Positions 1-64,000 of a stretch of 64,000 bases of DNA are shown here, in pieces (position 1 is the stretch's first letter; each line of letters opens with the position of its first letter). This DNA comes from an uncultured Prevotellaceae bacterium (GTDB lineage: Bacteria > Bacteroidota > Bacteroidia > Bacteroidales > Bacteroidaceae), in the NCBI GenBank assembly GCA_900318775.1, contig ONLY01000003.1, forward strand, positions 62,001 through 126,000. The letters are read 5' to 3'. A program made the position numbers and the translations under genes. A model generated the notes under the pieces. It was not told where the DNA came from. It made no database searches and worked only from the letters and a program-made list of their open reading frames with translations.

Positions 1-152
1 TTGTAGCCGCTCAGCCGGCAGCAGCACCTGCTGCTCAGCCCGCTGTTGCTGCAACAGCCGCCGCCCCATTCCCTCCTGCACAGCCAGCTGCGCCTGCACA
101 GGCGAATGCCTTTGAGGCAGCTCCCGACGAATCAAGCGACCTGCCTTTCTAA
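1..152 (+). CDS. ssb: Single-stranded DNA-binding protein, C-terminal end only
   Basis: This is the last 49 codons of a gene that begins before the window. The visible part is a low-complexity Ala/Pro/Gln linker ending in the acidic tip DESSDLPF, followed by TAA at 150-152. An acidic tail closing on DLPF is the hallmark of bacterial SSB, where it recruits repair and replication partners; the linker is disordered and varies between species. The OB-fold domain lies outside the window, so identification rests on the tail alone. A strong hairpin follows directly. Confidence 0.8.
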   Translation, partial: VAAQPAAAPAAQPAVAATAAAPFPPAQPAAPAQANAFEAAPDESSDLPF

Positions 153-171
153 ACGACACTACAACATAACA

Positions 172-219
172 GGCAAAAGCCCCAGAACATTCTTTCATAA
201 ATGTTCTGGGGCTTTTGCC
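172..219. terminator. Bidirectional intrinsic terminator
   Basis: A perfect 19-bp stem (172-190 with 201-219) closes on a 10-nt loop. The stem bases starting AAAAGCC give an A-run on one side and a T-run (CTTTTGCC) on the other. It sits between the convergent ssb and DUF2264 genes and can serve both. Confidence 0.85.
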
Positions 220-232
220 ATGTAGAAGGGGT

Positions 233-1576
233 TTATTCCCAATAGAGAATCTCGCGATTAATATTCCATTTGTGATCCTTGGGGAAGTCATCGCCTTCCC
301 ATGCCTTCTTGCTAGTCCACTTCTCGGCAGGATCTGTCCAGAAAGGATCTGTTGCAGGCAATCCAAGCGGCATGAATGCCAATGAGGTCATGTAGAGCGA
401 GCCGTTGTTAGTGTACCAGTCTGCCACATTGGGATGTGAACCCACAAAGCCGATGGTCAGGAAGCCGCCTGAATTGTAGTTATGGCTCTTTTGTTTAGCG
501 TTCTTAAGAGGGTTTTCCACCTGGCCATAGAACATACGGTTGGCTACAGCCGTGATAGCGGCACGCACTTGACCGTTGTGCAGCTCCTGAGGCAGCTGTT
601 TGCGCCATGCCAACTGCGCCAATGGCTGAAGCACAGCCATGCGGTAAGGGATGCTTCGTCCCACCACAGGGAACGTACCTTCAGGCGAGATGAAACGCTC
701 CAGAATGACTGACCACTTCTGCATGCGCTTGCGCACTTCCTGCATACGGTTTTTGGCGGTGTTGCGCTTTCCGTCGGTGGCACGGATAAGGTAGCTATTA
801 CCTCCCTGACGGGCACTAATCATCTCCAGACACTCCAAATACATTGGCTGAATAACGAACGAGTTGTAGTAGTCGAACGCGAAAGATGGGCCATCGCTAT
901 AGATGCCGTCGCCGATGTACCACTCTTCCACCTTGCTCATGGCTGTCTTGATGCGGAATGCGTCATAGTCTGCTCCCACATACATCAGGAAGCTCTCTTC
1001 CATGCCCACAAAGAGGAACCAGTTGGTATAAGGCGGGTCATAACGGCGCAGACCCTTGATTTCCTTGATATAAAGTTCTTTGGTCTCTTTAGGCAGTGGC
1101 ACCCAAAGGGAATCATAGCCACGGTAGAGGCCTTCTACCACATAAGCTCCGTCCACCAAAGTCTGTCCACCATTCTCCCAGCCAAGACGATCGGGCGAAT
1201 TCGGGTCAACGGCATTGATGATGGCCTTGCGTGTCCACTCGCGCAATTGCTTACGCTTCGCACATTCAGGAGTGTCATCGTCAGGAAGATTAAGCCATGG
1301 CGCCAAACCTGCCAGCAGGCGGCCGAAGGCCTCCATATAGGCAACTTTCTTATCGCGCTTATCCCACGTTGGAGAAAGCTCCAAATTAGTGCAGCCACCT
1401 GCAGTGTCCATCACCTGCTGCAGTTTTCCTTCTGCCATGTTCCGCATCACGGGTTCTGCCATCTGATACATGATGTCCACCCATACTTCGCGGTCTGTCT
1501 TTTGTTTGTTCTTCGGCGCGGCAAACGTGCTCATGCAGGCACACACCAAAGCCATAGTCAAAGCAAATTTCTTCAT
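233..1576 (-). CDS. DUF2264 domain-containing exported protein
   Basis: This 447-residue protein has an N-terminal signal peptide (residues 1-19, hydrophobic core LTMALVCACMS, then AAP) and the rest matches the DUF2264 family, with Trp/Tyr-rich blocks such as GDGIYSDGPSFAFDYYNSF around residues 221-240 and SPEGTFPVVGRSIPYR near 297. DUF2264 proteins are thought to form helical toroids like some polysaccharide lyases, but the activity is not established and no catalytic residue can be assigned from sequence alone. It probably acts in the periplasm. It lies 62 nt downstream of a lipoprotein gene and may share its transcript. Family assignment is from recalled sequence features. Confidence 0.75.
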   Translation of the reverse strand: MKKFALTMALVCACMSTFAAPKNKQKTDREVWVDIMYQMAEPVMRNMAEGKLQQVMDTAGGCTNLELSPTWDKRDKKVAYMEAFGRLLAGLAPWLNLPDDDTPECAKRKQLREWTRKAIINAVDPNSPDRLGWENGGQTLVDGAYVVEGLYRGYDSLWVPLPKETKELYIKEIKGLRRYDPPYTNWFLFVGMEESFLMYVGADYDAFRIKTAMSKVEEWYIGDGIYSDGPSFAFDYYNSFVIQPMYLECLEMISARQGGNSYLIRATDGKRNTAKNRMQEVRKRMQKWSVILERFISPEGTFPVVGRSIPYRMAVLQPLAQLAWRKQLPQELHNGQVRAAITAVANRMFYGQVENPLKNAKQKSHNYNSGGFLTIGFVGSHPNVADWYTNNGSLYMTSLAFMPLGLPATDPFWTDPAEKWTSKKAWEGDDFPKDHKWNINREILYWE

Positions 1577-1638
1577 AATAGGTTATTCATTATTGTTTCT
1601 ATTCAATTCTTATGCCTTATCCTGGCATGCATATTAGG

Positions 1639-2229
1639 TCAATTATATCGTTCAAACTCCGTCATGAAGTCTCCGTTCATTAGAACAAGACTGTCTGTGG
1701 TCAACTGCATGATTTCAAAAGTGTCAACTACTGCAGGCGCCTCATCGCCGATTCGCTTGGGCACACGAAGAAGCAACTGCCCTGCCTGTACCTCCCACGA
1801 GTCGTAATCAACCGACATGTTGTAGGTCGTTGCCCTACCGCCCGAGTTCAGTTCCAGACTCTGCTCGCGGCCATCTGCTCCGCGCTGAGACCACAAGTGC
1901 TGCAACGAGGTGAGGTTGACCGCTACAGAGGCAAAGACATCGTCTTCGGACACATTGTAAACCACTTGCACTTCATCACCCACACGAACACCGCCCATCA
2001 CAGCCTGCCCAGGCACACGTATATAAACCGTGTCGCCATCATCACCGAGAAACTCCATCACATTCATACTTGAGCCCTCACCGATGGTCCCATGCGCCTC
2101 AATGATATTCGGTATCTCATCCAACACCTGTATATCCACAGGTGGTTTCTGTGGCTCCTTTTTCTTTTCTTCACACGAAAAGAAAGCAAGCACAACAAAT
2201 GCCATTAAAGCAATTGAAATCTTATTCAT
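1639..2229 (-). CDS. Putative lipoprotein, unknown function
   Basis: This 196-residue protein starts with a lipoprotein signal whose lipobox AFFSC places the lipidated cysteine at residue 19; a charged EEKKKEPQKPP linker follows. The mature part is rich in beta-strand-like stretches (DTVYIRVPGQAVMGG, VGDEVQVVYNVSEDDV) and has no catalytic motif that I recognise. It reads like the small beta-barrel lipoproteins common in Bacteroidales. A TATCTTTG promoter element lies at 2255-2262 on the same strand, about 26 nt upstream of the start codon, so the leader is very short. Confidence 0.75.
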   Translation of the reverse strand: MNKISIALMAFVVLAFFSCEEKKKEPQKPPVDIQVLDEIPNIIEAHGTIGEGSSMNVMEFLGDDGDTVYIRVPGQAVMGGVRVGDEVQVVYNVSEDDVFASVAVNLTSLQHLWSQRGADGREQSLELNSGGRATTYNMSVDYDSWEVQAGQLLLRVPKRIGDEAPAVVDTFEIMQLTTDSLVLMNGDFMTEFERYN

Positions 2230-2254
2230 GGTAAACTTCTATGACTTAATGTTG

Positions 2255-2262
2255 CAAAGATA
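2255..2262 (-). promoter_or_regulatory. Bacteroidota -7 promoter element (TATCTTTG) for the lipoprotein gene
   Basis: On the minus strand this matches the TAnnTTTG consensus of the primary sigma factor of the phylum. It lies about 26 nt upstream of the lipoprotein ATG at 2229. Confidence 0.6.
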
Positions 2263-2390
2263 GCACATATTTTCTCGGCAACGACACTTTTTCCAAAAAG
2301 TTTTTCTCCTCATGCTGCACTTTCAGCTTTTCCACCCAATTCGCCTTCGACTTTGCTTCAACAGACTGAGCAGAAACGCACTTCCACACA

Positions 2391-2472
2391 AGCGCCCTGC
2401 GCGTTATTAATTGCGCACCCTGCACAATAAAATATGCGCACCCTGCGCGTTTAACCACGCGCAGGGTGCGCA
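2391..2472. repeat. GCGCACCCTGCGC repeat cluster with 16-bp hairpin
   Basis: Three forward copies of a CCCTGC core sit at 2395, 2418 and 2441, exactly 23 bp apart, and one inverted copy (GCAGGG) sits at 2461. The last two form a perfect 16-bp stem (2435-2450 with 2457-2472) with a 6-nt loop. The cluster lies downstream of ddh and may terminate it, although the minus-strand tail after the stem (TATTTTATTG) is only moderately T-rich. A related cluster occurs at 38235-38291. Confidence 0.85.
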
Positions 2473-2514
2473 CTATAGCGAGCCTACAAGGGCCGTTAAT
2501 CCGCTTTCCGACGC

Positions 2515-3414
2515 TTACACAAGATGACGGATAAGCTCTTCCTTGTCACCACACAGCATGTCAATAACAGGGATTTCAATCATCGTGTATGCACCAGGCT
2601 GCTGCTTGAGTGAGGCACGAGCCACATTCACAAGCACCTGAGCCGTAAGCGCAGGATTGTTAATCTTCATGTCGAACTCGAAGAGCTGGTTGTGGGTCTT
2701 GCCGCTAACGCCCTTACGAACAAGGTTCACGCCATGGCCTACATCGTTGAGCGCATCCACACATGGAACCTGCTGCACATGCGTCTCATCGTTGACAAAG
2801 TAAGGGTCAGCCTTGATAGCAGCCTCAACAGCCTTGAAATCAGCACCTTCCTCCAGCTCCACATACACCATGCGGCGGTGAATGCCTGTGCCCACCGGAA
2901 TGGTCATAGAAAGAGCGTCCTTCACACCATCAATAGCACGTACAGCCACAGAGTGACCCATTGAACGGCCTGGGCCGAAGTTCGTATAGCTTACACCCTT
3001 AGGAGCAAGGCTTTCCATCAGGGAGCGCACGATAGAGTCTGAGCCCGGATCCCAACCTGCAGAAATAACGGAAACGGCATTGTTAGCCTTAGCCACTGCA
3101 TCAAGCGAACGGCGAAGGTCAACAATCTGGGTGTGGATGTCAAATGAGTCAACTGTATTAATGCCCAAAGCAAGGCACTGCTTTGCATATTCTTCCACCT
3201 TACGGGTTGGAGTGGCAAGAATAGCCACCTGCACATCCTTCAGGTCTGTGATATTCTTCACTACTGGATAGTTGGCCAGTTCAGCAGGCTTGTTAGCCTC
3301 GCCATTGCGACGAACCACGCCTACACACTCCATGTCCTCTGAAGCCTCAATAGCCTCGAGCGCATACTTTCCAATGTTGCCATAACCTACGATGGCGGCA
3401 CGAATCTTTGTCAT
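2515..3414 (-). CDS. ddh: meso-Diaminopimelate D-dehydrogenase
   Basis: Catalyses NADPH-dependent reductive amination of tetrahydrodipicolinate to meso-diaminopimelate in one step, feeding lysine and peptidoglycan synthesis in the cytoplasm. The 299 residues open with a Rossmann fold bearing GYGNIG at 10-15. The blocks ISAGWDPG and NFGPGRSMGHSVA (about 132-155) belong to the substrate-binding part of the Ddh family. Length is close to the usual 300-330. It appears monocistronic: the secDF terminator lies upstream and a repeat hairpin lies downstream. The leader at 3437-3490 carries several ACCTATA repeats and a TAGGTTTT sequence that may be its promoter, but this is weak. Confidence 0.93.
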   Translation of the reverse strand: MTKIRAAIVGYGNIGKYALEAIEASEDMECVGVVRRNGEANKPAELANYPVVKNITDLKDVQVAILATPTRKVEEYAKQCLALGINTVDSFDIHTQIVDLRRSLDAVAKANNAVSVISAGWDPGSDSIVRSLMESLAPKGVSYTNFGPGRSMGHSVAVRAIDGVKDALSMTIPVGTGIHRRMVYVELEEGADFKAVEAAIKADPYFVNDETHVQQVPCVDALNDVGHGVNLVRKGVSGKTHNQLFEFDMKINNPALTAQVLVNVARASLKQQPGAYTMIEIPVIDMLCGDKEELIRHLV

Positions 3415-3492
3415 AATTTTGTGTTGGTCTAAATTATAAAACCTATAAGTCCTGTTTAACCTATATAATACCTATAATCCCTATTATAAAGA

Positions 3493-3520
3493 AGGGCAGC
3501 AACGTGCATGTTGCTGCCCT
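3493..3520 (-). terminator. Intrinsic terminator of secDF
   Basis: A perfect 11-bp stem (AGGGCAGCAAC, 3493-3503, with 3510-3520) and a 6-nt loop are followed on the minus strand by TTCTTTAT. It lies 13 nt past the secDF stop codon. Confidence 0.75.
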
Positions 3521-3532
3521 CCTTGTTTGATT

Positions 3533-6500
3533 TTATTGCTGAGCCGGCTCCTCCTCTGCCTCCTTGATGCGGGCACCCATCACAAGGTAAGCCGTTGGAG
3601 CTGCGATGAAGAGCGAAGAGCTTGTACCGATAATGACGCCAAGCATCATGGCGAAGGCGAAGGCACGAATGCTATCACCACCGAGGATGAAGATGACGAG
3701 CAGCACGATGAACGTAGATACCGAAGTATTGATGGTACGTGCAAGAGTGCTGTTGAGCGAATCGTTGAAGATACGCTGACGGTCACGCTTTGGATAGTTC
3801 CTGAAGGTCTCACGGATACGGTCAAAGATAACCACCTTATCGTTGATAGAATAACCAATCACCGTCAGGATGGCACCGATAAACGTCTGGTCAACCTCAA
3901 GAGAGAAGCCAATCCAACCATAGCAAAGCGAGAACATACCGATAACGAGCACCGTATCGAGTGTCAACGCAATGATAGAACCTACAGAGTATGCCATGTT
4001 GCGGAAACGAACGAGGATATACACGAAGATGACTACAATAGCGAAGAGCACTGACAGAACTGCGCCACGGAGGATATCAGACGCAATAGCTGGACCTACC
4101 TTCTGAGAAGAAACGATAGAACCGCCTTCACGATTGTCGCGGTCGAGGAAGGCCTCTTCTGAAACAGCCTTATCTACCATTCCACCGTCAACGAATGCCT
4201 GATAGAGCAGAGACTCAATGTGAGCATCTGCCTCAGAGCTGTTGTCCTGAATGTTGAAGTTAGTAGACACACGAACATTGTTACCCTCTGTACCGATAGC
4301 GATGACAGTCACGTTAATGGCCTCATCATTCTTGTTGTTAGCCTCAAACTGCTTCACGATAGCGTTCTTGACAGCCTCAGGCTCTACCTGCTTGACAAAC
4401 TCAACTTTGTAGTTGCGGCCACCTGTAAAGTCGATAGACTGGCTCAAGCCACGGACAACAAAGCTTGCACAAACAACCAGCAAGAAGATACCGAAAGCGA
4501 CAAATGACTTCTTATAGTTGCCCATGAAGTTGAAAGCCGTATCCTTCATCATGTTCTGAGAGAACTTGGTAGTGAACTTGATGTTCTGCCACTTGCCACG
4601 GTTCAAGAAGTGCTCGTATGCGATACGAGTCATCCACACTGCGGTGAAGAATGAGCAAACGATACCAATGATGAGAGTGGTAGCGAAGCCCTTGATGGGA
4701 CCAGTACCAAAGTTATAAAGGATAACACCCGTGAGGATGGTTGTCACGTTTGAGTCGAAGATAGCAGAGAACGCGTTGCTGTAACCTGCTGCCACAGCGG
4801 CATTGATGTTCTTGCCGGCTCGCATCTCTTCCTTCGTGCGCTCATAGATGAGCACGTTGGCATCGACTGCCATACCCAGTGTGAGCACCATACCTGCAAT
4901 ACCAGACATGGTCAAAGCCGCACCGAGTGAAGTGAGGATACCGAATGAGAAGAAGAAGTTGAGAATCAGTGCACAATTGGCCACCATACCTTCACGAGCA
5001 CCATACATAACAACCATGTAGAGCATCAGGATGATGAAGGCCACAATACAAGAGATGAAACCTGCCTGAATAGACTGTGCGCCAAGAGTAGGACCAACGA
5101 TGTCTTCCTGAATAATCGTTGCAGGTGCAGGCATCTTACCAGACTGAAGCACGTTAGCAAGGTCCTTGGTCTCATTCGTAGTGAAGCTACCAGAAATCTG
5201 TGTGCTACCACCGTCAATCTTGTTCATGACGTTTGGTGCGCTATACACCAAGTTATCCAGTACGATAGCCACACAGTGGTTTACATTAGCCTCAGTGAGA
5301 GCAGCCCACTTACGAGCACCTTCTGTGTTCATCTTCATGCTGACAACGGGGTTGCCATACTGGTCAAAGTCATCCTTTGCCTCAGTCACGACGTCACCCT
5401 CCAGCGGAGCACGTCCGTTAGGACCTGTGGTACGAATCGCATAAAGCTCAAAAATCTTGCCAGCCTTATCCATTGACTTCACGCCCCATTTGAGTGAGAG
5501 ATCTGCAGGGAAAATCTGCTTAGCCACCTCTGAATTGAGGAGCGCATTGATTTCAGCAGTGTCAAGCGCCTGTGCAAGGCCCACCATACAACCACGCTGA
5601 GCACCTGTAGGCTGAAGCATAGCGAAGAGAGGATTATCCTTCTTGGCTGCATCAGAAGCCTTAGTTGCCTGTGCCGCATTGTCCTCCACCTTGTTCACCT
5701 GAGCCAATACACTCGCAGCGCTCTTAACGGTATCTGCCACTTCTGCCACCTGCTCTGCAGCCACTGTATCGGCAACAACAGAGTCTGCCGCATTAGCAAC
5801 AACGCCACCATTGCGAAGGGCTGCGTTGAGCTGTGAGAGGTAAGGTGCTACCTGAGGAGCGTCATAAGTCTCCCAGAACTCAAGGTTTGCGCTACCCTGA
5901 AGAAGTTTACGCACACGCTCTGGCTCTTTAATGCCAGGGAGCTCGACCATGATACGTCCGCTCTGTCCCTCAATCTTCTGGATGTTGGGCTGAACGACGC
6001 CGAAACGGTCAATACGAGTACGGAGCACGTTGAATGAGTTGTCAACTGCTTCGTCCACACTCTTGCGAAGAACCTTCTCCACTTCTGCGTCGCTGCTGTT
6101 GGTATTCACCTGTCCCTTCAGCTGCTGGGTAGCAAAGATTGCTGCAAGTGGCTTACCTGCCGCATTCTTTTTATACGCCTTGACAAAAAGTGTGATGAAA
6201 TCGCTCTGACTTTCCTGTGCTTCCTTAGCCGCCTCGCTGACAGACTTCAGGAATGCTTCGTCAGTCTTGTGGTCCGCCAACGTCTTGACAACCTCAGGCA
6301 CGCTTACTTCGAGGATGACGTTCATACCGCCCTTCAAGTCCAGACCCAGACCGATGCCGGTTTCGCGACAGTCCTTCAGCGTGTAGTTGCCAAGGTAGAA
6401 TGGAGTCGTGTTCAACGAATCCAAATACAACTCAGCGGCCTGCTCGTCCATCTCCGCAGCCTTGTTCTCCACATACTTGGTGACAAAGCCGAAGGAGAGG

Positions 6501-6562
6501 TAAAAGAGGCAGATGAGCGTCAACGCCACTGCTACAAACTTTACAAATCCTTTGTTTTGCAT
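3533..6562 (-). CDS. secDF: Fused protein translocase subunit SecDF
   Basis: SecDF uses the proton gradient to help pull proteins across the inner membrane after SecYEG/SecA. This 1009-residue protein joins SecD and SecF in one chain, as is usual in the phylum. The SecD half has the first TM segment (about 8-28), the conserved GLDLKGG at 73-79, a periplasmic P1 region with an Ala/Val/Asp-rich insert around 260-310, and a C-terminal bundle containing GMAVDANVLIYER. The SecF half starts near residue 665 with its own TM, the SIDFTGG motif near 708, and GYSINDKVVIFDRIRE near 930. It ends in a Glu-rich cytoplasmic tail. A -7 element lies at 6703-6710, giving a leader of about 140 nt. Confidence 0.96.
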   Translation of the reverse strand: MQNKGFVKFVAVALTLICLFYLSFGFVTKYVENKAAEMDEQAAELYLDSLNTTPFYLGNYTLKDCRETGIGLGLDLKGGMNVILEVSVPEVVKTLADHKTDEAFLKSVSEAAKEAQESQSDFITLFVKAYKKNAAGKPLAAIFATQQLKGQVNTNSSDAEVEKVLRKSVDEAVDNSFNVLRTRIDRFGVVQPNIQKIEGQSGRIMVELPGIKEPERVRKLLQGSANLEFWETYDAPQVAPYLSQLNAALRNGGVVANAADSVVADTVAAEQVAEVADTVKSAASVLAQVNKVEDNAAQATKASDAAKKDNPLFAMLQPTGAQRGCMVGLAQALDTAEINALLNSEVAKQIFPADLSLKWGVKSMDKAGKIFELYAIRTTGPNGRAPLEGDVVTEAKDDFDQYGNPVVSMKMNTEGARKWAALTEANVNHCVAIVLDNLVYSAPNVMNKIDGGSTQISGSFTTNETKDLANVLQSGKMPAPATIIQEDIVGPTLGAQSIQAGFISCIVAFIILMLYMVVMYGAREGMVANCALILNFFFSFGILTSLGAALTMSGIAGMVLTLGMAVDANVLIYERTKEEMRAGKNINAAVAAGYSNAFSAIFDSNVTTILTGVILYNFGTGPIKGFATTLIIGIVCSFFTAVWMTRIAYEHFLNRGKWQNIKFTTKFSQNMMKDTAFNFMGNYKKSFVAFGIFLLVVCASFVVRGLSQSIDFTGGRNYKVEFVKQVEPEAVKNAIVKQFEANNKNDEAINVTVIAIGTEGNNVRVSTNFNIQDNSSEADAHIESLLYQAFVDGGMVDKAVSEEAFLDRDNREGGSIVSSQKVGPAIASDILRGAVLSVLFAIVVIFVYILVRFRNMAYSVGSIIALTLDTVLVIGMFSLCYGWIGFSLEVDQTFIGAILTVIGYSINDKVVIFDRIRETFRNYPKRDRQRIFNDSLNSTLARTINTSVSTFIVLLVIFILGGDSIRAFAFAMMLGVIIGTSSSLFIAAPTAYLVMGARIKEAEEEPAQQ

Positions 6563-6702
6563 TTTGTTGATTTTATTAATTGATTGATTGTTATTTGTTG
6601 TCTATGACGAATGCCTATAAGGCTGAACAACCCGCTCTACTCTGCACGGTATATATAATAATTATAGAACGCGCGCATAAACAAGGTGGTACATTCAAGA
6701 TG

Positions 6703-6710
6703 CAAAGGTA
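6703..6710 (-). promoter_or_regulatory. Bacteroidota -7 element (TACCTTTG) for secDF
   Basis: A TAnnTTTG match on the minus strand upstream of secDF. The 275-bp gap between secDF and the EEP-family gene holds no credible gene besides this. Confidence 0.55.
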
Positions 6711-6837
6711 TACATTTTTTTACAAAACAGAAGAATTTCCCAACAAATTTATTTGTTTCGCCGCCAACAGGCAAACTCTTTTACATTAAATAGCATCTGG
6801 CTGCACAACGGAGCAAGACTACTTGTACGCACTCGGC

Positions 6838-7917
6838 TCATTCACTCTCGAGGCTGACGAAACAATAAATGGGATAGTGGTCGCTGGTCTTGACGGAACA
6901 ATCAACAACTGCTTTATAGGCTTTTATGTTGGGGCTGACGAGAATGTGGTCCAAGCGGAAATACATGCCACTACAATGGTAACTGATGCCGGGTCCGTTG
7001 CCACTTCGTGTGTAAGCATCGTTCAAATCTCTCGTCAATCTGTAATGGGCATAGGAAATAGGAGATGCGTTAAAATCTCCACATACGATGATGTGTCTTC
7101 CCTCATTTTGCTGGACAAAAGCCGCCACAGAGTCAACCTGCACGCCGCGCAACGAGTCAGGGGATGCAAGTTTCCCGAAAAGGCTAAAGAGTTTCTCCTC
7201 CGAATCATTCTCTTCCGGACGATTATAATTCCGGATAATAGACTTATAGTCATCTTTGTCAGCTTCAGTCAGTCGATAAGACTCCAAGTGGTTGTTGATG
7301 ACCAGCAGCGTCTTGTTGCCTATCGCCACCTCATAAGCGTAAGAAGCGTTTGATGAAGAGGTATAGTCTATCTTTCGCTCCGACAGAATGGGATATTTAG
7401 AAAGGCAAGCAAGAAAATTCTTCTCGTTTTCACACAAACGGTAATAAGGATACTGATCCTTCAGCACCTCCAATGCCAGCTCCACTCCAGCGTGTGTAGC
7501 CTCTTGCAGACAAACAATATCAGCATTGCATTGCTGCAGATACGTCACAATCCCATTCTCATTCCATGGAACACCCTTCAAGTCTCCAAAGTTCATGATA
7601 TTATAGGACAGCACCTTGATGGCTCCTGCGGGAGGCTCTTGCACAAAATTCAGGGGGGCATATGTTCTGATGCTGCTAACACATAACAACATGCCCGCCA
7701 AAGGAATTAGCACAAAACGCCTCTTGAAAATGAGCCAAAACAGCACGAACACCATGTTCATTGCAAGGAACAGAGGAAACCACATCCCGCTTTCTGATAA
7801 TCGGGTGTATTGCTGGGGAGGCAGCACAACCGAATAGGCACAAAAAATCATTGCCACCACCGTCAGGACGTTGATGACAATGAATATCGTTTGGGGTATG
7901 GCCTTCAATAATCTCAT
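6838..7917 (-). CDS. Membrane-anchored endonuclease/exonuclease/phosphatase (EEP) family protein
   Basis: The first 90 or so residues hold about three TM helices (IFIVINVLTVVAMIFC, FLAMNMVFVLFWLIF, LIPLAGMLLCVSS). The remainder is an EEP hydrolase domain with the expected metal-site blocks in order: LSYNIMNFG, CLQEA, NNHLES, ICGDFNAS and SDHYPIY at the end. Members cut phosphodiester bonds in nucleic acids or lipids; the true substrate cannot be told from sequence. The active domain probably faces the periplasm or outer leaflet. It overlaps the rhomboid gene upstream by 4 nt (ATGA), so the two are translationally coupled. Confidence 0.85.
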   Translation of the reverse strand: MRLLKAIPQTIFIVINVLTVVAMIFCAYSVVLPPQQYTRLSESGMWFPLFLAMNMVFVLFWLIFKRRFVLIPLAGMLLCVSSIRTYAPLNFVQEPPAGAIKVLSYNIMNFGDLKGVPWNENGIVTYLQQCNADIVCLQEATHAGVELALEVLKDQYPYYRLCENEKNFLACLSKYPILSERKIDYTSSSNASYAYEVAIGNKTLLVINNHLESYRLTEADKDDYKSIIRNYNRPEENDSEEKLFSLFGKLASPDSLRGVQVDSVAAFVQQNEGRHIIVCGDFNASPISYAHYRLTRDLNDAYTRSGNGPGISYHCSGMYFRLDHILVSPNIKAYKAVVDCSVKTSDHYPIYCFVSLESE

Positions 7918-8822
7918 GCCTCTCCTCTCATTCGCTTGCTGGCATTGAAAAGGGTTTCTTTCTCCTGAGCAGACAGGTTCTGGTACCCATTTTTACGGAT
8001 TTTGTCCAAGATGCGGTCAATCTCCTCGCTGTTCTGCATCTTCTGCTTGTTGTACTCATGGTCAGCATGGTTGACCTCACGCACATTCGTTACCCGCATC
8101 TTGGGAGCACGCGAAGCGCCAAAGCCCTTCTTCATTTTTGACCACAGCCCTTCTTCCTTATCATAATTCGAGCCTTTTGCCGAAGCGTCATATCTATAGT
8201 TCCAGGCGCCTGCACTCCGCTTGGCCTGTACCCGCCAGATGAAGAGCAACAGCAAACCCACCAAAATACCACCCAGATGGGCAAAGTGAGCCACGCCATC
8301 AATAGACGTGATGCCCATATACATCTCCACCAAGGTGTAGAAACCCACCAGATACTTCAGCTTGATGGGGAACGGGATAGGGATGATGAAAAGCCTTGCA
8401 TTAGGAAAGAAGAAGGCCGCAGCCACCATAACACCATAAATGGCGCCAGAGGCTCCCACCAGCTGAACAGGTGGAATCAGTCCAACGTATGTGCACAACT
8501 GATTGACCAAAGCCGCACCTATGCCGCTAAACAGATAGTAATACACAAAGCGCTTGGTCCCCAGTTGCTGCTCCACAGCATTGCCGAAAATCATCAGCGA
8601 CCACATATTGAAGAACAAATGCCACCAGCCGCCATGCATGAACATATAGGTGACATATTGATATAGCGCGAAACCACTATAGCCAATTGGATGCAGGGCA
8701 TTGAAGTTCATGAACCAATCCGTATGCCCATCCAAGGCAACAGCTGGCGTAATCAGGTACGTCAGCAAATAAAACACCACATTGATAATCAGTATCACCT
8801 TAACGGCAGGAGTCATTCTCAT
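7914..8822 (-). CDS. Rhomboid family intramembrane serine protease
   Basis: Rhomboids cleave TM segments of other membrane proteins. The 302 residues have about six TM helices. The expected features are present: WWHLFFNMWSL in helix 2 (66-76), the nucleophile Ser125 in GASGAIYG (123-130), and the catalytic His182 in HFAHLGG (179-185). A cytoplasmic tail of about 110 residues, charged and ending QEKETLFNASKRM, follows the catalytic core; this tail is typical of Bacteroidota rhomboids and its role is unknown. First gene of a two-gene operon with the EEP protein, with a TAATTTTG promoter element at 8872-8879. Confidence 0.93.
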   Translation of the reverse strand: MRMTPAVKVILIINVVFYLLTYLITPAVALDGHTDWFMNFNALHPIGYSGFALYQYVTYMFMHGGWWHLFFNMWSLMIFGNAVEQQLGTKRFVYYYLFSGIGAALVNQLCTYVGLIPPVQLVGASGAIYGVMVAAAFFFPNARLFIIPIPFPIKLKYLVGFYTLVEMYMGITSIDGVAHFAHLGGILVGLLLLFIWRVQAKRSAGAWNYRYDASAKGSNYDKEEGLWSKMKKGFGASRAPKMRVTNVREVNHADHEYNKQKMQNSEEIDRILDKIRKNGYQNLSAQEKETLFNASKRMRGEA

Positions 8823-8871
8823 ACAATCCTTACATTTAGTCTATAACACTATACATCTTTCTATTTCGCTG

Positions 8872-8879
8872 CAAAATTA
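8872..8879 (-). promoter_or_regulatory. Bacteroidota -7 element (TAATTTTG) for the rhomboid operon
   Basis: TAnnTTTG match on the minus strand, about 50 nt upstream of the rhomboid start codon. Confidence 0.5.
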
Positions 8880-8961
8880 GCGATTTTCCTCAGTTTATAG
8901 GGCAAAAATCTGGAAAACACACGCTTTTTTGACTTTTTTCAACATTTTTTTTAATAATTTG

Positions 8962-8992
8962 TTTGAACATGAAAATATATCACATATATTTG
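8962..8992 (+). promoter_or_regulatory. Promoter of the HU gene
   Basis: A TTTG at 8962-8965 and a TATATTTG at 8985-8992 are separated by 19 nt, matching the Bacteroidota -33/-7 consensus well. The resulting leader of about 95 nt contains a possible GGCTT/AAGCC stem. Confidence 0.75.
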
Positions 8993-9096
8993 CAACAAAG
9001 TTTCACGCCAAACAGGCTTGCAATCAGCACGTAAGCCCCGGTCTGACGCAAAAACTGTTTAACCACTTTATTAACAATACCTAAATTATCGAACTT

Positions 9097-9369
9097 ATGA
9101 ACAAGACAGAACTCGTTAGCTCTATCGCAGCAAAGGCTGGTTTGAGCAAGGCTGATTCAAAGAAGGCTCTCGACGCAACAATCGAAGCAATTGCAGACGC
9201 TCTTAAGGCTGGTGACAAGATTTCTCTCGTTGGTTTTGGCACATTTGCTGTTGCTGAGCGTCCTGCTCGTCAAGGCATCAACCCTGCAACCAAGGCTCCT
9301 ATCTCTATCCCTGCCAAGAAGGTTGCTAAGTTCAAGGCTGGCTCTGACCTCGAAAGCGCTATCAACTAA
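9097..9369 (+). CDS. HU family DNA-binding protein
   Basis: A 90-residue histone-like protein that bends and compacts DNA as a dimer. It has the standard HU layout: MNKTELVSSIA at the start, helix-turn KADSKKALDATIEAI, and the beta-arm region GFGTFAVAERPARQGINPATK with the conserved Pro that intercalates into DNA, then KFKAGSDLESAIN. Length is exactly that of the family. It is monocistronic, with a good promoter and a terminator 32 nt after the stop. Confidence 0.96.
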   Translation: MNKTELVSSIAAKAGLSKADSKKALDATIEAIADALKAGDKISLVGFGTFAVAERPARQGINPATKAPISIPAKKVAKFKAGSDLESAIN

Positions 9370-9401
9370 CTGTATAGTCGCCTAAGACAGAGAAAAAGAA
9401 C

Positions 9402-9440
9402 AAAGGGTGTTGTTGTGAATCCACAACAGCACCTTTCTTT
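9402..9440 (+). terminator. Intrinsic terminator after the HU gene
   Basis: AAAGGGTGTTGTTGTG pairs with CACAACAGCACCTTT around a 4-nt loop, with one G-T pair, and runs into TTTCTTTTTG. Confidence 0.85.
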
Positions 9441-9562
9441 TTGCCCACACTCCCCTGCAGGCAAACAGGAACATGCGAGCATATATTATAGATACACCAT
9501 TAGGCAGAGACTAAAAGGCTTGTTGGCTAAACGCATACGACTAACCGGGCAAAACATTTTTT

Positions 9563-9700
9563 TATGACTGAGCGAGCCGTCATGCTATGACCGAGCAAAG
9601 CATTCCGTTGTGACCAAGTAAAGCATCTTGCTATGACTGAATAAAGCATTTCGTTATAACTGAACAAAGCATCTTACTATGACTAAGTAAAACGTCTCGC
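9563..9700 (+). repeat. Array of six degenerate 23-bp tandem repeats
   Basis: Six head-to-tail units of exactly 23 bp start at 9563, 9586, 9609, 9632, 9655 and 9678. Each begins TATGACTGA (or one to three changes from it) and most carry AAAGCAT in the middle. A further, more decayed unit with an expanded T-run may precede it at 9536-9562. Every frame meets stop codons, so it is not coding. The rest of the 583-bp gap (9441-9535 and 9701-9888) shows no gene. Confidence 0.9.
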
Positions 9701-9888
9701 CAAGAATGGGAAAGGACTGTTCTACTCTACACCGAGTCAAAACATGTCCCACTTATGAAAGTCACTGCTTTACATAGACTTCTGTCCACAACCCTGCAAT
9801 ATACAAACAATGGTATCAGCTCAATCTATGGGCTATCCCACACCGACTGTATCAAAATACGCTTATACTATCATTTTTTTATCCTTTT

Positions 9889-9921
9889 TTTTGGTTTATT
9901 TCACAATACACCTTATATTTG
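9889..9921 (+). promoter_or_regulatory. Promoter of the lipoprotein/DUF5723 pair
   Basis: TTTTGG at 9889-9894 precedes TATATTTG at 9914-9921 by 19 nt, a close match to the phylum consensus. The start codon follows 31 nt later. Confidence 0.7.
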
Positions 9922-9952
9922 CCACATTATTTAACTTTATTAACCCAAACAT

Positions 9953-11818
9953 ATGATGAGAACTCGGCACTTTTTGTTCACCGGATTATCTGCACTATCC
10001 GTATTTGTGCTATCGTCGTGTGTCGACAGCGACTACGACCTGAGCGACATTGACTCCATGGCACGGTTCAAAACCAAGAACTTGGTTGTTCCTCTCAATC
10101 TTGACGCCATCACACACGATCAAGTCATGGACTTGGACGAAGACAGTGAAATCAAAAAATTCGAGGATCCAGAAACTGGCAAAACTTGGTACGCCATCAA
10201 GAAGGACGGAACATTCGACTCCGACCCTATTGACGTTGCCACATTCACAGCGGCCAAGCCTAACATCTCTCCATCAAGCAATACGCTGGACTTGACGCCA
10301 CTTACCCTTGTGCCTGGACAGATAAACCAAATTTCCGCATACTATGACATCGCAGGCAAGAGCGACCCAACGTCATTCGAAGCAAAGTCTGAGAACGTGG
10401 ACAAGGCCATTAAGAGCATCAGCAAATTGGGTGTAAACACTACTTTCAGCATTAAGATTTCCGTGTCTGGCACTGGTTCCAGCGCCATCATCCCATACCT
10501 CAAGTACGAAGGTGTGAAAATTCAATTCCCCAAGGGGCTCACCGCCACAACAAGCAAAGGAACATACAACTCCAGCACGGGCATCCTCGACCTCTCCTCC
10601 GAATCACTTACTCCCAACAACAATGGCGAAGTGTCTGTAACGCTGACCATCACCGCCATCGATGCCAAGGTGGCCAACATCACATTTACCGGTGCCTCTG
10701 GAGACAAGCAATACGGCACATTTGTCTTTGCAGACGATGTGGAAATCATCGCTGGCCGAGTGAATATCTATAATGCAGACCCCAGCGTACTCCCCAACCA
10801 AATTACCTTCACCTCTACACCGACGCTGCAGAACATTGCAGTCACCACCTTTACGGGTGAAGTGGAGTACGACGTTGATGACTTCACCATTGACCCCATC
10901 AATTTGGCAGACGTACCCGACATCATCAACCAGCCCGGCACCAAGCTGATGCTGGACAAGCCACAGCTCTTCCTCGAAATCAACAACCCTGTTGCGAAGT
11001 ACAATCTCTACTTCGAAAGCGGTTTCGAGCTCACCTCCGAACGTATTGTACGAGAGAACAATGTGGATGTAAAGAAGCAGAAGACTTACGCGATTGACGA
11101 TGCCACTTTTGGCACCAAGACTACAGACGGAAGCGCACAGAAGGCCGAAGGCAACCAATTCGTACTGGCCCCATCTTTCTCGGCTGAAGACAATTTCCTT
11201 GAGACGGAATATCCGAACCCCAAGCACGTTCTCTTCAGCGACTTGAAGCGCATTCTCATCCTCGATGAGGAAGTGGAAGAAGAGGAAGTCGCAGAGACTG
11301 GCGTTGGCATACCAACCACCATCAATGTCAATGTGAAGGAGCCCAAGATTCCAAGACAGGCTGTGAAAGACTTTGTTCTGGGCGAGAATCTCAATGCCGT
11401 CGTCGGCAAATACTCTTTCTATGCACCTCTCCAGCTCTCTGAAGAGTCACAGATTGCCTACACTGACACCATTGACGACTGGAACGACGAGGACTTGGAC
11501 AACGTCACCATCGAGCACCTGATTATCAGCTTCGACGCAACCACCGAGATTCCGTTCGATGCAGAGCTCACTATCTATCCTATCGATACCACAGGCGAGC
11601 CTATCGCAGGTGTCACCACCACGACTGCCCACATCAAGGCAAAGGCAGAGGACCAGCCTGTAGAGGTAGAAATCACCGGTACTATCAAGCATCTTGACGG
11701 CTTGCTCATCAAGGCGCATATCCTCAATACGGAAAGTGATTTGCTCAGTCCTGACATGAAGATATATGTAAATAACAGCAAGGCCACCGTAACGGGCTAT
11801 TATGATAAAGAACTCTAA
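9953..11818 (+). CDS. Large putative outer-surface lipoprotein, unknown function
   Basis: A 621-residue protein with a lipoprotein signal; the lipobox VLSSC puts the lipidated Cys at residue 23 from the first ATG (the second ATG, one codon later, is equally possible). The mature chain starts acidic (VDSDYDLSDIDS) and continues as repeated beta-strand-like stretches rich in Thr, Asp and Pro, with no catalytic motif visible. Segments such as VTLTITAIDAKVANITFTG and INNPVAKYNLYFESG suggest stacked beta-sandwich domains. Only 22 nt separate it from the DUF5723 barrel gene, so the two are probably co-expressed, the lipoprotein perhaps docking on the barrel; that partnership is inference. Confidence 0.8.
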   Translation: MMRTRHFLFTGLSALSVFVLSSCVDSDYDLSDIDSMARFKTKNLVVPLNLDAITHDQVMDLDEDSEIKKFEDPETGKTWYAIKKDGTFDSDPIDVATFTAAKPNISPSSNTLDLTPLTLVPGQINQISAYYDIAGKSDPTSFEAKSENVDKAIKSISKLGVNTTFSIKISVSGTGSSAIIPYLKYEGVKIQFPKGLTATTSKGTYNSSTGILDLSSESLTPNNNGEVSVTLTITAIDAKVANITFTGASGDKQYGTFVFADDVEIIAGRVNIYNADPSVLPNQITFTSTPTLQNIAVTTFTGEVEYDVDDFTIDPINLADVPDIINQPGTKLMLDKPQLFLEINNPVAKYNLYFESGFELTSERIVRENNVDVKKQKTYAIDDATFGTKTTDGSAQKAEGNQFVLAPSFSAEDNFLETEYPNPKHVLFSDLKRILILDEEVEEEEVAETGVGIPTTINVNVKEPKIPRQAVKDFVLGENLNAVVGKYSFYAPLQLSEESQIAYTDTIDDWNDEDLDNVTIEHLIISFDATTEIPFDAELTIYPIDTTGEPIAGVTTTTAHIKAKAEDQPVEVEITGTIKHLDGLLIKAHILNTESDLLSPDMKIYVNNSKATVTGYYDKEL

Positions 11819-11840
11819 CCCAACAACGCACTAAAACGAA

Positions 11841-13235
11841 ATGATTATGAAACACATAAAGTCTATCATTGCGGTTGCAGTTCTTGGAATGGCCTCAACT
11901 GCAACAGCCCAGAACCTCAACACTGGATACTTCAACGACGGTTACTTATACCGCCACGAGGTAAACCCCGCTTTTGGCAACAACCAAGGCTATGTGGCAA
12001 TGCCCGGCATCGGTAACCTCAACGTAGGCGTGAACAGTAACCTCCGCGTGGACAATATCTTCTACAACGTGAATGGACGCATTGCCCTGTTCCTCAATCC
12101 TGAAGTAAGCGACCAGAAATTCCTCCGCCACATCAAGACGAAGCACAAGATTTACGAGGACCTCAAGTTGCAAGTATTAGGCGTAGGCTTCAAAGGGCTG
12201 GGTGGCTACAACACCGTCGAAATCAATGCACGCCAGAGCCTGCAGCTCAACGTGCCTGGCTCTCTCTTGCGTCTGGCCAAGGAAGGTGCGCAGAACCAAT
12301 CCTACCAAATCAATAAATTGGCCGCTCATGTTGACGCCTATGCCGAATTGGCACTGGGCCACAGCCACCAGATTGACGAGCACCTCCGCGTCGGCGGCAA
12401 AGCCAAGCTCCTGCTGGGTATAGGCAATATGGATGCCGACTTCCGCAAGGCAACTCTCACCCTGGGCGAAGACAAATGGACCGCCATCACCGACGCTAAG
12501 GTGCAGACCAGCCTCAAGAGAATGAAATACAAGATGGAAGAAAAGGAACGTGGTGCAGACGGCGAAGAGAGCACCCACCGCTATGTCAGCGGCATTGAAG
12601 ACACCAACTGGAGTGTTGACGGTGTAGGCGTAGCGTTCGACCTCGGTGCTGAATACAAAGTGGACGACAACTGGTCCTTCTCTGCTGCCGTGCTCGACCT
12701 TGGCTTCATCAATTGGAACAACAACTATGTAGCTTCTACCCGTGGCGAACGCAAGGTGAACACCGACACGCACCTTTTCAGTTTGGACGATGACAAAGAC
12801 AACTCGTTCGAAAGAGAAGGCGACCGCTTGATGGAAGACCTTGCAAAACTCTACGAGCTGGATGACCTCGGCGATCAGGGCAAACGTTCCCGCATGTTGG
12901 CTACCACCATCAATGCAGGCGTTGAGTACACCCCCGATTTCTATGACAAGCTGTCCATCGGCCTCTTGAGCAGCACCCGTGTGGCAGGCAAATACACAAC
13001 CACCGAGGTACGTCTTTCTGCCAACGTGTCGCCAACCAACATCTTCTCAGCCTCCACGTCTTTGGCTGTGAACTCATTCGGCACAAGCTTTGGCTGGCTC
13101 ATCAACTTCCACCCATGCGGCTTCAACATCTTCCTTGCCACCGACCACCAGTTTGGCAAGATGTCCAAGCAGGCTATCCCACTCTCTGGCAGAGCTAATG
13201 TTAACATTGGCATTAACTTCCCATTCGGGCATTAA
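11841..13235 (+). CDS. DUF5723 family predicted outer-membrane beta-barrel protein
   Basis: The first residues give a signal peptide (hydrophobic IIAVAVLGMASTATA, cleavage before QNL). ATG codons at 11841 and 11847 are both possible starts. The mature part has the NTGYFNDGYLYRHEVNPAF opening expected of DUF5723, followed by alternating hydrophobic strands (LNVGVNSNLRV, HLRVGGKAKLLLGIGN, WSFSAAVLDLGFINW) and ends RANVNIGINFPFGH, an aromatic-free but strand-like C-terminus. The family is predicted to form barrels in the outer membrane; its role is unknown. It is the second gene of a pair with the large lipoprotein and is followed by a strong terminator. Confidence 0.8.
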   Translation: MIMKHIKSIIAVAVLGMASTATAQNLNTGYFNDGYLYRHEVNPAFGNNQGYVAMPGIGNLNVGVNSNLRVDNIFYNVNGRIALFLNPEVSDQKFLRHIKTKHKIYEDLKLQVLGVGFKGLGGYNTVEINARQSLQLNVPGSLLRLAKEGAQNQSYQINKLAAHVDAYAELALGHSHQIDEHLRVGGKAKLLLGIGNMDADFRKATLTLGEDKWTAITDAKVQTSLKRMKYKMEEKERGADGEESTHRYVSGIEDTNWSVDGVGVAFDLGAEYKVDDNWSFSAAVLDLGFINWNNNYVASTRGERKVNTDTHLFSLDDDKDNSFEREGDRLMEDLAKLYELDDLGDQGKRSRMLATTINAGVEYTPDFYDKLSIGLLSSTRVAGKYTTTEVRLSANVSPTNIFSASTSLAVNSFGTSFGWLINFHPCGFNIFLATDHQFGKMSKQAIPLSGRANVNIGINFPFGH

Positions 13236-13259
13236 TACAACCCATACTATTCATCAAGC

Positions 13260-13300
13260 GCAAGGGGCTGTGTCAACAACGACGCAGCCCCTTGCATTTT
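13260..13300 (+). terminator. Intrinsic terminator after the DUF5723 gene
   Basis: GCAAGGGGCTG (from 13260) pairs with CAGCCCCTTGC (to 13295) and runs into ATTTTTC. Confidence 0.85.
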
Positions 13301-13324
13301 TCCCATCGCCCTACACTACAAAAA

Positions 13325-13389
13325 CGGTGTGACTCACACCGCATAGGTCGGTCTGAGTCACACCGGCACCCCCGGTCTGAGTCACACCG
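13325..13389. repeat. Three 17-bp palindromes at 24-bp pitch (copy 1)
   Basis: Three copies of a near-palindrome, CGGTSTGASTCACACCG, sit at 13325, 13349 and 13373, separated by 7-bp spacers CATAGGT and GCACCCC. The whole 65 bp recurs almost unchanged at 48984-49048, with only two or three base differences. It lies between convergent genes. Confidence 0.92.
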
Positions 13390-13407
13390 ATTTCGAGGTG
13401 CACCGCG

Positions 13408-13863
13408 TCAGCGGAGAGCAACCGCTGAATAAGCAACAATCATGTAACGAGTAAACTTGCCCACGAACGACCAGAAGATGACACCCCACACGTTGGCGCG
13501 CAAGATGCCCAACGAGATAGATATAGCCGTTCCAAACACGGGGAGGAAGGAGAAGGCAGCAATCCATGAGCCTCGTTTCTCCACATAGTCACGCGTCTTG
13601 CACAGACGTCTTTCCTTCACATGCATCCAGTGCGCAATCTGCTCAATGCTGCCAATGCGCCCGATACAATAATTAAACATCGAGCCCAACACATTGCCGA
13701 TAGTTCCGCTTATCACGGTGAGCATAGGATCCATGCCCGTGGTGACCAGCAAAGCGCCCATCACCGCCTCGGAGCTGAAAGGCACAAACGTGCCCGCCAA
13801 AAAAGAGGCCATCGCCATGCCCCAGTAGCCGTATTCTATGAAAAACTGATTAAGTGGATCCAT
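13408..13863 (-). CDS. YqaA/DedA-like (VTT domain) small membrane protein
   Basis: A 151-residue membrane protein with the layout of the YqaA branch of the DedA/VTT superfamily: GTFVPFSSEAVMGALLV near the N-terminus (re-entrant helix with Pro and Glu), GTIGNVLGSMFNYCIGR (conserved Gly/Asn), and FLPVFGTAISISLGILR. DedA-type proteins take part in lipid carrier flipping and proton-coupled envelope homeostasis; the exact job of YqaA is not known. Its start is 13 nt after the stop of the preceding membrane-protein gene, so they form an operon. It is shorter than full DedA proteins (about 200), as expected for YqaA. Confidence 0.82.
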   Translation of the reverse strand: MDPLNQFFIEYGYWGMAMASFLAGTFVPFSSEAVMGALLVTTGMDPMLTVISGTIGNVLGSMFNYCIGRIGSIEQIAHWMHVKERRLCKTRDYVEKRGSWIAAFSFLPVFGTAISISLGILRANVWGVIFWSFVGKFTRYMIVAYSAVALR

Positions 13864-13876
13864 ATGTCAGCCCGTC

Positions 13877-14905
13877 TCAGAAAATTAAACGAAGTTGGGA
13901 ATCACATACATATTGCAATGCCCACACCGCAACAGCCAGCAGTGCAAGGATAAGGCAGCAGATGTGCGAAAACCTTGTATGTGTTAATGTAAAGAAATGC
14001 CCAAACACCATCGCCGTGTTCATCAGCAGCAACGGCATCAGCACATCAGCGTATTGCGGCTGCACACAAATCAGCACAGCAACAACTCCGCCCATCAGGC
14101 AGACTGCATCATATATGATGCGTGTCCGGACTCTGTCCAGATAGCTGTGCGCATAATTATCGATAGTGCCAATCACAAAAAGCAGCATCAGGAAGAAGAA
14201 AGTCACCACTTCCCGATAATCCAGCCCTTGATAATCGCCTGGATGAAAACTCACCATCGCCTTCACATGCTCCAAGAACAATGGGAATCCGCCCATCAGC
14301 GCCGCAATCCCCGCAAACATCCAATACACCGTGAACACGGCCATCAGCGATGCTAAGAAACTACGAAACGAAAGAGTACGGAAGAACCACTGAATTTGCC
14401 AAAACAGAGGCACAAGCCACACCAGTTTCGGAAACACGAGGGAGGCCAGTGACAGCAGCAGGAAGGACCTGAAAGACAACGGCGGTTCAGGCCGCTGATA
14501 GGAGGCGAACAAAGGGAAGAACGACAGCTGCAACAGCAGCATGACCACACAGCCTGGCTGAAAAGCATGATAGGCAACAGCAACCGTCAACAAGATGCCA
14601 AGCATGCTGCCCAGCATACGCGAGCTGACCCTCAGCAAAAGATTCTTATTGTTCAGCTCCACCATCATGTACACAGCCAGAGCGGCACACAGGACACCCC
14701 ATCCGAGCGCTCCATAGCCTTTCTGCATCTCCTCGGGAACAAAGCGCCATAAGCCATACTCCCCACTTTCAAATTCCGACTCAGCCAAAGAAGCAGGTGT
14801 CACCAGCCACAGCAATGCAGCAACGCCTCCCACAACTGGAAGCGTCATTTGACTACTGGCTATAGATTTTTGAATATTATACCTCACAGATTGTTCTTTT
14901 TCCAA
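13877..14905 (-). CDS. Polytopic membrane protein, unknown function
   Basis: A 342-residue protein with about ten hydrophobic helices (for example LPVVGGVAALLWLVTP, MLGSMLGILLTVAVAY, VVTFFFLMLLFVIGTI, LILALLAVAVWALQYV). Short polar connections and no signal peptide or soluble domain are seen. It resembles the Bacteroidota-specific membrane proteins annotated DUF6427, but I am not sure of that assignment. Upstream on the minus strand, TAACTTTG at 14950-14957 is a plausible promoter element. It is followed by the YqaA gene. Confidence 0.65.
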   Translation of the reverse strand: MEKEQSVRYNIQKSIASSQMTLPVVGGVAALLWLVTPASLAESEFESGEYGLWRFVPEEMQKGYGALGWGVLCAALAVYMMVELNNKNLLLRVSSRMLGSMLGILLTVAVAYHAFQPGCVVMLLLQLSFFPLFASYQRPEPPLSFRSFLLLSLASLVFPKLVWLVPLFWQIQWFFRTLSFRSFLASLMAVFTVYWMFAGIAALMGGFPLFLEHVKAMVSFHPGDYQGLDYREVVTFFFLMLLFVIGTIDNYAHSYLDRVRTRIIYDAVCLMGGVVAVLICVQPQYADVLMPLLLMNTAMVFGHFFTLTHTRFSHICCLILALLAVAVWALQYVCDSQLRLIF

Positions 14906-15073
14906 CTTTGCACCTTCGCCTCTGGCGGAGCATCAGTGAAAATCAGTTGCAAAGTTATGAAATTGGGGCGAAAAGTGAAGAAGAAAAGGTCAAAAAACAT
15001 TCCTGCCTGCCATTCAGATTGTCAGCAACTTAGATTTTTCCCCTTCCACTCTTCACTTTTCACTTTCTTTTCG

Positions 15074-15081
15074 TAACTTTG
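15074..15081 (+). promoter_or_regulatory. Bacteroidota -7 element (TAACTTTG) for the miaB operon
   Basis: TAnnTTTG match 30 nt upstream of the miaB ATG; it heads the long plus-strand operon. An 11-bp inverted repeat (14971-14981 with 15050-15060) lies just upstream in the divergent region. Confidence 0.6.
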
Positions 15082-15110
15082 CAGCCGATTTTTGTACAAA
15101 AACGTTTTTG

Positions 15111-16418
15111 ATGAAAAAACTCTTTATTGAGACTTATGGCTGCCAAATGAACGTGGCGGACAGTGAAGTTATTGCCTCTGTGATGAAGATGGCAGGATAT
15201 GACACTTGCGAATCCATCGACGAGGCTGATGCCGTGTTGCTGAATACCTGCTCCGTGCGTGAAAACGCAGAAAATAAGATATACAACCGCCTGGAGGCTC
15301 TCTATGCGATGCAACGCAAGCGGGCATTCATCGTCGGCGTGGTGGGGTGCATGGCCGAGCGCGTGAAGGACGACCTGATTGAGAACCACCATGTAAACCT
15401 TGTGGCAGGCCCAGACTCCTACCTCTCCCTCCCCGAGCTTTTCGCTGCAGCAGAAATTGGCGAGAAAGCCATCAACGTGGAGCTGAGCACCACGGAGACT
15501 TACCGTGATGTCATCCCTGAGCGCGTTTGCGGCAGCCATATCAGCGGCTTTGTCAGCATCATGCGCGGATGCAACAACTTTTGCCACTACTGCATAGTCC
15601 CTTACACACGCGGTCGCGAGCGCAGCCGCGAGGTCAACAGCATTCTGAATGAGGTGAAGGACTTGCAAGAAAAGGGCTATAAGGAAGTGACTCTCTTAGG
15701 ACAGAATGTGAACAGCTACCAGTTTGGCGAAGTGGGCTTCCCGCAGCTCCTTGCCGCTGTAGCAGAAGCATTCCCAAAGATGCGCATCCGCTTCACCACT
15801 TCACACCCTAAGGACATGAGCAACGAGACGCTGGAGGTGATTGCATCACACCCCAACATCTGCCGCCATATCCATCTGCCCGTGCAGAGCGGTTCCAACC
15901 GCATTCTGAAACTGATGAACCGGAAATACACACGCGAATGGTATCTGGAGCGCGTGGCAGCCATCCGGCGCATCATCCCCGATTGCAGCATCACCACCGA
16001 CATCTTTGTCGGCTATCATTCCGAGACAGAGGAAGACCACCAGCTTTCACTCTCGCTGATGCGAGAAGTGGGCTACGATTCCGCCTTCATGTTCAAGTAC
16101 TCTGAACGTCCCGGCACTTATGCTTCGAAGCATCTTCCCGATGACGTGCCAGAGGAAACCAAAATTCGCCGTCTGAACGAGATGATAGCCCTGCAGAACG
16201 AGCTGTCAGCAACAAATTACAAGAAAGACCTTGAAAAGACATTCGAGATACTGGTGGAAGGTGTGTCGAAACGCAGCAGAGAACAGCTCTTTGGCCGCAC
16301 GCCACAAAACAAGGTGGTGGTGTTTGACCGAGGCAACCACCACATTGGCGACTTCGTCACGGTGAAGGTGACAGAATCCAGTTCAGCAACCCTCAAAGGC
16401 ATTGAAATCCATGAGTAA
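15111..16418 (+). CDS. miaB: tRNA-2-methylthio-N6-dimethylallyladenosine synthase MiaB
   Basis: A radical-SAM methylthiotransferase that adds the 2-methylthio group to i6A37 of tRNAs reading UNN codons. Both clusters are visible: the UPF0004 cysteines Cys11, Cys47 and Cys80, and the radical-SAM CNNFCHYC with Cys154, Cys158 and Cys161. The C-terminal part (about 370-435) is the TRAM RNA-binding domain. The ATG at 15111 is preferred over the TTG one codon earlier and gives 435 residues, the usual length. The stop overlaps the ftsX start by 8 nt. First gene of an eight-gene operon. Confidence 0.97.
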   Translation: MKKLFIETYGCQMNVADSEVIASVMKMAGYDTCESIDEADAVLLNTCSVRENAENKIYNRLEALYAMQRKRAFIVGVVGCMAERVKDDLIENHHVNLVAGPDSYLSLPELFAAAEIGEKAINVELSTTETYRDVIPERVCGSHISGFVSIMRGCNNFCHYCIVPYTRGRERSREVNSILNEVKDLQEKGYKEVTLLGQNVNSYQFGEVGFPQLLAAVAEAFPKMRIRFTTSHPKDMSNETLEVIASHPNICRHIHLPVQSGSNRILKLMNRKYTREWYLERVAAIRRIIPDCSITTDIFVGYHSETEEDHQLSLSLMREVGYDSAFMFKYSERPGTYASKHLPDDVPEETKIRRLNEMIALQNELSATNYKKDLEKTFEILVEGVSKRSREQLFGRTPQNKVVVFDRGNHHIGDFVTVKVTESSSATLKGIEIHE

Positions 16419-17280
16419 GAAAAGGCATTCGTTTCTCAGCACCCAATTCATCACTGCCACCATCAGCACCACGCTAGTGCTGGTGCTCTTGGGCATCATC
16501 GTGCTGTTTGTCATGACAGCCCAGAATCTTTCCACTTTTGTGAAAGAGAATATCAAAATCAGCGTGCTCATCAACGACGAGATGGACGCTGAAGCAATCA
16601 AACAGATGGAAAGCGCGCTGAAGCAGGCACCCTACGCCAAAAGCGTAGAATACATCTCAAAGGAGCAAGCCTTGCAAGAGGAGGTTGCTGCACAGGGAGT
16701 TGACCCCACCGAATTCATTGGCATGAACCCCTACACGGCATCTTTCGAAATCAACATCAATGCTGACCACGCCAACCCCGATAGTGTCAGCCAGGCAGTG
16801 AAACAGCTGAAAGGAGACAGCAACGTGGTAGATGTCGTTTACTCCAAGGACCTCATCAAGTCCGTAAACGACAACATCCGCAAAGTGAGCATCATCCTGC
16901 TCATCATTGCGGCGCTGTTCACCTACATCTCGTTTGCCCTTATCAACAATACCGTACGGCTCACCATCTTCTCCAAGCGCTTCATCATCAACACCATGAA
17001 GCTGGTGGGAGCTAGCTGGAGCTTCATCCGCCGCCCCTTCCTGGTCAACGGCTTCACGCTGGGCATCGTTTCGGCCATCCTTGCTGACACCGCTATTCTC
17101 AGCGGCTTGTACTGGCTACACAATTTTGAGCCCAACATCCACGCTGTCATCGGTTTCAAGGACATCGTCGTTGTATCGGCAGCCGTCTTCCTGTTCGGCA
17201 TCATCATTACCTTCTTCTGTACCTTTTTCTCTATCAACAAATACCTGAAAATGAACAGTAGAGAACTTTATTATATTTGA
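16411..17280 (+). CDS. ftsX: Cell division ABC-transporter-like permease FtsX
   Basis: FtsX with the ATPase FtsE links the divisome to activation of peptidoglycan hydrolases. The 289 residues show TM1 (TATISTTLVLVLLGIIVLF), a periplasmic domain of about 110 residues (ENIKISVLINDEMDAEAI to SVNDN), and three TM helices around the FtsX core (ILLIIAALFTYISFALINNTVRL; VNGFTLGIVSAILADTAIL; VVVSAAVFLFGIIITFFCTFF). The ATG at 16411, inside the miaB end, is chosen instead of an upstream TTG. ftsE is not in the window, as is common in this phylum. Followed by DUF3098. Confidence 0.93.
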   Translation: MSKKRHSFLSTQFITATISTTLVLVLLGIIVLFVMTAQNLSTFVKENIKISVLINDEMDAEAIKQMESALKQAPYAKSVEYISKEQALQEEVAAQGVDPTEFIGMNPYTASFEININADHANPDSVSQAVKQLKGDSNVVDVVYSKDLIKSVNDNIRKVSIILLIIAALFTYISFALINNTVRLTIFSKRFIINTMKLVGASWSFIRRPFLVNGFTLGIVSAILADTAILSGLYWLHNFEPNIHAVIGFKDIVVVSAAVFLFGIIITFFCTFFSINKYLKMNSRELYYI

Positions 17281-17342
17281 CCGAACTTTCACAAGTTAGT
17301 TTTTTTACTACTATCAAACGTTTTTATCAACTATCAATTCTA

Positions 17343-17579
17343 ATGAAGAACTTCGCATTCACAAAAACCAACTACATCCTACTGGCGGTAGGATTTATCA
17401 TCATTGTCGCAGGCTTCATTCTTATGTCTGGCGACGCAACAACAGAGGACCAGTTTAACACAGAAATTTTCAGCGACACACGCATTAAAGTTGCACCGAT
17501 GGTGTGTCTCTTCGGCTTTCTTTTCGAAGTAGTTGCCATCTTGTGGCCCGCTTCAAAAAAGGATTCAAGCAGCAAATAA
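17343..17579 (+). CDS. DUF3098 family small membrane protein
   Basis: A 78-residue protein starting MKNFAFTKTNY with two TM helices (ILLAVGFIIIVAGFILMSG and APMVCLFGFLFEVVAILWP). DUF3098 is found between ftsX and uppP across the phylum; its role is unknown, but the steady location suggests an envelope function. A longer reading frame from 17277 would add 22 residues with no resemblance to the family, so the ATG at 17343 is preferred. The 12-mer TCAACTATCAAT just before the start recurs before queA. Confidence 0.88.
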   Translation: MKNFAFTKTNYILLAVGFIIIVAGFILMSGDATTEDQFNTEIFSDTRIKVAPMVCLFGFLFEVVAILWPASKKDSSSK

Positions 17580-17618
17580 CTGGCAAACAGAAAACTCGTC
17601 AAAACGAAATAGAAAAAG

Positions 17619-18437
17619 ATGGATTGGATTCAAGCTTTGATTTTGGGCATCGTTCAGGGCCTCACGGAGTATCTCCCCGTCAGCAGTAGCGGACACTTGC
17701 AAATCGGCCAGCATCTGCTGGGCGTGAACGAAGTGGGCGGACTCACCTTCGACATTGTGGTGCATGTGGCTACCGTACTCTCCACACTCGTCATCCTCAG
17801 GAAAGAAGTGACATGGATATTCAAGGGACTCTTCATTTGGGACGGCCGGCTGAACAACCAGCAGAGATATGCCATCAACATTCTCATTTCGATGATTCCA
17901 ATCGGCATCGTTGGTCTTTGTTTCAAAGACTACGTAGACGCCATCTTCCAAGACAGTCTCACCGTAGTGGGCACTTGCCTGCTGGTGACGGCTTGCCTGC
18001 TGGCACTCACACACTTCTATCAGCCAACGGAACGCGAGAAAATCTCTCCGATACACGCCTTCGTCATTGGCTTGGCACAAGCTTGCGCTGTGCTGCCAGG
18101 ACTTTCAAGAAGTGGTTCCACGATTGCCACCGGCCTTTTGCTGGGCAACAGCCGCAAGAACCTTGCGCAATTTTCATTCCTCATGGTCATTCCACCCATC
18201 TTGGGCGAGGCGCTGCTAGATTTCAAGCATATTGTTGCCCCCAGCGCAGAATACATCGCTGAGCATGGTGAAGCGGCACAGATTCCGATGACAGCCCTTG
18301 TGGTGGGCTTCCTTGCCGCCTTCGTCAGCGGCTGCTTTGCCTGCAAGTGGATGATTGCCTTCGTGAAACGCGCCAAGCTCATCTACTTCGCTCTCTATTG
18401 TGCCATTGTTGGCGCTCTCGCTCTCTATTTTGCATAA
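17619..18437 (+). CDS. uppP: Undecaprenyl-diphosphatase UppP (BacA)
   Basis: Dephosphorylates undecaprenyl pyrophosphate to recycle the lipid carrier for peptidoglycan and surface glycans, and confers low-level bacitracin tolerance. The 272-residue integral membrane protein carries both family signatures: [13 protein letters not shown] at residues 14-26 with the catalytic Glu and His, and [18 protein letters not shown] around 159-176 with the catalytic Arg. Length is typical. It sits 39 nt after DUF3098 and 36 nt before truB. Confidence 0.97.
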
Positions 18438-18473
18438 ACCCTATTACGGCAGAGCACTTTTCTGTCCACACTC

Positions 18474-19259
18474 ATGAACCCACAAAACGGTGAAATTCTT
18501 ATCTTCAACAAGCCCTACCGTTGGACATCCTTCAACCTGGTGGCTAAAGTGCGGGGAGAACTCTCGCACCGCTTGGGCGTGAAGAAGCTTAAAGTGGGGC
18601 ATGCAGGCACGCTCGACCCGCTTGCCACAGGTGTGCTCATCATCTGCACGGGCAAGAGCACCAAGCTGATTGACGAGCTCCAATCCCACACGAAGGAATA
18701 CGTAGCCACCATCAAACTCGGTGCCACCACCCCCTCGTTTGACATGGAGACAGCAGAAGACGCCACCTTCCCTACGGCTCACATCACCCGCAAGCTGGTA
18801 GAGGAAAAGCTCAGAGCCTTCACTGGGCGCATTGAGCAGATTCCACCCACATTCTCGGCTGTGAAGGTGGATGGCAAACGAGCCTTCAAGTATGCCCGTC
18901 AGGGCGAGGAAGTAGAGCTGAAGCCCAAGATTCTAGTCATTGACGAGCTGGAGATTCTACACTTTGGAGAAGTCAAGAATGAAGCCACCGACGAAGCCAT
19001 TGACCCACGTGAGCGCATCAAGTACCAGAGCGGCAATCTTCAGGGCACCCACCTCTCACTCACCATCCGTGTGGTGTGCAGCAAAGGTACCTATATTCGT
19101 GCTTTGGCACGCGACATTGGCGAGACGATCGGTTCGGGCGGCTATCTGACAGGACTTGTCCGCACCCGCATTGGCCAATACACCCTCCAAGACTGCATGG
19201 ATATCAACGAGTTCCCTCAATGGCTCGACCAGCAGACACTGGAGAAAAATGAAGGCTGA
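18474..19259 (+). CDS. truB: tRNA pseudouridine-55 synthase TruB
   Basis: Makes pseudouridine at position 55 in the T-loop of tRNAs. The catalytic aspartate is Asp48 in HAGTLDPLATGVL. Other blocks are FNKPYRWTSFNLV near the N-terminus, FTGRIEQIPPTFSAVKVDGKR (about 116-136) and VVCSKGTYIRALARDIG (about 200-216). The protein is 261 residues and lacks a clear C-terminal PUA domain, as is usual for short TruB proteins of this phylum. A gap of 81 nt separates it from queA. Confidence 0.96.
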   Translation: MNPQNGEILIFNKPYRWTSFNLVAKVRGELSHRLGVKKLKVGHAGTLDPLATGVLIICTGKSTKLIDELQSHTKEYVATIKLGATTPSFDMETAEDATFPTAHITRKLVEEKLRAFTGRIEQIPPTFSAVKVDGKRAFKYARQGEEVELKPKILVIDELEILHFGEVKNEATDEAIDPRERIKYQSGNLQGTHLSLTIRVVCSKGTYIRALARDIGETIGSGGYLTGLVRTRIGQYTLQDCMDINEFPQWLDQQTLEKNEG

Positions 19260-19340
19260 GGTTGAAGACCATCTTCCCTCCCCACAATTCAAATAGGCAG
19301 AAAGTTAATATCAAATTCCCGTCTATAATCAACTATCAAT

Positions 19341-20423
19341 ATGAAGTTATCACAATTCAAGTTCAAACTCCCGGAGGACAGGATTGCTCTTTATCCACGC
19401 ACTTACAATCCTGAGACAAAGTACTACAACCGCGACGAAGCCAAGCTCATGGTTGTGCACAAAAAGACTGGCGAGATTGAGCACCGTCTCTTCAAAGACA
19501 TCATCGAATATTTCGAAGAGGGCGATGCCTTCGTGTTCAACGACACCAAGGTTTTCCCTGCACGTCTCTATGGCAACAAGGAAAAGACAGGTGCACGCAT
19601 CGAAGTGTTCTTGCTGCGCGAGCTCAACGAGGAGCTCCGCCTGTGGGACGTGCTTGTTGACCCAGCCAGAAAGATTCGTATCGGCAACAAACTCTATTTC
19701 GGTCCTGACGAGTCACTCGTGGCTGAAGTTATCGATAACACCACTTCACGTGGTCGCACCCTCCGCTTCCTCTACGATGGTCCACACGACGCATTCAAAG
19801 AGGCACTCTACTCTCAGGGTGAAGCCCCAATCCCCGACGACATCCGCATGCACCGTCCTGCAGAAGAAGAGGATTTAGAACGTTTCCAGAACATCTATGC
19901 ACGCCACGAAGGCGCTGTAACTGTGCCTGTCACAGGCCTCCACTTCTCACGCGAGCTGATGAAGCGCATGGAGATTATGGGCATTGAGCAGGCTTTCATC
20001 ACCATGCACGCTGGCCTGGGCAACTTCCGCAGCATCGATGTGGAAGACTTGACTAAGCACAAGACAGATTCCGAGCAGATGTTTGTCACCAAAGAGGCTT
20101 GCGACATCGTGAACAAAGCCAAGGAAAATGGCCACAAGATATGCGCAGTCGGCAACACCACCCTGCGTGCACTCGAAACAGCTGTAGGACCAGGCGGATT
20201 CATCAAGGAGTTCGACGGATGGACCAACAAGTTCATCTTCCCTCCATACGACTTCACCGTAGCTGATGCGTTTGTGGTGAACTTCCAGATGCCACTCACC
20301 ACTATGCTCATGCTCGTCACTGCATTCGGTGGCTATGATGTGGTGATGAATGCCTACAAAGAAGCTCTCAAGGGCGACTACATGTTCGGCACCTTCGGCG
20401 ATGCCATGCTTATTATCGACTAA
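19341..20423 (+). CDS. queA: S-adenosylmethionine:tRNA ribosyltransferase-isomerase QueA
   Basis: Transfers the ribosyl part of SAM to preQ1 at tRNA position 34, forming epoxyqueuosine. The 360 residues show the family blocks MKLSQFKFKLPEDRIALYP, VFNDTKVFPARLYG (about 70-83), VTVPVTGLHFS, HAGLGNFRSI and AVGNTTLRALE. Length is normal. It is the only queuosine gene here; the others lie outside the window. The 12-mer TCAACTATCAAT directly precedes the ATG. 26 nt separate it from folK. Confidence 0.96.
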   Translation: MKLSQFKFKLPEDRIALYPRTYNPETKYYNRDEAKLMVVHKKTGEIEHRLFKDIIEYFEEGDAFVFNDTKVFPARLYGNKEKTGARIEVFLLRELNEELRLWDVLVDPARKIRIGNKLYFGPDESLVAEVIDNTTSRGRTLRFLYDGPHDAFKEALYSQGEAPIPDDIRMHRPAEEEDLERFQNIYARHEGAVTVPVTGLHFSRELMKRMEIMGIEQAFITMHAGLGNFRSIDVEDLTKHKTDSEQMFVTKEACDIVNKAKENGHKICAVGNTTLRALETAVGPGGFIKEFDGWTNKFIFPPYDFTVADAFVVNFQMPLTTMLMLVTAFGGYDVVMNAYKEALKGDYMFGTFGDAMLIID

Positions 20424-20449
20424 CCAGCCCACGCGCTGGGCGATTATTT

Positions 20450-20908
20450 ATGCTCAAAGGGGTGCACATAGTTTATCTTTCACTCGGTACAAATCTTGGC
20501 GACAAAGAACACAACCTTGTGTCCGCCATTACAGAAATAGGAAGGCGGATTGGTCCAGTCAGGGCACAATCCGCTTTTCTTACCACTGAGCCGTGGGGAT
20601 TCGAGAGCGAAAACACGTTCCTCAATGCTTCCATACGCATCGAAACCAACCTCTCCCCCATCGCCCTGCTCGACGTGACCCAACAGATAGAGCGCGACAT
20701 GGGACGCACTCAAAAGTCAACTTCCAACCCTAAAACGCCAAGTGCCACCCCTCAACCGTCAACTGTCAACTATCAAGACCGCATTATCGACATTGACATC
20801 TTGCTGTACGATGACCTCCACATCAACACACCTCGGCTCACGATTCCCCATCCTCTCATGCAGCAACGGGATTTCGTGCTCATTCCATTAAAAGAAATAC
20901 TTATATGA
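20450..20908 (+). CDS. folK: Dihydropteridine diphosphokinase (HPPK) FolK
   Basis: Transfers pyrophosphate from ATP to 6-hydroxymethyl-dihydropterin in folate synthesis. Family blocks seen are YLSLGTNLGDKE (9-20), TEPWGFESENTFLNAS (46-61) and RIIDIDILLYDD (111-122) with the metal-binding Asp residues, then TIPHPLMQQRDFVLIPL. Between DMGRT and the DIDILLY block the usual short linker is replaced by about 20 residues of Ser, Thr, Pro and Asn (89-108) that look like translated repeat DNA. The stop overlaps the next start by 4 nt (ATGA). Confidence 0.93.
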   Translation: MLKGVHIVYLSLGTNLGDKEHNLVSAITEIGRRIGPVRAQSAFLTTEPWGFESENTFLNASIRIETNLSPIALLDVTQQIERDMGRTQKSTSNPKTPSATPQPSTVNYQDRIIDIDILLYDDLHINTPRLTIPHPLMQQRDFVLIPLKEILI

Positions 20909-23085
20909 AATCATTCACTTCTTTTCAACTAACAATCCTATTCGCTTTATTTCCCCTCTCACTTATGGCACAGAAACAACTCTTCACCATCAACGACCTC
21001 ATCCCTGGCGGTTCCACCTATTACAGGAACTCTGTGCCTGAAAACAGGTATCTCGTGTGGTGGGGCGACGAGTGCGTGGAGCAAGACATTCATGAGTGCC
21101 GCATCATCAACAAGCAGGATGGTTCCACCCAGACACTTGTCACCCTGGAACAACTGAACGACATCCTGACAAAGGCTGACCATAAGCCTATCCATCATCT
21201 GTACGACACTACCTTCCCCTATGCTGGAAAAACATTTGCTCTCATCACCTTGAGCCATGAAAAGATCCTTGTCGACTGGACTGAAAACAAGGTGGTATGG
21301 CACGCTACACTTTCTCCCGAAGCAGGCAATACAGACTGGAACAAGCCATCTAAATCCATGGCCTACACCAGCCGTCACAACCTCTTCGTTCTCACTGCCG
21401 ATGGCAAGACGCACCAAGTCTCCACTGATGGCAGCCAGGACCTCACATACGGCGCCTCTGTGCACCGCGACGAGTTCGGCATCAGCAAAGGCACCTTCTG
21501 GAGCCCTGACGGCACCCTCCTGGCCTTCTACAAGATGGACCAGAGCATGGTGACAAAATATCCGCAGGTGAGCATCAAATCCCCTCTAGAAACTCTGGAT
21601 TGCTGCGCCACGCTCGACCCTGACCCTTACCCGATGGCAGGCCAGACTTCACACAAAGTCTATGTGGGCATCTTCAATCCCCAGACAGATAAGACGGTCT
21701 ATTTGAACACAGGCGACCCGACTGACCGCTATTTTACCAACATCGCATGGGCTCCCGACGGCAAGAAAATCTATCTCATAGAGCTGAACCGTGACCAGAA
21801 TCACGGTTCCCTAGACGAGTATGACGCTCTGACAGGCAAGAAGCTGCGCACCCTCATCACTGAGGACAACGAGAAATACTTCGAGCCCCTGCACCCCATC
21901 CAGTTCCTGCCTTGGGATGACACAAAATTTGTCTATCAGACACGCAAGGATGGCTACAACCACATCTATCTATACAGCGTGAACGGAGAATGCCTCCAGC
22001 AGCTGACAAAAGGCTCTTTTGAAGTATTCAATATACTGGGATTCAACAAGAAGCAGGAAACTATCCTCTACACATCCAACGAGCAACATCCGCTCCAGCA
22101 GAATGTGTATAAAGTGGACATGAAAGGCAAGCGCACCTTACTGGGTGACGCCACAGGATGGCACAATGCCACCCTTTCCGAGTCGGGCAATTTCTTTACC
22201 GACAACTGCTCATCGCCCGACATTGCCCGCCACATTAATATCATCTCAACGCTCCGTCCAAAAGCGGCGGCACTCACCTACTTCAAGGCTGAAGACCCCT
22301 GGAAGAGCTTCCAAGCGCCTGAAATCAAGACAGGCACCCTCAAGGCTGCAGACGGAATGACCGACCTCTACTACCGTCTCATCCTGCCCACCAATTTCGA
22401 CCCCACGAAGAAATACCCCGCTGTTGTCTATGTCTATGGAGGTCCTCATGCCCACAATATCGATGCCTCCCGCAATTGGGGCGCACGCGGATGGGACATC
22501 TGGATGGCACAGCAGGGATATGTGATGTTCTGCCTCGACAACCGAGGTAGCGAGCACCGTGGGCTTGCCTTTGAGCAAGCTACCTTCCGCCAGCTCGGTG
22601 TGGAAGAGATGAAAGACCAGCTCTGCGGCGTGGACTACCTCAAAAGCCTCCCCTATGTGGACGCCAACCGTCTGGGCGTGCATGGATGGAGTTTCGGCGG
22701 TTTCATGACCACAAGCCTCATGACCACCTATCCCGATGTTTTCAAGGTGGGCGTGGCAGGCGGTCCCGTCATTGACTGGAGATTCTACGAGGTGATGTAC
22801 GGCGAACGCTACATGGACACCCCGCAGGCCAATTCCGAAGGCTATGATCAGGCATCCTTACTCAATAAGGCTAAGAACCTCAAAGGCCGTCTCCTCATCA
22901 TCTATGGAGGAAACGACCCCGTATGCGTACCTCAGCACACCCTCTCCTTCATGCGTGCCTGCATTGATGCCGATACTTACCCCGACCTCTTCACCTATCC
23001 AGGCGACGGGCACAACATGCAGGGCACTGACCGCATACACCTTCACAACACCATTACCCGTTACTTCGAAGACCATCTGAAGTAA
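20905..23085 (+). CDS. Dipeptidyl peptidase IV (family S9B)
   Basis: Removes X-Pro and X-Ala dipeptides from peptides, probably at the cell envelope. The 726 residues have a signal peptide (ILFALFPLSLMAQ), an N-terminal beta-propeller region of about 450 residues (WSPDGTLLAFYKMDQSMV, WAPDGKKIYLIELNRDQN) and a C-terminal alpha/beta hydrolase domain with Ser596 in GWSFGG, Asp671 in GGNDPV and His703 in GDGHN, i.e. a complete triad. The length matches the family. It overlaps folK by 4 nt and ends the operon. Confidence 0.94.
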   Translation: MKSFTSFQLTILFALFPLSLMAQKQLFTINDLIPGGSTYYRNSVPENRYLVWWGDECVEQDIHECRIINKQDGSTQTLVTLEQLNDILTKADHKPIHHLYDTTFPYAGKTFALITLSHEKILVDWTENKVVWHATLSPEAGNTDWNKPSKSMAYTSRHNLFVLTADGKTHQVSTDGSQDLTYGASVHRDEFGISKGTFWSPDGTLLAFYKMDQSMVTKYPQVSIKSPLETLDCCATLDPDPYPMAGQTSHKVYVGIFNPQTDKTVYLNTGDPTDRYFTNIAWAPDGKKIYLIELNRDQNHGSLDEYDALTGKKLRTLITEDNEKYFEPLHPIQFLPWDDTKFVYQTRKDGYNHIYLYSVNGECLQQLTKGSFEVFNILGFNKKQETILYTSNEQHPLQQNVYKVDMKGKRTLLGDATGWHNATLSESGNFFTDNCSSPDIARHINIISTLRPKAAALTYFKAEDPWKSFQAPEIKTGTLKAADGMTDLYYRLILPTNFDPTKKYPAVVYVYGGPHAHNIDASRNWGARGWDIWMAQQGYVMFCLDNRGSEHRGLAFEQATFRQLGVEEMKDQLCGVDYLKSLPYVDANRLGVHGWSFGGFMTTSLMTTYPDVFKVGVAGGPVIDWRFYEVMYGERYMDTPQANSEGYDQASLLNKAKNLKGRLLIIYGGNDPVCVPQHTLSFMRACIDADTYPDLFTYPGDGHNMQGTDRIHLHNTITRYFEDHLK

Positions 23086-23112
23086 AGTACATAAAGCACC
23101 CTTTCAGAAGCG

Positions 23113-23190
23113 CCGCCTTCATCGCAATCACCTCGCACTCTGCAACGTAATTACGATGAAGGCGGTATCGTATTTACGATGAAAGGGGAA
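23113..23190. repeat. Inverted repeat plus two 23-bp-spaced CGATGAA units
   Basis: CCGCCTTCATCG (23113-23124) is a perfect inverted copy of CGATGAAGGCGG (23154-23165). A second forward CGATGAA follows at 23177, exactly 23 bp after the first (23154); the two units share CGTA-TTACGATGAA. It follows the dipeptidyl peptidase stop and might act as a weak terminator, but no T-run follows. Confidence 0.75.
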
Positions 23191-23302
23191 AGAGAAGAGC
23201 GTGTAGCCGCACCACAAAATAGCGTTGCAAGAGGAAGTATATACCTATGCCAAGAAAGAGGGAAAAGCGGCGCAGAAGGGATGAGTCCGCCACTGAAAAA
23301 AG

Positions 23303-23436
23303 CGCCAAATGCCAAATAACAAATAAGAAAAAAATGCCCTTATATATAATATATATTAATAATAGGGATAGAAGTAAATGGATAGGAACTATATTAATAT
23401 AATAACAGGGCCTTCACGCTTATTGGGCATTTGGCG
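23303..23436. repeat. AT-rich element bounded by a 16-bp inverted repeat
   Basis: CGCCAAATGCCAAATA (23303-23318) and TATTGGGCATTTGGCG (23421-23436) are inverted copies with 15 of 16 matches. The 100 bp between them is very AT-rich (ATATATAATATATATTAATA). The outline resembles a small palindromic element, but no target duplication is clear. The rest of the 505-bp gap shows no gene. Confidence 0.6.
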
Positions 23437-23530
23437 TTTGGCAGAAATGCGGATTCGGCACCCCATTCGCCACATTCACTTTTCTTCTAAACTATTCCCC
23501 AAAAACTTTTCTAATTCCAGCATTTTTTCC

Positions 23531-23538
23531 TATCTTTG
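23531..23538 (+). promoter_or_regulatory. Bacteroidota -7 element (TATCTTTG) for ridA
   Basis: TAnnTTTG match 53 nt before the ridA start codon. Confidence 0.6.
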
Positions 23539-23591
23539 TACTGTTATTAGAAAGTACCGGTATTTAAGAATTCAATCATACAACAACAAGC

Positions 23592-23966
23592 ATGAAAGCA
23601 ATTAGCACAAAGAAGGCTCCAGGGGCTATCGGTCCTTACAGCCAGGCCATTGAGGCAGGAGATTTCGTTTACACATCAGGACAGCTGGGCCTGGACCCTG
23701 CAACGGGCGCGTTCCCTGAGGGCGGCGTGAAGGAACAAGCTCGTCAGTCGCTGCTGAACGTGAAGGCCATTCTGGAAGAGGCAGGCACTTCGATGACCAA
23801 CGTGGTGAAGACAACGGTGTTCATGGCCGACATGGGCGATTTTACCGAGATGAACAGCGTGTATGCGGAATTCTTCACAGAGCCCTATCCTGCCCGTTCA
23901 GCCGTAGCGGTGAAGACCTTGCCTAAGAATGCGCTGGTGGAGATTGAAGTGGTGGCAAAGAAGTGA
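23592..23966 (+). CDS. ridA: RidA family enamine/imine deaminase
   Basis: Hydrolyses reactive 2-aminoacrylate and related imines formed by PLP enzymes, protecting other enzymes. The 124-residue protein has the family blocks KKAPGAIGPYSQAIEAG, VYTSGQLGLDPATG and the C-terminal PYPARSAVAVKTLPKNALVEIEVVA, whose Arg binds the substrate carboxylate. The length is typical. It is followed after 28 nt by argB, which may share its transcript. Confidence 0.95.
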   Translation: MKAISTKKAPGAIGPYSQAIEAGDFVYTSGQLGLDPATGAFPEGGVKEQARQSLLNVKAILEEAGTSMTNVVKTTVFMADMGDFTEMNSVYAEFFTEPYPARSAVAVKTLPKNALVEIEVVAKK

Positions 23967-23994
23967 TGTGACGAAACAGCTTAAAAACAAAGCA

Positions 23995-24795
23995 ATGATG
24001 AAGAAACTGACTGTAGTGAAAGTCGGAGGTAAAATCGTGGAAAACGAAAGTACCCTGCAACAACTTTTGAAAGACTTCTCGGCCATCGACGGAGCCAAAG
24101 TCTTGGTGCACGGCGGAGGCCGGTCTGCCACGAAGGTGGCAGCGCAGCTGGGCATTGAAAGCACCATGATTGGCGGACGGCGTGTGACCGATGCAGATAT
24201 GCTGCGCGTGGTGACAATGGTGTATGGCGGGTTGGTGAACAAAAACATCGTGGCTCGCCTGCAAGCTTGTGGCATCAATGCGCTGGGACTGACAGGAGCC
24301 GACATGAACGTGATGCTGTCACACAAGCGACCTCTGAAGAAGGTGAAGATGGATGACGGCACGGAGCAAATGGTGGATTTCGGCTTTGTGGGTGATGTGG
24401 ACCAATGCGACGGACGTATGCTTGCCACACTGATTGGCGAGGGCGTGGTGCCCGTAATGGCTCCGCTGACACACGACAAGCAAGGCCACCTGCTAAACAC
24501 GAACGCAGACACGATTGCGGGCGAAACGGCCAAGGCGCTGGCTCCATACTTTGACGTGACGCTCATCTACAGTTTCGAGCACGCAGGTGTGCTGACCGAC
24601 CCAGACGACGAGACTTCCGTCATTCCCCACATCGACGCAGAGGAATTTGAGCAACTGAAGGCCGACGGAACAGTGAATGGCGGCATGATCCCAAAAATAG
24701 AGAATGCGCTCGAGGCTGTCCGCGCAGGCGTGAAGCAAGTAATCATCACCAAGGCTGACGCCATCGACGGCACGAAAGGGACAGTGATTAGTTGA
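23995..24795 (+). CDS. argB: Acetylglutamate kinase ArgB
   Basis: Phosphorylates N-acetylglutamate (or N-succinylglutamate/N-acetyl-ornithine branch relatives in Bacteroidota) in arginine synthesis. Amino acid kinase fold with KVGGKIVE at the N-terminus, HGGGRSATKVA (phosphate-binding glycines), NTNADTIAGETAKAL for substrate, and NGGMIPKIENALEAVRAGVKQVII at the C-terminus. The start at 23995 gives 266 residues, the family length; an upstream extension to 23929 lies inside ridA and is unlikely. It stands apart from other arginine genes here. Confidence 0.93.
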   Translation: MMKKLTVVKVGGKIVENESTLQQLLKDFSAIDGAKVLVHGGGRSATKVAAQLGIESTMIGGRRVTDADMLRVVTMVYGGLVNKNIVARLQACGINALGLTGADMNVMLSHKRPLKKVKMDDGTEQMVDFGFVGDVDQCDGRMLATLIGEGVVPVMAPLTHDKQGHLLNTNADTIAGETAKALAPYFDVTLIYSFEHAGVLTDPDDETSVIPHIDAEEFEQLKADGTVNGGMIPKIENALEAVRAGVKQVIITKADAIDGTKGTVIS

Positions 24796-24815
24796 CTACA
24801 ATCCACCCACAGAAA

Positions 24816-25322
24816 ATGAATTTCCGGCACGACATCCTTCCACTGAAGAACATTGTTTTCAGAACAGCGTTGCGCATCGTCCTGAACAGGGAGGAAGCGG
24901 AAGACATCGTGCAAGACACACTAGTAAAACTGTGGGAACGCCGCGAGAAACTGGACAAGGTGGAGAACCTGGAGGCTTTCGCGCTGACCATGGCCCGAAA
25001 TCTTGCTCTTGACTGGAAAGAGAAAATGGACAACCAGCATGTATCTTTCGATGACGAAGCGCATGACCGCCTCGACGAGAACACCAATAGCGCTGACAAG
25101 ATGCTGGCACAAAAGGAAACAACGGGAGCCATCGCCCGAATCATCAATTCACTACCCGAAAAACAACGCACCATCATACAACTGAGAGACATCGAAGGAA
25201 AAACTTATCAAGAGATAGCAAACACGTTAAGCATTTCAGAATCAGACGTAAAAGTAACACTCTTCCGCGCACGGCAAGCAATGAAAGAAAAAATCTTGCA
25301 AAAAAAATCATTTTTCTTGTAA
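24816..25322 (+). CDS. ECF-type RNA polymerase sigma factor
   Basis: A 168-residue sigma-70 family regulator with only regions 2 and 4. Region 2 is RTALRIVLNREEAEDIVQDT (with the DIVQDT core) and continues LVKLWERREKL; region 4 is LPEKQRTIIQLRDIEGKTYQEIANTLSISESDVKVTLFRARQ, the promoter -35 reading helix-turn-helix. The ATG at 24816 is chosen; a TTG start at 24792 would overlap argB. It lies 20 nt after argB and 59 nt before a one-TM protein gene, the usual layout for a sigma/anti-sigma pair. The trigger is unknown. Confidence 0.9.
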   Translation: MNFRHDILPLKNIVFRTALRIVLNREEAEDIVQDTLVKLWERREKLDKVENLEAFALTMARNLALDWKEKMDNQHVSFDDEAHDRLDENTNSADKMLAQKETTGAIARIINSLPEKQRTIIQLRDIEGKTYQEIANTLSISESDVKVTLFRARQAMKEKILQKKSFFL

Positions 25323-25381
25323 CTTTTCCGTTCCTCAACCGTCTTCATATCAGAAGCAGTCAAAAAAGACTCACTCAAACA

Positions 25382-25933
25382 ATGGACTACAAGTACATCG
25401 AACAACTTATCGAAAGCTATTTCGCCTGCACTACAACTCTGCAGGAGGAACAGATTCTACGTTCGTTCTTCTCACAAGAAGATGTACCTGCGCATTTGGC
25501 TCAATACGCCAGCCTCTTCAACTACGAAACCGCAGCCAAAGAGGATGTGCTGAGCGAGGATTTTGACGAGCGGATAATGAGTCAAATTGAAACAGCCGAG
25601 ACGAAGGCAGAAGAAGCGAAGAAGCCACGCATCATCAAGCTGGCAGCCCGTTCACTCGCAGAGAGAAGGTTCCTAGGAATTTCACCCCAAGTCTTCACAC
25701 CCTTCTTCAAAGCCGCAGCAGTGGTGGCCATTGCACTCACCATCGGACGCGCCGCAGAACACGCCATTGGTGAGCAGGAAGCCGAAGAGAAAGGCAATGT
25801 GGTGGCAGTTGACCCCTACATCAAAACAAACGATGTGCAGCAAGCCATCCGCGTGAAGGATGTGAGCCAAGCCGAAATGAAAGCAACCAACGACTCCATC
25901 ATCAACATCGCCACCAAGGACGAGATTCAGTGA
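25382..25933 (+). CDS. Single-TM protein, candidate anti-sigma partner
   Basis: A 183-residue protein with a cytoplasmic N-terminal region (EQLIESYFACTTTLQEEQIL, then SQEDVPAHLAQYASLF), one TM helix at about 107-123 (FTPFFKAAAVVAIALTI) and a periplasmic tail of about 60 residues. Proteins with this layout in Bacteroidales often follow ECF sigma genes; the opening YIEQLIESYFACTTTLQEEQ resembles them. No zinc-binding HxxxCxxC motif is present, so an anti-sigma role is inference from context and topology. Confidence 0.6.
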   Translation: MDYKYIEQLIESYFACTTTLQEEQILRSFFSQEDVPAHLAQYASLFNYETAAKEDVLSEDFDERIMSQIETAETKAEEAKKPRIIKLAARSLAERRFLGISPQVFTPFFKAAAVVAIALTIGRAAEHAIGEQEAEEKGNVVAVDPYIKTNDVQQAIRVKDVSQAEMKATNDSIINIATKDEIQ

Positions 25934-26038
25934 TTAACTCGAATACATGAGACCACGCTCTCGCACGACTCACTCAATTGAACTTTTGCTTTTACAAATA
26001 CGATAAACAATTAATGCTTAACTAAACCGAAACCTATT

Positions 26039-26183
26039 GAAGGTAAAGCTGCGAAGCCCAATACCTTCCGCCAAAGGAGACTATCTCCAGAGGCAACATT
26101 GAACTGAGGTTCAATTCTCTTGAAACCAACTTCGTGCTTAGACACGAAAAAAGGGACAACTCCACGGAGATGTCCCTTTTTCT
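26039..26183 (+). ncRNA. Candidate structured small RNA: five consecutive hairpins ending in a terminator
   Basis: On the plus strand five stems follow one another. (1) GAAGGTA 26039-26045 with TACCTTC 26062-26068, with an inner GCT-GCGA-AGC tetraloop stem; (2) GGAGA with TCTCC, 26076-26088; (3) ATTGAAC with GTTCAAT, 26098-26115; (4) TTCGTG with CACGAA, 26131-26148; (5) AAAAGGGACA 26149-26158 with TGTCCCTTTT 26171-26180, ending TCTTT, an intrinsic terminator. It lies in the 344-bp gap between the sigma/TM operon and the convergent hotdog gene. No clear TAnnTTTG promoter is seen, so it could be a processed 3'UTR. No Rfam family could be matched by eye. Confidence 0.5.
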
Positions 26184-26277
26184 TTGCCATGCCCTCATAC
26201 CAATCACAGGTTCCCACCACATGGAAAGGAAATGAGGGCTATCTTTATTAACGTGAGTTCTACGAATTCACGTTATG

Positions 26278-26700
26278 TTATTTACGCTTAATGATGCGGT
26301 TCGTCACACGCTCAGCCGAGATGATGGTGCCATCTTCGCCCACAATATCAACATTCCACACATGGGTGCTTTTGCCTGCATGAACAAGGCGTGCCTTGCC
26401 ATATACTTTACCCTCTGTAGCAGACATAGCCACATGGCTCGCATTCACCTCTGTGCCACACACCGCAAGAGACTCATCGTAATGGGTCAAATGAAGGGAG
26501 CCAACGCCTGCAATGGTCTCGGCCAGTGCAAGGGATGCCCCACCATGCACAACGCCCAAATACTGACGCGTATGGGGCGAAATAGGCATCTCTGCCACCG
26601 CATACTCGTCATCAGTAGGAAGAAAACGAATGCCCAAAGCCTCAATCAGCGTACCTTGCATCCGGGCATGAAGGAAATCACATTCTTGTTGAGTCAACAC
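26278..26700 (-). CDS. PaaI-like hotdog-fold thioesterase
   Basis: A 140-residue protein with the PaaI/DHNA-CoA-type thioesterase pattern VVHGGASLALAETIAG, in which the HGG segment and the Glu form the active site, and a following beta-sheet (VCGTEVNASHVAM, GKVYGKARLVHAGKSTHVWNVDIVGEDG). The family hydrolyses aromatic or hydroxybenzoyl-type CoA thioesters; in menaquinone-making Bacteroidales a 1,4-dihydroxy-2-naphthoyl-CoA hydrolase role is possible, but the sequence cannot settle it. Last gene of the greA operon. Confidence 0.85.
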   Translation of the reverse strand: MLTQQECDFLHARMQGTLIEALGIRFLPTDDEYAVAEMPISPHTRQYLGVVHGGASLALAETIAGVGSLHLTHYDESLAVCGTEVNASHVAMSATEGKVYGKARLVHAGKSTHVWNVDIVGEDGTIISAERVTNRIIKRK

Positions 26701-26756
26701 GATTATACTTACAATTTATGTTTTACAATTACTCTTTATGGAAGCTGCAGGATGGC

Positions 26757-27296
26757 TTAGGCGGTGTGGTACTTCCGCAATTCAGCCCGCAAAACGCATG
26801 ACTGCCCACCAGTCACTTCATCCATCAACGCCCAGAATCTCACAGAATGGTCGTGATAAACAGTATGGCAAAGTTCATGAAGAATGACGTAGTCCTGCAG
26901 ATGTTCCGGCACTTGCATGAGATAGAGCGAAAGGCTGATGGTGTTTCTTCCCGAGCAAGAGCCCCATCGGGTCTTGGAATCACGAATGGAAAGCCCCTCG
27001 TAATGGAAGCCATGCATATAGGCCAATTCGGCCACACGGCGTGGCAAAAGCGCCTTGGCTGCTTGACGCATCCGCTCCACATCCTCAGCCGTCACTTGGG
27101 GACGCTCTTTCAGCATCTGCTGCTTCTTCATCAAGGAAGGACGAAACTTGTCGATAGCACCCTTGACAAAAGCCAATGAGGCGCCTCTGAAGGCGGTTAC
27201 ACGAAGACCGCCAACCTCAGGGCGCATAATGATGCTGCGCGCTCTTGGGCTGACGGTCACCGTCACTGTACCTAATTCTTCATCTTGGTACGTCAT
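26757..27296 (-). CDS. YgjP-like (M48 superfamily) metal-dependent hydrolase
   Basis: A 179-residue protein that matches the YgjP/DUF45 family: a basic N-terminal sheet (SPRARSIIMRPEVGGLRV), TRWGSCSGRNTISLSLYLMQVPEHLQDYVI and the zinc motif HELCHTVYHDHS, with HExxH and further His residues as ligands. Family members are predicted zinc peptidases of unknown substrate. It lies 30 nt after the HIT gene in the greA-HIT-ygjP-hotdog series. Confidence 0.85.
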   Translation of the reverse strand: MTYQDEELGTVTVTVSPRARSIIMRPEVGGLRVTAFRGASLAFVKGAIDKFRPSLMKKQQMLKERPQVTAEDVERMRQAAKALLPRRVAELAYMHGFHYEGLSIRDSKTRWGSCSGRNTISLSLYLMQVPEHLQDYVILHELCHTVYHDHSVRFWALMDEVTGGQSCVLRAELRKYHTA

Positions 27297-27326
27297 TCGT
27301 TCAGCACGCCACCTGGACGTGCGAGT

Positions 27327-27722
27327 TTATTTTGAAAACTCCTGATATATCTTGCTGGCAATCTCCTGCATCTCCTCAGAAGAGAGACTGAGCTTTGAAT
27401 TAGCAAAGTTCATGTCTTTCTCATTCTGCATAGGGATGAGGTGGATGTGCGCATGAGGCACTTCAAGCCCTAAAACGGCTTGTCCGACCTTCACACAAGG
27501 GAAAGCCGCCTTGATGGCAACGGCCACCTTCTTGGCAAACACCTCGAAGCGAGCCAACTCGTCATCCTCCATATCGAAGATGTAATCAACTTCACGACGG
27601 GGAATAACCAGCGTGTGACCCTTCACCAGCGGATTGATATCTAGGAACGCGTAAAACTCATCGTTCTCCGCACACTTATAAGAAGGGATTTCCCCTGCTG
27701 CGATTTTACTGAAGATACTCAT
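27327..27722 (-). CDS. HIT family nucleotide hydrolase
   Basis: A 131-residue histidine-triad protein with HAHIHLIP (HxHxHxx) as the catalytic site and IFSKIAAGEIPSYKCAENDEF at the N-terminus. Such Hint-like enzymes hydrolyse nucleoside phosphoramidates such as AMP-lysine. It starts two nucleotides after the greA stop, so it is coupled to it. Confidence 0.93.
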   Translation of the reverse strand: MSIFSKIAAGEIPSYKCAENDEFYAFLDINPLVKGHTLVIPRREVDYIFDMEDDELARFEVFAKKVAVAIKAAFPCVKVGQAVLGLEVPHAHIHLIPMQNEKDMNFANSKLSLSSEEMQEIASKIYQEFSK

Positions 27723-27724
27723 AA

Positions 27725-28195
27725 TTATCCAAAGCTAATGCTCATGATTTCGAACTTCATCACACCACGTGGCACAGTCACCTCTGCCACGTCGCCGACC
27801 TTCTTACCCAGAAGTCCTTGTGCAATAGGAGTCTTGATGGAAATCTTGTTCTCACGAAGATTTGCCTCACCCTCGCTCACAATGGTGTAGGTGAGTTTCA
27901 TGCCATTCTCCACATTCTTCAGTTCCACCTTTGACAAAATCTGTACTTCGTCTTTCTTTGTCAGTTTGGACGGGTCAAGAATCTTGGTATCGGCAAGAAT
28001 AGCCTTTAACTCTGCAATTTTAGTTTCAAGCTTTCCCTGTGCCTCTTTCGCTGCATCATACTCCGCATTCTCTGAGAGGTCGCCCTTTTCACGCGCCTCG
28101 GCAATCTGACGAATCACCTCTGGGCGCTCCACCTCCTCTAACTGCTTGATTTGGGCACGAAGCTTGTCGTAGCCCTCTTGTGACATATAAGCCAT
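27725..28195 (-). CDS. greA: Transcription elongation factor GreA
   Basis: Rescues backtracked RNA polymerase by stimulating cleavage of the nascent RNA. The 156 residues form the N-terminal coiled coil (YDKLRAQIKQLEEVERPEVI through KGDLSENAEYDAAKEAQG, with the acidic tip Asp/Glu pair in DLSENAEYD) and the C-terminal globular domain (NGMKLTYTIVSEGEANLREN, SIKTPIAQGLLGKKVGDVAEV). A TACCTTTG element at 28311-28318 lies about 115 nt upstream. Confidence 0.96.
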   Translation of the reverse strand: MAYMSQEGYDKLRAQIKQLEEVERPEVIRQIAEAREKGDLSENAEYDAAKEAQGKLETKIAELKAILADTKILDPSKLTKKDEVQILSKVELKNVENGMKLTYTIVSEGEANLRENKISIKTPIAQGLLGKKVGDVAEVTVPRGVMKFEIMSISFG

Positions 28196-28310
28196 AATGC
28201 TGTTTCTTGTTTTGGTTTTCTTGTGTTACTAAAAGTGTTTCTTTGAAAGATGAAAAGAAAAAGAATCCCAACACCATTTGATGCTGGAACCCTCCCAATC
28301 TTTTCGTGTG

Positions 28311-28318
28311 CAAAGGTA
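28311..28318 (-). promoter_or_regulatory. Bacteroidota -7 element (TACCTTTG) for the greA operon
   Basis: TAnnTTTG match on the minus strand upstream of greA and the HIT, YgjP and hotdog genes that follow. Confidence 0.6.
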
Positions 28319-28425
28319 AGGCTTTTCACCTATACCACCAAATTTTTACTCTTTTTTTTACAGGAACGCACATAGTGTGCAGAATGAGGAAGTTGCGCTA
28401 TCTCTTGCCCCACCTTGTACAGTTG

Positions 28426-30093
28426 TCAAAAGCTCAGGGCCAAACCACCCAGCACGTTCACGCCCATCTGACGATATCCCCAATAGCGGTCATACTTACG
28501 GTCAAACAAATTGTCGCCCTTCACAAAGAGAGTACAGGGAAGTTTGACAGGCAGCGTGTAGCGGATACTGGCACCCATATTCAACATGTCGGGACACTGA
28601 TATGAAGCGCCAATCAACTCATAATCAAATGATGGCTCATCGTAGATGGCAAAATCCCATTCCAAACCTACATACAAACCCTTTAGCACTTTGGCATCGG
28701 CAGTCCAATCCATCAAGAAAACGGGCTTCGTGAAGGAACCCTTTGCCCATTCATCATCTAGCTTGCTGCCCACCATATTAATTTGGTTCTTCGCCTCCAC
28801 CTTCAAGATGTCGCTGTAGGCATAAGAGAAATCGGCATTGATGTAGAAGTTGCGACGTTTGGCAAACTCTACACAAGGCATATAACACCCATTCCGGGAA
28901 AATGACATCCAATCAAAGGCAGACTTGTTCTTGACCATATCAAGACCCGCATTCAGATGGGCGCTGAAGCCGTTGATTCTTTTGATGCGGTATCCCACGC
29001 TCACATCAATCTGATGATACTCCGCCTTCATCTTGCCCACACCTTTCGCATTCCGTGCCACATCATCCCCGAATGCGAAATAGGGATGCTCACGGGCATA
29101 GCGCTGGAAACTATTGTCAGTTTCATAGCTAGATGCCTTCACATACACTTCACTCTGCGGGTCAATACGGTATGACACCCATGCATCTGGCCCGACCTCA
29201 CCGCTGGTGCTGGCAAAGAAACCCAACTGCGCACTCAGCTGCTTGCCTACAAACAGGTAGTGGGGCGAGAGACGGAGACTTGTAATACCTTCAAACTCTG
29301 CATTGCCGTAAGAAGAGTTGAAAAAGCCCAAACCCAGTCCTACTTGATGCTGCTCGGTAAACTTATATGCACCCACCATATCCAAATGCACCAATGTTTC
29401 GCCCAGCTTTTCCGTCAAAGTAGTCTGGTAGTTTTGGCTGAAGAAATCCACACCACCTTTAGCCTCAACCATAAGGTCCTCTACCTGATAAGGCATCAAG
29501 CCAAAGTCCAGCGAACCCAGCACATTATGTTGCTTGTCCGTGTAGTTGGCTCCTCCCATATAATTGAACACCCGATTTTCAAAGGCACCACGCGCATACA
29601 CATCTGCGCCACGCTCAATATGGTGATTGTATTTCACGGCCGCCCTATTGCGGTAATCACGGCTATGCCAATCCTTCACACCATAATAATTATTATTTCG
29701 CACTTTCCCATCAAATCCTTGTAGCATCAGACTCACGCCCAAAGCATCATCTTCTGTGAGATTGAACTGATACGATGCCCTGCCATCCAATTGTCCATGA
29801 GTTCCACCTCCTAGATGCACATACCCTTTTTTATTGCCTTTCACTATCTCCTCGGTGGCATAGTCGCCAACAGGCTCTTCTGCATAGTTGGTGGTAGGCT
29901 GCCCTTCTGTGGCATACTGCATGGTGTAGTGCTTCACTTGTGTCTGCACCGCTTGAGTCTTCACCTCCACTTTCTTGGCATCAGTCACTACGGGTTTCAC
30001 TTCGTTGGTCACTTCCACGGTGTTATTCAACTGCGCCATTGCTGCGAGGCAAGCGAAAAGTGAAATATGAACTGCGAATATTCTATGTTTCAT
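28426..30093 (-). CDS. Outer-membrane beta-barrel protein, TonB-receptor-like without plug
   Basis: A 555-residue protein with a signal peptide (HISLFACLAAMAQ) and a short N-terminal region rich in VEV/KVEVKTQAVQTQVK. It is followed by a barrel-like series of amphipathic strands: GASYQFNLTEDDALGVSLMLQ-type segments, NYTDKQHNVLGSLDFGLM, YRIKRINGFSAHLNAGLDMV. The end, LFVKGDNLFDRKYDRYWGYRQMGVNVLGGLALSF, is the C-terminus expected of TonB-dependent receptors, including the NLFDRKY motif and terminal Phe. No carboxypeptidase-like or plug domain is present. Second gene after the TPR gene. Confidence 0.75.
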   Translation of the reverse strand: MKHRIFAVHISLFACLAAMAQLNNTVEVTNEVKPVVTDAKKVEVKTQAVQTQVKHYTMQYATEGQPTTNYAEEPVGDYATEEIVKGNKKGYVHLGGGTHGQLDGRASYQFNLTEDDALGVSLMLQGFDGKVRNNNYYGVKDWHSRDYRNRAAVKYNHHIERGADVYARGAFENRVFNYMGGANYTDKQHNVLGSLDFGLMPYQVEDLMVEAKGGVDFFSQNYQTTLTEKLGETLVHLDMVGAYKFTEQHQVGLGLGFFNSSYGNAEFEGITSLRLSPHYLFVGKQLSAQLGFFASTSGEVGPDAWVSYRIDPQSEVYVKASSYETDNSFQRYAREHPYFAFGDDVARNAKGVGKMKAEYHQIDVSVGYRIKRINGFSAHLNAGLDMVKNKSAFDWMSFSRNGCYMPCVEFAKRRNFYINADFSYAYSDILKVEAKNQINMVGSKLDDEWAKGSFTKPVFLMDWTADAKVLKGLYVGLEWDFAIYDEPSFDYELIGASYQCPDMLNMGASIRYTLPVKLPCTLFVKGDNLFDRKYDRYWGYRQMGVNVLGGLALSF

Positions 30094-30123
30094 AACCGTT
30101 GTCTTCTTTCTTGCATTTTGTTG

Positions 30124-32115
30124 TTACTTCAGTCTTTCTTCTATCATCTCCTTTATATCATCATCATCTTTGTAGTTAGCTTTCAGCGATTCAAGCGTCT
30201 GCCGCGCTTCAACGATACGCTCTTCGGCCTTATAGATATCGCTCAGCAGGATAAATGCACGAGCCAGCCAGTAGGACTTTCCGATGCCAGCATCGATAGC
30301 CTGGTTCAACTGCTGTTCCGCCTGTGCATACTCCCGGGCATCATACAATGCCTGGGCTGCCAACACAGGTGCTTTGGCTTGTTCCGTCGCGATAGAGTCT
30401 TGGGCTGCCGCAATAGAATCTTGGATGGCAATGTTTGCTGCCATGTTGGCTAATTCTTCACTGGCTTTCTGTGCATATTCCGTGTTAGGATATCTCATTG
30501 CCAAATCGCCAAAAGCAGCTGCAGCTTCATCCGTCTTTCCCTGCAACACATAAGCACGGCCTTTCTCATACAAAGCCTTTGCGCCCAATGAAGATTGAGC
30601 ATACTCCACATTCATCTGCTGAATCAGTTCCACTTTCTTGTCATAGTTGCCACGAAGTCCCTCAATATAGGCTTGCTGCAGCATGGCGTAGTCGCCCAGC
30701 GAATGGTCCATTTCCTTAGCCTGCCGATAGCAAGCATCCGCCACATCATAGTTGCGCATATTCAAGTAGCCGTCTCCCATTCGGTTATAAGCATCCGCAC
30801 GCATAGCCTTGCTTCCTTCTGGCATCTCAGCCACCTTTTCGAACTGAGCAATGGCAGCGTTATACTTCTGCAATTTGAATTGTGCATATCCCAAGCTGTA
30901 CTGAGCATAGGCAGCGTTTTTCAGCTTTCCACTTGAAGTCTGAGTTCCTAAATTCAACGCAGTATTGAGGTCGTTTGCGGCTTGTGCATAGTTGCCTAAA
31001 CGATAGTTGCAATCTCCCTTGATATAGAAAGATTCAGCATAGGCCTCAACGTCTTGACGCCCCAAGCCAACGGACTGCGTGGCATAAGCCAGCGCCTCCT
31101 GCACATGGTTTTTATTCAGTTCTTGAACTGCCAAGTTATATAGCACCCGCTGCTTGTCTGTTTGTGTATTGGAATCGGGGGCCTGAACTTTGCTGATGGC
31201 CTGAAGAGCCTTGGAGTAATCCTTCTTGGTCATATATACTTCTGTCAGGCATTGCGACACAGGCTTCGCCCACCGAGAGGCAGGAAACTCGCCAAGGAAA
31301 CGCTCCATGACAGGCACTGTCTGTGAAGATTTTTGTTCGTGCAATGTCAAGGCATAATTATAAAGCGACTGTTCACGTAAAGACGCATTCGCCGACATGC
31401 TTGACGCATTCAAGAAGGCTGTCTGAGCCATCTGCTTCTGTCCCTGCTGCAATGCCGCAAGACCCGCATGCAGCCACGCATTCTGCGCCATCTCGTCCTG
31501 ACTGCTACCTGCAGATTCCGTCAGCGTGTTCCATGCACGGTCCCATTGTCCAAGAGTGTAATAGCACATGCCTTGCTTATACTGCGAAGTGCGGGTTTTC
31601 TCACCAGCCTCCAGATAAGGAAGAGCCTGCGCATACTCACCTTTGTCATACATGCGTTCTCCTGCCAGTCTATACAGCACACCATTGCAAGCACAAGCCT
31701 CATCGCTCAAGTTAGAGAGCGGATAAGCCAGCGGCAAATCCAAAGAGCGGCCTTCTTCCTCGTCCTCAAAGAACGACAACAAGGCTTCGTCATAGCGAGC
31801 TTCCCTAATGAGCAGATTTCGATGGAATACACGCAATGCGTCTGCATACTGCGAGAAAGGATGCTGCTCCACCCACTCGCCCACGCGATCAGCCGTTCCA
31901 GACACATCCAACACATAATCACATACCAAGAGAAGCGGCATTGCGTCCTCATGCCCCTTGCCTTTGTCTGTTTCACTCAAAAAAAGTTCCAGCTGTTGCT
32001 TGGCACCCAGATAATGTCCGTCTGCCAACGCTTTCACTGCCGTACGCTGGGCCTGGGCTCCAATTGCCACGCCAGCCATCAGCCACGGCATCAACATTCG
32101 TGAATACCTCTTCAT
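30124..32115 (-). CDS. Tetratricopeptide repeat protein, exported
   Basis: A 663-residue protein with a signal peptide (MLMPWLMAGVAIGAQAQ) and many degenerate TPR units, for example YTLGQWDRAWNTL, YNRMGDGYLNMRNYDVADACYRQAKE, ALYEKGRAYVLQGKTDEAAAAFGDLAMRYPNTEYAQ and YDAREYAQAEQQLNQAI. TPR proteins are scaffolds. Only 30 nt separate it from the downstream barrel gene, and TATCTTTG at 32155-32162 is a good promoter element. The two probably act together at the envelope; the process is not known. Confidence 0.85.
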   Translation of the reverse strand: MKRYSRMLMPWLMAGVAIGAQAQRTAVKALADGHYLGAKQQLELFLSETDKGKGHEDAMPLLLVCDYVLDVSGTADRVGEWVEQHPFSQYADALRVFHRNLLIREARYDEALLSFFEDEEEGRSLDLPLAYPLSNLSDEACACNGVLYRLAGERMYDKGEYAQALPYLEAGEKTRTSQYKQGMCYYTLGQWDRAWNTLTESAGSSQDEMAQNAWLHAGLAALQQGQKQMAQTAFLNASSMSANASLREQSLYNYALTLHEQKSSQTVPVMERFLGEFPASRWAKPVSQCLTEVYMTKKDYSKALQAISKVQAPDSNTQTDKQRVLYNLAVQELNKNHVQEALAYATQSVGLGRQDVEAYAESFYIKGDCNYRLGNYAQAANDLNTALNLGTQTSSGKLKNAAYAQYSLGYAQFKLQKYNAAIAQFEKVAEMPEGSKAMRADAYNRMGDGYLNMRNYDVADACYRQAKEMDHSLGDYAMLQQAYIEGLRGNYDKKVELIQQMNVEYAQSSLGAKALYEKGRAYVLQGKTDEAAAAFGDLAMRYPNTEYAQKASEELANMAANIAIQDSIAAAQDSIATEQAKAPVLAAQALYDAREYAQAEQQLNQAIDAGIGKSYWLARAFILLSDIYKAEERIVEARQTLESLKANYKDDDDIKEMIEERLK

Positions 32116-32154
32116 GTTACCTATAGGTTTCGTTTATCAATTAGAATTTCGCCA

Positions 32155-32162
32155 CAAAGATA
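32155..32162 (-). promoter_or_regulatory. Bacteroidota -7 element (TATCTTTG) for the TPR/barrel pair
   Basis: TAnnTTTG match on the minus strand, about 40 nt upstream of the TPR gene. Confidence 0.55.
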
Positions 32163-32288
32163 TAACTTTTAATTTATAATTGACAATTGCTAACTGATAA
32201 TTAGCCATTTGGCATACGTTTTCACGCTGTAATACAAGTTGAACAGCAAAATTGTTAAGCATCAATTGCCAATTGTGAATTAAATACC

Positions 32289-32296
32289 TACCTTTG
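32289..32296 (+). promoter_or_regulatory. Bacteroidota -7 element (TACCTTTG) for nadB
   Basis: TAnnTTTG match 20 nt before the nadB ATG. Confidence 0.6.
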
Positions 32297-32316
32297 CATG
32301 TCAACATTAGCTAATT

Positions 32317-33906
32317 ATGACGAAGAAATACGATTTTCTCATTATCGGCTCAGGAGTAGCCGGTATGAGTTATGCCCTCAAGGTGGCAGAGGCCAAGAAG
32401 GGCAAGATTGCCATCATTTGTAAAACAACACTGGAAGAGGCTAACACGGCAAAGGCTCAAGGCGGCATCGCATCAGTCACTAACCTGTTGGTCGACAACT
32501 TTGAGAAGCACATTGAAGACACCATGATTGCCGGTGACTGGATCAGTGACCCTGAGGCGGTAAAACAAGTGGTCATGGGCGGTCCAGCAGGCATCAAAGA
32601 TTTGCTACGGTGGGGTGTCAACTTCGACAAGAAGGAAGATGGCTCATTTGACCTGCACCGCGAAGGAGGACACTCTGAGTTCCGCATTCTGCACCATGCC
32701 GACGACACCGGTGCAGAGATTCAGCGTGGCTTGATGGAGGCTGTGCGCAACCACCCCGACATCGATGTGTTGGAAAATCATTTCGCGGTAGAAATCATTA
32801 CCCAGCACCATCTGGGCATCCGTGTGACACGCCGCACCCCAGACATTGAATGCTATGGCGCTTATGTGCTGAACCCAAAGACAGGAAAGATTGATACATT
32901 CTTGTCCAAAGTGACACTGATGGCCACTGGTGGAACCGGGGCCATCTATGCTACTACATCCAACCCCAACATCGCCACAGGCGACGGTATTGCCATGGTG
33001 TATCGTGCCAAAGGCAAGGTGAAGGACATGGAGTTTGTACAGTTCCACCCCACGGTGTTGTTCAACCCTGCAGAAACACATCCTGCATACCTCATCACTG
33101 AGGCCATGCGTGGCTACGGGGGCATTCTCCGCCTGCCCAATGGCGAGGAATTCATGCAGAAGTATGACGAACGACTCTCTTTGGCACCACGCGACATTGT
33201 GGCACGTGCCATCGACAACGAGATGAAGATTCATGCTCTTGACCACGTTTGCCTAGATGTGACCCACAAAGATCCTGAAGAGACCAAACACCACTTCCCC
33301 AATATTTATGCCAAGTGCCTATCCATCGGCATCGACATCACCAAAGAATACATTCCTGTAGCTCCTTCGGCTCACTACATGTGTGGCGGCATTCAGGTGG
33401 ACCTTGATGGCCAGTCAAGCATCAAGCGCCTCTATGCTGTCGGTGAATGCTCATGCACGGGCCTGCACGGCGGTAACCGTTTGGCATCCAACTCGCTCAT
33501 TGAAGCTGTGGTGTACGCTGACGCTGCAGCTAAACATTCCTTGGAGGTGATTGACCAATATGAGTTCAACGACAAGGTACCTGCATGGAATGACGAAGGA
33601 ACGATGACGAACGAGGAGAAGGTGCTCATTGCACAAGACGTGAAAGAAGTGGGGCAAATCATGTCTACCTATGTAGGCATCGTCCGTTCCGATTTGCGCC
33701 TCCACCGTGCTTGGGAGCGTCTTGACTTGCTCTATGAAGAGACAGAGCACCTCTTCAAGCGCGTGAAGCCCACCCGTGACATCTGCGAACTGCGCAACAT
33801 GATTAATGTGGGCTATCTCATTACCCGTCAAGCGCTCGAACGCAAAGAGAGCCGCGGACTCCATTACACCGTGGATTATGCTAAACACGCATTAGACAAG
33901 AAATAA
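32317..33906 (+). CDS. nadB: L-aspartate oxidase NadB
   Basis: FAD enzyme that oxidises aspartate to iminoaspartate, the first step of NAD synthesis; in anaerobes fumarate can serve as acceptor. The 529 residues contain the FAD-binding GSGVAGMSYALKVAE near the N-terminus, NTAKAQGGIASV, HREGGHSEFRILHHADDTGAEI, FVQFHPTVLFNP, SAHYMCGGIQVDLDGQSSI and GECSCTGLHGGNRLASNSL. All are features of the succinate dehydrogenase/aspartate oxidase flavoprotein superfamily. nadA and nadC are not nearby. It is followed after 31 nt by the M16 protease gene. Confidence 0.95.
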   Translation: MTKKYDFLIIGSGVAGMSYALKVAEAKKGKIAIICKTTLEEANTAKAQGGIASVTNLLVDNFEKHIEDTMIAGDWISDPEAVKQVVMGGPAGIKDLLRWGVNFDKKEDGSFDLHREGGHSEFRILHHADDTGAEIQRGLMEAVRNHPDIDVLENHFAVEIITQHHLGIRVTRRTPDIECYGAYVLNPKTGKIDTFLSKVTLMATGGTGAIYATTSNPNIATGDGIAMVYRAKGKVKDMEFVQFHPTVLFNPAETHPAYLITEAMRGYGGILRLPNGEEFMQKYDERLSLAPRDIVARAIDNEMKIHALDHVCLDVTHKDPEETKHHFPNIYAKCLSIGIDITKEYIPVAPSAHYMCGGIQVDLDGQSSIKRLYAVGECSCTGLHGGNRLASNSLIEAVVYADAAAKHSLEVIDQYEFNDKVPAWNDEGTMTNEEKVLIAQDVKEVGQIMSTYVGIVRSDLRLHRAWERLDLLYEETEHLFKRVKPTRDICELRNMINVGYLITRQALERKESRGLHYTVDYAKHALDKK

Positions 33907-33937
33907 AACAACGACTATAACATAACAAAGATTATCA

Positions 33938-36739
33938 ATGAAAAAGTTACTATTAGCTTTGGTCATGCTCTTGGGCATGATGACTCGTGTTGCTGCACAA
34001 GAGATGACGTTACCCATGGATGCAGAAGTGCGGAAAGGCACATTGCCCAATGGGCTGACCTACTATCTGCGTCACAACGAATGGCCTGAGAAGCGTGCCT
34101 TCTTCTACATCGCACAGAAGGTGGGCTCCATTCAAGAAGAAGACAATCAGCGAGGCTTGGCCCACTTCCTTGAGCACATGTGTTTCAATGGCACGACCAA
34201 CTTCCCTAGTGACAACTTGAAGAAGTACCTCGAGGGCATCGGCGTGAAGTTCGGTGAGAACCTGAACGCTTACACCTCTTTTGACGAGACCGTCTATAAC
34301 ATCGACAACGTGAACGTTGAAATTGCCGGCGCGCTCGATTCTTGCTTGCTTATTCTCCACGACTGGAGCCATGACCTCTTGCTGGAAGACAAGGAGATTG
34401 ACAAGGAGCGTGGTGTCATCAATGAGGAATGGCGTATGCGTTCCTCAGCCATGATGCGCATGTACGAGAAGGCGCTGCCAGAGATTTACCCCGGCAGCAA
34501 ATATGGCATGCGCCTGCCTATCGGAACCATGGACATTGTGATGAACTTCCCTTATGAGGCACTGCGCAGCTACTATCGCAAATGGTACCGTCCAGATTTG
34601 CAGGCCATCGTCATCGTGGGCGACATCAATGTGGACGAGATGGAACAGAAGATTCAAAAGGTGTTTGCAGACATCCAGCCTGCTGGTGCTGATGCCGCCA
34701 AGTTTGAATACTACTCAGTGCCAGACAATGCTGAGCCTATCGTCTCCATCAATAAGGACAAGGAACAGCGCACCAACAACGTCATCTTCATGTGGAAGAC
34801 AGAAGCCTTCCCACGCGAGATGAAGAACACTCCCAATTATCTGGTCACGAACCTGATTGCGAACGCCATGGAAAGCATGTTCAGCGAGCGCATCAGCGAC
34901 ATCTTACAGAAGGAGAACGCACCGTTCCTGAATGCAGGCTTTGGCTACGAGAACTTCTTCGTATCGAAAACAAAGGAGTCTTACAGCGGCAGTGTGACTT
35001 GCGAGGACAACAAGTATGAACAGGGTATCAAAGCACTCTACCGCGAGATTCTGCGTGCCAAGAAATATGGCTTTACAGCAGCTGAGTACGAGCGCTTCAA
35101 GTCTGAACTCCTTTCTCAACTCGAAAGCGCTTACCTCCATCGCGATAAGATTCAGAGCAAGAGTTTCGTGAACGAGTGTGTACGCCACTTCCTTGAAAAC
35201 GAGCCTATGACTGGCATTGAATGGGAATACAAAGCCATGAACCAGATTGTGCCTAACACTAATGTTAACATGGTGAACCAGCTCATTCAGCAGATGCCTT
35301 CCAACAACCTTGTCATCACGCTGTTCGCTGCAGATAAGGAAGACAACATCCTACCAGCCAAGGAAGACATTCTCCGATGGATGGCTGAAGTGGAAGCTGA
35401 AAACATTGAACCGCTGAAAGAAGAGGCCAACAACGCTCCTCTCATTGAAAAGATGCCAAAGCCCGGCAAGGTGAAGAAAATAGAGGATGACATGTATGAC
35501 GCCAAGCTCATCACCCTCAAGAACGGCATCAAGGTGCACGTGAAGAAGACCGACTTCTCGCCTAACCAAATCAGCATGTACGCCCACAGCTGGGGTGGCA
35601 CATCTCTCTATAGCATTGATGAGTTCGACCAAACCGACAACATCGGCTGGGTCAGCGTGGGTGGCTGGGGCAACTTCAGCGCCACGGAGCTGAACAAGCG
35701 TTTGGCTGGCATTCAGGCTAATGTAAGCACCAGTGTTGGCATAGAGAGCGAAACGGTTTCTGGCTCATGTGTAAAGAAAGACTTGGAGACTATGCTCCAG
35801 CTCACTTATCTCCACTTCACCGCTCCTCGCAAGGACATCGAAGCCTACAACTCCGCTCTTCAGCGCACAAAGGGACAGATGAAGAATCAGGAGCTAGTGC
35901 CTACGACTGCATTGCAGGACACTATTGCGAAGGTGGTTTACAACAACCATATCCGTGCCGTACGCACTAAGCCAGAGGACCTTGACCGCATCAACTACGA
36001 CCGCATCATCGAACTCTACAAGGAGCGTTTTGCCGATGCAGACGACTTCGAGTTCTTCATCGTGGGCGACTGCGACGCTGACACTATCGCGCCGCTGCTT
36101 GCCAAATATCTAGGCGCACTTCCTACCAAGAAGGGCTCTGAAACCTATAAGACCATTGACTTCAAGATGGCAGAAGGCCAGTTGAAGAACGTATTTGAGA
36201 AGCAGATGGAAACTCCTAACGCTATTGTGCTCTTCATTTACCATGCACCGATGGAGATGAATCTCCGCAACAGAGTCATGATGGGCATGCTGGACCAGCT
36301 GATGGATATGCTTTATACGGAAACTGTACGCGAAGACGAAGGTGGAGCTTACGGTGTGCCTGTCAACTCTGGCTTGAGCCGCTACCCACAGGAAGAGGCT
36401 ACGGTGCAGATTCAGCTGCCCACAGCTCCAGAGAAGCGCGAGCGCATGACTGAAATCGTCTATAAGGGCGTGGAAAGCATGGTCAACAACGGTCCTAAGG
36501 AGGAAGACCTCAAAAAAGTGAAGGAATACCTGCTCCGCAGCCATGAAGAGAGCCTGAAGAAGAATGGCTATTGGATGAACCAGATGGCCTCTTACGTGCT
36601 CTACGGCGAAGAGAATGTTGCTCCTTATGTGGAGACCGTCAACAACATTACTGCTGCAGACATCCAAGAATTGGCACGTCGCATCTTCAAAAGCGGCAAC
36701 TGCATTGAGGTCGGCATGACCAGCCCTGTGGCACAATAA
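33938..36739 (+). CDS. M16 family zinc metalloprotease
   Basis: A 933-residue exported protein (signal peptide through VAAQ, residue 21) with two M16 halves. The first is active: the inverted zinc motif HFLEH (His76, Glu79, His80), with the downstream acidic block DKERGVINEEW supplying the third ligand. The second half (from about 530) lacks the motif, as is normal for the inactive C-terminal half. M16 peptidases degrade peptides in a clam-shell chamber. A terminator follows at 36759-36803. Confidence 0.92.
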   Translation: MKKLLLALVMLLGMMTRVAAQEMTLPMDAEVRKGTLPNGLTYYLRHNEWPEKRAFFYIAQKVGSIQEEDNQRGLAHFLEHMCFNGTTNFPSDNLKKYLEGIGVKFGENLNAYTSFDETVYNIDNVNVEIAGALDSCLLILHDWSHDLLLEDKEIDKERGVINEEWRMRSSAMMRMYEKALPEIYPGSKYGMRLPIGTMDIVMNFPYEALRSYYRKWYRPDLQAIVIVGDINVDEMEQKIQKVFADIQPAGADAAKFEYYSVPDNAEPIVSINKDKEQRTNNVIFMWKTEAFPREMKNTPNYLVTNLIANAMESMFSERISDILQKENAPFLNAGFGYENFFVSKTKESYSGSVTCEDNKYEQGIKALYREILRAKKYGFTAAEYERFKSELLSQLESAYLHRDKIQSKSFVNECVRHFLENEPMTGIEWEYKAMNQIVPNTNVNMVNQLIQQMPSNNLVITLFAADKEDNILPAKEDILRWMAEVEAENIEPLKEEANNAPLIEKMPKPGKVKKIEDDMYDAKLITLKNGIKVHVKKTDFSPNQISMYAHSWGGTSLYSIDEFDQTDNIGWVSVGGWGNFSATELNKRLAGIQANVSTSVGIESETVSGSCVKKDLETMLQLTYLHFTAPRKDIEAYNSALQRTKGQMKNQELVPTTALQDTIAKVVYNNHIRAVRTKPEDLDRINYDRIIELYKERFADADDFEFFIVGDCDADTIAPLLAKYLGALPTKKGSETYKTIDFKMAEGQLKNVFEKQMETPNAIVLFIYHAPMEMNLRNRVMMGMLDQLMDMLYTETVREDEGGAYGVPVNSGLSRYPQEEATVQIQLPTAPEKRERMTEIVYKGVESMVNNGPKEEDLKKVKEYLLRSHEESLKKNGYWMNQMASYVLYGEENVAPYVETVNNITAADIQELARRIFKSGNCIEVGMTSPVAQ

Positions 36740-36758
36740 CTAATAATGTATTATAAAT

Positions 36759-36803
36759 AATAGCCATACGGCATGTTGACAGACACGCAGCATGGCTATT
36801 TTT
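36759..36803 (+). terminator. Intrinsic terminator after the M16 protease gene
   Basis: AATAGCCAT (36759-36767) pairs with ATGGCTATT (36792-36800) around a loop with further GCC/GGC pairing, and runs into TTTAC. The right arm covers the most upstream ATG of the next frame. Confidence 0.7.
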
Positions 36804-36815
36804 ACTATAAACGAC

Positions 36816-38138
36816 ATGAAAGGGATACTATCACTCATCGTTCTCGGTTTTTCCGTATTCATCTCCACATCGGCACAAGACATTGTCCCCCAATCCCTCG
36901 TGCCCGAGCAGAGAGACACGCTCGCCGTTGACACGCTTGCAACCCTCTCGTGGGAGCAACGCATCAAGACCTCTTTGGACCAATTGGCACGCGAGGCGGA
37001 TAATGCCTACTTCAATACTGGCATCTGCGTTTGGGACCTCACCGCAGACTCGATGCTATGGGGCTATAACCAACGCAAGGTGATGCGCCCGGCCTCTACC
37101 CAAAAGGTGCTCACAGCCATCTCCGCACTCAACATTCTTGGCGCACAGCATGAGTTCAGGACACGGGCCTACTACACTGGCAGCATCTCGCCCGACAGCA
37201 CATTGGCAGGCGATATCTATGTGGTGGGGAGCTTCGACCCTATGTACTCTTACGGTGACATCCGCGAATTGGCACGTGCAGTCCGCGACCTTGGCATCCG
37301 CCGCATCAGCGGAAGCATCTATGGCGATGCCAGCATGAAGAACAATGACCTTTATGGCAACGGATGGTGCTGGGACGACGTGCCCAGCAAGTACGAGCCG
37401 TACCTATGCGCCCTTATGCTGGAACGTGGCAGAACCTATCCCCACTTCAGTTCCTATTCTAAAGATGCCAACTTCCATCCTGCCACCCACTTTGCCTACG
37501 TCCTCTCGCGCGAACTGCAGGAGCTCAGCATCATGCCTGCCGACACCTTGAGGCCCTTCATCGACTATGGCATGAAGAACTACCCTGGCAACGGGCACAA
37601 CTTCCACACGAAAGCCCGCACCATTGACCAAGTGATGCAGCGCATGCTCAAGAATTCAGATAACCTTCATGCTGAAGCGGTATTCTTCCAACTCGCTCAT
37701 GTGAACCAAGGCAAGTACTGCTCCTGGAAGGACGGGGCACGCCAAGTAGAGAATGTAATCCGAAAGGCTGGAGCTTCCACGGCTTATGTGGAAGTGGCTG
37801 ATGGCAGTGGTGTATCGCTCTACAACTACGTCAGTCCTGAAACCGAGGTAGCCATGCTGCGTTATGCCTACCGCAACCAGCAGATATATCGGTATTTCTA
37901 CCCAGCCCTGCCTATTGCAGGTGTTGACGGCACATTGAGTGACCGCATGCGCTCTGGATGCGCTTACCGCAATGTACATGCAAAGACTGGCACACTCGAA
38001 GGTGTCATTGCCCTTACTGGCTACGTGTCTGCCTCCAATGGTCACCAGCTTGCCTTCTCCATACTCATCAACGGGGTGCTGCAGGCCAAGACCGCACGCG
38101 ACTATCAAGACCGCTTCTGTCAGGAACTGGCACGATAA
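36816..38138 (+). CDS. dacB: D-alanyl-D-alanine carboxypeptidase/endopeptidase (PBP4, family S13)
   Basis: Trims peptidoglycan stem peptides and cross-links in the periplasm. From the ATG at 36816 the protein has 440 residues with a clean signal peptide (GILSLIVLGFSVFISTSAQ). The active-site motifs are SxxK in PASTQK (Ser94, Lys97), SDN in KNSDNLHAEA and KTG in HAKTGTLEG. An ATG at 36792 would add 8 residues, but it lies in the right arm of a terminator, so 36816 is preferred. Probably transcribed from its own promoter within 36740-36815 or by read-through. Confidence 0.93.
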   Translation: MKGILSLIVLGFSVFISTSAQDIVPQSLVPEQRDTLAVDTLATLSWEQRIKTSLDQLAREADNAYFNTGICVWDLTADSMLWGYNQRKVMRPASTQKVLTAISALNILGAQHEFRTRAYYTGSISPDSTLAGDIYVVGSFDPMYSYGDIRELARAVRDLGIRRISGSIYGDASMKNNDLYGNGWCWDDVPSKYEPYLCALMLERGRTYPHFSSYSKDANFHPATHFAYVLSRELQELSIMPADTLRPFIDYGMKNYPGNGHNFHTKARTIDQVMQRMLKNSDNLHAEAVFFQLAHVNQGKYCSWKDGARQVENVIRKAGASTAYVEVADGSGVSLYNYVSPETEVAMLRYAYRNQQIYRYFYPALPIAGVDGTLSDRMRSGCAYRNVHAKTGTLEGVIALTGYVSASNGHQLAFSILINGVLQAKTARDYQDRFCQELAR

Positions 38139-38234
38139 TCCCCCCTCTGCTGCCACACAGCGCGGCAGAGAAGGTGGCCCTTTCTCGTCAACAGCGGTTT
38201 GCATATCCAATCAGCTCACAACAATCAAAATCGT

Positions 38235-38291
38235 GCACCCTGCGCTTGTTTAATTGCGCAGGGTGCTTGAAATCACTTGCGCAGGGTGCGC
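38235..38291. repeat. GCGCAGGGTGCGC repeat cluster (second locus)
   Basis: GCACCCTGCGC at 38235-38245 and GCGCAGGGTGC at 38256-38266 form a perfect 11-bp stem with a 10-nt loop; another GCGCAGGGTGCGC follows at 38279-38291. The GCAGGG cores at 38258 and 38281 are 23 bp apart, the same pitch as in the related cluster at 2391-2472. It lies between dacB and purD, both of which end here. Confidence 0.85.
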
Positions 38292-38351
38292 CCGTAGGAG
38301 TCCAAACGACGTCTGCTATTCTTCTAGTAAAGTACGCTGAAGACGGAGTGC

Positions 38352-39653
38352 CTAGCGCAACAAATCTTGACCGATATCACGACGGAAGTACTTGCCCTCA
38401 AACTTGATTTTTTCAGCCTCAGTAAAGGACTTTACAAGGGCTTCGTTCTGGGTCTGGCCATAGGAAGAGACAGCGATGACACGCCCACCTGCAGTAACCA
38501 CCTGACCATCCTTGAGAGCAGTGCCAGCATGGAACACTACCGATTCCGGATTCACTTGGTCAATACCCGTAATAGGGAAGCCCTTCTTGTAGGCCTGTGG
38601 ATAACCTCCGCTCACCATCATGACACAAACAGCAGAACGAGGATCGAACTCGAGCGTGCGAGTGTTGAGATCACCTTCGGCAACACCTTCGAATAAGTCA
38701 ACGAGGTCACTCTTGACACGAAGCATGACAGTCTCGGTCTCAGGGTCGCCCATGCGGACGTTGTACTCGATAACAACTGGGTCGCCAGCCTTGGCATAAG
38801 CATAATCACGATCCACCTTAATGAGTCCAAGGAAGATGAAACCCTTATAGTCAATCCCTTCGGCAGCCAAACCTTCAATAGTAGGCTTAACAATACGCTC
38901 TTCCACCTTCTGCATCCACTCCTTGTTAGCAAACGGAACGGGAGAAACACTGCCCATGCCACCCGTATTCAAGCCTGTATCACCTTCGCCAATGCGCTTG
39001 TAATCCTTAGCCTCAGGCAGTATCTTGTAATTCTTGCCATCGGTGAGCACAAAGACAGAGCACTCAATGCCTGAGAGGAACTCTTCAATAACCACCGTAG
39101 CACTAGCTTCGCCAAACATGCCGTCAAGCATGCCACGGAACTCTTTCTTTGCCTCTTCAAGAGTGGGAACAATAAGCACACCCTTGCCGGCACAAAGGCC
39201 ATCAGCCTTGAGCACATAAGGCGGCTGAAGCGTCTCAAGGAATGCAATGCCTTCTTCAATGTTGGTACCGTTGAAAGAGCGGTAGGCCGCAGTAGGAATA
39301 CCATGACGCTGCATAAAGCTCTTGGCAAAGTCCTTGCTACCTTCCAGCACAGCTCCTGCCTTGGAAGGGCCAATAACGGGAATGGCCTTCAGCTGAGCGT
39401 CTTGCTTAAAATAATCATAGACACCCTTCACCAGCGGATCCTCAGGGCCAACAACCACCATATCAATAGCATGCTCAAGCACAAAAGCCTTGATGCCATC
39501 AAAGTCATCAGCCTTCAGAGGCACATTCTCCCCCACACCAGCCGTACCGGCATTGCCTGGGGCTATATACAGTTTTTCAATCTTCGGGCTTTGGGCAATC
39601 TTCCAAGCCAAGGCGTGCTCACGGCCGCCACTGCCAAGCAGAAGTAGTTTCAT
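38352..39653 (-). CDS. purD: Phosphoribosylamine-glycine ligase PurD
   Basis: ATP-dependent second step of purine synthesis, making glycinamide ribonucleotide. The 433 residues show the ATP-grasp layout: [17 protein letters not shown] at the N-terminus, [52 protein letters not shown] and [16 protein letters not shown]. Length is typical. A TACCTTTG element at 39697-39704 drives it; it is monocistronic and divergent from the serine acetyltransferase gene. Confidence 0.96.
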
Positions 39654-39696
39654 GGACTCTTTCTCTTATTCTATTATTGTTTATATTTTCTGGCTA

Positions 39697-39704
39697 CAAA
39701 GGTA
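39697..39704 (-). promoter_or_regulatory. Bacteroidota -7 element (TACCTTTG) for purD
   Basis: On the minus strand the sequence reads CCTACCTTTGTAGCCA, identical to the promoter core of the divergent gene at 39811-39826. The start codon is 44 nt downstream. Confidence 0.7.
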
Positions 39705-39811
39705 GGGATTTTTTGATTCTTAATTGACATTTAGGAAGTGTTTTTTACTGAAAACCAAGCTGGATAGTAAATTATAAATTACTAATGATGAATTATAAAC
39801 TAAAAAATACC

Positions 39812-39819
39812 TACCTTTG
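39812..39819 (+). promoter_or_regulatory. Bacteroidota -7 element (TACCTTTG) for serine acetyltransferase
   Basis: TAnnTTTG match 29 nt before the ATG at 39848. It lies downstream of an earlier in-frame ATG (39785), which shows that ATG cannot be the start of the transcript's reading frame. Confidence 0.7.
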
Positions 39820-39847
39820 TAGCCAAAAGTCATATATAACAACCTAC

Positions 39848-40813
39848 ATGAGTGCAAGAACTCTTGCTGACACCTTGACACGGACCGTCGAAGCGCTAGC
39901 ACAGCCAGCGTCTTATAAGGATCTCTATCACGAACACAGCGACGGCGTGCCACTTCCCTCTAGCGATGTGCTGGAGAAGATTGTCGACCTCGCACGAGGA
40001 ATCATCTTTCCGGGATATTATGGCCGGTCGTGCATCAACCCCACCATACTGAAGTATCAGTTGGGAGTGGACACAGAACAGCTCCATTCTCTGCTTGTAT
40101 CACAGATTCAAGCAGGACTCTCTTTCGCCAACTTCGAAGAGAGAACAGCTGTCTTCGCAGCCTACAACCAGGTGACACTCGACACAGAGATGCGCCGCAT
40201 GGCAGAAGAAAGGGCCGAGAAGTTCATCGGACGACTTCCCGAACTGCGCAGAGTGCTAGCCACCGACGTGGTAGCAGCTTTCAATGGTGACCCTGCCGCG
40301 AAGAACTATGGCGAAATCATCAGCTGCTATCCCGTCATCAAGGAACTGACGGTATATCGCATAGCCCATGAACTGTGGAATCTGGACGTGCCGCTCATTC
40401 CTCGTATGCTGACAGAGATGGCACACTCGGAGACCGGCATCGACATCCATCCAGGTGCTACAATAGGTGAGTACTTCACCATCGACCACGGAACAGGCGT
40501 GGTTATTGGTGAGACATGTATCATCGGGCGCAATGTAAAACTCTACCAAGGCGTAACGTTGGGTGCCAAGAGTTTCCCGCTCGACAAGGATGGCAACCCC
40601 ATCAAGGGCATCCCACGACACCCAATTCTGGAAGACGATGTCATCGTCTATTCCAATGCATCCATCCTTGGCCGCATCACCATCGGCAAAGGCGCTGTAA
40701 TTGGCGGTAACATTTGGGTGACAAAAGACGTGCCCGCAGGAGCAAGCATCACACAGCAAGCTCACGCATCATTCGGAGAAGATTGCCATTCAGACAACAG
40801 GAAACAACCATAG
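39848..40813 (+). CDS. cysE: Serine O-acetyltransferase
   Basis: Makes O-acetylserine for cysteine synthesis. From the ATG at 39848 the protein has 321 residues: a helical N-terminal domain of about 180 residues (SATase-type, SARTLADTLTRTVEALAQPAS) and a C-terminal left-handed beta helix of hexapeptide repeats (GIDIHPGATIGEYFTIDHG, GVVIGETCIIGRNVKLYQGVTLGAK, ILGRITIGKGAVIGGNIWV). His in FTIDHGTG is the catalytic base of the family. The length and the long N-terminal region fit the EpsC/plant-like group. A few nucleotides precede the THUMP methyltransferase gene. Confidence 0.93.
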   Translation: MSARTLADTLTRTVEALAQPASYKDLYHEHSDGVPLPSSDVLEKIVDLARGIIFPGYYGRSCINPTILKYQLGVDTEQLHSLLVSQIQAGLSFANFEERTAVFAAYNQVTLDTEMRRMAEERAEKFIGRLPELRRVLATDVVAAFNGDPAAKNYGEIISCYPVIKELTVYRIAHELWNLDVPLIPRMLTEMAHSETGIDIHPGATIGEYFTIDHGTGVVIGETCIIGRNVKLYQGVTLGAKSFPLDKDGNPIKGIPRHPILEDDVIVYSNASILGRITIGKGAVIGGNIWVTKDVPAGASITQQAHASFGEDCHSDNRKQP

Positions 40814-40817
40814 AATT

Positions 40818-42542
40818 ATGACAGAATTCAAGATAATCGCAAAGACTTTCCAAGGTTTAGAGGAAGTCCTTGCCAAGGAACTCATTAATTTGGGTGCCAA
40901 CAATGTGGAAATCGGCCGTCGCATGGTATCGCTCACCGGCGACAAGGAAATGCTTTATAAAGCCAACTTCTGTACACGAACTGCCGTGAAAATTCTGAAG
41001 CCGATCAAGGAATTCAAGGCCACAGATGCCGACGAAGTGTACGAAGCGGTAAAGAAGATTGACTGGGAACAGTACATGGACGTAAAGAGCACGTTCCTTG
41101 TCGATTCTGTCATCTTCAGCGACAACTTCCGCCATTCAAAATTTGTGGCATACCGCGTGAAAGACGCCATTGCTGATTATTGGCGCGACAAGACCGGTGA
41201 CCGTCCGAATGTGGGCATCAGCAACCCCGACATCCGCATCAACGTGCACATCGCAGAGAACGACGTGACCATTTCACTCGACTCATCTGGCGAAAGTCTC
41301 CATCAGCGCGGCTACAAAACAGGCACAGTGCCCGCCCCTATCAACGAAGTGCTGGCAGCAGGACTCATCATGTTGACAGGATGGAATGGCGAATGCGACC
41401 TGATTGATCCTTTCTGCGGATCTGGCACCATCCTCATCGAGGCTGCACTAATTGCACAGAACGTCTATCCTGGTGTGTTCCGCAAGGAGTACGCTTTTGA
41501 AAAGTGGAAGGACTTCGATGCAGACCTGTTCGACCGCATCTACAACGACGACAGCCAAGAACGAGAGTTCGACCATAAGATATATGGCTATGACATCAAC
41601 CGACAAGTGGTGCAGATTGCCACCGACAACGTGCTGAATGCAGGCGTGAAGGACGTGGTAAGTGTGGAACAGCGCGACTTCTACGAGTTTGAGCAGCCAC
41701 GCGAAAAGGCCATCATCATCACAAATCCTCCTTATGGAGACCGCATCACAACAGATGATATTTATGACCTCTATGAAACCATCGGTAAGAACTTGAAGCG
41801 TAACTTCGTGGGCAACGATGCATGGATTATCACTCACCACGAAGAGCTATTTGACCACATCGGATTCCGTCCATCTACCAAATTCGCCTTGTTCAACGGC
41901 TCGCTGGAATGCGAGTTCCGCAAGTATCAAATCTTCGATGGACGTCTGAAAGACCGCCGCGAAGAAGGCCTGGACATCAAGACGGAAGAAGAGCTCCTCC
42001 AGAACCGTCGCTTCAAGCCCCACAAAAAGAACGAGGATGGAGAATGGGGCAACGACCGCAAGACCGACGATGAAAGCCACTACTTCAAGTCAAAGCCCTT
42101 CAAGGAAAGACCATCAAAAGATAAGCCTTTCCCTGACTTCGAGTCAAGAAGAATGATGTTTGAAGCAGCAGACGAGGAAGAAGCGGAAATCATCAACCGT
42201 CACTTGGGCAAATGGGGCGACAGAAACGTACGCCCAAACCGAGACAGAGACGGCTTCCGAGGCAACAAAAGAAAGGATGACCGCAGAGACAGAGACCGCA
42301 GAAGAGACGATGAGCGAGACAACGAGCGCGAACGCTTCACAAGCCGCGAGTCACGTCAAGACGCCCGCCGCGAGTTCTTTGCTGGCCAAGGAAAGGATAA
42401 ACCGTTCAGCGGAAAATCGTTTGGCGAGGGTCGCAGAGGCGCTCAAGACGAGCGACGTCCACGCCGAGATGGCGAGCGGCCTGGTCGTAAATTTGACGGA
42501 CCGAAAGACGGGAATCGTCCGTTTCGAGGAAAAAGGGACTAA
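40818..42542 (+). CDS. THUMP-domain RNA guanine-N2-methyltransferase with charged C-terminal tail
   Basis: Related to the RlmL N-terminal part (m2G2445 of 23S rRNA). The 574 residues hold an N-terminal ferredoxin-like and THUMP region (about 1-150, AKTFQGLEEVLAKELINLGA), the SAM-binding motif DPFCGSGTILIEAAL (197-211) and the catalytic NPPYGDR (303-309). From about residue 385 the chain becomes a hydrophilic, Arg/Asp/Lys/Gly-rich tail (DRDRRRDDERDNERER, RRDGERPGRK), probably disordered and RNA-binding. The last 45 codons are read on the other strand by the TatD gene. The start is 4 nt after the acetyltransferase stop. Confidence 0.9.
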   Translation: MTEFKIIAKTFQGLEEVLAKELINLGANNVEIGRRMVSLTGDKEMLYKANFCTRTAVKILKPIKEFKATDADEVYEAVKKIDWEQYMDVKSTFLVDSVIFSDNFRHSKFVAYRVKDAIADYWRDKTGDRPNVGISNPDIRINVHIAENDVTISLDSSGESLHQRGYKTGTVPAPINEVLAAGLIMLTGWNGECDLIDPFCGSGTILIEAALIAQNVYPGVFRKEYAFEKWKDFDADLFDRIYNDDSQEREFDHKIYGYDINRQVVQIATDNVLNAGVKDVVSVEQRDFYEFEQPREKAIIITNPPYGDRITTDDIYDLYETIGKNLKRNFVGNDAWIITHHEELFDHIGFRPSTKFALFNGSLECEFRKYQIFDGRLKDRREEGLDIKTEEELLQNRRFKPHKKNEDGEWGNDRKTDDESHYFKSKPFKERPSKDKPFPDFESRRMMFEAADEEEAEIINRHLGKWGDRNVRPNRDRDGFRGNKRKDDRRDRDRRRDDERDNERERFTSRESRQDARREFFAGQGKDKPFSGKSFGEGRRGAQDERRPRRDGERPGRKFDGPKDGNRPFRGKRD

Positions 42543-43104
42543 ACACTGAATCCTTAGAGACTTCCGAATCCCCAAGACATTCCGTCCCTACAGAACAGCC
42601 AAAGACAAACTGCAGCGTTTCTACATGATAGTGATGGCCAAAGGAGAACAAAAATCCTTTGGCCATCATTTGCTTAGCCTGCTCTGGCCTTCCGCGGAAA
42701 CCATGAAGCACCCAAGGCTGAGGAACACAAGAGCGCTGCTTGCACAAGAGCACCACATCACGACGAACCTCCAACAATTCATCGTATGCCTTGACACAAT
42801 GGAGCACAAGAGGCTTATGCACCTCCTCTGCCAATAGCGCTTGGGCACGGAAAGCCTCCATTTGAAGCGAAATAGCCCCACCACGGACCTTATCCAGCCC
42901 GCACTCCCCTATCGCCCACACACGCTCGTCCAAAGCCGCTGAGCGCACAAGAGAGAATGTTTCTTGCCAATCAGCAGAAACATCCCAAGGGTGTAGCCCA
43001 ACAGAAAGAGCCACATGAGAAGGGAACGACTCCCGCTGCTGCAGCACATCAACATTAAGCAGGCAGGGCTCTTCATCTACATGATGTGTATGGAAGTTGA
43101 ACAT
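42406..43104 (-). CDS. TatD family metal-dependent hydrolase
   Basis: TatD-type phosphodiesterases trim DNA or other substrates. The 232-residue protein (start at the ATG at 43104; a TTG nine nucleotides upstream overlaps yidD) opens FNFHTHH, giving the HxH metal ligands, and continues VGLHPWDV, AIGECGLDK (metal-bridging Glu), VLHCVKAYDEL, WVLHGFRG and the final ETDDSRLSVRQIYDQAARH, whose Asp is a metal ligand. It is shorter than typical TatD (about 255) and the region after HGFRG is compact. The 3' part (137 bp) is antisense to the methyltransferase tail, and the ETDD motif lies in that overlap. Confidence 0.87.
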   Translation of the reverse strand: MFNFHTHHVDEEPCLLNVDVLQQRESFPSHVALSVGLHPWDVSADWQETFSLVRSAALDERVWAIGECGLDKVRGGAISLQMEAFRAQALLAEEVHKPLVLHCVKAYDELLEVRRDVVLLCKQRSCVPQPWVLHGFRGRPEQAKQMMAKGFLFSFGHHYHVETLQFVFGCSVGTECLGDSEVSKDSVFSPFFLETDDSRLSVRQIYDQAARHLGVDVARLERLCDPRQTIFR

Positions 43105-43106
43105 CT

Positions 43107-43373
43107 TCACCAACGGAAAGTGTCAGGCACAGGATCATAACCACTCCCGCCCCAAGGATGACAACGCAAAAGACGGCGGCAAGCCAAATACAGCCCCTTC
43201 AACGGACCATGCTTACGAATGGCATCTATTGCGTATTGAGAACAAGTAGGCGTGAACCTGCAAGTAGGAGGGAACAACGGAGAAATCGCCATTCGATAAA
43301 AATGAATGGGCAACAGTAAAAGAAAAGAAACCGCTGCACTGAACCAAGAAACCAAACGAGTCCACACGTTCAT
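43107..43373 (-). CDS. yidD: Membrane protein insertion efficiency factor YidD
   Basis: A small membrane-associated protein (88 residues) that helps YidC insert proteins. It carries the family core [35 protein letters not shown] and the cysteine-containing [16 protein letters not shown]. It sits next to rnpA (18 nt) as is usual in bacteria, and 2 nt before the tatD start codon. Confidence 0.96.
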
Positions 43374-43391
43374 AACACCCTCCTCTCCCAG

Positions 43392-43808
43392 TTATGCCGG
43401 CAAACCTTCCATACGTTCCACAATGCGGTTCAGAACCTTCACCACACTCTTATTGACTGTACGGAAAGACGGCAAAGTGTCAGTGATGCACACAAAAGCC
43501 ATAACCAAACGCACATTCTTATCTGCCATGGCATCCCAAAGAATATGCTTATTCAAACGATAAGCCTCACGCACCAATCGCTTCATCCGGTTGCGGTCAA
43601 CCGCATGATGGAAACGTTTCTTAGGAACAGAAACAAGAATAGAGACTGGAGGCAGAGCCGCATCGGCACCACTCTTCTCCGTCTTCTCCACCTGCATATA
43701 AACAACTCGCAGGGGAAATGCTGCCATGGAAGCATTTCCTCCTGCGAAAAGTTTATCAATGAGAATCTGGCTTGTTAGCCTTTCTGATTTCTTAAACGTA
43801 TTATTCAT
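43392..43808 (-). CDS. rnpA: Ribonuclease P protein component RnpA
   Basis: Protein subunit of RNase P, which matures the 5' ends of tRNAs. The 138 residues start FKKSERLTSQILIDKLFAGG and contain the signature VSVPKKRFHHAVDRNRMKRLVREAYR, the RNA-binding RNR region. The start codon overlaps the hemD stop by one nucleotide (TAATG). The RNA subunit gene is not in the window. Confidence 0.95.
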   Translation of the reverse strand: MNNTFKKSERLTSQILIDKLFAGGNASMAAFPLRVVYMQVEKTEKSGADAALPPVSILVSVPKKRFHHAVDRNRMKRLVREAYRLNKHILWDAMADKNVRLVMAFVCITDTLPSFRTVNKSVVKVLNRIVERMEGLPA

Positions 43809-44542
43809 TACAGCGTTTTTGCATACGCCTCAATGATAGCTGGAACCGAGCGAAGCTCAGGAGTTGGCTGGAAATCCACATGAATGCCAGCCTCTTCAGC
43901 TGCCTTGATGGTCTTAGTGCCCAAGCAGGCCACTTTCACGTCGCCCTGCTCAAAGTTTGGGAAATTCTTCATCAGCGAATGAATACCCTCAGGAGAGAAG
44001 AACACCAACATGTTATAATCAAACGCCTCATCAGGGGCGAAATCATTTGCCACTGTATAGTACATCACAGCCTCATCATGATCCAATCCCGCCTCATCGA
44101 GCATACGCCTCATATCGTCAGTATGAACAGAAGACTGAGGAACGAAATACTTCTCCGTGTGGTGCTTGGCCATAATAGGAATCAAGTCTGTGAGAAGTCC
44201 CGTCTCTGGGAAGAAGTTCTTACGCTTGCGGTACTGCACATACTTTTGGATGTACAAAGACACCTGCTCAGACACACAGAAATACTTCATGTCATCAGGA
44301 ATCGACACGCGCAACTCCTTGCACAAAGCAAAAAAGTGGTCGATAGCATGGCGCGACGTGAAGACAATCGCTGTGTGGCCTGGGATTGAAACTTTCTGCT
44401 GACGGAAGTCCTTCGCAGACATTGGATCAATCTTGATAAATGGTCGGAAAACCAAATCTACATTGTATTTCTTTGCCACCTCATAATAGGGAGACTTCTC
44501 CGTCTGAGGTTTTGGCTGAGATACCAAGATTTTTGCTAACAT
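43808..44542 (-). CDS. hemD: Uroporphyrinogen-III synthase HemD
   Basis: Cyclises hydroxymethylbilane to uroporphyrinogen III in tetrapyrrole synthesis. HemD sequences vary widely; identification rests on length (244 residues from the ATG at 44542), the opening KILVSQPKPQTEKSPYYEVAKKYN, FTSRHAIDHFF (the substrate loop), the middle FVPQSSVHTDDMRRMLDEAG and VACLGTKTIKAAEEAGI. The setting DUF4271-hemD-rnpA-yidD is a common order in this phylum. The start codon overlaps the DUF4271 stop by one nucleotide (TGATG). A longer frame to 44584 lies inside DUF4271 and is not favoured. Confidence 0.88.
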   Translation of the reverse strand: MLAKILVSQPKPQTEKSPYYEVAKKYNVDLVFRPFIKIDPMSAKDFRQQKVSIPGHTAIVFTSRHAIDHFFALCKELRVSIPDDMKYFCVSEQVSLYIQKYVQYRKRKNFFPETGLLTDLIPIMAKHHTEKYFVPQSSVHTDDMRRMLDEAGLDHDEAVMYYTVANDFAPDEAFDYNMLVFFSPEGIHSLMKNFPNFEQGDVKVACLGTKTIKAAEEAGIHVDFQPTPELRSVPAIIEAYAKTL

Positions 44543-45336
44543 CAATATACAAAGTTTTGGACTATAACACTTCTGCTTACCCACACCAACACGTCATTCA
44601 CAACGAGGGTAGGCAGCAATTCGACGGTGCAAAAGTACAAAATATTTAACAAATAGCCATCCGTCTGTGTCCGAAAGTTAATAAAAAGCTTATAAAACAA
44701 TAGTGACTCATACAAAAACATGACCAAAATGACACACCCAGTGACAAATTCATGGCTCCACACAGCGCACACATCCAGCAAGGTCAACAAGTAAAAAGGG
44801 AACGCTGTCGTGGCCGTCATCAGCAAATAGCTGGACATCCAACACTGACTAGACTCACTGTCATAAAACACCCAGTTCACCAACGAATACGCCCACGCCT
44901 TCACATAGACGGTTGTCAGCATGACAAGAAAGCCACACACCAGCAGTCCATAAGACAGCGTCGTTCCTGCTTGCTCAACCAGCCCTTTCCAAAATATCAT
45001 GGAAAGGCTCGCCACGCTGATTAGAATCAGCAAGAAGACATTCACCTTCCATTTCGTGTTGCTGGCAGCATTGGCATCCACATACAACCTCTTGGACGCA
45101 AAGAAGTCCTTGAGACGATAAATCAATGCCGAGCGATTCAGGAAGAGAATAGCAGCAATGACCATGAAAGCCACAGTCATTGCCACCATCACATAGCCAT
45201 TATCCGCCACCACATCGCTGCATTCTTGCATAGGCACCGTGTGGGAAGACACCGTTGCTCCCACCTTGTAGAACTCCGTGACAGTCACCACGTTCGAGTC
45301 CGTTGCTGTCAGAATGCTGTCGTAGTCAGGCGTCAT
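44542..45336 (-). CDS. DUF4271 family membrane protein
   Basis: A 264-residue protein with a soluble N-terminal segment of about 45 residues and about six TM helices (VMVAMTVAFMVIAAILFL, WKVNVFLLILISVASLSMIF, LSYGLLVCGFLVMLTTVYV, SYLLMTATTAFPFYLLTLL, FVTGCVILVMFLYESLLFY, ILYFCTVELLPTLVVNDVLV). The family is confined to Bacteroidota, lies before hemD and has no known function. It starts 35 nt after the metK stop. Confidence 0.85.
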   Translation of the reverse strand: MTPDYDSILTATDSNVVTVTEFYKVGATVSSHTVPMQECSDVVADNGYVMVAMTVAFMVIAAILFLNRSALIYRLKDFFASKRLYVDANAASNTKWKVNVFLLILISVASLSMIFWKGLVEQAGTTLSYGLLVCGFLVMLTTVYVKAWAYSLVNWVFYDSESSQCWMSSYLLMTATTAFPFYLLTLLDVCAVWSHEFVTGCVILVMFLYESLLFYKLFINFRTQTDGYLLNILYFCTVELLPTLVVNDVLVWVSRSVIVQNFVY

Positions 45337-45371
45337 GATTCAGTACAATCACCACTCTTCTCCACATGCGC

Positions 45372-46697
45372 TTACAAACCGAAGCACTTCTTAATCTGAG
45401 GCTGGAACTTTTCCGTCTCTTCCCATGGGAAAAGGGTTACAGTTACTTCTTTGTCACCTTGATAACGGTTGTTGAACTTCTTCACCACCGTTTCAGGCTT
45501 TCTTCCGAAGTGACCATATGAAGCAGTTTCCAGATAAATTGGCTTGCGCAAGTCGAAGCGGGTCTCGATAGCCTTTGGACGCAAGTCAAAAATCTCGTCA
45601 ATCTTTTTGGCAATCTCACCATCCGACAGCGCTACCTTAGCCGTACCGTACGTGTTCACGTAGATGCTCACAGGACGAGCCACACCAATAGCGTAACTCA
45701 ACTGCACCAGCATTTCGTCAGCTACACCAGCAACCACCAAATTCTTGGCGATATGGCGTGCCGCATAAGCTGCAGAACGGTCCACCTTGCTGGGGTCCTT
45801 TCCAGAGAAAGCACCACCACCATGCGCACCACGCCCACCGTAGGTGTCCACAATAATCTTACGGCCTGTCAGACCCGTGTCGCCATGAGGACCGCCAATC
45901 ACGAATTTGCCTGTCGGATTCACATGATACGTGATGCCATCCTTGAAGAGCGCCTTCACCTTGTCATCATCCATCTCGGCAATCACACGTGGAATCAGCA
46001 CATTGATAACATCATCTTTGATACGCTGCAGCATCTTCTCATCTGCCTCCTCCTGTGTCTTAGCCTCCTTGCCGTCCACCAGCACAAACTCATCGTGCTG
46101 CGTGCTCACTACTATCGTATGGATGCGCAAAGGCTTGTTGTCATCACCATACTCAATTGTCACCTGGCTCTTGGCATCAGGACGCAGATATGTAGCCACC
46201 TTACCGTTCGGACGCACATACGTCATCACTTTCCCCTCTCGGCGGATATCAGCCAACACACGCAAGATGCGGTGTGACAAGTCCAATGACAGCGGCATGC
46301 AGTTCTCCGTTTCGTTTGTCGCATAGCCAAACATCATGCCCTGGTCACCAGCGCCCTGCTCTTCAGGATTCTCACGCTCCACGCCACGGTTGATGTCACC
46401 GCTCTGTTCATGGATAGCGTTCAGCACGCCACAGCTCTCACCGTCAAACTTATAAGAAGACTTCGTGTAACCAATCTTGTTGATGGTCTCACGAGCCACC
46501 TCCTGCAGGTCTACATACGCATTGCTCTTCACCTCACCTGCTACTACAACCTGGCCTGTAGTCACCAATGTCTCACAAGCCACCTTTGACTCAGGGTCGT
46601 AAGCCAACAAATTATCAAGCACGGCATCACTAATCTGGTCGGCCACTTTGTCCGGATGTCCCTCCGAAACCGATTCAGATGTAAATAAATATCCCAT
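45372..46697 (-). CDS. metK: S-adenosylmethionine synthase MetK
   Basis: Forms SAM from methionine and ATP. From the ATG at 46697 the protein has 441 residues: [29 protein letters not shown] at the N-terminus, [12 protein letters not shown] (methionine-binding), and [23 protein letters not shown] with the phosphate-binding loop. The conserved residues for ATP and Mg are all in place. An upstream in-frame ATG at 46808 adds 37 residues with no family match and is rejected. The leader from the TAACTTTG element at 46862-46869 is about 160 nt and contains a hairpin. Confidence 0.97.
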
Positions 46698-46759
46698 AAT
46701 CAATGAATAATTAATGATAAAAATTAATAATATATGGGGAAGATTGGGAGAATATGCAC

Positions 46760-46799
46760 CGACAAAACACCGCCTCCTGCAGAGGTCCATCCTTTGTCG
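46760..46799 (-). promoter_or_regulatory. Hairpin in the metK leader, possible regulatory RNA element
   Basis: In the metK 5'UTR, CGACAAA (outer arms 46760-46767 and 46793-46799) and an inner CCTC/GAGG stem (46773-46776 with 46782-46785) stack into one hairpin. A SAM-sensing role would be logical, but the sequence does not match the SAM-I or SAM-II consensus that I know. No SD-like sequence is sequestered by it. Confidence 0.35.
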
Positions 46800-46861
46800 T
46801 TTTAGCATTTTTTACTGTGGTTGCAAGCAGCCCAAATCTGTCCACATTTTGAAAATCGCTG

Positions 46862-46869
46862 CAAAGTTA
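46862..46869 (-). promoter_or_regulatory. Bacteroidota -7 element (TAACTTTG) for metK
   Basis: TAnnTTTG match on the minus strand. The rest of the 417-bp gap 46698-47114 holds the metK leader, no gene, and a terminator at 47014-47043. Confidence 0.55.
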
Positions 46870-47013
46870 CGGATAAGTGCGCACTCTACAAAAAGAAAGA
46901 GTGGAAAAAATGGCGTTCATTAACAAAGACATATACTATTCTGGAGCACACTATTCCCAAACACAAATAACAGGAGGGCTCGAACCACCACAGTTATACT
47001 TCCACAGACACAA

Positions 47014-47043
47014 AGCGGCGCACCCGATTTGGGGTGCGCCGCT
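47014..47043 (-). terminator. Strong hairpin after the four-unit lipoprotein gene
   Basis: A perfect 12-bp GC-rich stem, AGCGGCGCACCC with GGGTGCGCCGCT, and a 6-nt loop; on the minus strand it is followed by TTTGTGTC, a weak T-tract. It shares the GCGCACCC core with the repeats at 2391 and 38235. Confidence 0.6.
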
Positions 47044-47114
47044 GGTATTTCCACGGCAGGTGCTCTCTGGGGAGAGAATGACCTGACGGAACTGGCTAAC
47101 GTTGAGAGCGTCCG

Positions 47115-48689
47115 CTATTTCACCTTCTTGTCCAGCTCGGACATCAATTCGAGGTCGGCTGAAGTGAGTGGATAGTAGATATCGTATTCGTCTTCATCGC
47201 CTGAGACATCACTCAAATAGAGCTTATTCTCCTTGATTTTCCACCTATAAAGGTCCGTGTCCGAGAAATCTTTCTTGTTATGGATTTCTATCACCTGATC
47301 ACCATATTCATCGCCATCGGCTTCACCTGCAGTCACGGATTTTGTGGTACGCGTGCAGTGATCACCATCAACGGTGTAGCATATGGTGTTGAGAGTACCG
47401 TCGTCTGTGAATTCCAACATCTTGTAAGTGTACACTCCTTTGTCATCGGTGACGAAGAACCATCTTCCGACATAGTCATCGCTCTTTATTCTGCGGTTAT
47501 ATTCATTTAACAGCTCCAGCTCGCTACTTGTAGGCCGGTGGAAACGGTAAGCGAAATCGTTTTCAATGGAGTAGCAGATAAGGCCATCGTCCGTCAAGAC
47601 ATAACGGGTAACCTCTGGCTCTCCATAGCCATCATCTGTGGTGATGGTGCCTGCTTCCTTGTCAACAGTATAGATGCTGTGGCGACGAATGCGCTCATCA
47701 TATGACGCGGGCTCGTCGGGATAGATCCAATATGTTGTATTGGTGGCAACGCCATCTTCATCCAAAGTAAGAAGAGAATATAGCTTCATGTGGTCACCAT
47801 ACCTGACAGACTCTATGACTGTCATCCATTGGCCGGTGAGTGCTTCTGTCACATCCGACTCAGAGCCTTCCACGCGTGTCATGCTGAAGGTAGTGGTATA
47901 AGTAGAGCCGTCTGGTTTCTGGCGAAGGGCAGTCCACTCCATCTTGCCATTTTCAATAGACTTGATTTCCCAACTTTCGCGTTTCTCCGTGTCGTCGCCG
48001 ACATTCTTCCAACGCGTACAGAGCAGTACGCCATCAACATAGTATTCGGACATCGTGTTTTCGCTGGCTACCCAATTGCCATGTCCATCCTGGCTATAAT
48101 AGACGAAGGTACCGTCAGTCTTGTATTTCCACCGGTGCAACTTATCATCGGTGTAGGTATCCAGGCCACTGGTGTGACGGCCTTCCCATGTGCCAATAAT
48201 GTCGGTGGAATAGTCGCGGGTCACGCGGACTTTGCGCTCGTCCAGGCCTCTCGTTATTCTGTACGACTGTCCATTCACATAGGTTTCGCTATTAGCAACA
48301 ACCCGCATTTCCTTGTCTGTGATAGAAAGGATGTTGAACTGCTGGTTAAACTTGATGTTGGCATCAGGAAGCTCCACAACCTGTGAGAGCTCGTTTCCTT
48401 TGATTTTCATAAGGCCTTCGCAACCATGCACCCAAATGTTCAGGTTGCTGATGGCACTAATGGACAAGCTATAATAGAACCGTGAGGGCGACTCGTAGGT
48501 CAGCACCTGCTTGGAGTCTGTAGGCACGGGCTTTCCGTCAACCTCAGCCATCATCCACTTGCCCTTTAGCTTTGCGGCAAGGCGACTTTCATCGGTTTCT
48601 AATGAGGTGTCGTCTTCACTACAAGATGTCAGCACATTTGCGCCACAAACAAGAAGGGCGGCCAACATCCATAGAATGCTCTTTTTCAT
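47115..48689 (-). CDS. Putative lipoprotein with four lipocalin-like units
   Basis: A 524-residue lipoprotein (lipobox NVLTSC, Cys23). The mature chain consists of four units of about 120 residues, each opening with a Gly-x-Trp motif: LKGKW (Trp45), IIGTW (Trp168), LTGQW (Trp288) and YVGRW (Trp410). Units 3 and 4 end with similar text, RPTSSELELLNEYNRR and PLTSADLELMSELDKK. This resembles lipocalin-like beta-barrel domains, which often bind small hydrophobic molecules; the ligand is unknown. A TACTTTTG promoter element lies at 48791-48798. Confidence 0.8.
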   Translation of the reverse strand: MKKSILWMLAALLVCGANVLTSCSEDDTSLETDESRLAAKLKGKWMMAEVDGKPVPTDSKQVLTYESPSRFYYSLSISAISNLNIWVHGCEGLMKIKGNELSQVVELPDANIKFNQQFNILSITDKEMRVVANSETYVNGQSYRITRGLDERKVRVTRDYSTDIIGTWEGRHTSGLDTYTDDKLHRWKYKTDGTFVYYSQDGHGNWVASENTMSEYYVDGVLLCTRWKNVGDDTEKRESWEIKSIENGKMEWTALRQKPDGSTYTTTFSMTRVEGSESDVTEALTGQWMTVIESVRYGDHMKLYSLLTLDEDGVATNTTYWIYPDEPASYDERIRRHSIYTVDKEAGTITTDDGYGEPEVTRYVLTDDGLICYSIENDFAYRFHRPTSSELELLNEYNRRIKSDDYVGRWFFVTDDKGVYTYKMLEFTDDGTLNTICYTVDGDHCTRTTKSVTAGEADGDEYGDQVIEIHNKKDFSDTDLYRWKIKENKLYLSDVSGDEDEYDIYYPLTSADLELMSELDKKVK

Positions 48690-48790
48690 AATCTTTGAGA
48701 TTTATATGTTGTTAACAGAAATCTATTCCAGATGCAGTCTCCTCAACATGAGCAATGCTAAAGATTTCCTGCCAATGGCTGATACGTTTG

Positions 48791-48798
48791 CAAAAGTA
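48791..48798 (-). promoter_or_regulatory. Bacteroidota -7 element (TACTTTTG) for the four-unit lipoprotein
   Basis: TAnnTTTG match about 100 nt upstream of the ATG. The 434-bp gap 48690-49123 holds this promoter and the repeat at 48984-49048, and no gene. Confidence 0.5.
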
Positions 48799-48983
48799 GC
48801 ACTTTTACGCCTGTATTCAACATCACTCCACCTAAACCCTTTCCCTTTCAACCTTTTTTTATTACAATAAGACCAATCTCCCCTGCCTCTATAGTGAACT
48901 TTAGACCAATATTGTACACGCGAGGGTGCATTAAAGACCCAAACTGAGGTAGCCCATAAGAGGGGCACCGTAAACCACAAAAT

Positions 48984-49048
48984 CGGTGTGAGTCACACCG
49001 CATAGGTCGGTCTGAGTCACACCGGCACCCTCGGTCTGAGTCACACCG
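48984..49048. repeat. Three 17-bp palindromes at 24-bp pitch (copy 2)
   Basis: The same three-palindrome block as at 13325-13389, in the same orientation, with units at 48984, 49008 and 49032 and 7-bp spacers CATAGGT and GCACCCT. Only two or three bases differ over 65 bp. It lies downstream of the T9SS peptidase gene. Confidence 0.92.
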
Positions 49049-49123
49049 TCTGAGAGGCTGTGACTGCAGCGTTTGAGGGGTAGAAAAACCACATAACGGA
49101 AGAGGAAGTGTCTGGGCAAGTGT

Positions 49124-51877
49124 TTACTCCACAATGACTTTATATGTGTCTGCTTTCCCGTGATGAGTGAACTTGAGGAAGTAAAGTCCATGGGGCAGGT
49201 TAGCCGGCAAGGTGTAGGAAAGTCCCTGCAGAGGGGCGTCATCGACCACAATGCCCGAAAGACCAAGCATATTGACGCGCACATCATTGCTATCAATGCC
49301 GGATGTGAGTTCGACCGTGATAGGACGACCAGCCTGGCAATAGCCCGTGAGGAGTTTCACACCATTGGCACCGGGCACAGAGGAAGAGGACGCAGAGTCA
49401 TCGGATTGCCGTACGGCATCGATGGCAAGGGCTATGTTGTGCTCCTCGCGCGCAGTCTCCTCATTAAATGACGGGTCGGTGAGGGTCTGCTCATTCAGGC
49501 TCCATTTGGTGTAGAGATCCGCCACTTGCAAGGCTCCTTCGAGCAGACGGACACGATAATCGTAGTGCGTCTTGCGCTGCTCGTCGCCAGTGTAAATGTA
49601 ATCTGTGTTACACACCACGAAGAAGACCACATTGTTGGCTGGACGGCTGGCAAGGTCTATCTGAGTCTTTCCGCAGCGGACGGGTTGCGAATAGTGGCAT
49701 GTTCCATCCTTGGTCACATAACATAGCTGGGCACGCATCTCGGTGTTCTGAGGCAGGAACTCAACCGTAGCGCTGGCAGCTTCGGAATCGACGTGAATCG
49801 GAATGATGTTGGCACCTGACCAACCAGGATTGGTGAGCGTGTCGGGCGCCATCCAGCCATCAGCAGAGTTCTTTTTCAGACCTTGATAAGGAGTAAGCTT
49901 GAAGGGAGCCACATTTATCCAGTAGGGTTCCCACTCAGGCTTGACAACTGTGCCAATGTTTCCGTTCATCACATTTCGGTAGCCTTTTTTCCAGCCACCG
50001 ATATCGAAGGTAGCCATGCGGGCACGATACTGGAGGATGAGCTGGCGCATTGTCTCATCGCCCAGATACTCACCGATGCCCTTGAGCACATAGTCCTCAC
50101 AGTTGCGCCAAATCCACGGGATGCTGCCTTTTCCGCAGATTTCGCCAAGAATGATGGGGAAAGAGTTGCCATACTGGGTTCCGCCCAAAAGATTGCGCCA
50201 CGTGCAGATTTGCTGGCCACTGCCGTTGTACATGTTGACGCCCTCGGCCTGTGGACCGCCAAAGGAACCGTCTTGCAACCAGCCGGAGTAGCACTCGATG
50301 GGCATGAAAGGAGCCACAAGTGGACAAGCGTCAAGGAAACCCGGGTCGCCATAGCGGTTGTAGCGCTCAGTGTTCATGGCACTTTGCAGCCAGGTGTTGC
50401 CCGCCTCGTGGAACCAGCTAGAACGCCGGCAATGATTGAGGTCGGCAAAGATGGCATGAATACCCTCATGAATCATGGCCTCACGCTGGTAGTCGCCATC
50501 GCTCCACTTCTTGTCTGCATCATCGCGGAAACGGGAGAATGGATAGTAAGAGGCATACACACAAGGCCACCCGCCAATAGCGCTCTGGTATCCACCCTTC
50601 TCGGTGTTGGAGGTATTGTCCTGCTGCAGACCGGAGCCAAAGATATAGACAAGGGAACGGTAGCCATTGCGCGCACGGAGGTCGGGCGGCCACCCCATCT
50701 GCTCACGGATGTAGCCGAAGTCGTCGTCATACTTCTTCATCATGTTCTCGGCACACTTCCTCACTTCTTCCGAATCGGGGTCGCCCGCTTCGGCATTCAA
50801 GTTGCTGCCCCAGCATACGGTCCACCACTCGCCGTTTACCCAATGGGTTGCTTTGCCACTGCGATCGGTGGCAGACACGTCATCACGGTTTCTGGTGGGC
50901 TTCTCATAGACTCCATAATTATATTGCGGGTCCTGTTTCCAGTCGTGCGAGAACTGCGGCACCCTCCCTTCCCAAAAGAAAGGGGTGCCTAAAGGGGCTT
51001 CCTGCACATCCACATAGATACGAAGGTTGCTTTGAGAAAAGACGTGTCCCTCTGCATCCTTGTAGCGCACATCGCAGTAGTAATAACCGCCATCGCTAAT
51101 CTGGGCACTCTCAGTGAGCACAAACTCAGGATTGGCTTTGGACACGCGCAGACTCTTCTTTTTGGCATCCTTATAAGCTACACGATAAACGGTATTGGGA
51201 GATCGGTCGGCACAACTGAAGGATATCTTGTCGCCTACCATCACTTGAATGTAGTGCTGAGGAAGCCACTCTCCCTCGTTCTGGCGCACAAGAGGCTGCA
51301 CTTTCCACACATCGATTTCATCCTTCCGATGCTCAAGCACCTCTTCGTAGGGAGGCTGATCGGTGTCTATACGCTCGGCTGAGCCCATAGTGACATTGAA
51401 CACGTATTCGACTGTATCAGTACCCATTACAAAAAGCTGAGTGAAGGAATAGGAATCACCTGTGTTCACATAGGGCACACCCTTCAAATTGCTGCCCGTG
51501 CGGTGAATGAGATGGAAGTACCCGTCCTCATATTTGCATGCCACACGACGGTTTCCGTTCTCGGCAGTGACCACTACACTGCTTGAGGTGAACCAGTAGC
51601 CATGAGTGCCATAGGAAACAGCGCTGGAGATGGTGCCTTTACTGCCCGATTTGGCGAGGAACTTGACAGAACCTGCCGCAAGAGCCTTGAAGAAGGCTTC
51701 TTCGGACGAGAGCTGGAAGGCCTCAACTAGCACATTCGTGCTCACACGCATGAGTGCAGGTTGGCTTTCTGTCTTTGCCACATCGCGGACGATGTCGGTA
51801 GTGTAGATTTGTTTCGCCCCTGCGAAACTGATGGCCACATAGCATGCCATCAAGAGAGTCAGTAAATTTTTCTTCAT
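49124..51877 (-). CDS. Large secreted putative zinc peptidase with Ig-like domain and T9SS C-terminal signal
   Basis: A 917-residue exported protein (signal peptide MKKNLLTLLMACYVAISFAG). An Ig-like domain (about 200-292, with Cys222 and Cys268) precedes a catalytic region with HEGIH at 470-474 and WFHEAGNTW downstream (His490, Glu491), the HExxH plus Glu pattern of gluzincin zinc peptidases; DUF6055-type proteins share such a layout. The last 75 residues (PITVELTSGIDSNDVRVNMLG to YFLKFTHHGKADTYKVIVE) form a T9SS type A sorting domain. It is therefore expected on the cell surface or outside. Substrate unknown. TACATTTG at 51915-51922 is its promoter element. Confidence 0.8.
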   Translation of the reverse strand: MKKNLLTLLMACYVAISFAGAKQIYTTDIVRDVAKTESQPALMRVSTNVLVEAFQLSSEEAFFKALAAGSVKFLAKSGSKGTISSAVSYGTHGYWFTSSSVVVTAENGNRRVACKYEDGYFHLIHRTGSNLKGVPYVNTGDSYSFTQLFVMGTDTVEYVFNVTMGSAERIDTDQPPYEEVLEHRKDEIDVWKVQPLVRQNEGEWLPQHYIQVMVGDKISFSCADRSPNTVYRVAYKDAKKKSLRVSKANPEFVLTESAQISDGGYYYCDVRYKDAEGHVFSQSNLRIYVDVQEAPLGTPFFWEGRVPQFSHDWKQDPQYNYGVYEKPTRNRDDVSATDRSGKATHWVNGEWWTVCWGSNLNAEAGDPDSEEVRKCAENMMKKYDDDFGYIREQMGWPPDLRARNGYRSLVYIFGSGLQQDNTSNTEKGGYQSAIGGWPCVYASYYPFSRFRDDADKKWSDGDYQREAMIHEGIHAIFADLNHCRRSSWFHEAGNTWLQSAMNTERYNRYGDPGFLDACPLVAPFMPIECYSGWLQDGSFGGPQAEGVNMYNGSGQQICTWRNLLGGTQYGNSFPIILGEICGKGSIPWIWRNCEDYVLKGIGEYLGDETMRQLILQYRARMATFDIGGWKKGYRNVMNGNIGTVVKPEWEPYWINVAPFKLTPYQGLKKNSADGWMAPDTLTNPGWSGANIIPIHVDSEAASATVEFLPQNTEMRAQLCYVTKDGTCHYSQPVRCGKTQIDLASRPANNVVFFVVCNTDYIYTGDEQRKTHYDYRVRLLEGALQVADLYTKWSLNEQTLTDPSFNEETAREEHNIALAIDAVRQSDDSASSSSVPGANGVKLLTGYCQAGRPITVELTSGIDSNDVRVNMLGLSGIVVDDAPLQGLSYTLPANLPHGLYFLKFTHHGKADTYKVIVE

Positions 51878-51914
51878 AGGAATCTAGCTATTAGTTAGTC
51901 GTTGATTGTCAGCA

Positions 51915-51943
51915 CAAATGTAGAGGATTCACACCAAACAAAA
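51915..51943 (-). promoter_or_regulatory. Promoter of the T9SS peptidase gene
   Basis: On the minus strand TACATTTG (51915-51922) follows a TTTG/TTTGG sequence at 51940-51943 by about 19 nt, matching the -33/-7 spacing. Confidence 0.65.
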
Positions 51944-51987
51944 GGTCTTGCCTACAGACTTTTTTCGTAGGCAAGACCTTTTTTTGG
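51941..51987. terminator. Strong hairpin between the T9SS peptidase gene and the His-rich lipoprotein gene
   Basis: A perfect 15-bp stem (AAAGGTCTTGCCTAC, 51941-51955, with 51967-51981) is followed on the plus strand by a T-run (TTTTTTTGG) and on the minus strand by TTTTGTTTGG. It can end transcripts from the minus-strand dpp7 gene or from the plus strand, and its left arm touches the -33 region of the peptidase promoter. Just beyond it, two 19-bp tandem units of ATTGTG-TATGA type lie at 51991-52028. Confidence 0.8.
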
Positions 51988-52109
51988 ATAATTGTGATAT
52001 GAATGGACGATTGTGGTATGAGTTGACGACTGGAGGGATTGAATACCCAAGATGGGGAAAAGACCGATACAGCGTAGGGATTTCTCGGAACTGTTTAGGA
52101 AAAAGGCTC

Positions 52110-52140
52110 TTGATCGGGCGTTGAAGTGCTTGTATCTTTG
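52110..52140 (+). promoter_or_regulatory. Promoter of the His-rich lipoprotein gene
   Basis: TTG at 52110-52112 and TATCTTTG at 52133-52140 are separated by 20 nt, a good -33/-7 match. Transcription would begin near 52147, about 65 nt before the ATG. Confidence 0.65.
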
Positions 52141-52211
52141 CATCGTAAACCTCCACATAGCGGACGGTTCGAGAAAGAAACAGATTGTTGAACGCTTAAA
52201 ACAATGGCCTT

Positions 52212-52376
52212 ATGAAAACTAAGTTGATTCTTATCCTTGCGATGATTCTTGGCTCGCTGCTGATGCAGTCTTGCTATTGCGAATTATGGGACTATGGCCC
52301 AGTTTGCCGCATTGACGTACCGCCTCCACCACCGCCACCTCATCATCACCACCATCATCATCACTATGGCTGGTAG
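52212..52376 (+). CDS. 54-residue lipoprotein with Pro7-His8 tail
   Basis: A short gene: MKTKLILILAMILGS, then the lipobox-like LLMQSC (Cys21), CELWDYGPVCRIDV with two more cysteines, then seven prolines (37-43), eight histidines (44-51) and the ending YGW. The promoter at 52110-52140 supports expression. The oligohistidine end may bind Ni, Zn or Cu, and the prolines could act as a stiff spacer from the membrane; this is inference. It runs convergent with dpp7, whose stop lies 5 nt away. No family was recognised. Confidence 0.7.
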   Translation: MKTKLILILAMILGSLLMQSCYCELWDYGPVCRIDVPPPPPPPHHHHHHHHYGW

Positions 52377-52381
52377 GGATG

Positions 52382-54496
52382 CTACTCGATAGTCAACTCC
52401 TTGATGAGCCGCTTGGCATGGCTATAGTCATCCATGACGGAGAGCACATAGCGAATGTCAACTCCGATGCAACGCTGAAGGGCGTTATCGAATTTCAAGT
52501 CGCCAGACATGGCTTCCCAGTTGCCGTCGAAGGCAAGGCCGATGAGACGTCCACGACCATCGAACATGCCTGAACCGGAGTTTCCGCCAGTAATGTCATT
52601 GGTTGTGAGGAAACAGAGAGGAAGCTGTCCCGTCTGAGCATCTAGATACTGCTTGGAGAACTTACCACGCTTCATCCACTTATACACTTGGGGGATAAGC
52701 TCGAAGTCAAGATTGTCGGGGTTCTGCTCATGCTTGTTGAGGAACGAACGGGGGGAGGTAATCAAAGAGGTTGCCTCCTCCTTCAGTCCTGTAGTGCCAG
52801 GAGCGAAATCAATGGGCTTGCAGAGACCGTAACTGAGGCGCATGGTGAAGTTGGCATCGGGATAGTACTCATGGTCGTGGTTCATTTCGCGGATGCCATC
52901 ACCAAGGAGTTGCTCGTAAGCCTCTTCTTGATGGAGCGTGCCCGCCAAAGCATAAAATGGCATCATAATATCAAGAACGGCACTAAACATAGGGTCGTCA
53001 CGAAGCTCAGAGATGTCCGCTACCCTCTTAAGCTCATCAGGATGGGCCAACAGGCTGGTAGCATAGAGATTGTCCACGTAGCGCTGGTAATCTCCCTCCC
53101 ACAGAGAATCGACAGCCTGTGCGACGGCACTGAGCTGATAGCGCTCATCTGGCACATGACTCATATAATTCTTGAGCATGGCCAAGAACACTTTCTTGTC
53201 TGTAGCGATATCGATGTCGCGGTAGGTCTTAGCGATGCGTTCCTGAAGATTACCTACAGGACCAAAAATATTCTTGATGACAAAGGAAAGGATATCGCTG
53301 CCACCATAGAAGGATTCCACCCAAAGGTTGTAGGTGTAGAGCATGTCGCGCTCCTGCTGGTAGATAGCCTTAAGGGAGTCGAGCACACCGACATAGCGTG
53401 CACGGGCAATGGTGTCAGCCTGTATCCATGCGGCCAGCTCACGCTCTTGCTGCTGTTTCTCGTCTATCACCTTGAGATTGTCAAGTGCCGTATTCTGACC
53501 CAGGGAGAACTTCCAATAGTTGGAGCATGAGGCGTGCTTGGAGGCATACATGATGCGGATGGCATCGCTTTGGCGCATCGCCTCGTTGAGGATGTCAAGC
53601 TTGACGCCGCGCACCTGATAGCGAACATCGTTGACAGCGCGCATGGTGCTCTCAATGCCATAGGAAGAAAGATAGCGGTCGGTGCTGCCTGGATAGCCAA
53701 GGGTCATGGCATAGGAGCCATCCTGGTAGCCCTGAGTGCTAACATGGGCATACTTGCGGGGATGGTAAGGAACGTTGTCCTTGCTATATTCGGCAGGAGC
53801 GTTGTTCTTGTCGGCATAAATACGGAAGACGCTGAAGTCGCAGGTCTGGCGGGGCCACATCCAGTTGTCGGTGTCACCACCATACTTGCCCAGACACTGT
53901 GGTGGGGCATAGACAAGGCGCACATCATCAAAGCGCTGATAGACGGACAGGAAGTATTTGCTGCCCTTATAGAAAGGGTTCACCTCGCTTTGGATACCTT
54001 TTGCACTATAATCTACCATGTTCATGAGCTGAGCGGAAACGGTATTGATAACGGAGTCACGCTCCCACTCGCTAGCACCTGCCGGCACTGCGCCAAGGAT
54101 GAGGTCTGTTACATCAATGGTCTTGATGTGAAAAAGCACATAAAGGCCGTCGTTGGGGAGCTCGTCAGCAAAGGACTTTGCGACGAAGCCATATTTGAGG
54201 TAGTCGTGCTTGGTGGTGGAGTGATCCTGAATGGAACCGAAACCACAATGGTGATTGGTAAACATCAGGCCATCGTTGGACACAACAACACCGGAACAGA
54301 AGCCACCCAACTGCACAATGGCGTCGTTGAGAGACGGTTGTTCGGTACTATATAGTTCCTCAGGCGTAAGTTCAAGCCCAAGTGAACGAAGAATGGAGTC
54401 AGTTTTCTCCGAAATGTTGCCCATGACCCACATACCTTCATCGGCTTGTGCCGTAAGGCAGAAGAGGGCAATCATGATAAAAACAATTCTTTTCAT
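52382..54496 (-). CDS. dpp7: Family S46 dipeptidyl-peptidase, DPP7 type
   Basis: Releases dipeptides from peptide N-termini in the periplasm, supporting growth on protein. The 704 residues have a signal peptide (IVFIMIALFCLTAQA, then DEGMW, the normal mature start of S46), catalytic His83 in TNHHCGFG, and Ser640 in GGNSGSG. The residue matching position 673 of known DPP11/DPP7 enzymes is Gly658 in AFDGNWEAM, where DPP11 has Arg; glycine marks the DPP7-like specificity for bulky hydrophobic P1 residues. Start is 6 nt after the flippase stop, so the two are co-transcribed. Confidence 0.93.
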   Translation of the reverse strand: MKRIVFIMIALFCLTAQADEGMWVMGNISEKTDSILRSLGLELTPEELYSTEQPSLNDAIVQLGGFCSGVVVSNDGLMFTNHHCGFGSIQDHSTTKHDYLKYGFVAKSFADELPNDGLYVLFHIKTIDVTDLILGAVPAGASEWERDSVINTVSAQLMNMVDYSAKGIQSEVNPFYKGSKYFLSVYQRFDDVRLVYAPPQCLGKYGGDTDNWMWPRQTCDFSVFRIYADKNNAPAEYSKDNVPYHPRKYAHVSTQGYQDGSYAMTLGYPGSTDRYLSSYGIESTMRAVNDVRYQVRGVKLDILNEAMRQSDAIRIMYASKHASCSNYWKFSLGQNTALDNLKVIDEKQQQERELAAWIQADTIARARYVGVLDSLKAIYQQERDMLYTYNLWVESFYGGSDILSFVIKNIFGPVGNLQERIAKTYRDIDIATDKKVFLAMLKNYMSHVPDERYQLSAVAQAVDSLWEGDYQRYVDNLYATSLLAHPDELKRVADISELRDDPMFSAVLDIMMPFYALAGTLHQEEAYEQLLGDGIREMNHDHEYYPDANFTMRLSYGLCKPIDFAPGTTGLKEEATSLITSPRSFLNKHEQNPDNLDFELIPQVYKWMKRGKFSKQYLDAQTGQLPLCFLTTNDITGGNSGSGMFDGRGRLIGLAFDGNWEAMSGDLKFDNALQRCIGVDIRYVLSVMDDYSHAKRLIKELTIE

Positions 54497-54502
54497 GTAT
54501 AG

Positions 54503-55966
54503 CTATTTTCTAAACTTTTTTCCAATGACGGGAAGGCTGTGCAATGGCAAGTCGCGACGCACCAGCCAAATAAGGAAGAGAACGATGAGTCCAGAGTTAA
54601 GAACCATGCGGAGCCAAGCAGGCCAAGCGGAGGGAAGACTCTCCATAACCACAAACAGGACGGCAGCAAGCAGCGTGTAGGCACAAATACCTTTCAAGTC
54701 ATAACGGATTGGATTCACTTTTTGACCTACAACATAACTGAGCACCATGGCTGTTCCATAGCCAGCAAAACCACCCCAAGCACAAGCCATATAGCCATAG
54801 CATGGAACCAAGAGAATGTTGACAGCAACCAGCACGATGCATCCAGCGAAGGAGAACCATGCGCCCCAAATGGTCTTATCTATTAACTTGTACCAGAAAG
54901 AAAGGTTGAAATAGACACCCATCATGATTTCGGCCACCATCACAATGGGAACAACTTTCAAGCCTTCATGGTAGTCGGAATTGACGATGCGCTTGAGCAA
55001 GTCGAGGTAGCCTTCCACACAGAGGAAGGCAAAGAGGGTGAAGATGATGAAGTATTTCATCGCCACCGCATAGTATTCCTTGGAATCTTTATCTTTCGAC
55101 TTGGCAAAAACGATGGGCTCGTAAGCATAGCGGAAGGCCTGAGTAATCATGGCCATAATCATGGCAACCTTCACACAGCCACCGTAGATGCCAAGCTGTA
55201 CCTGCGCTTCTTTCATCGTATGCTCGCCTGTATAGGTATAGGCCCATGGGAAAATCATCTTGTCGAAGGTCTGATTAAGAATACCAGCAATGCCTAGCAC
55301 AAGGATAGGCCAAGAGTATGTGAACATACGACGGAGCAAAGAGAAATCAAATTCCCAGCGAACTCCAAACAGCTCGGGAATGAAAAAGAACGTGATGAGC
55401 CCGGTGCACGCCAAATTGAGGGTAAACACATAGCCTACATCGGTCTTGCCCAATGCAACGAAGAACAGCAGGTTCAGACCAATGTTCAGGACAATGAACA
55501 AGAACTTGAGAGAAGCGAACTTGATGGCTTTCTTTTGATAGCGCAAATAGGAGAAAGGAATGGCCTGCAGCACATCGAGTGTTGTCACAACGGCCATTAC
55601 TTGCACATATTCAGGATGGTCAGCATAGCCCATAGCTTCGGTTATCGGGCCAATGAAGCCCAGCACGCCAGCCAAAAACAACAGAGCCAAAGTACCTACC
55701 ATCGCGATGGCAGTAGAGAATACGGCATGTGGATTTTCGCCTTCCTTATTAGCAAAGCGGAAAAATGTCGTCTCCATTCCAAACGTCAAGATAACCAGAA
55801 AAAGTGCCGAATAAGCATAGAGATTGGTAACAACTCCATAGCCACCACTCTCGGCTGAAATGACGTGAGTGTAGAGAGGCACAAGCAGGTAGTTCAAGAA
55901 CCGGCCAACAATTGAGGACATGCCATAGATGGCCGTGTCCTTCACAAGACCTTTTAGATTTGCCAT
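54503..55966 (-). CDS. Polysaccharide flippase (Wzx/MATE-like), O-antigen or capsule type
   Basis: A 487-residue membrane protein with about 14 TM helices, opening MANLKGLVKDTAIYGMSSIVGRFLNYLLVPLYTHV and containing LVILTFGMETTFFRFANKE, YSWPILVLGIAGILNQTFDKMIFPW and YTLLAAVLFVVMESLP. It matches the polysaccharide_synt/oligosaccharide flippase group that moves lipid-linked sugars across the inner membrane. No glycosyltransferases neighbour it, so its substrate cannot be told. It lies 47 nt after speA and 6 nt before dpp7. Confidence 0.87.
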   Translation of the reverse strand: MANLKGLVKDTAIYGMSSIVGRFLNYLLVPLYTHVISAESGGYGVVTNLYAYSALFLVILTFGMETTFFRFANKEGENPHAVFSTAIAMVGTLALLFLAGVLGFIGPITEAMGYADHPEYVQVMAVVTTLDVLQAIPFSYLRYQKKAIKFASLKFLFIVLNIGLNLLFFVALGKTDVGYVFTLNLACTGLITFFFIPELFGVRWEFDFSLLRRMFTYSWPILVLGIAGILNQTFDKMIFPWAYTYTGEHTMKEAQVQLGIYGGCVKVAMIMAMITQAFRYAYEPIVFAKSKDKDSKEYYAVAMKYFIIFTLFAFLCVEGYLDLLKRIVNSDYHEGLKVVPIVMVAEIMMGVYFNLSFWYKLIDKTIWGAWFSFAGCIVLVAVNILLVPCYGYMACAWGGFAGYGTAMVLSYVVGQKVNPIRYDLKGICAYTLLAAVLFVVMESLPSAWPAWLRMVLNSGLIVLFLIWLVRRDLPLHSLPVIGKKFRK

Positions 55967-56013
55967 AATATTTATGTTTCCTATTTCTTGTTCTCTTCAA
56001 GGCAAAGGCAATC

Positions 56014-57909
56014 CTATTCCAGATAGGTATATCCGTAGAGGCCTGAACGATAGGTGTCCAAGAACTCTTTGCCTTCCTCAAGCGTAATCTTTCCCTCCTT
56101 AATGGCCTGCTTAGCCCATACCTCCAGGCTACGAACAAGTTTCTTGGGCTCGTACTGTACATAGCTAAGTACATCTGCTACAGTCTCACCGTCAATAACG
56201 TTCTTAATATGGTAGCCGTCTTTGTCGGTAGTGACATGGATAGCGTTAGTGTCGCCAAAGAGATTATGCATGTCACCAAGAATCTCTTGATAAGCACCAA
56301 CCAGAAAAACCCCGATGTAGTAGGAACCCTTCTTCTTATCAAGTGCATGCAGAGGAATGAAATGGCTTACACCTGTTTCTGTGGCGAACTGCGCAATCTT
56401 ACCATCGGAGTCGCATGTGATGTCCTGCAAGGTCGCATTGTGATCAGGACGCTCGTTCAGGCGCTGGATGGGCATGATGGGGAAGATTTGGTCAATCGCC
56501 CAAGAGTCAGGCAGTGAATGGAAGAGTGAAAAATTACAGAAGTACTTATCTGCCAACAGTTTATCAAGAGAAAGAAACTCTTCTGGCACATGCTTCATCG
56601 TGTGGACGAGCGTGTTTATTTCGCGTGCCACCGCCCAATACATCCTCTCTATTTCTGCACGCGTACGCAAATCAAGCATGCCATGAGAAAAGAGGTCGAG
56701 CGCTTCTTCGCGAATCTGCTGAGCATCGTGCCAGTTCTCAAGCATATTGCGCACATTGATGTTGCACCAAATGTCGTAGAGGTCTTTGGCCAAGGCATGG
56801 TCATCGTCTTTCACCTCAAACTCATCTGGCATTGCTGGTACCTCGGTGGTTTCAAGCACCTCCATGATAAGCACAGAGTGATGGGCAGCCAACGAGCGAC
56901 CACCTTCTGTAATGATGTTGGGATGAGGTATCTGATTGGCATTAGCTGCATCCACAAACGTATAAACGCAGTTGTTCACGTACTCTTGAATAGAATAGTT
57001 GACAGAACTCTCGCTGTTGCTTGAACGGCTACCGTCGTAGTCAACGCCTAAACCTCCACCACAATCGACAAATTCCACACCGTAACCCAGCTTGTGAAGC
57101 TGAACATAGAACATGCTCGCCTCGCGCAAAGCGTTCTGGATACGACGAATCTTCGTGATTTGGGAACCAATATGGAAATGGATAAGCTTGAGGCAGTCTT
57201 TCATGCCGTTCTCCTCTATATACTGGAGGGCAGTCAATAGTTCGCCTGAGGTAAGACCAAACTTGCTGGCATCTCCACCACTCTCTTCCCACTTTCCAGA
57301 ACCTGATGCTGCAAGCTTGATGCGGATGCCCATATTAGGACGCACGCCTATCTTCTTGGCCATGCGCGTGATTATTTCCAGCTCATTGAACTTCTCCACG
57401 ACGATAAAGATGCGCTTTCCCATCTTCTGAGCCAAAAGAGCAAGCTCAATGTAATCTTGGTCTTTGTAGCCATTGCAGATGATAAGCGAATCGCTGTTCA
57501 TGTTGACAGCCAACACAGCATGCAGCTCTGGCTTAGAACCGGCTTCAAGGCCAAGGTTGAACTTCTTGCCATGCTTGATAACTTCCTCAACAACAGGACT
57601 AATCTGATTCACCTTAATCGGATAGATGATGAAGTTCTCTGCATTGTAACCATATTCTTTAGCTGCTTTCGCAAAACACGTGGCAGTTTTCTCAATACGA
57701 TTGTCAATGATGTCAGGGAAACGCACTAATACGGGGGCAGATACATCACGTAAAGCGAGGTCGTCCATCACCTCCTTCAAATCGACCTCCACACCATCTT
57801 TACGAGGTGTTACTGCTACATTTCCCTTTTCATTGATACGGAAATAATTAACGCCCCAACCACTAATACCGTACAATTCGTTGGAGTCTTCGATGCGCCA
57901 TTTTCTCAT
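56014..57909 (-). CDS. speA: Biosynthetic arginine decarboxylase SpeA
   Basis: PLP enzyme that makes agmatine, the first step of polyamine synthesis in bacteria lacking ornithine decarboxylase. The 631 residues start with the PLP barrel: Lys99 in YPIKVNQ is the Schiff-base lysine. Further blocks are GLEAGSKPEL, RPNMGIRIKLAASGSGKWEESGGDASKFGLT, VDCGGGLGVDYDG and TEGGRSLAAHHS. Length is typical for the large fold-III type. The start overlaps the aroK stop by 4 nt. Confidence 0.95.
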   Translation of the reverse strand: MRKWRIEDSNELYGISGWGVNYFRINEKGNVAVTPRKDGVEVDLKEVMDDLALRDVSAPVLVRFPDIIDNRIEKTATCFAKAAKEYGYNAENFIIYPIKVNQISPVVEEVIKHGKKFNLGLEAGSKPELHAVLAVNMNSDSLIICNGYKDQDYIELALLAQKMGKRIFIVVEKFNELEIITRMAKKIGVRPNMGIRIKLAASGSGKWEESGGDASKFGLTSGELLTALQYIEENGMKDCLKLIHFHIGSQITKIRRIQNALREASMFYVQLHKLGYGVEFVDCGGGLGVDYDGSRSSNSESSVNYSIQEYVNNCVYTFVDAANANQIPHPNIITEGGRSLAAHHSVLIMEVLETTEVPAMPDEFEVKDDDHALAKDLYDIWCNINVRNMLENWHDAQQIREEALDLFSHGMLDLRTRAEIERMYWAVAREINTLVHTMKHVPEEFLSLDKLLADKYFCNFSLFHSLPDSWAIDQIFPIMPIQRLNERPDHNATLQDITCDSDGKIAQFATETGVSHFIPLHALDKKKGSYYIGVFLVGAYQEILGDMHNLFGDTNAIHVTTDKDGYHIKNVIDGETVADVLSYVQYEPKKLVRSLEVWAKQAIKEGKITLEEGKEFLDTYRSGLYGYTYLE

Positions 57910-58427
57910 ATTAAATCAATGATTTGATTGACATAATTCTGAATTTGTTCCTGGGTGTGAATCGTTTCTATCCTCAAGACATGCTTGGCTTTCTGATAAA
58001 AAGGAAGCCGCTTTTGGAGCGAATCTTTAATATAGGCTATGAGCTCTTCTTCTGTCTTTCCCACAATGAGCGGACGAATGGTTTTTCCCATGTGCAGATG
58101 CTCGTTAAGCACTTGAGGTGAGGCATCAAGAAAGACCGTCTCACCACGAGTGTTCATATAATCCATGTTATCGAAGAAACAGGGTGTCCCGCCACCACAT
58201 GAAATGATGACATCTTCAAACTCCGCAACCTCATGCAACATCTTTTGCTCAATGTTACGGAAGCCTTCTTCACCTTTTTCGGCAAAGATATCAGGAATTT
58301 TCTGATGGAAACGGTCTTCAATGTAATTATCTAGGTCGTAGAAGTCCAGCCCCAAGGTGCGTGCCAACACTTTACCAATGGTCGTTTTCCCGGCACCCAT
58401 ATAACCAATCAGAATAATGCGGGTCAT
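57906..58427 (-). CDS. aroK: Shikimate kinase AroK
   Basis: Phosphorylates shikimate in aromatic amino acid synthesis. The 173 residues carry the Walker A GYMGAGKTTIGK (8-19), DLDNYIEDRF (shikimate-binding Asp), the EEGFRNIEQKML motif and CGGGTPCF. It overlaps topA and speA by 4 nt each (ATGA and its equivalent), so the three are translationally linked. Confidence 0.94.
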   Translation of the reverse strand: MTRIILIGYMGAGKTTIGKVLARTLGLDFYDLDNYIEDRFHQKIPDIFAEKGEEGFRNIEQKMLHEVAEFEDVIISCGGGTPCFFDNMDYMNTRGETVFLDASPQVLNEHLHMGKTIRPLIVGKTEEELIAYIKDSLQKRLPFYQKAKHVLRIETIHTQEQIQNYVNQIIDLI

Positions 58428-60754
58428 GCTTTTGGTGCAGGTTTACGTCCACGCTTGGCTGCAGCTTTAGCAGGCTGTGGAGTATTGACAATGTTCATAC
58501 ACTCTTCATAAGTGAGGCTGGCTGGTTCCTTGATTGTACGTGGCAACTTATAGTTAGCTCCCTTATACTTCAAATAAGGGCCGAAACGGCCATTCATCAC
58601 CTCCAGCTCTGCATCCTCCTCAAAAGTCTTGATGTGAGCAGAAGCTTCACCTTGACGACGTTCCTCAATCAGATGAATCGCCTCCTCAAGTGTGATGTGC
58701 ATAGGATCTGCACCCTTAGGCAAAGAAACATACTTCTTCTTATGCAGCACATAAGGTCCAAAACGTCCAGCACCTACAGTAACGTTTTCACCTTCATATT
58801 CGCCCAATTCACGGGGAAGCTTGAAGAGGTCAAGCGCTTCCTCAAGAGTGATTGTGGCAATGCTTTGTCCCTTATTAAGCTGAGCGAAACGTGGCTTTTC
58901 ATTCTCATCAGCCACACCGATCTGTACCATCGGACCAAAACGACCAATTTTCACACTTACAGGCTTGCCAGTTTCTGGTTCTGTCCCCAAAACGCGCTCA
59001 CCAACCTTGTGCTCACTCTTCTCCTGCAAAGTTGCATCTACCATCGGCTCCAACTTGGAGTAGAATTCTCGCATCATTTCATGCCAATTCTCTCTTCCAT
59101 CGGCAATCTCATCAAACTCTTTCTCTACATTCGCGGTGAAATTGTAATCAACAATATCAGGGAACGATTGAATTAGGAAGTCATTCACAACAGTCCCTAT
59201 ATCCGTTGGAATAAGCTTTCCCTTTTCATTGCCAACGATTTCTTTTTTAGTAGATTTCTTTAACTTGCCAGCCGACAACTTAATAATGCCATAACTACGC
59301 TCTTCACCCTTCTTGTCACCTTTCTCCACATATTCACGCTGCTGAATGGTCGAGATTGTTGGCGCATAAGTAGAAGGACGGCCTATACCCAGTTCCTCCA
59401 GCTTCTTCACCAAGCTTGCCTCTGTGTAACGCAATGGATGCTGCGTGAAACGTTGAGTTGCCACCATTTCCTTCATCTGCAAGGTTTCGCCCTTTTTCAC
59501 TGTTGGAAGCAGAGCATCGGCCTCTTCCTGCTGGTTGTCATCATCATAAGACTCTTTGTACACACGCAAAAAACCGTCAAACGTAATCACCTCACCTGTT
59601 GCGACAAAGGATGCACCAGTCTCAGGATTAGAGATAGTAATTGTCGTTTTCTCAGCCTCAGCATCCGCCATCTGACAAGCAACGGTACGTTTCCATATTA
59701 AGTCGTAAAGACGCTTTTCCTGCGAATTGCCTGTAATCTCATGCTCTGCGACAAAGGTTGGACGGATTGCCTCATGTGCTTCCTGCGCTCCCTTCGAACT
59801 TGTATGGAACTGACGAGGCTTGGAGTAGCGTTCTCCATGTATCTTGGCAATCTCTTCTTTTGTCGTATTGATACAAAGTGACGAAAGATTCACAGAGTCT
59901 GTTCGCATATAAGTAATGTGTCCAGATTCATACAGATGCTGTGCCACCATCATAGTCTGACTCACCGTAAAACCGAGCTTGCGAGCTGCTTCTTGCTGCA
60001 AAGTAGAAGTGGTGAAAGGAGGCGCAGGGCTCTTCTTCACAGGCTTCTTTTCGATATCGGTGATGGTGAATTCCTTATCTTTGCACGAGAGCAAGAATTG
60101 TTCTGCTTCTTCCTCGGTCTTGAAATTGTGCCCCAACGATGCTTTGATTTCCTGTCCTTCGCCCATAAACACAGCATTCACGCGGTATGAGAACTCGCTG
60201 TGGAAGTTCTCGATTTCTTTCTCACGCTCCACAATCAAACGCACTGCCACGCTCTGCACACGCCCTGCTGAGAGGCTTGGTTTAAGCTTCTTCCACAACA
60301 CCGGCGAGAGTTTGAAACCCACAATGCGGTCAAGCACACGACGTGCTTGCTGTGCATTCACCAGTCCCATATCAATAGTACGTGGTGTCTCTATAGCCTT
60401 CAAGATTGCCGTCTTCGTTATCTCGTGAAAAACGATTCTTTTTGCCGCTTTGGGATCAAGCCCCAATACTTGACTCAAATGCCAAGAAATGGCCTCTCCC
60501 TCGCGGTCTTCATCGGAAGCCAGCCAAACAGTATCAGCTTTCTTAGCCTCATTGCGAAGGCTCTTCACAACGCTCTCCTTGTCAGAAGGAATTTCATACT
60601 CTGGTGAAAAATCCTCCAGATTCACACTCATCTCCTTCTTCTTCAAATCACGGATGTGCCCGTATGAGGACATCACTTTGTAATCCTTACCGAGAAACTT
60701 CTCCAGCGTCTTAGCCTTGGCTGGAGACTCGACAATCACTAAGTTTTTCTGCAT
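58424..60754 (-). CDS. topA: DNA topoisomerase I TopA
   Basis: Relaxes negative supercoils. The 776 residues have the Toprim fold (VIVESPAKAKTLEKFLG at 7-22, DEDREGEAISWH) and the nucleophile Tyr282 in HITYMRTDSVNL. The C-terminal region (from about 590) has no CxxC zinc fingers, but has repeated GRFGP units (GRFGPMVQIG, GRFGPYVLHK, GRFGPYLKYKG), the zinc-less type. A basic tail KRGRKPAPKA follows. A TACCTTTG element at 60796-60803 is upstream. First gene of the topA-aroK-speA-flippase-dpp7 series. Confidence 0.96.
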   Translation of the reverse strand: MQKNLVIVESPAKAKTLEKFLGKDYKVMSSYGHIRDLKKKEMSVNLEDFSPEYEIPSDKESVVKSLRNEAKKADTVWLASDEDREGEAISWHLSQVLGLDPKAAKRIVFHEITKTAILKAIETPRTIDMGLVNAQQARRVLDRIVGFKLSPVLWKKLKPSLSAGRVQSVAVRLIVEREKEIENFHSEFSYRVNAVFMGEGQEIKASLGHNFKTEEEAEQFLLSCKDKEFTITDIEKKPVKKSPAPPFTTSTLQQEAARKLGFTVSQTMMVAQHLYESGHITYMRTDSVNLSSLCINTTKEEIAKIHGERYSKPRQFHTSSKGAQEAHEAIRPTFVAEHEITGNSQEKRLYDLIWKRTVACQMADAEAEKTTITISNPETGASFVATGEVITFDGFLRVYKESYDDDNQQEEADALLPTVKKGETLQMKEMVATQRFTQHPLRYTEASLVKKLEELGIGRPSTYAPTISTIQQREYVEKGDKKGEERSYGIIKLSAGKLKKSTKKEIVGNEKGKLIPTDIGTVVNDFLIQSFPDIVDYNFTANVEKEFDEIADGRENWHEMMREFYSKLEPMVDATLQEKSEHKVGERVLGTEPETGKPVSVKIGRFGPMVQIGVADENEKPRFAQLNKGQSIATITLEEALDLFKLPRELGEYEGENVTVGAGRFGPYVLHKKKYVSLPKGADPMHITLEEAIHLIEERRQGEASAHIKTFEEDAELEVMNGRFGPYLKYKGANYKLPRTIKEPASLTYEECMNIVNTPQPAKAAAKRGRKPAPKA

Positions 60755-60795
60755 ATATTGTTATTTATTCTATCCCTTTTTGAGAAAATCGGGTG

Positions 60796-60803
60796 CAAAG
60801 GTA
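60796..60803 (-). promoter_or_regulatory. Bacteroidota -7 element (TACCTTTG) for the topA operon
   Basis: TAnnTTTG match on the minus strand, 42 nt before the topA start. The 303-bp gap 60755-61057 holds this, a plus-strand element at 60953-60960, and no gene. Confidence 0.6.
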
Positions 60804-60952
60804 AATAAAATATTTCTTCTCTTATATATATAATGTGTAATTTTTTGAAAAATACAGAGCACTTGCGTTATTTTCCCTATTCAAGACCGCCTTCTTTTTC
60901 CTTTCGGAAAGATTTGTTTCATAATTGCAAGGAGAAGGGATAGAGAATATCG

Positions 60953-60960
60953 TAACTTTG
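60953..60960 (+). promoter_or_regulatory. Bacteroidota -7 element (TAACTTTG) for the GH3 gene
   Basis: TAnnTTTG match about 98 nt before the GH3 start codon. No convincing -33 element was found at 19-21 nt upstream; a TTG lies 25 nt away. Confidence 0.4.
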
Positions 60961-61057
60961 TCATGCTTATTCTTTTAAGGGCTCATAAAACGACTTTTAC
61001 TGCTTAGCAAGGACTAATCAAACCCATTATATTTAACCCAAACTCAAATAACCTAGT

Positions 61058-64000
61058 ATGAAGAAATTCTATTTTGCCGTGGTGGGGCTGATGATGATAG
61101 CCTCATCATCGCAGGCACAAACACTGAAAAGTCCCGTTACATTTAATGCATACGAATGGGACTTTGGCACCATCAATGCTTTGAAAGGAACGGTCTGCCA
61201 CACGTTCACGCTGAAGAACACTTCGAACACAGCAGTCAAGATTGGCAGGGCAATTCCAAGTTGCGAGTGCATCAAGGCACACTATCCTCAAGAAGCCATC
61301 TTGCCAGGAGAAGTAACCAAGGTCATGGTTGCCATGTCTCCTTCTGGCACATCTGGAAAGACATATCGCAGCGTGGAGTTGGTGGACACAGAAGGACGCA
61401 CACTAGGCACCCTCTCGACAAAAGCCATTGTTGAAGAGAATGCTCCTTCTTTTCTGATGCCAGACGGAGAGAAGTATCCTTTCCAAAACCCCAACCTTTC
61501 GAACGAAGAGCGCGTGGAGAACCTCCTTTCTCTCCTTACTCCAGAGGAAAAGGTCGGACTGATGATGAACAAATCTATTTCTGTCGATCGTCTCGGCATT
61601 CCATCCTATAACTGGTGGAGTGAAGCTTGCCATGGCGTACGCCAAGGAGGCTATACAGTGTATCCACAGCCTATTGGTATGGCAGCCGCATTCAGCGAGA
61701 AACTAGTTTATGACGTGTTCTCAACAGTGTCTGACGAAGCCCGTGCCAACTGGAACCGTTCCGACCACAACGTATTCAATGTGCCAATGGGAGTCACTTA
61801 CTACCCAGGCAATCCGGAACTGACGTTTTGGTGTCCGAATGTAAACATTTTCCGCGACCCCCGTTGGGGACGTGGTCAAGAGACTTGTGGTGAAGACCCG
61901 TACTTGAACGCGGTGCTAGGCGTACAGACCGTACTTGGCATGCAAGGAAATGACGACAAGTACTTCAAGACCCATGCCTGCGCAAAGCATTATGCAGTAC
62001 ACAGTGGACCAGAACCTTTGCGCCACACTTACAATGCCTCTGTTTCCATGCGAGACCTATGGGAAACATATCTACCAGCATTCAAAGCCTTGGTGAAGAA
62101 AGGCAATGTACGTGAGGTGATGTGTGCCTACAACCGCTACGAAGGCAAGCCTTGCTGCACCAGCGACCGCCTTTTGGTTGATATTCTTCGCCGCAAATGG
62201 GGCTATAACGCTATCGTTGTGACCGACTGCGACGCAATCAACAACTTCTATAACAAAGGACAGCATGAGACGCACCCCGACCCTCTGTCTGCTTCTGTAG
62301 ATGCTGTACTGAATGGCACAGACCTTGAATGCGGCAAGGTATTCATGGTGCTGACAGAAGCTTTGCAAAAAGGACTCATCCAAGAATCTACGCTGGACGA
62401 CCACCTGCGCAAGACACTTATGGGGCGTTTTGAGCTTGGGATGTTCGACCCTGCCGACATGCTGCCTTGGGCAAAACTAGGACCAGAAGTCATCAGCAGC
62501 GAGTCCAACAATGAACTCGCCACCCAAGCAGCACGCGAGTCAATGGTTCTGCTGAAAAACAACGGAGTGCTCCCACTCTCGAAAAGCCTCAAAAACATAG
62601 CTGTGCTTGGCCCTAATGCTGACGATACCGAACTGCTCAATGGTAACTATGGCGGCACACCCACCAAAGAGCACACACATTCCCTGCTTGAAGGCATCCG
62701 TAATGCCATGCCTAACGCTAACATCTTCTACAAGAAAGCCTGTGAACTCAACGACGAGTTCGCCACCGTACACCATTTGAACGATTTCAATGATGGCAAA
62801 GGCGTGCGCGTTGAGTTCTTCAACAACAACTCTTTGAGTGGAACTCCCGACAAGACAGACTACTACAACGAACTCAACTTTAGCACGTTCGGCGCATGGG
62901 GATTCGCTCAAGGCATCAGCAAGGACACCCTCTCCGTTCGCGTATCAGGCACCTATAAAGCCACCTTTACAGGCGACATGAAATATACCCTCTCCACCGA
63001 CAATGGCTATGTTCTCAAGGTAAATGGCGAGGTGGTAGAGGAAGCCACTGCGGGTGGCCGCCGTGGCGGTTTCGGATTTGGCCGCAACGTACAGTATAAG
63101 TCCTTCCCGGTGGAAGAGGGCAAGACCTATGATGTCGTGATTGAGTACAAACATGGCAACGGCAATTTTGCCATGTTACGCGGTGACATCTGCGAGCGCA
63201 AGCCTGTTGAGTTCACCAACCTTGCCGAGGAAGTGAAAAACATGGACGCCATTATCGTCATCGGTGGCATTTCTGCCCGAATGGAAGGAGAAGGCGGAGA
63301 CAAGGCAGACATCGAACTGCCCAAGGTACAGCAACGCTTGGTGAAGGCGATGCATGCCACAGGAAAGCCTGTTGTGTTCGTCAATTGTTCTGGTTCTGCC
63401 ATCGCCTTCGGCAGTGTGGAAGACAGCTACGACGCACTCCTTCAGGCATGGTATCCAGGACAAGGCGGAGCAAAAGCCTTGGCAGAAGTGCTCTTCGGCG
63501 ACTACAACCCAGGCGGCAAACTCCCTGTCACATTCTATCGTTCCAACGACGACCTCCCCGATTTCCTCGATTACAGCATGGAGAATCGCACCTACCGCTA
63601 TTTCCATGGCACTCCACTCTATGCGTTCGGTCAAGGACTTTCCTACACAACCTTCTCTGTAGGTAAAGGCAAGCTGTCAAAAAGCGCCATGAAAGCAGAC
63701 GGAAACGTAAAACTGACCGTTCCTGTCACAAATACTGGCAAGCGTGAAGGAACTGAAACAGTGCAAGTCTACGTGAAGGCGCTCGACTATCCAGAAGCCC
63801 CCATCAAGTCGCTCAAAGGATTCCAGAAGTTGTCACTTCAAGCTGGCGAGACAGGGAAGGCAATCATTACGCTGGACGGCGAAGCCTTTGAGTATTACGA
63901 TCCTTCCATCGACGAGCTCTCTACTCGCCCTGGACGATACCAGATACTCTACGGGACGTCTTCACTCGACAGTGACCTACAGAGCCTCAACTTTGTAGTG
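61058..64000 (+). CDS. DUF1573-GH3-PA14 glycoside hydrolase, 3' end outside the window
   Basis: An open frame of 981 codons with no stop before the window ends. A signal peptide (LMMIASSSQA) is followed by a DUF1573 domain (about 30-125, with PSCECIKAHYP and PGEVTKV), then a GH3 N-terminal barrel (about 140-430) with FRDPRWGRGQETCGEDPYL, KHYAVHSGPEP and the nucleophile Asp390 in VVTDCDAI. A PA14-like insert (about 575-712) interrupts the GH3 C-terminal sandwich (GDYNPGGKLPVTFY, FGQGLSYTTF), and an FnIII-like end follows. The layout and RWGRGQETCGEDPYL point to beta-xylosidase/beta-glucosidase activity on plant glycans; substrate is inferred. The DUF1573 fusion is unusual. Confidence 0.9.
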   Translation, partial: MKKFYFAVVGLMMIASSSQAQTLKSPVTFNAYEWDFGTINALKGTVCHTFTLKNTSNTAVKIGRAIPSCECIKAHYPQEAILPGEVTKVMVAMSPSGTSGKTYRSVELVDTEGRTLGTLSTKAIVEENAPSFLMPDGEKYPFQNPNLSNEERVENLLSLLTPEEKVGLMMNKSISVDRLGIPSYNWWSEACHGVRQGGYTVYPQPIGMAAAFSEKLVYDVFSTVSDEARANWNRSDHNVFNVPMGVTYYPGNPELTFWCPNVNIFRDPRWGRGQETCGEDPYLNAVLGVQTVLGMQGNDDKYFKTHACAKHYAVHSGPEPLRHTYNASVSMRDLWETYLPAFKALVKKGNVREVMCAYNRYEGKPCCTSDRLLVDILRRKWGYNAIVVTDCDAINNFYNKGQHETHPDPLSASVDAVLNGTDLECGKVFMVLTEALQKGLIQESTLDDHLRKTLMGRFELGMFDPADMLPWAKLGPEVISSESNNELATQAARESMVLLKNNGVLPLSKSLKNIAVLGPNADDTELLNGNYGGTPTKEHTHSLLEGIRNAMPNANIFYKKACELNDEFATVHHLNDFNDGKGVRVEFFNNNSLSGTPDKTDYYNELNFSTFGAWGFAQGISKDTLSVRVSGTYKATFTGDMKYTLSTDNGYVLKVNGEVVEEATAGGRRGGFGFGRNVQYKSFPVEEGKTYDVVIEYKHGNGNFAMLRGDICERKPVEFTNLAEEVKNMDAIIVIGGISARMEGEGGDKADIELPKVQQRLVKAMHATGKPVVFVNCSGSAIAFGSVEDSYDALLQAWYPGQGGAKALAEVLFGDYNPGGKLPVTFYRSNDDLPDFLDYSMENRTYRYFHGTPLYAFGQGLSYTTFSVGKGKLSKSAMKADGNVKLTVPVTNTGKREGTETVQVYVKALDYPEAPIKSLKGFQKLSLQAGETGKAIITLDGEAFEYYDPSIDELSTRPGRYQILYGTSSLDSDLQSLNFVV

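Follow-up and report, generated by a model that had tools for sequence, protein, structure and literature searches.

Dedicated proteins with dispersed palindromic sites are known from MatP/matS, Noc/NBS and ParB/parS; to our knowledge, MatP, Noc and ParB are not HU-like and their sites do not form fixed triplets. HU binds DNA with little sequence preference, CRISPR loci consist of repeats parted by unique spacers tens of bp long and are accompanied by cas genes, BIMEs have a mosaic structure, and Porphyromonas gingivalis is of the same order as the genome studied here. Passages of PMC3733652 describe REPtrons (REP/BIME plus RAYT) as dispersed intergenic palindromes in genome-specific unit families, with the cognate gene bordered by the repeat, and excerpts of PMC4596501 describe the BrickBuilt MITE of P. 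gingivalis, a 23-nt tandem repeat with inverted-repeat ends and 19 copies in one strain. The arrays reported here resemble REP/RAYT systems in that HU-HIG genes follow arrays of their own family. HU-HIG is no RAYT, however; the units are 17-19 bp long, stand in triplets at 22-24 bp, and have a candidate partner that is HU-like rather than a transposase. Like BrickBuilt they show a period of about 23 letters inside an inverted-end element; unlike BrickBuilt, which those excerpts present as direct, spacerless and variable in copy number, they are palindromic, with free spacers and mostly three units per element. In contrast to MatP/matS, Noc/NBS and ParB/parS, a single genome here holds several candidate pairs of protein and site, the sites having diverged.

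We analysed a window of 64,000 nucleotides from an uncultured Prevotellaceae bacterium of the gut (contig ONLY01000003.1; source genome G000), with a close relative (G010) and two further relatives (G062 and G032) for comparison. The first-pass annotation had reported six intergenic loci with four unrelated sequences and one pitch; all six coordinates and spacings were re-found and the pitch held, but the loci proved to be three different things. Two are P24 (family A) elements, both unstranded, at 13307..13407 (17-bp palindromes at 13325, 13349 and 13373, pitch 24, 7-bp spacers, degenerate inverted ends) and 48966..49066 (palindromes at 48984, 49008 and 49032, pitch 24); that these are triplets with inverted ends had gone unremarked, as had a pitch-23 triplet family, D, dispersed elsewhere in G000. 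Two are GC23 arrays, also unstranded and of pitch 23: the one at 2390..2471 has four units in orientation +++-, the first degenerate, with a 13-bp palindromic unit (GCGCA-CCC-TGCGC) and 10-bp AT-rich spacers, and that at 38233..38291 has three (+--). These four arrays exceed chance; the other two loci are weaker members. P24 triplets give 12 strand matches in the window at ≤3 mismatches (0.38 expected), and GC23 gives eight at ≤2 mismatches (1.73 expected), two of them outside both arrays.

The first of the weaker loci, at 9563..9700 (+), is a degenerate, non-palindromic 23-bp tandem repeat and probably a separate, ordinary minisatellite by its behaviour: its copy number varies, with six units in G000 and four in G010, and it is absent from G062 and G032. 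A classic HU gene (9097..9369, +; PF00216, 111.9 bits) ends 194 bp upstream of it and is neither of the two HU-HIG genes discussed below. The second, at 23134..23200 (+), holds two copies of TTACGATGAA 23 bp apart (23154/23177), inside a segment of ~480 bp missing from G062 and G032, and is likely fortuitous.

The 23-24-bp pitch is not a product of chance, and open-pitch scans return almost nothing else. In a sequence-blind scan of 464 kb of G000, which allowed three palindromes any constant pitch between 15 and 45, the stricter threshold left 16 arrays (24 bp in 13, 23 bp in three) against 0.33 per shuffled set; the laxer threshold gave 20 (13 at 24, five at 23, one at 15 and one at 41) against 3.0. 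The period distribution thus peaks at 23-24 bp relative to shuffled sequence, in line with the pitch first proposed, and we saw neither a wide spread of periods nor confinement to one strain. Named genomes were also searched for pairs of exact units separated by 0-30 bp; among the 80 loci listed (which may partly overlap), neighbouring units are spaced by 24 (at least 146 cases), 23 (at least five), 46 (at least one) or 47 bp (at least one), with no other value up to 60. Families A to F differ in sequence, and their pitch stays at 22-24 bp across species; congeners carry other palindrome triplets of similar pitch, in some cases at the same site. Dispersed and upstream arrays share one pitch in each of six genomes compared, 23 in G007, G062 and G032 and 24 in G000, G010 and G036. 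Spacers measure 4-10 bp across the sets examined (duplicate arrays removed in two of these sets, and in one of the two also N-containing and even-centred arrays), unlike those of CRISPR.

The family A element spans about 100 bp: inverted CCTCAAAA ends enclose three palindromes of 17 bp, repeated every 24 bp. Its unit is GGTSTGASTCASACC (pitch 24) and that of family D is CGACGTCGWCGACGTCG (pitch 23), with 106 and 22 exact units in G000, respectively; in an own-genome sample, 14/14 family A clusters are triplets with 7-bp spacers. Among 342 family A units collected at ≤2 mismatches, 8 of the 17 positions never change and another four differ in only 1-3 units. Degenerate CTTCCACRCCTCAAAA inverted ends, seen across 227 flanks, are terminal inverted repeats of the kind that characterises a MITE; the consensus of these flanks, read by eye, has no prominent GTAG or CGTC tag. 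A literature search on the unit sequences returned matches unrelated by title.

Such features would suit elements of REP/BIME or MITE type, mobilised in trans by a transposase whose requirements would set the palindromes and pitch, with no role in host binding and with HU-HIG adjacency reflecting insertion preference. The size, degenerate inverted ends and dispersed intergenic positions speak for this account, as do the different families found at one site and the differences in array presence between G000 and G062, but on balance we consider it unlikely. The one transposase family searched, PF01797 (Y1, IS200/IS605-like), has no match in G000, which is 91% complete, though it matches in 5/14 control genomes; on this ground we rejected a RAYT partner. 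In the C21 stretch, which aligns to G010 at ~88-95% aligned identity, all eight G000 family A triplets are kept in G010, with no clean empty site. Viral contigs contained no exact family A or C pair, a result that also led us to reject a phage origin. Finally, the array position before the HU-HIG orthologue is fixed within 3 bp in 12/21 genomes, unlike random insertion.

Gene context bears on a second alternative, namely that the arrays act in RNA as transcribed triple hairpins, serving as bidirectional terminators or stabilisers of mRNA 3' ends. Dispersed copies of families A and D lie mostly in convergent or tandem gene gaps, and convergent gaps are enriched, holding 17/52 intergenic arrays against 56/470 of all gaps ≥100 bp (10 of 62 arrays were scored as in a gene, mostly through tiny ORFs inside the element); the 13307..13407 element itself lies in a convergent gap between genes at 11841-13235 (+) and 13408-13863 (-). 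A-tract/T-tract flanks and strong predicted folds point the same way. However, 10/52 intergenic arrays lie between divergent genes, and the 13325 element is already preceded by a separate hairpin-and-T-run terminator. The arms of family A hardly vary and show no compensatory change, so that sequence rather than pairing seems to be kept. With duplicate arrays removed, some half-sites show less complementarity than expected (U1.13/U2.5, 19% vs 48%; U2.5/U2.13, 27% vs 50%); in all, 8 of 12 half-site or centre pairs are less complementary and 4 more so, which makes a purely hairpin reading of family A unlikely, and we regard action in RNA as improbable.

Between close relatives the palindromes are nearly unchanged, and the spacers drift at the rate of the flanks while keeping their length. 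In 14 orthologous arrays of G000 and G010 (nine A, two D and three GC23), differences affect 7/588 fixed unit positions (a single GC23 array contributing five of these), 25/186 spacer positions, 63/504 positions of the inverted ends and 823/6482 of the flanks. Across relatives, families replace one another in place: the 13307..13407 site holds family A in G010, a B type in G062 and family C in G032, and G062 has a family C triplet at about the place of the 48966..49066 element. In G010, G062 and G032 the GC23 array at 2390..2471 keeps its unit order, orientations and pitch, and the gap corresponding to 38233..38291 holds a two-unit GC23 hairpin and a family C triplet in G062. Palindrome template switching with local gene conversion could by itself keep the arrays alike, the pitch and partner gene being historical accidents. 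It would account for the S1-U2-S2 block inverted between G000 and G010 in one D array, for G/C centre flips in alpha-alpha units, and for the presence of exactly two beta halves in 89/113 arrays (slot-shuffled mean, 43.7), a number that inversion conserves. It leaves unexplained the near-identical units in distant species, the flank-like change of spacers at constant length and the association with HU-HIG genes, and we hold it to be highly improbable.

That association is with HU-HIG (PF18291), a co-occurring protein gene of the kind the first-pass annotation had thought might accompany the loci. HU-HIG proteins are HU-like and occur in many copies in this genus and in some other Bacteroidales, with up to 23 PF18291 matches per genome, plain HU included, among the genomes searched. 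In open-access literature we found no report on what they bind; in the accessible part of PMC11035120 the term is a single table entry, for a Bacteroides vulgatus protein. Two HU-HIG genes were found in G000: a family A triplet precedes the one at C18:19047-19445 (46.0 bits; gathering cut-off 26.2), and a family D triplet precedes the one at C21:902 (64.7 bits; same cut-off). The candidate partner belongs to PF18291 and, in keeping with HU/IHF, is weakly similar to PF00216 and to the solved HU 5eka (profile E 1e-4); structure prediction on four sequences gave a mean pLDDT of 39.6. In G062 and G032, the families found before HU-HIG genes are B and C, the same that are dispersed in these genomes.

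Arrays with a 21-24-bp period lie within 500 bp upstream of 43/85 HU-HIG genes versus 65/671 random genes (Fisher p 5e-18) and, within the eight control genomes, of 23/44 versus the same 65/671 (p 2e-11), all p-values being too small because loci and genomes are related. The controls were 700 of 907 confident genes from eight genomes, all within the genus, of which the 671 without N were used. The HU-HIG set comprised 86 loci, less L303, dropped for its short upstream DNA; L273, L279 and L280 (plain HU of this genus), L320 (contig edge), L323 and L324 were left out of L253-L337. Twenty loci were hand-chosen, with G036:C49 and G007:C53 known and G032:C56 suspected to lie beside an array; without these 20 the count is 37/65. 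L269 and L275 are copies of each other, many other loci are orthologues, and some 21-bp calls resemble 7-bp microsatellites (e.g., L263). The other 42/85 genes have no array (33) or one of another period (9). A TRF comparison that disregarded position found repeats at 53/85 HU-HIG loci versus 127/400 control windows. Of 13 plain HU genes from other genomes, none has a significant upstream array of any period, and the almost invariant units of the arrays contrast with the low sequence preference of HU. In other genera, 7/13 HU-HIG genes have an upstream 21-24-bp array. G075 belongs to a different taxonomic family; there, one HU-HIG gene is preceded by a unit that we found again at seven further places, as an exact triplet of pitch 22 at four of them, as a pair at two (spaced by 22 and 44 bp) and singly at one. 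Placement is not always upstream: the array follows the HU-HIG gene at G032:C138, and in G101, G117, G085 and G074 the gene is likewise followed by repeats of 22 or 43-44 bp.

Family A and its candidate partner travel together: each of the ten genus genomes in which exact family A units occur has a close orthologue of the partner, and units are present in 10/18 genomes with the orthologue versus 0/19 without. Before these orthologues, the first palindrome centre falls 84-86 bp from the gene in 12/21, and TAnnTTTG, which we take to be the Bacteroides -7 box, stands 10-11 or 32-34 bp before the array in 16/21; four of the 21 (G012, G019, G002 and G030) lack a full triplet within 260 bp, and G035 has two units. 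We also considered residue 85 (N/S) as a specificity switch; it matches the TGTGA/TGAGA change perfectly in 19 orthologues, but so does residue 17, and we make no such claim since the match needs only one or two changes on the tree and is phylogenetically confounded.

One binding mechanism behind the pitch, as first proposed, is supported for the triplet families A to F because HU-HIG genes accompany the arrays, spacers are free in sequence and kept in length, and the 22-24-bp pitch persists across sequences. This support does not extend to all six loci: GC23 has no HU-HIG partner that we found (no HU-HIG gene examined is preceded by a GC23 or TGTTACA array), the 9563 repeat is minisatellite-like and the 23154 locus has only two units; GC23 and the 9563 repeat are outside the HU-HIG claim. 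From these sequence patterns, we infer that family A-F arrays are probably HU-HIG binding platforms, serving repression of the protein's own gene and dispersed intergenic occupancy; this points to a hitherto undescribed system in which a DNA-binding protein is paired with scattered landing sites of its own. One symmetric HU-HIG dimer would occupy each palindrome, and three sites 23-24 bp (~2.2 helical turns) apart would hold three dimers in fixed geometry, a complex that may bend or wrap DNA. With the family A copy between promoter-like box and start codon and the family D copy just upstream of its HU-HIG gene, HU-HIG would probably repress its own synthesis; at dispersed copies the complex may form an architectural or barrier site. 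More tentatively, Bacteroidales might run parallel systems in which each HU-HIG paralogue has a private, dispersed, pitch-locked array family and an autoregulatory master array, protein and site changing together and site sequences turning over in place as architecture and positions stay, amounting to a sequence-specific bacterial chromatin code of several components.

Should HU-HIG proteins indeed recognise their own arrays, this orphan family would acquire a target, and sequence-specific proteins of nucleoid type, with sites already mapped, would be known from a common bacterial order. In that case the families would also form a natural set of paired proteins and sites, with a built-in helical ruler, from which to learn how HU-like proteins recognise sequence. 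The exchange of site families at a single locus poses a direct evolutionary question.

The first-pass annotation had placed in the window six intergenic loci sharing a 23-24 bp repeat pitch, and all six sets of coordinates and spacings are correct, but the loci are of three kinds: palindrome triplets, GC-rich arrays, and two weaker repeats. The triplets (13325 and 48984; family A) are built from the 17-bp palindrome CGGT[G/C]TGA[G/C]TCA[G/C]ACCG at a pitch (start-to-start distance) of 24 bp, and the GC-rich arrays, which we call GC23, at 2395 (2390-2471) and 38258 (38233-38291) from GCGCA-CCC-TGCGC at pitch 23 in mixed orientation. GC23 has 14 exact matches across this genome (G000), with 13-bp GC palindromes and AT-rich 10-bp spacers; at 2390 the order, orientation, and pitch are the same in three relatives. 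The weaker members are a degenerate tandem repeat at 9563 (9563-9700; 23-bp period), with six units in the window versus four in G010, a close relative, and a two-unit repeat at 23154, in a segment missing from two relatives. The six-unit repeat follows a classic HU gene (9097-9369) at a distance of 194 bp and is absent beside the HU gene in two other genomes, G062 and G032. The window also carries a SAM-II riboswitch aptamer at 46792-46851 on the minus strand (56.5 bits).

We conducted a sequence-blind scan of 464 kb of the draft genome containing the window (2.62 Mb, 41 contigs) for three palindromes at any constant pitch from 15 to 45 bp. The stricter scan returned 13 arrays at pitch 24 and 3 at 23 (shuffled sets, 0.33 each), and the laxer one 13 at 24, 5 at 23, one at 15, and one at 41 (shuffled, 3.0), so that the period test proposed in the first-pass annotation finds arrays concentrated at 24 and 23 bp. 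Exact family A units number 106 in the genome, and all 14 clusters sampled are triplets. At no fewer than 80 loci in named genomes, with gaps of 0-30 bp allowed, unit spacings are 24 (146), 23 (5), 46 (1), and 47 (1); among the matches listed, the named records with the window's repeat are MAGs of uncultured Bacteroidales/Bacteroidaceae from rumen and reticulum. Microsatellites with a 7-bp unit (e.g., CAACTGT) are numerous in L056, L057, L058, and other stretches of the genome; they show as periods 21, 28, and 35 and may inflate period-21 counts.

The family A element spans about 100 bp, with three palindromes and two 7-bp spacers between degenerate inverted ends, CTTCCACRCCTCAAAA (227 flanks). 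Families B (GGGTSTGAGTCACACCC), C (CGGAGTC-SSS-GACTCCG), D (CGACGTCG-W-CGACGTCG), and E (CGTACCCSWSGGGTACG) differ in sequence and retain the three-palindrome plan, all at pitch 23. The 13325 site holds family A in G000 and G010, B type in G062, and C in G032; the 48984 site holds C in G062; and the site at C21:40758 holds A in G000 and B in G062 and G032, indicating that site and plan can persist while the sequence is replaced. TGTTACA-N-TGTAACA forms a separate family at pitch 23 (L048:9394, L146:6646, L152:19026, L155:1027), whose arrays in G036 and G012 (L152, L155) share a gene neighborhood with a family A triplet of G007 (L161:10722).

Clustering the gene neighbors of arrays makes HU-like genes stand out. 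Four genes of this genome match PF18291: two from the HU-like family HU-HIG, reportedly described in a 2017 comparative-genomics paper, and two short HU-like genes, one being the classic HU gene of the window. The HU-HIG genes at C18:19047-19445 and C21:902-1270 have family A and family D triplets upstream, respectively; in other genomes, such genes have B and C upstream in G062 and G032, A, E, and F type (CCGACGTGCCCCACGTCGG) in G007, A and D in G036, and D in G012. A significant tandem array lies within 500 bp upstream of 52 of 85 HU-HIG genes, with period 21-24 in 43 (37 of 65 once 20 hand-picked loci are removed); about half of those examined are thus without one of 21-24 bp. Significant arrays precede 132 of 671 random genes from eight genomes of the genus, and arrays of period 21-24 precede 65 of the 671, against 23 of 44 HU-HIG genes in the same genomes; p-values for this comparison are optimistic because genomes and loci are related. 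Plain HU genes have no significant upstream array (0/13). In other genera a 21-22-bp array accompanies 7 of 13 HU-HIG loci, and in G075, which belongs to another taxonomic family, the unit upstream of one HU-HIG gene recurs at seven more places, where it forms four exact triplets at pitch 22. No partner was found for GC23 arrays, HU-HIG genes examined included, or for TGTTACA arrays among the HU-HIG genes examined.

Searching 45 genomes of the genus with the G036 copy of the HU-HIG gene paired with family A recovered close orthologues in 21. Each of the ten genomes that contain exact family A units has the orthologue, and such units occur in 10 of 18 genomes with the gene versus 0 of 19 without. 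The first palindrome is centered 84-86 bp ahead of the gene in 12 of the 21 orthologues; its sequence varies by species (TGTGA-type half-sites in 13, TGAGA-type in 6, and two unassigned). Residue 85, considered as a match to half-site type, is confounded by phylogeny. A promoter-like TAnnTTTG box, the consensus of the Bacteroides -7 element, precedes the array by 10-11 or 32-34 bp in 16 of 21, placing the array between this likely promoter and the gene's start. In 6/6 genomes compared, dispersed arrays have the same pitch as upstream ones (23 in G007, G062, and G032; 24 in G000, G010, and G036).

Across 14 orthologous arrays of G000 and G010 (nine A, two D, and three GC23), 7 of 588 fixed unit positions differ, compared with 25/186 in spacers, 63/504 in inverted ends, and 823/6482 in flanks. 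Spacers thus change at a flank-like rate and retain their length, as phased protein sites would be expected to do. Half-sites fall into two types by their variable G/C letters, and exactly two half-sites are of the rarer type in 89 of 113 arrays (slot-shuffled mean 43.7, maximum 63 in 2000). In one D array (L046:12752 vs. L123:16044) a 29-bp block, S1-U2-S2, is inverted between the two genomes; inversion therefore occurs inside arrays, and it leaves this half-site count unchanged.

Searches of mostly open-access literature for HU-HIG or PF18291, for the Bacteroidetes HU superfamily, for the CCDC81/HU domain, and for the HU family together with tandem repeats returned nothing on topic. Published accounts cover BrickBuilt (PMC4596501), REP superfamilies (PMC3733652), and Porphyromonas gingivalis repeats (PMC5771137), and HU-HIG appears as a table entry in PMC11035120.

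Of the 52 placed arrays, 25 lie in tandem, 17 in convergent, and 10 in divergent gaps (background 301, 56, and 113). The comparisons establish the pitch, the constraint on units, the placement at HU-HIG genes, and the co-occurrence with the orthologue; we infer that the triplet arrays are putative HU-HIG binding platforms, each palindrome of which would take one protein dimer. The array at an HU-HIG gene would be an autorepressive platform through which the protein represses its own gene, and the dispersed arrays would be further HU-HIG platforms with an architectural role.
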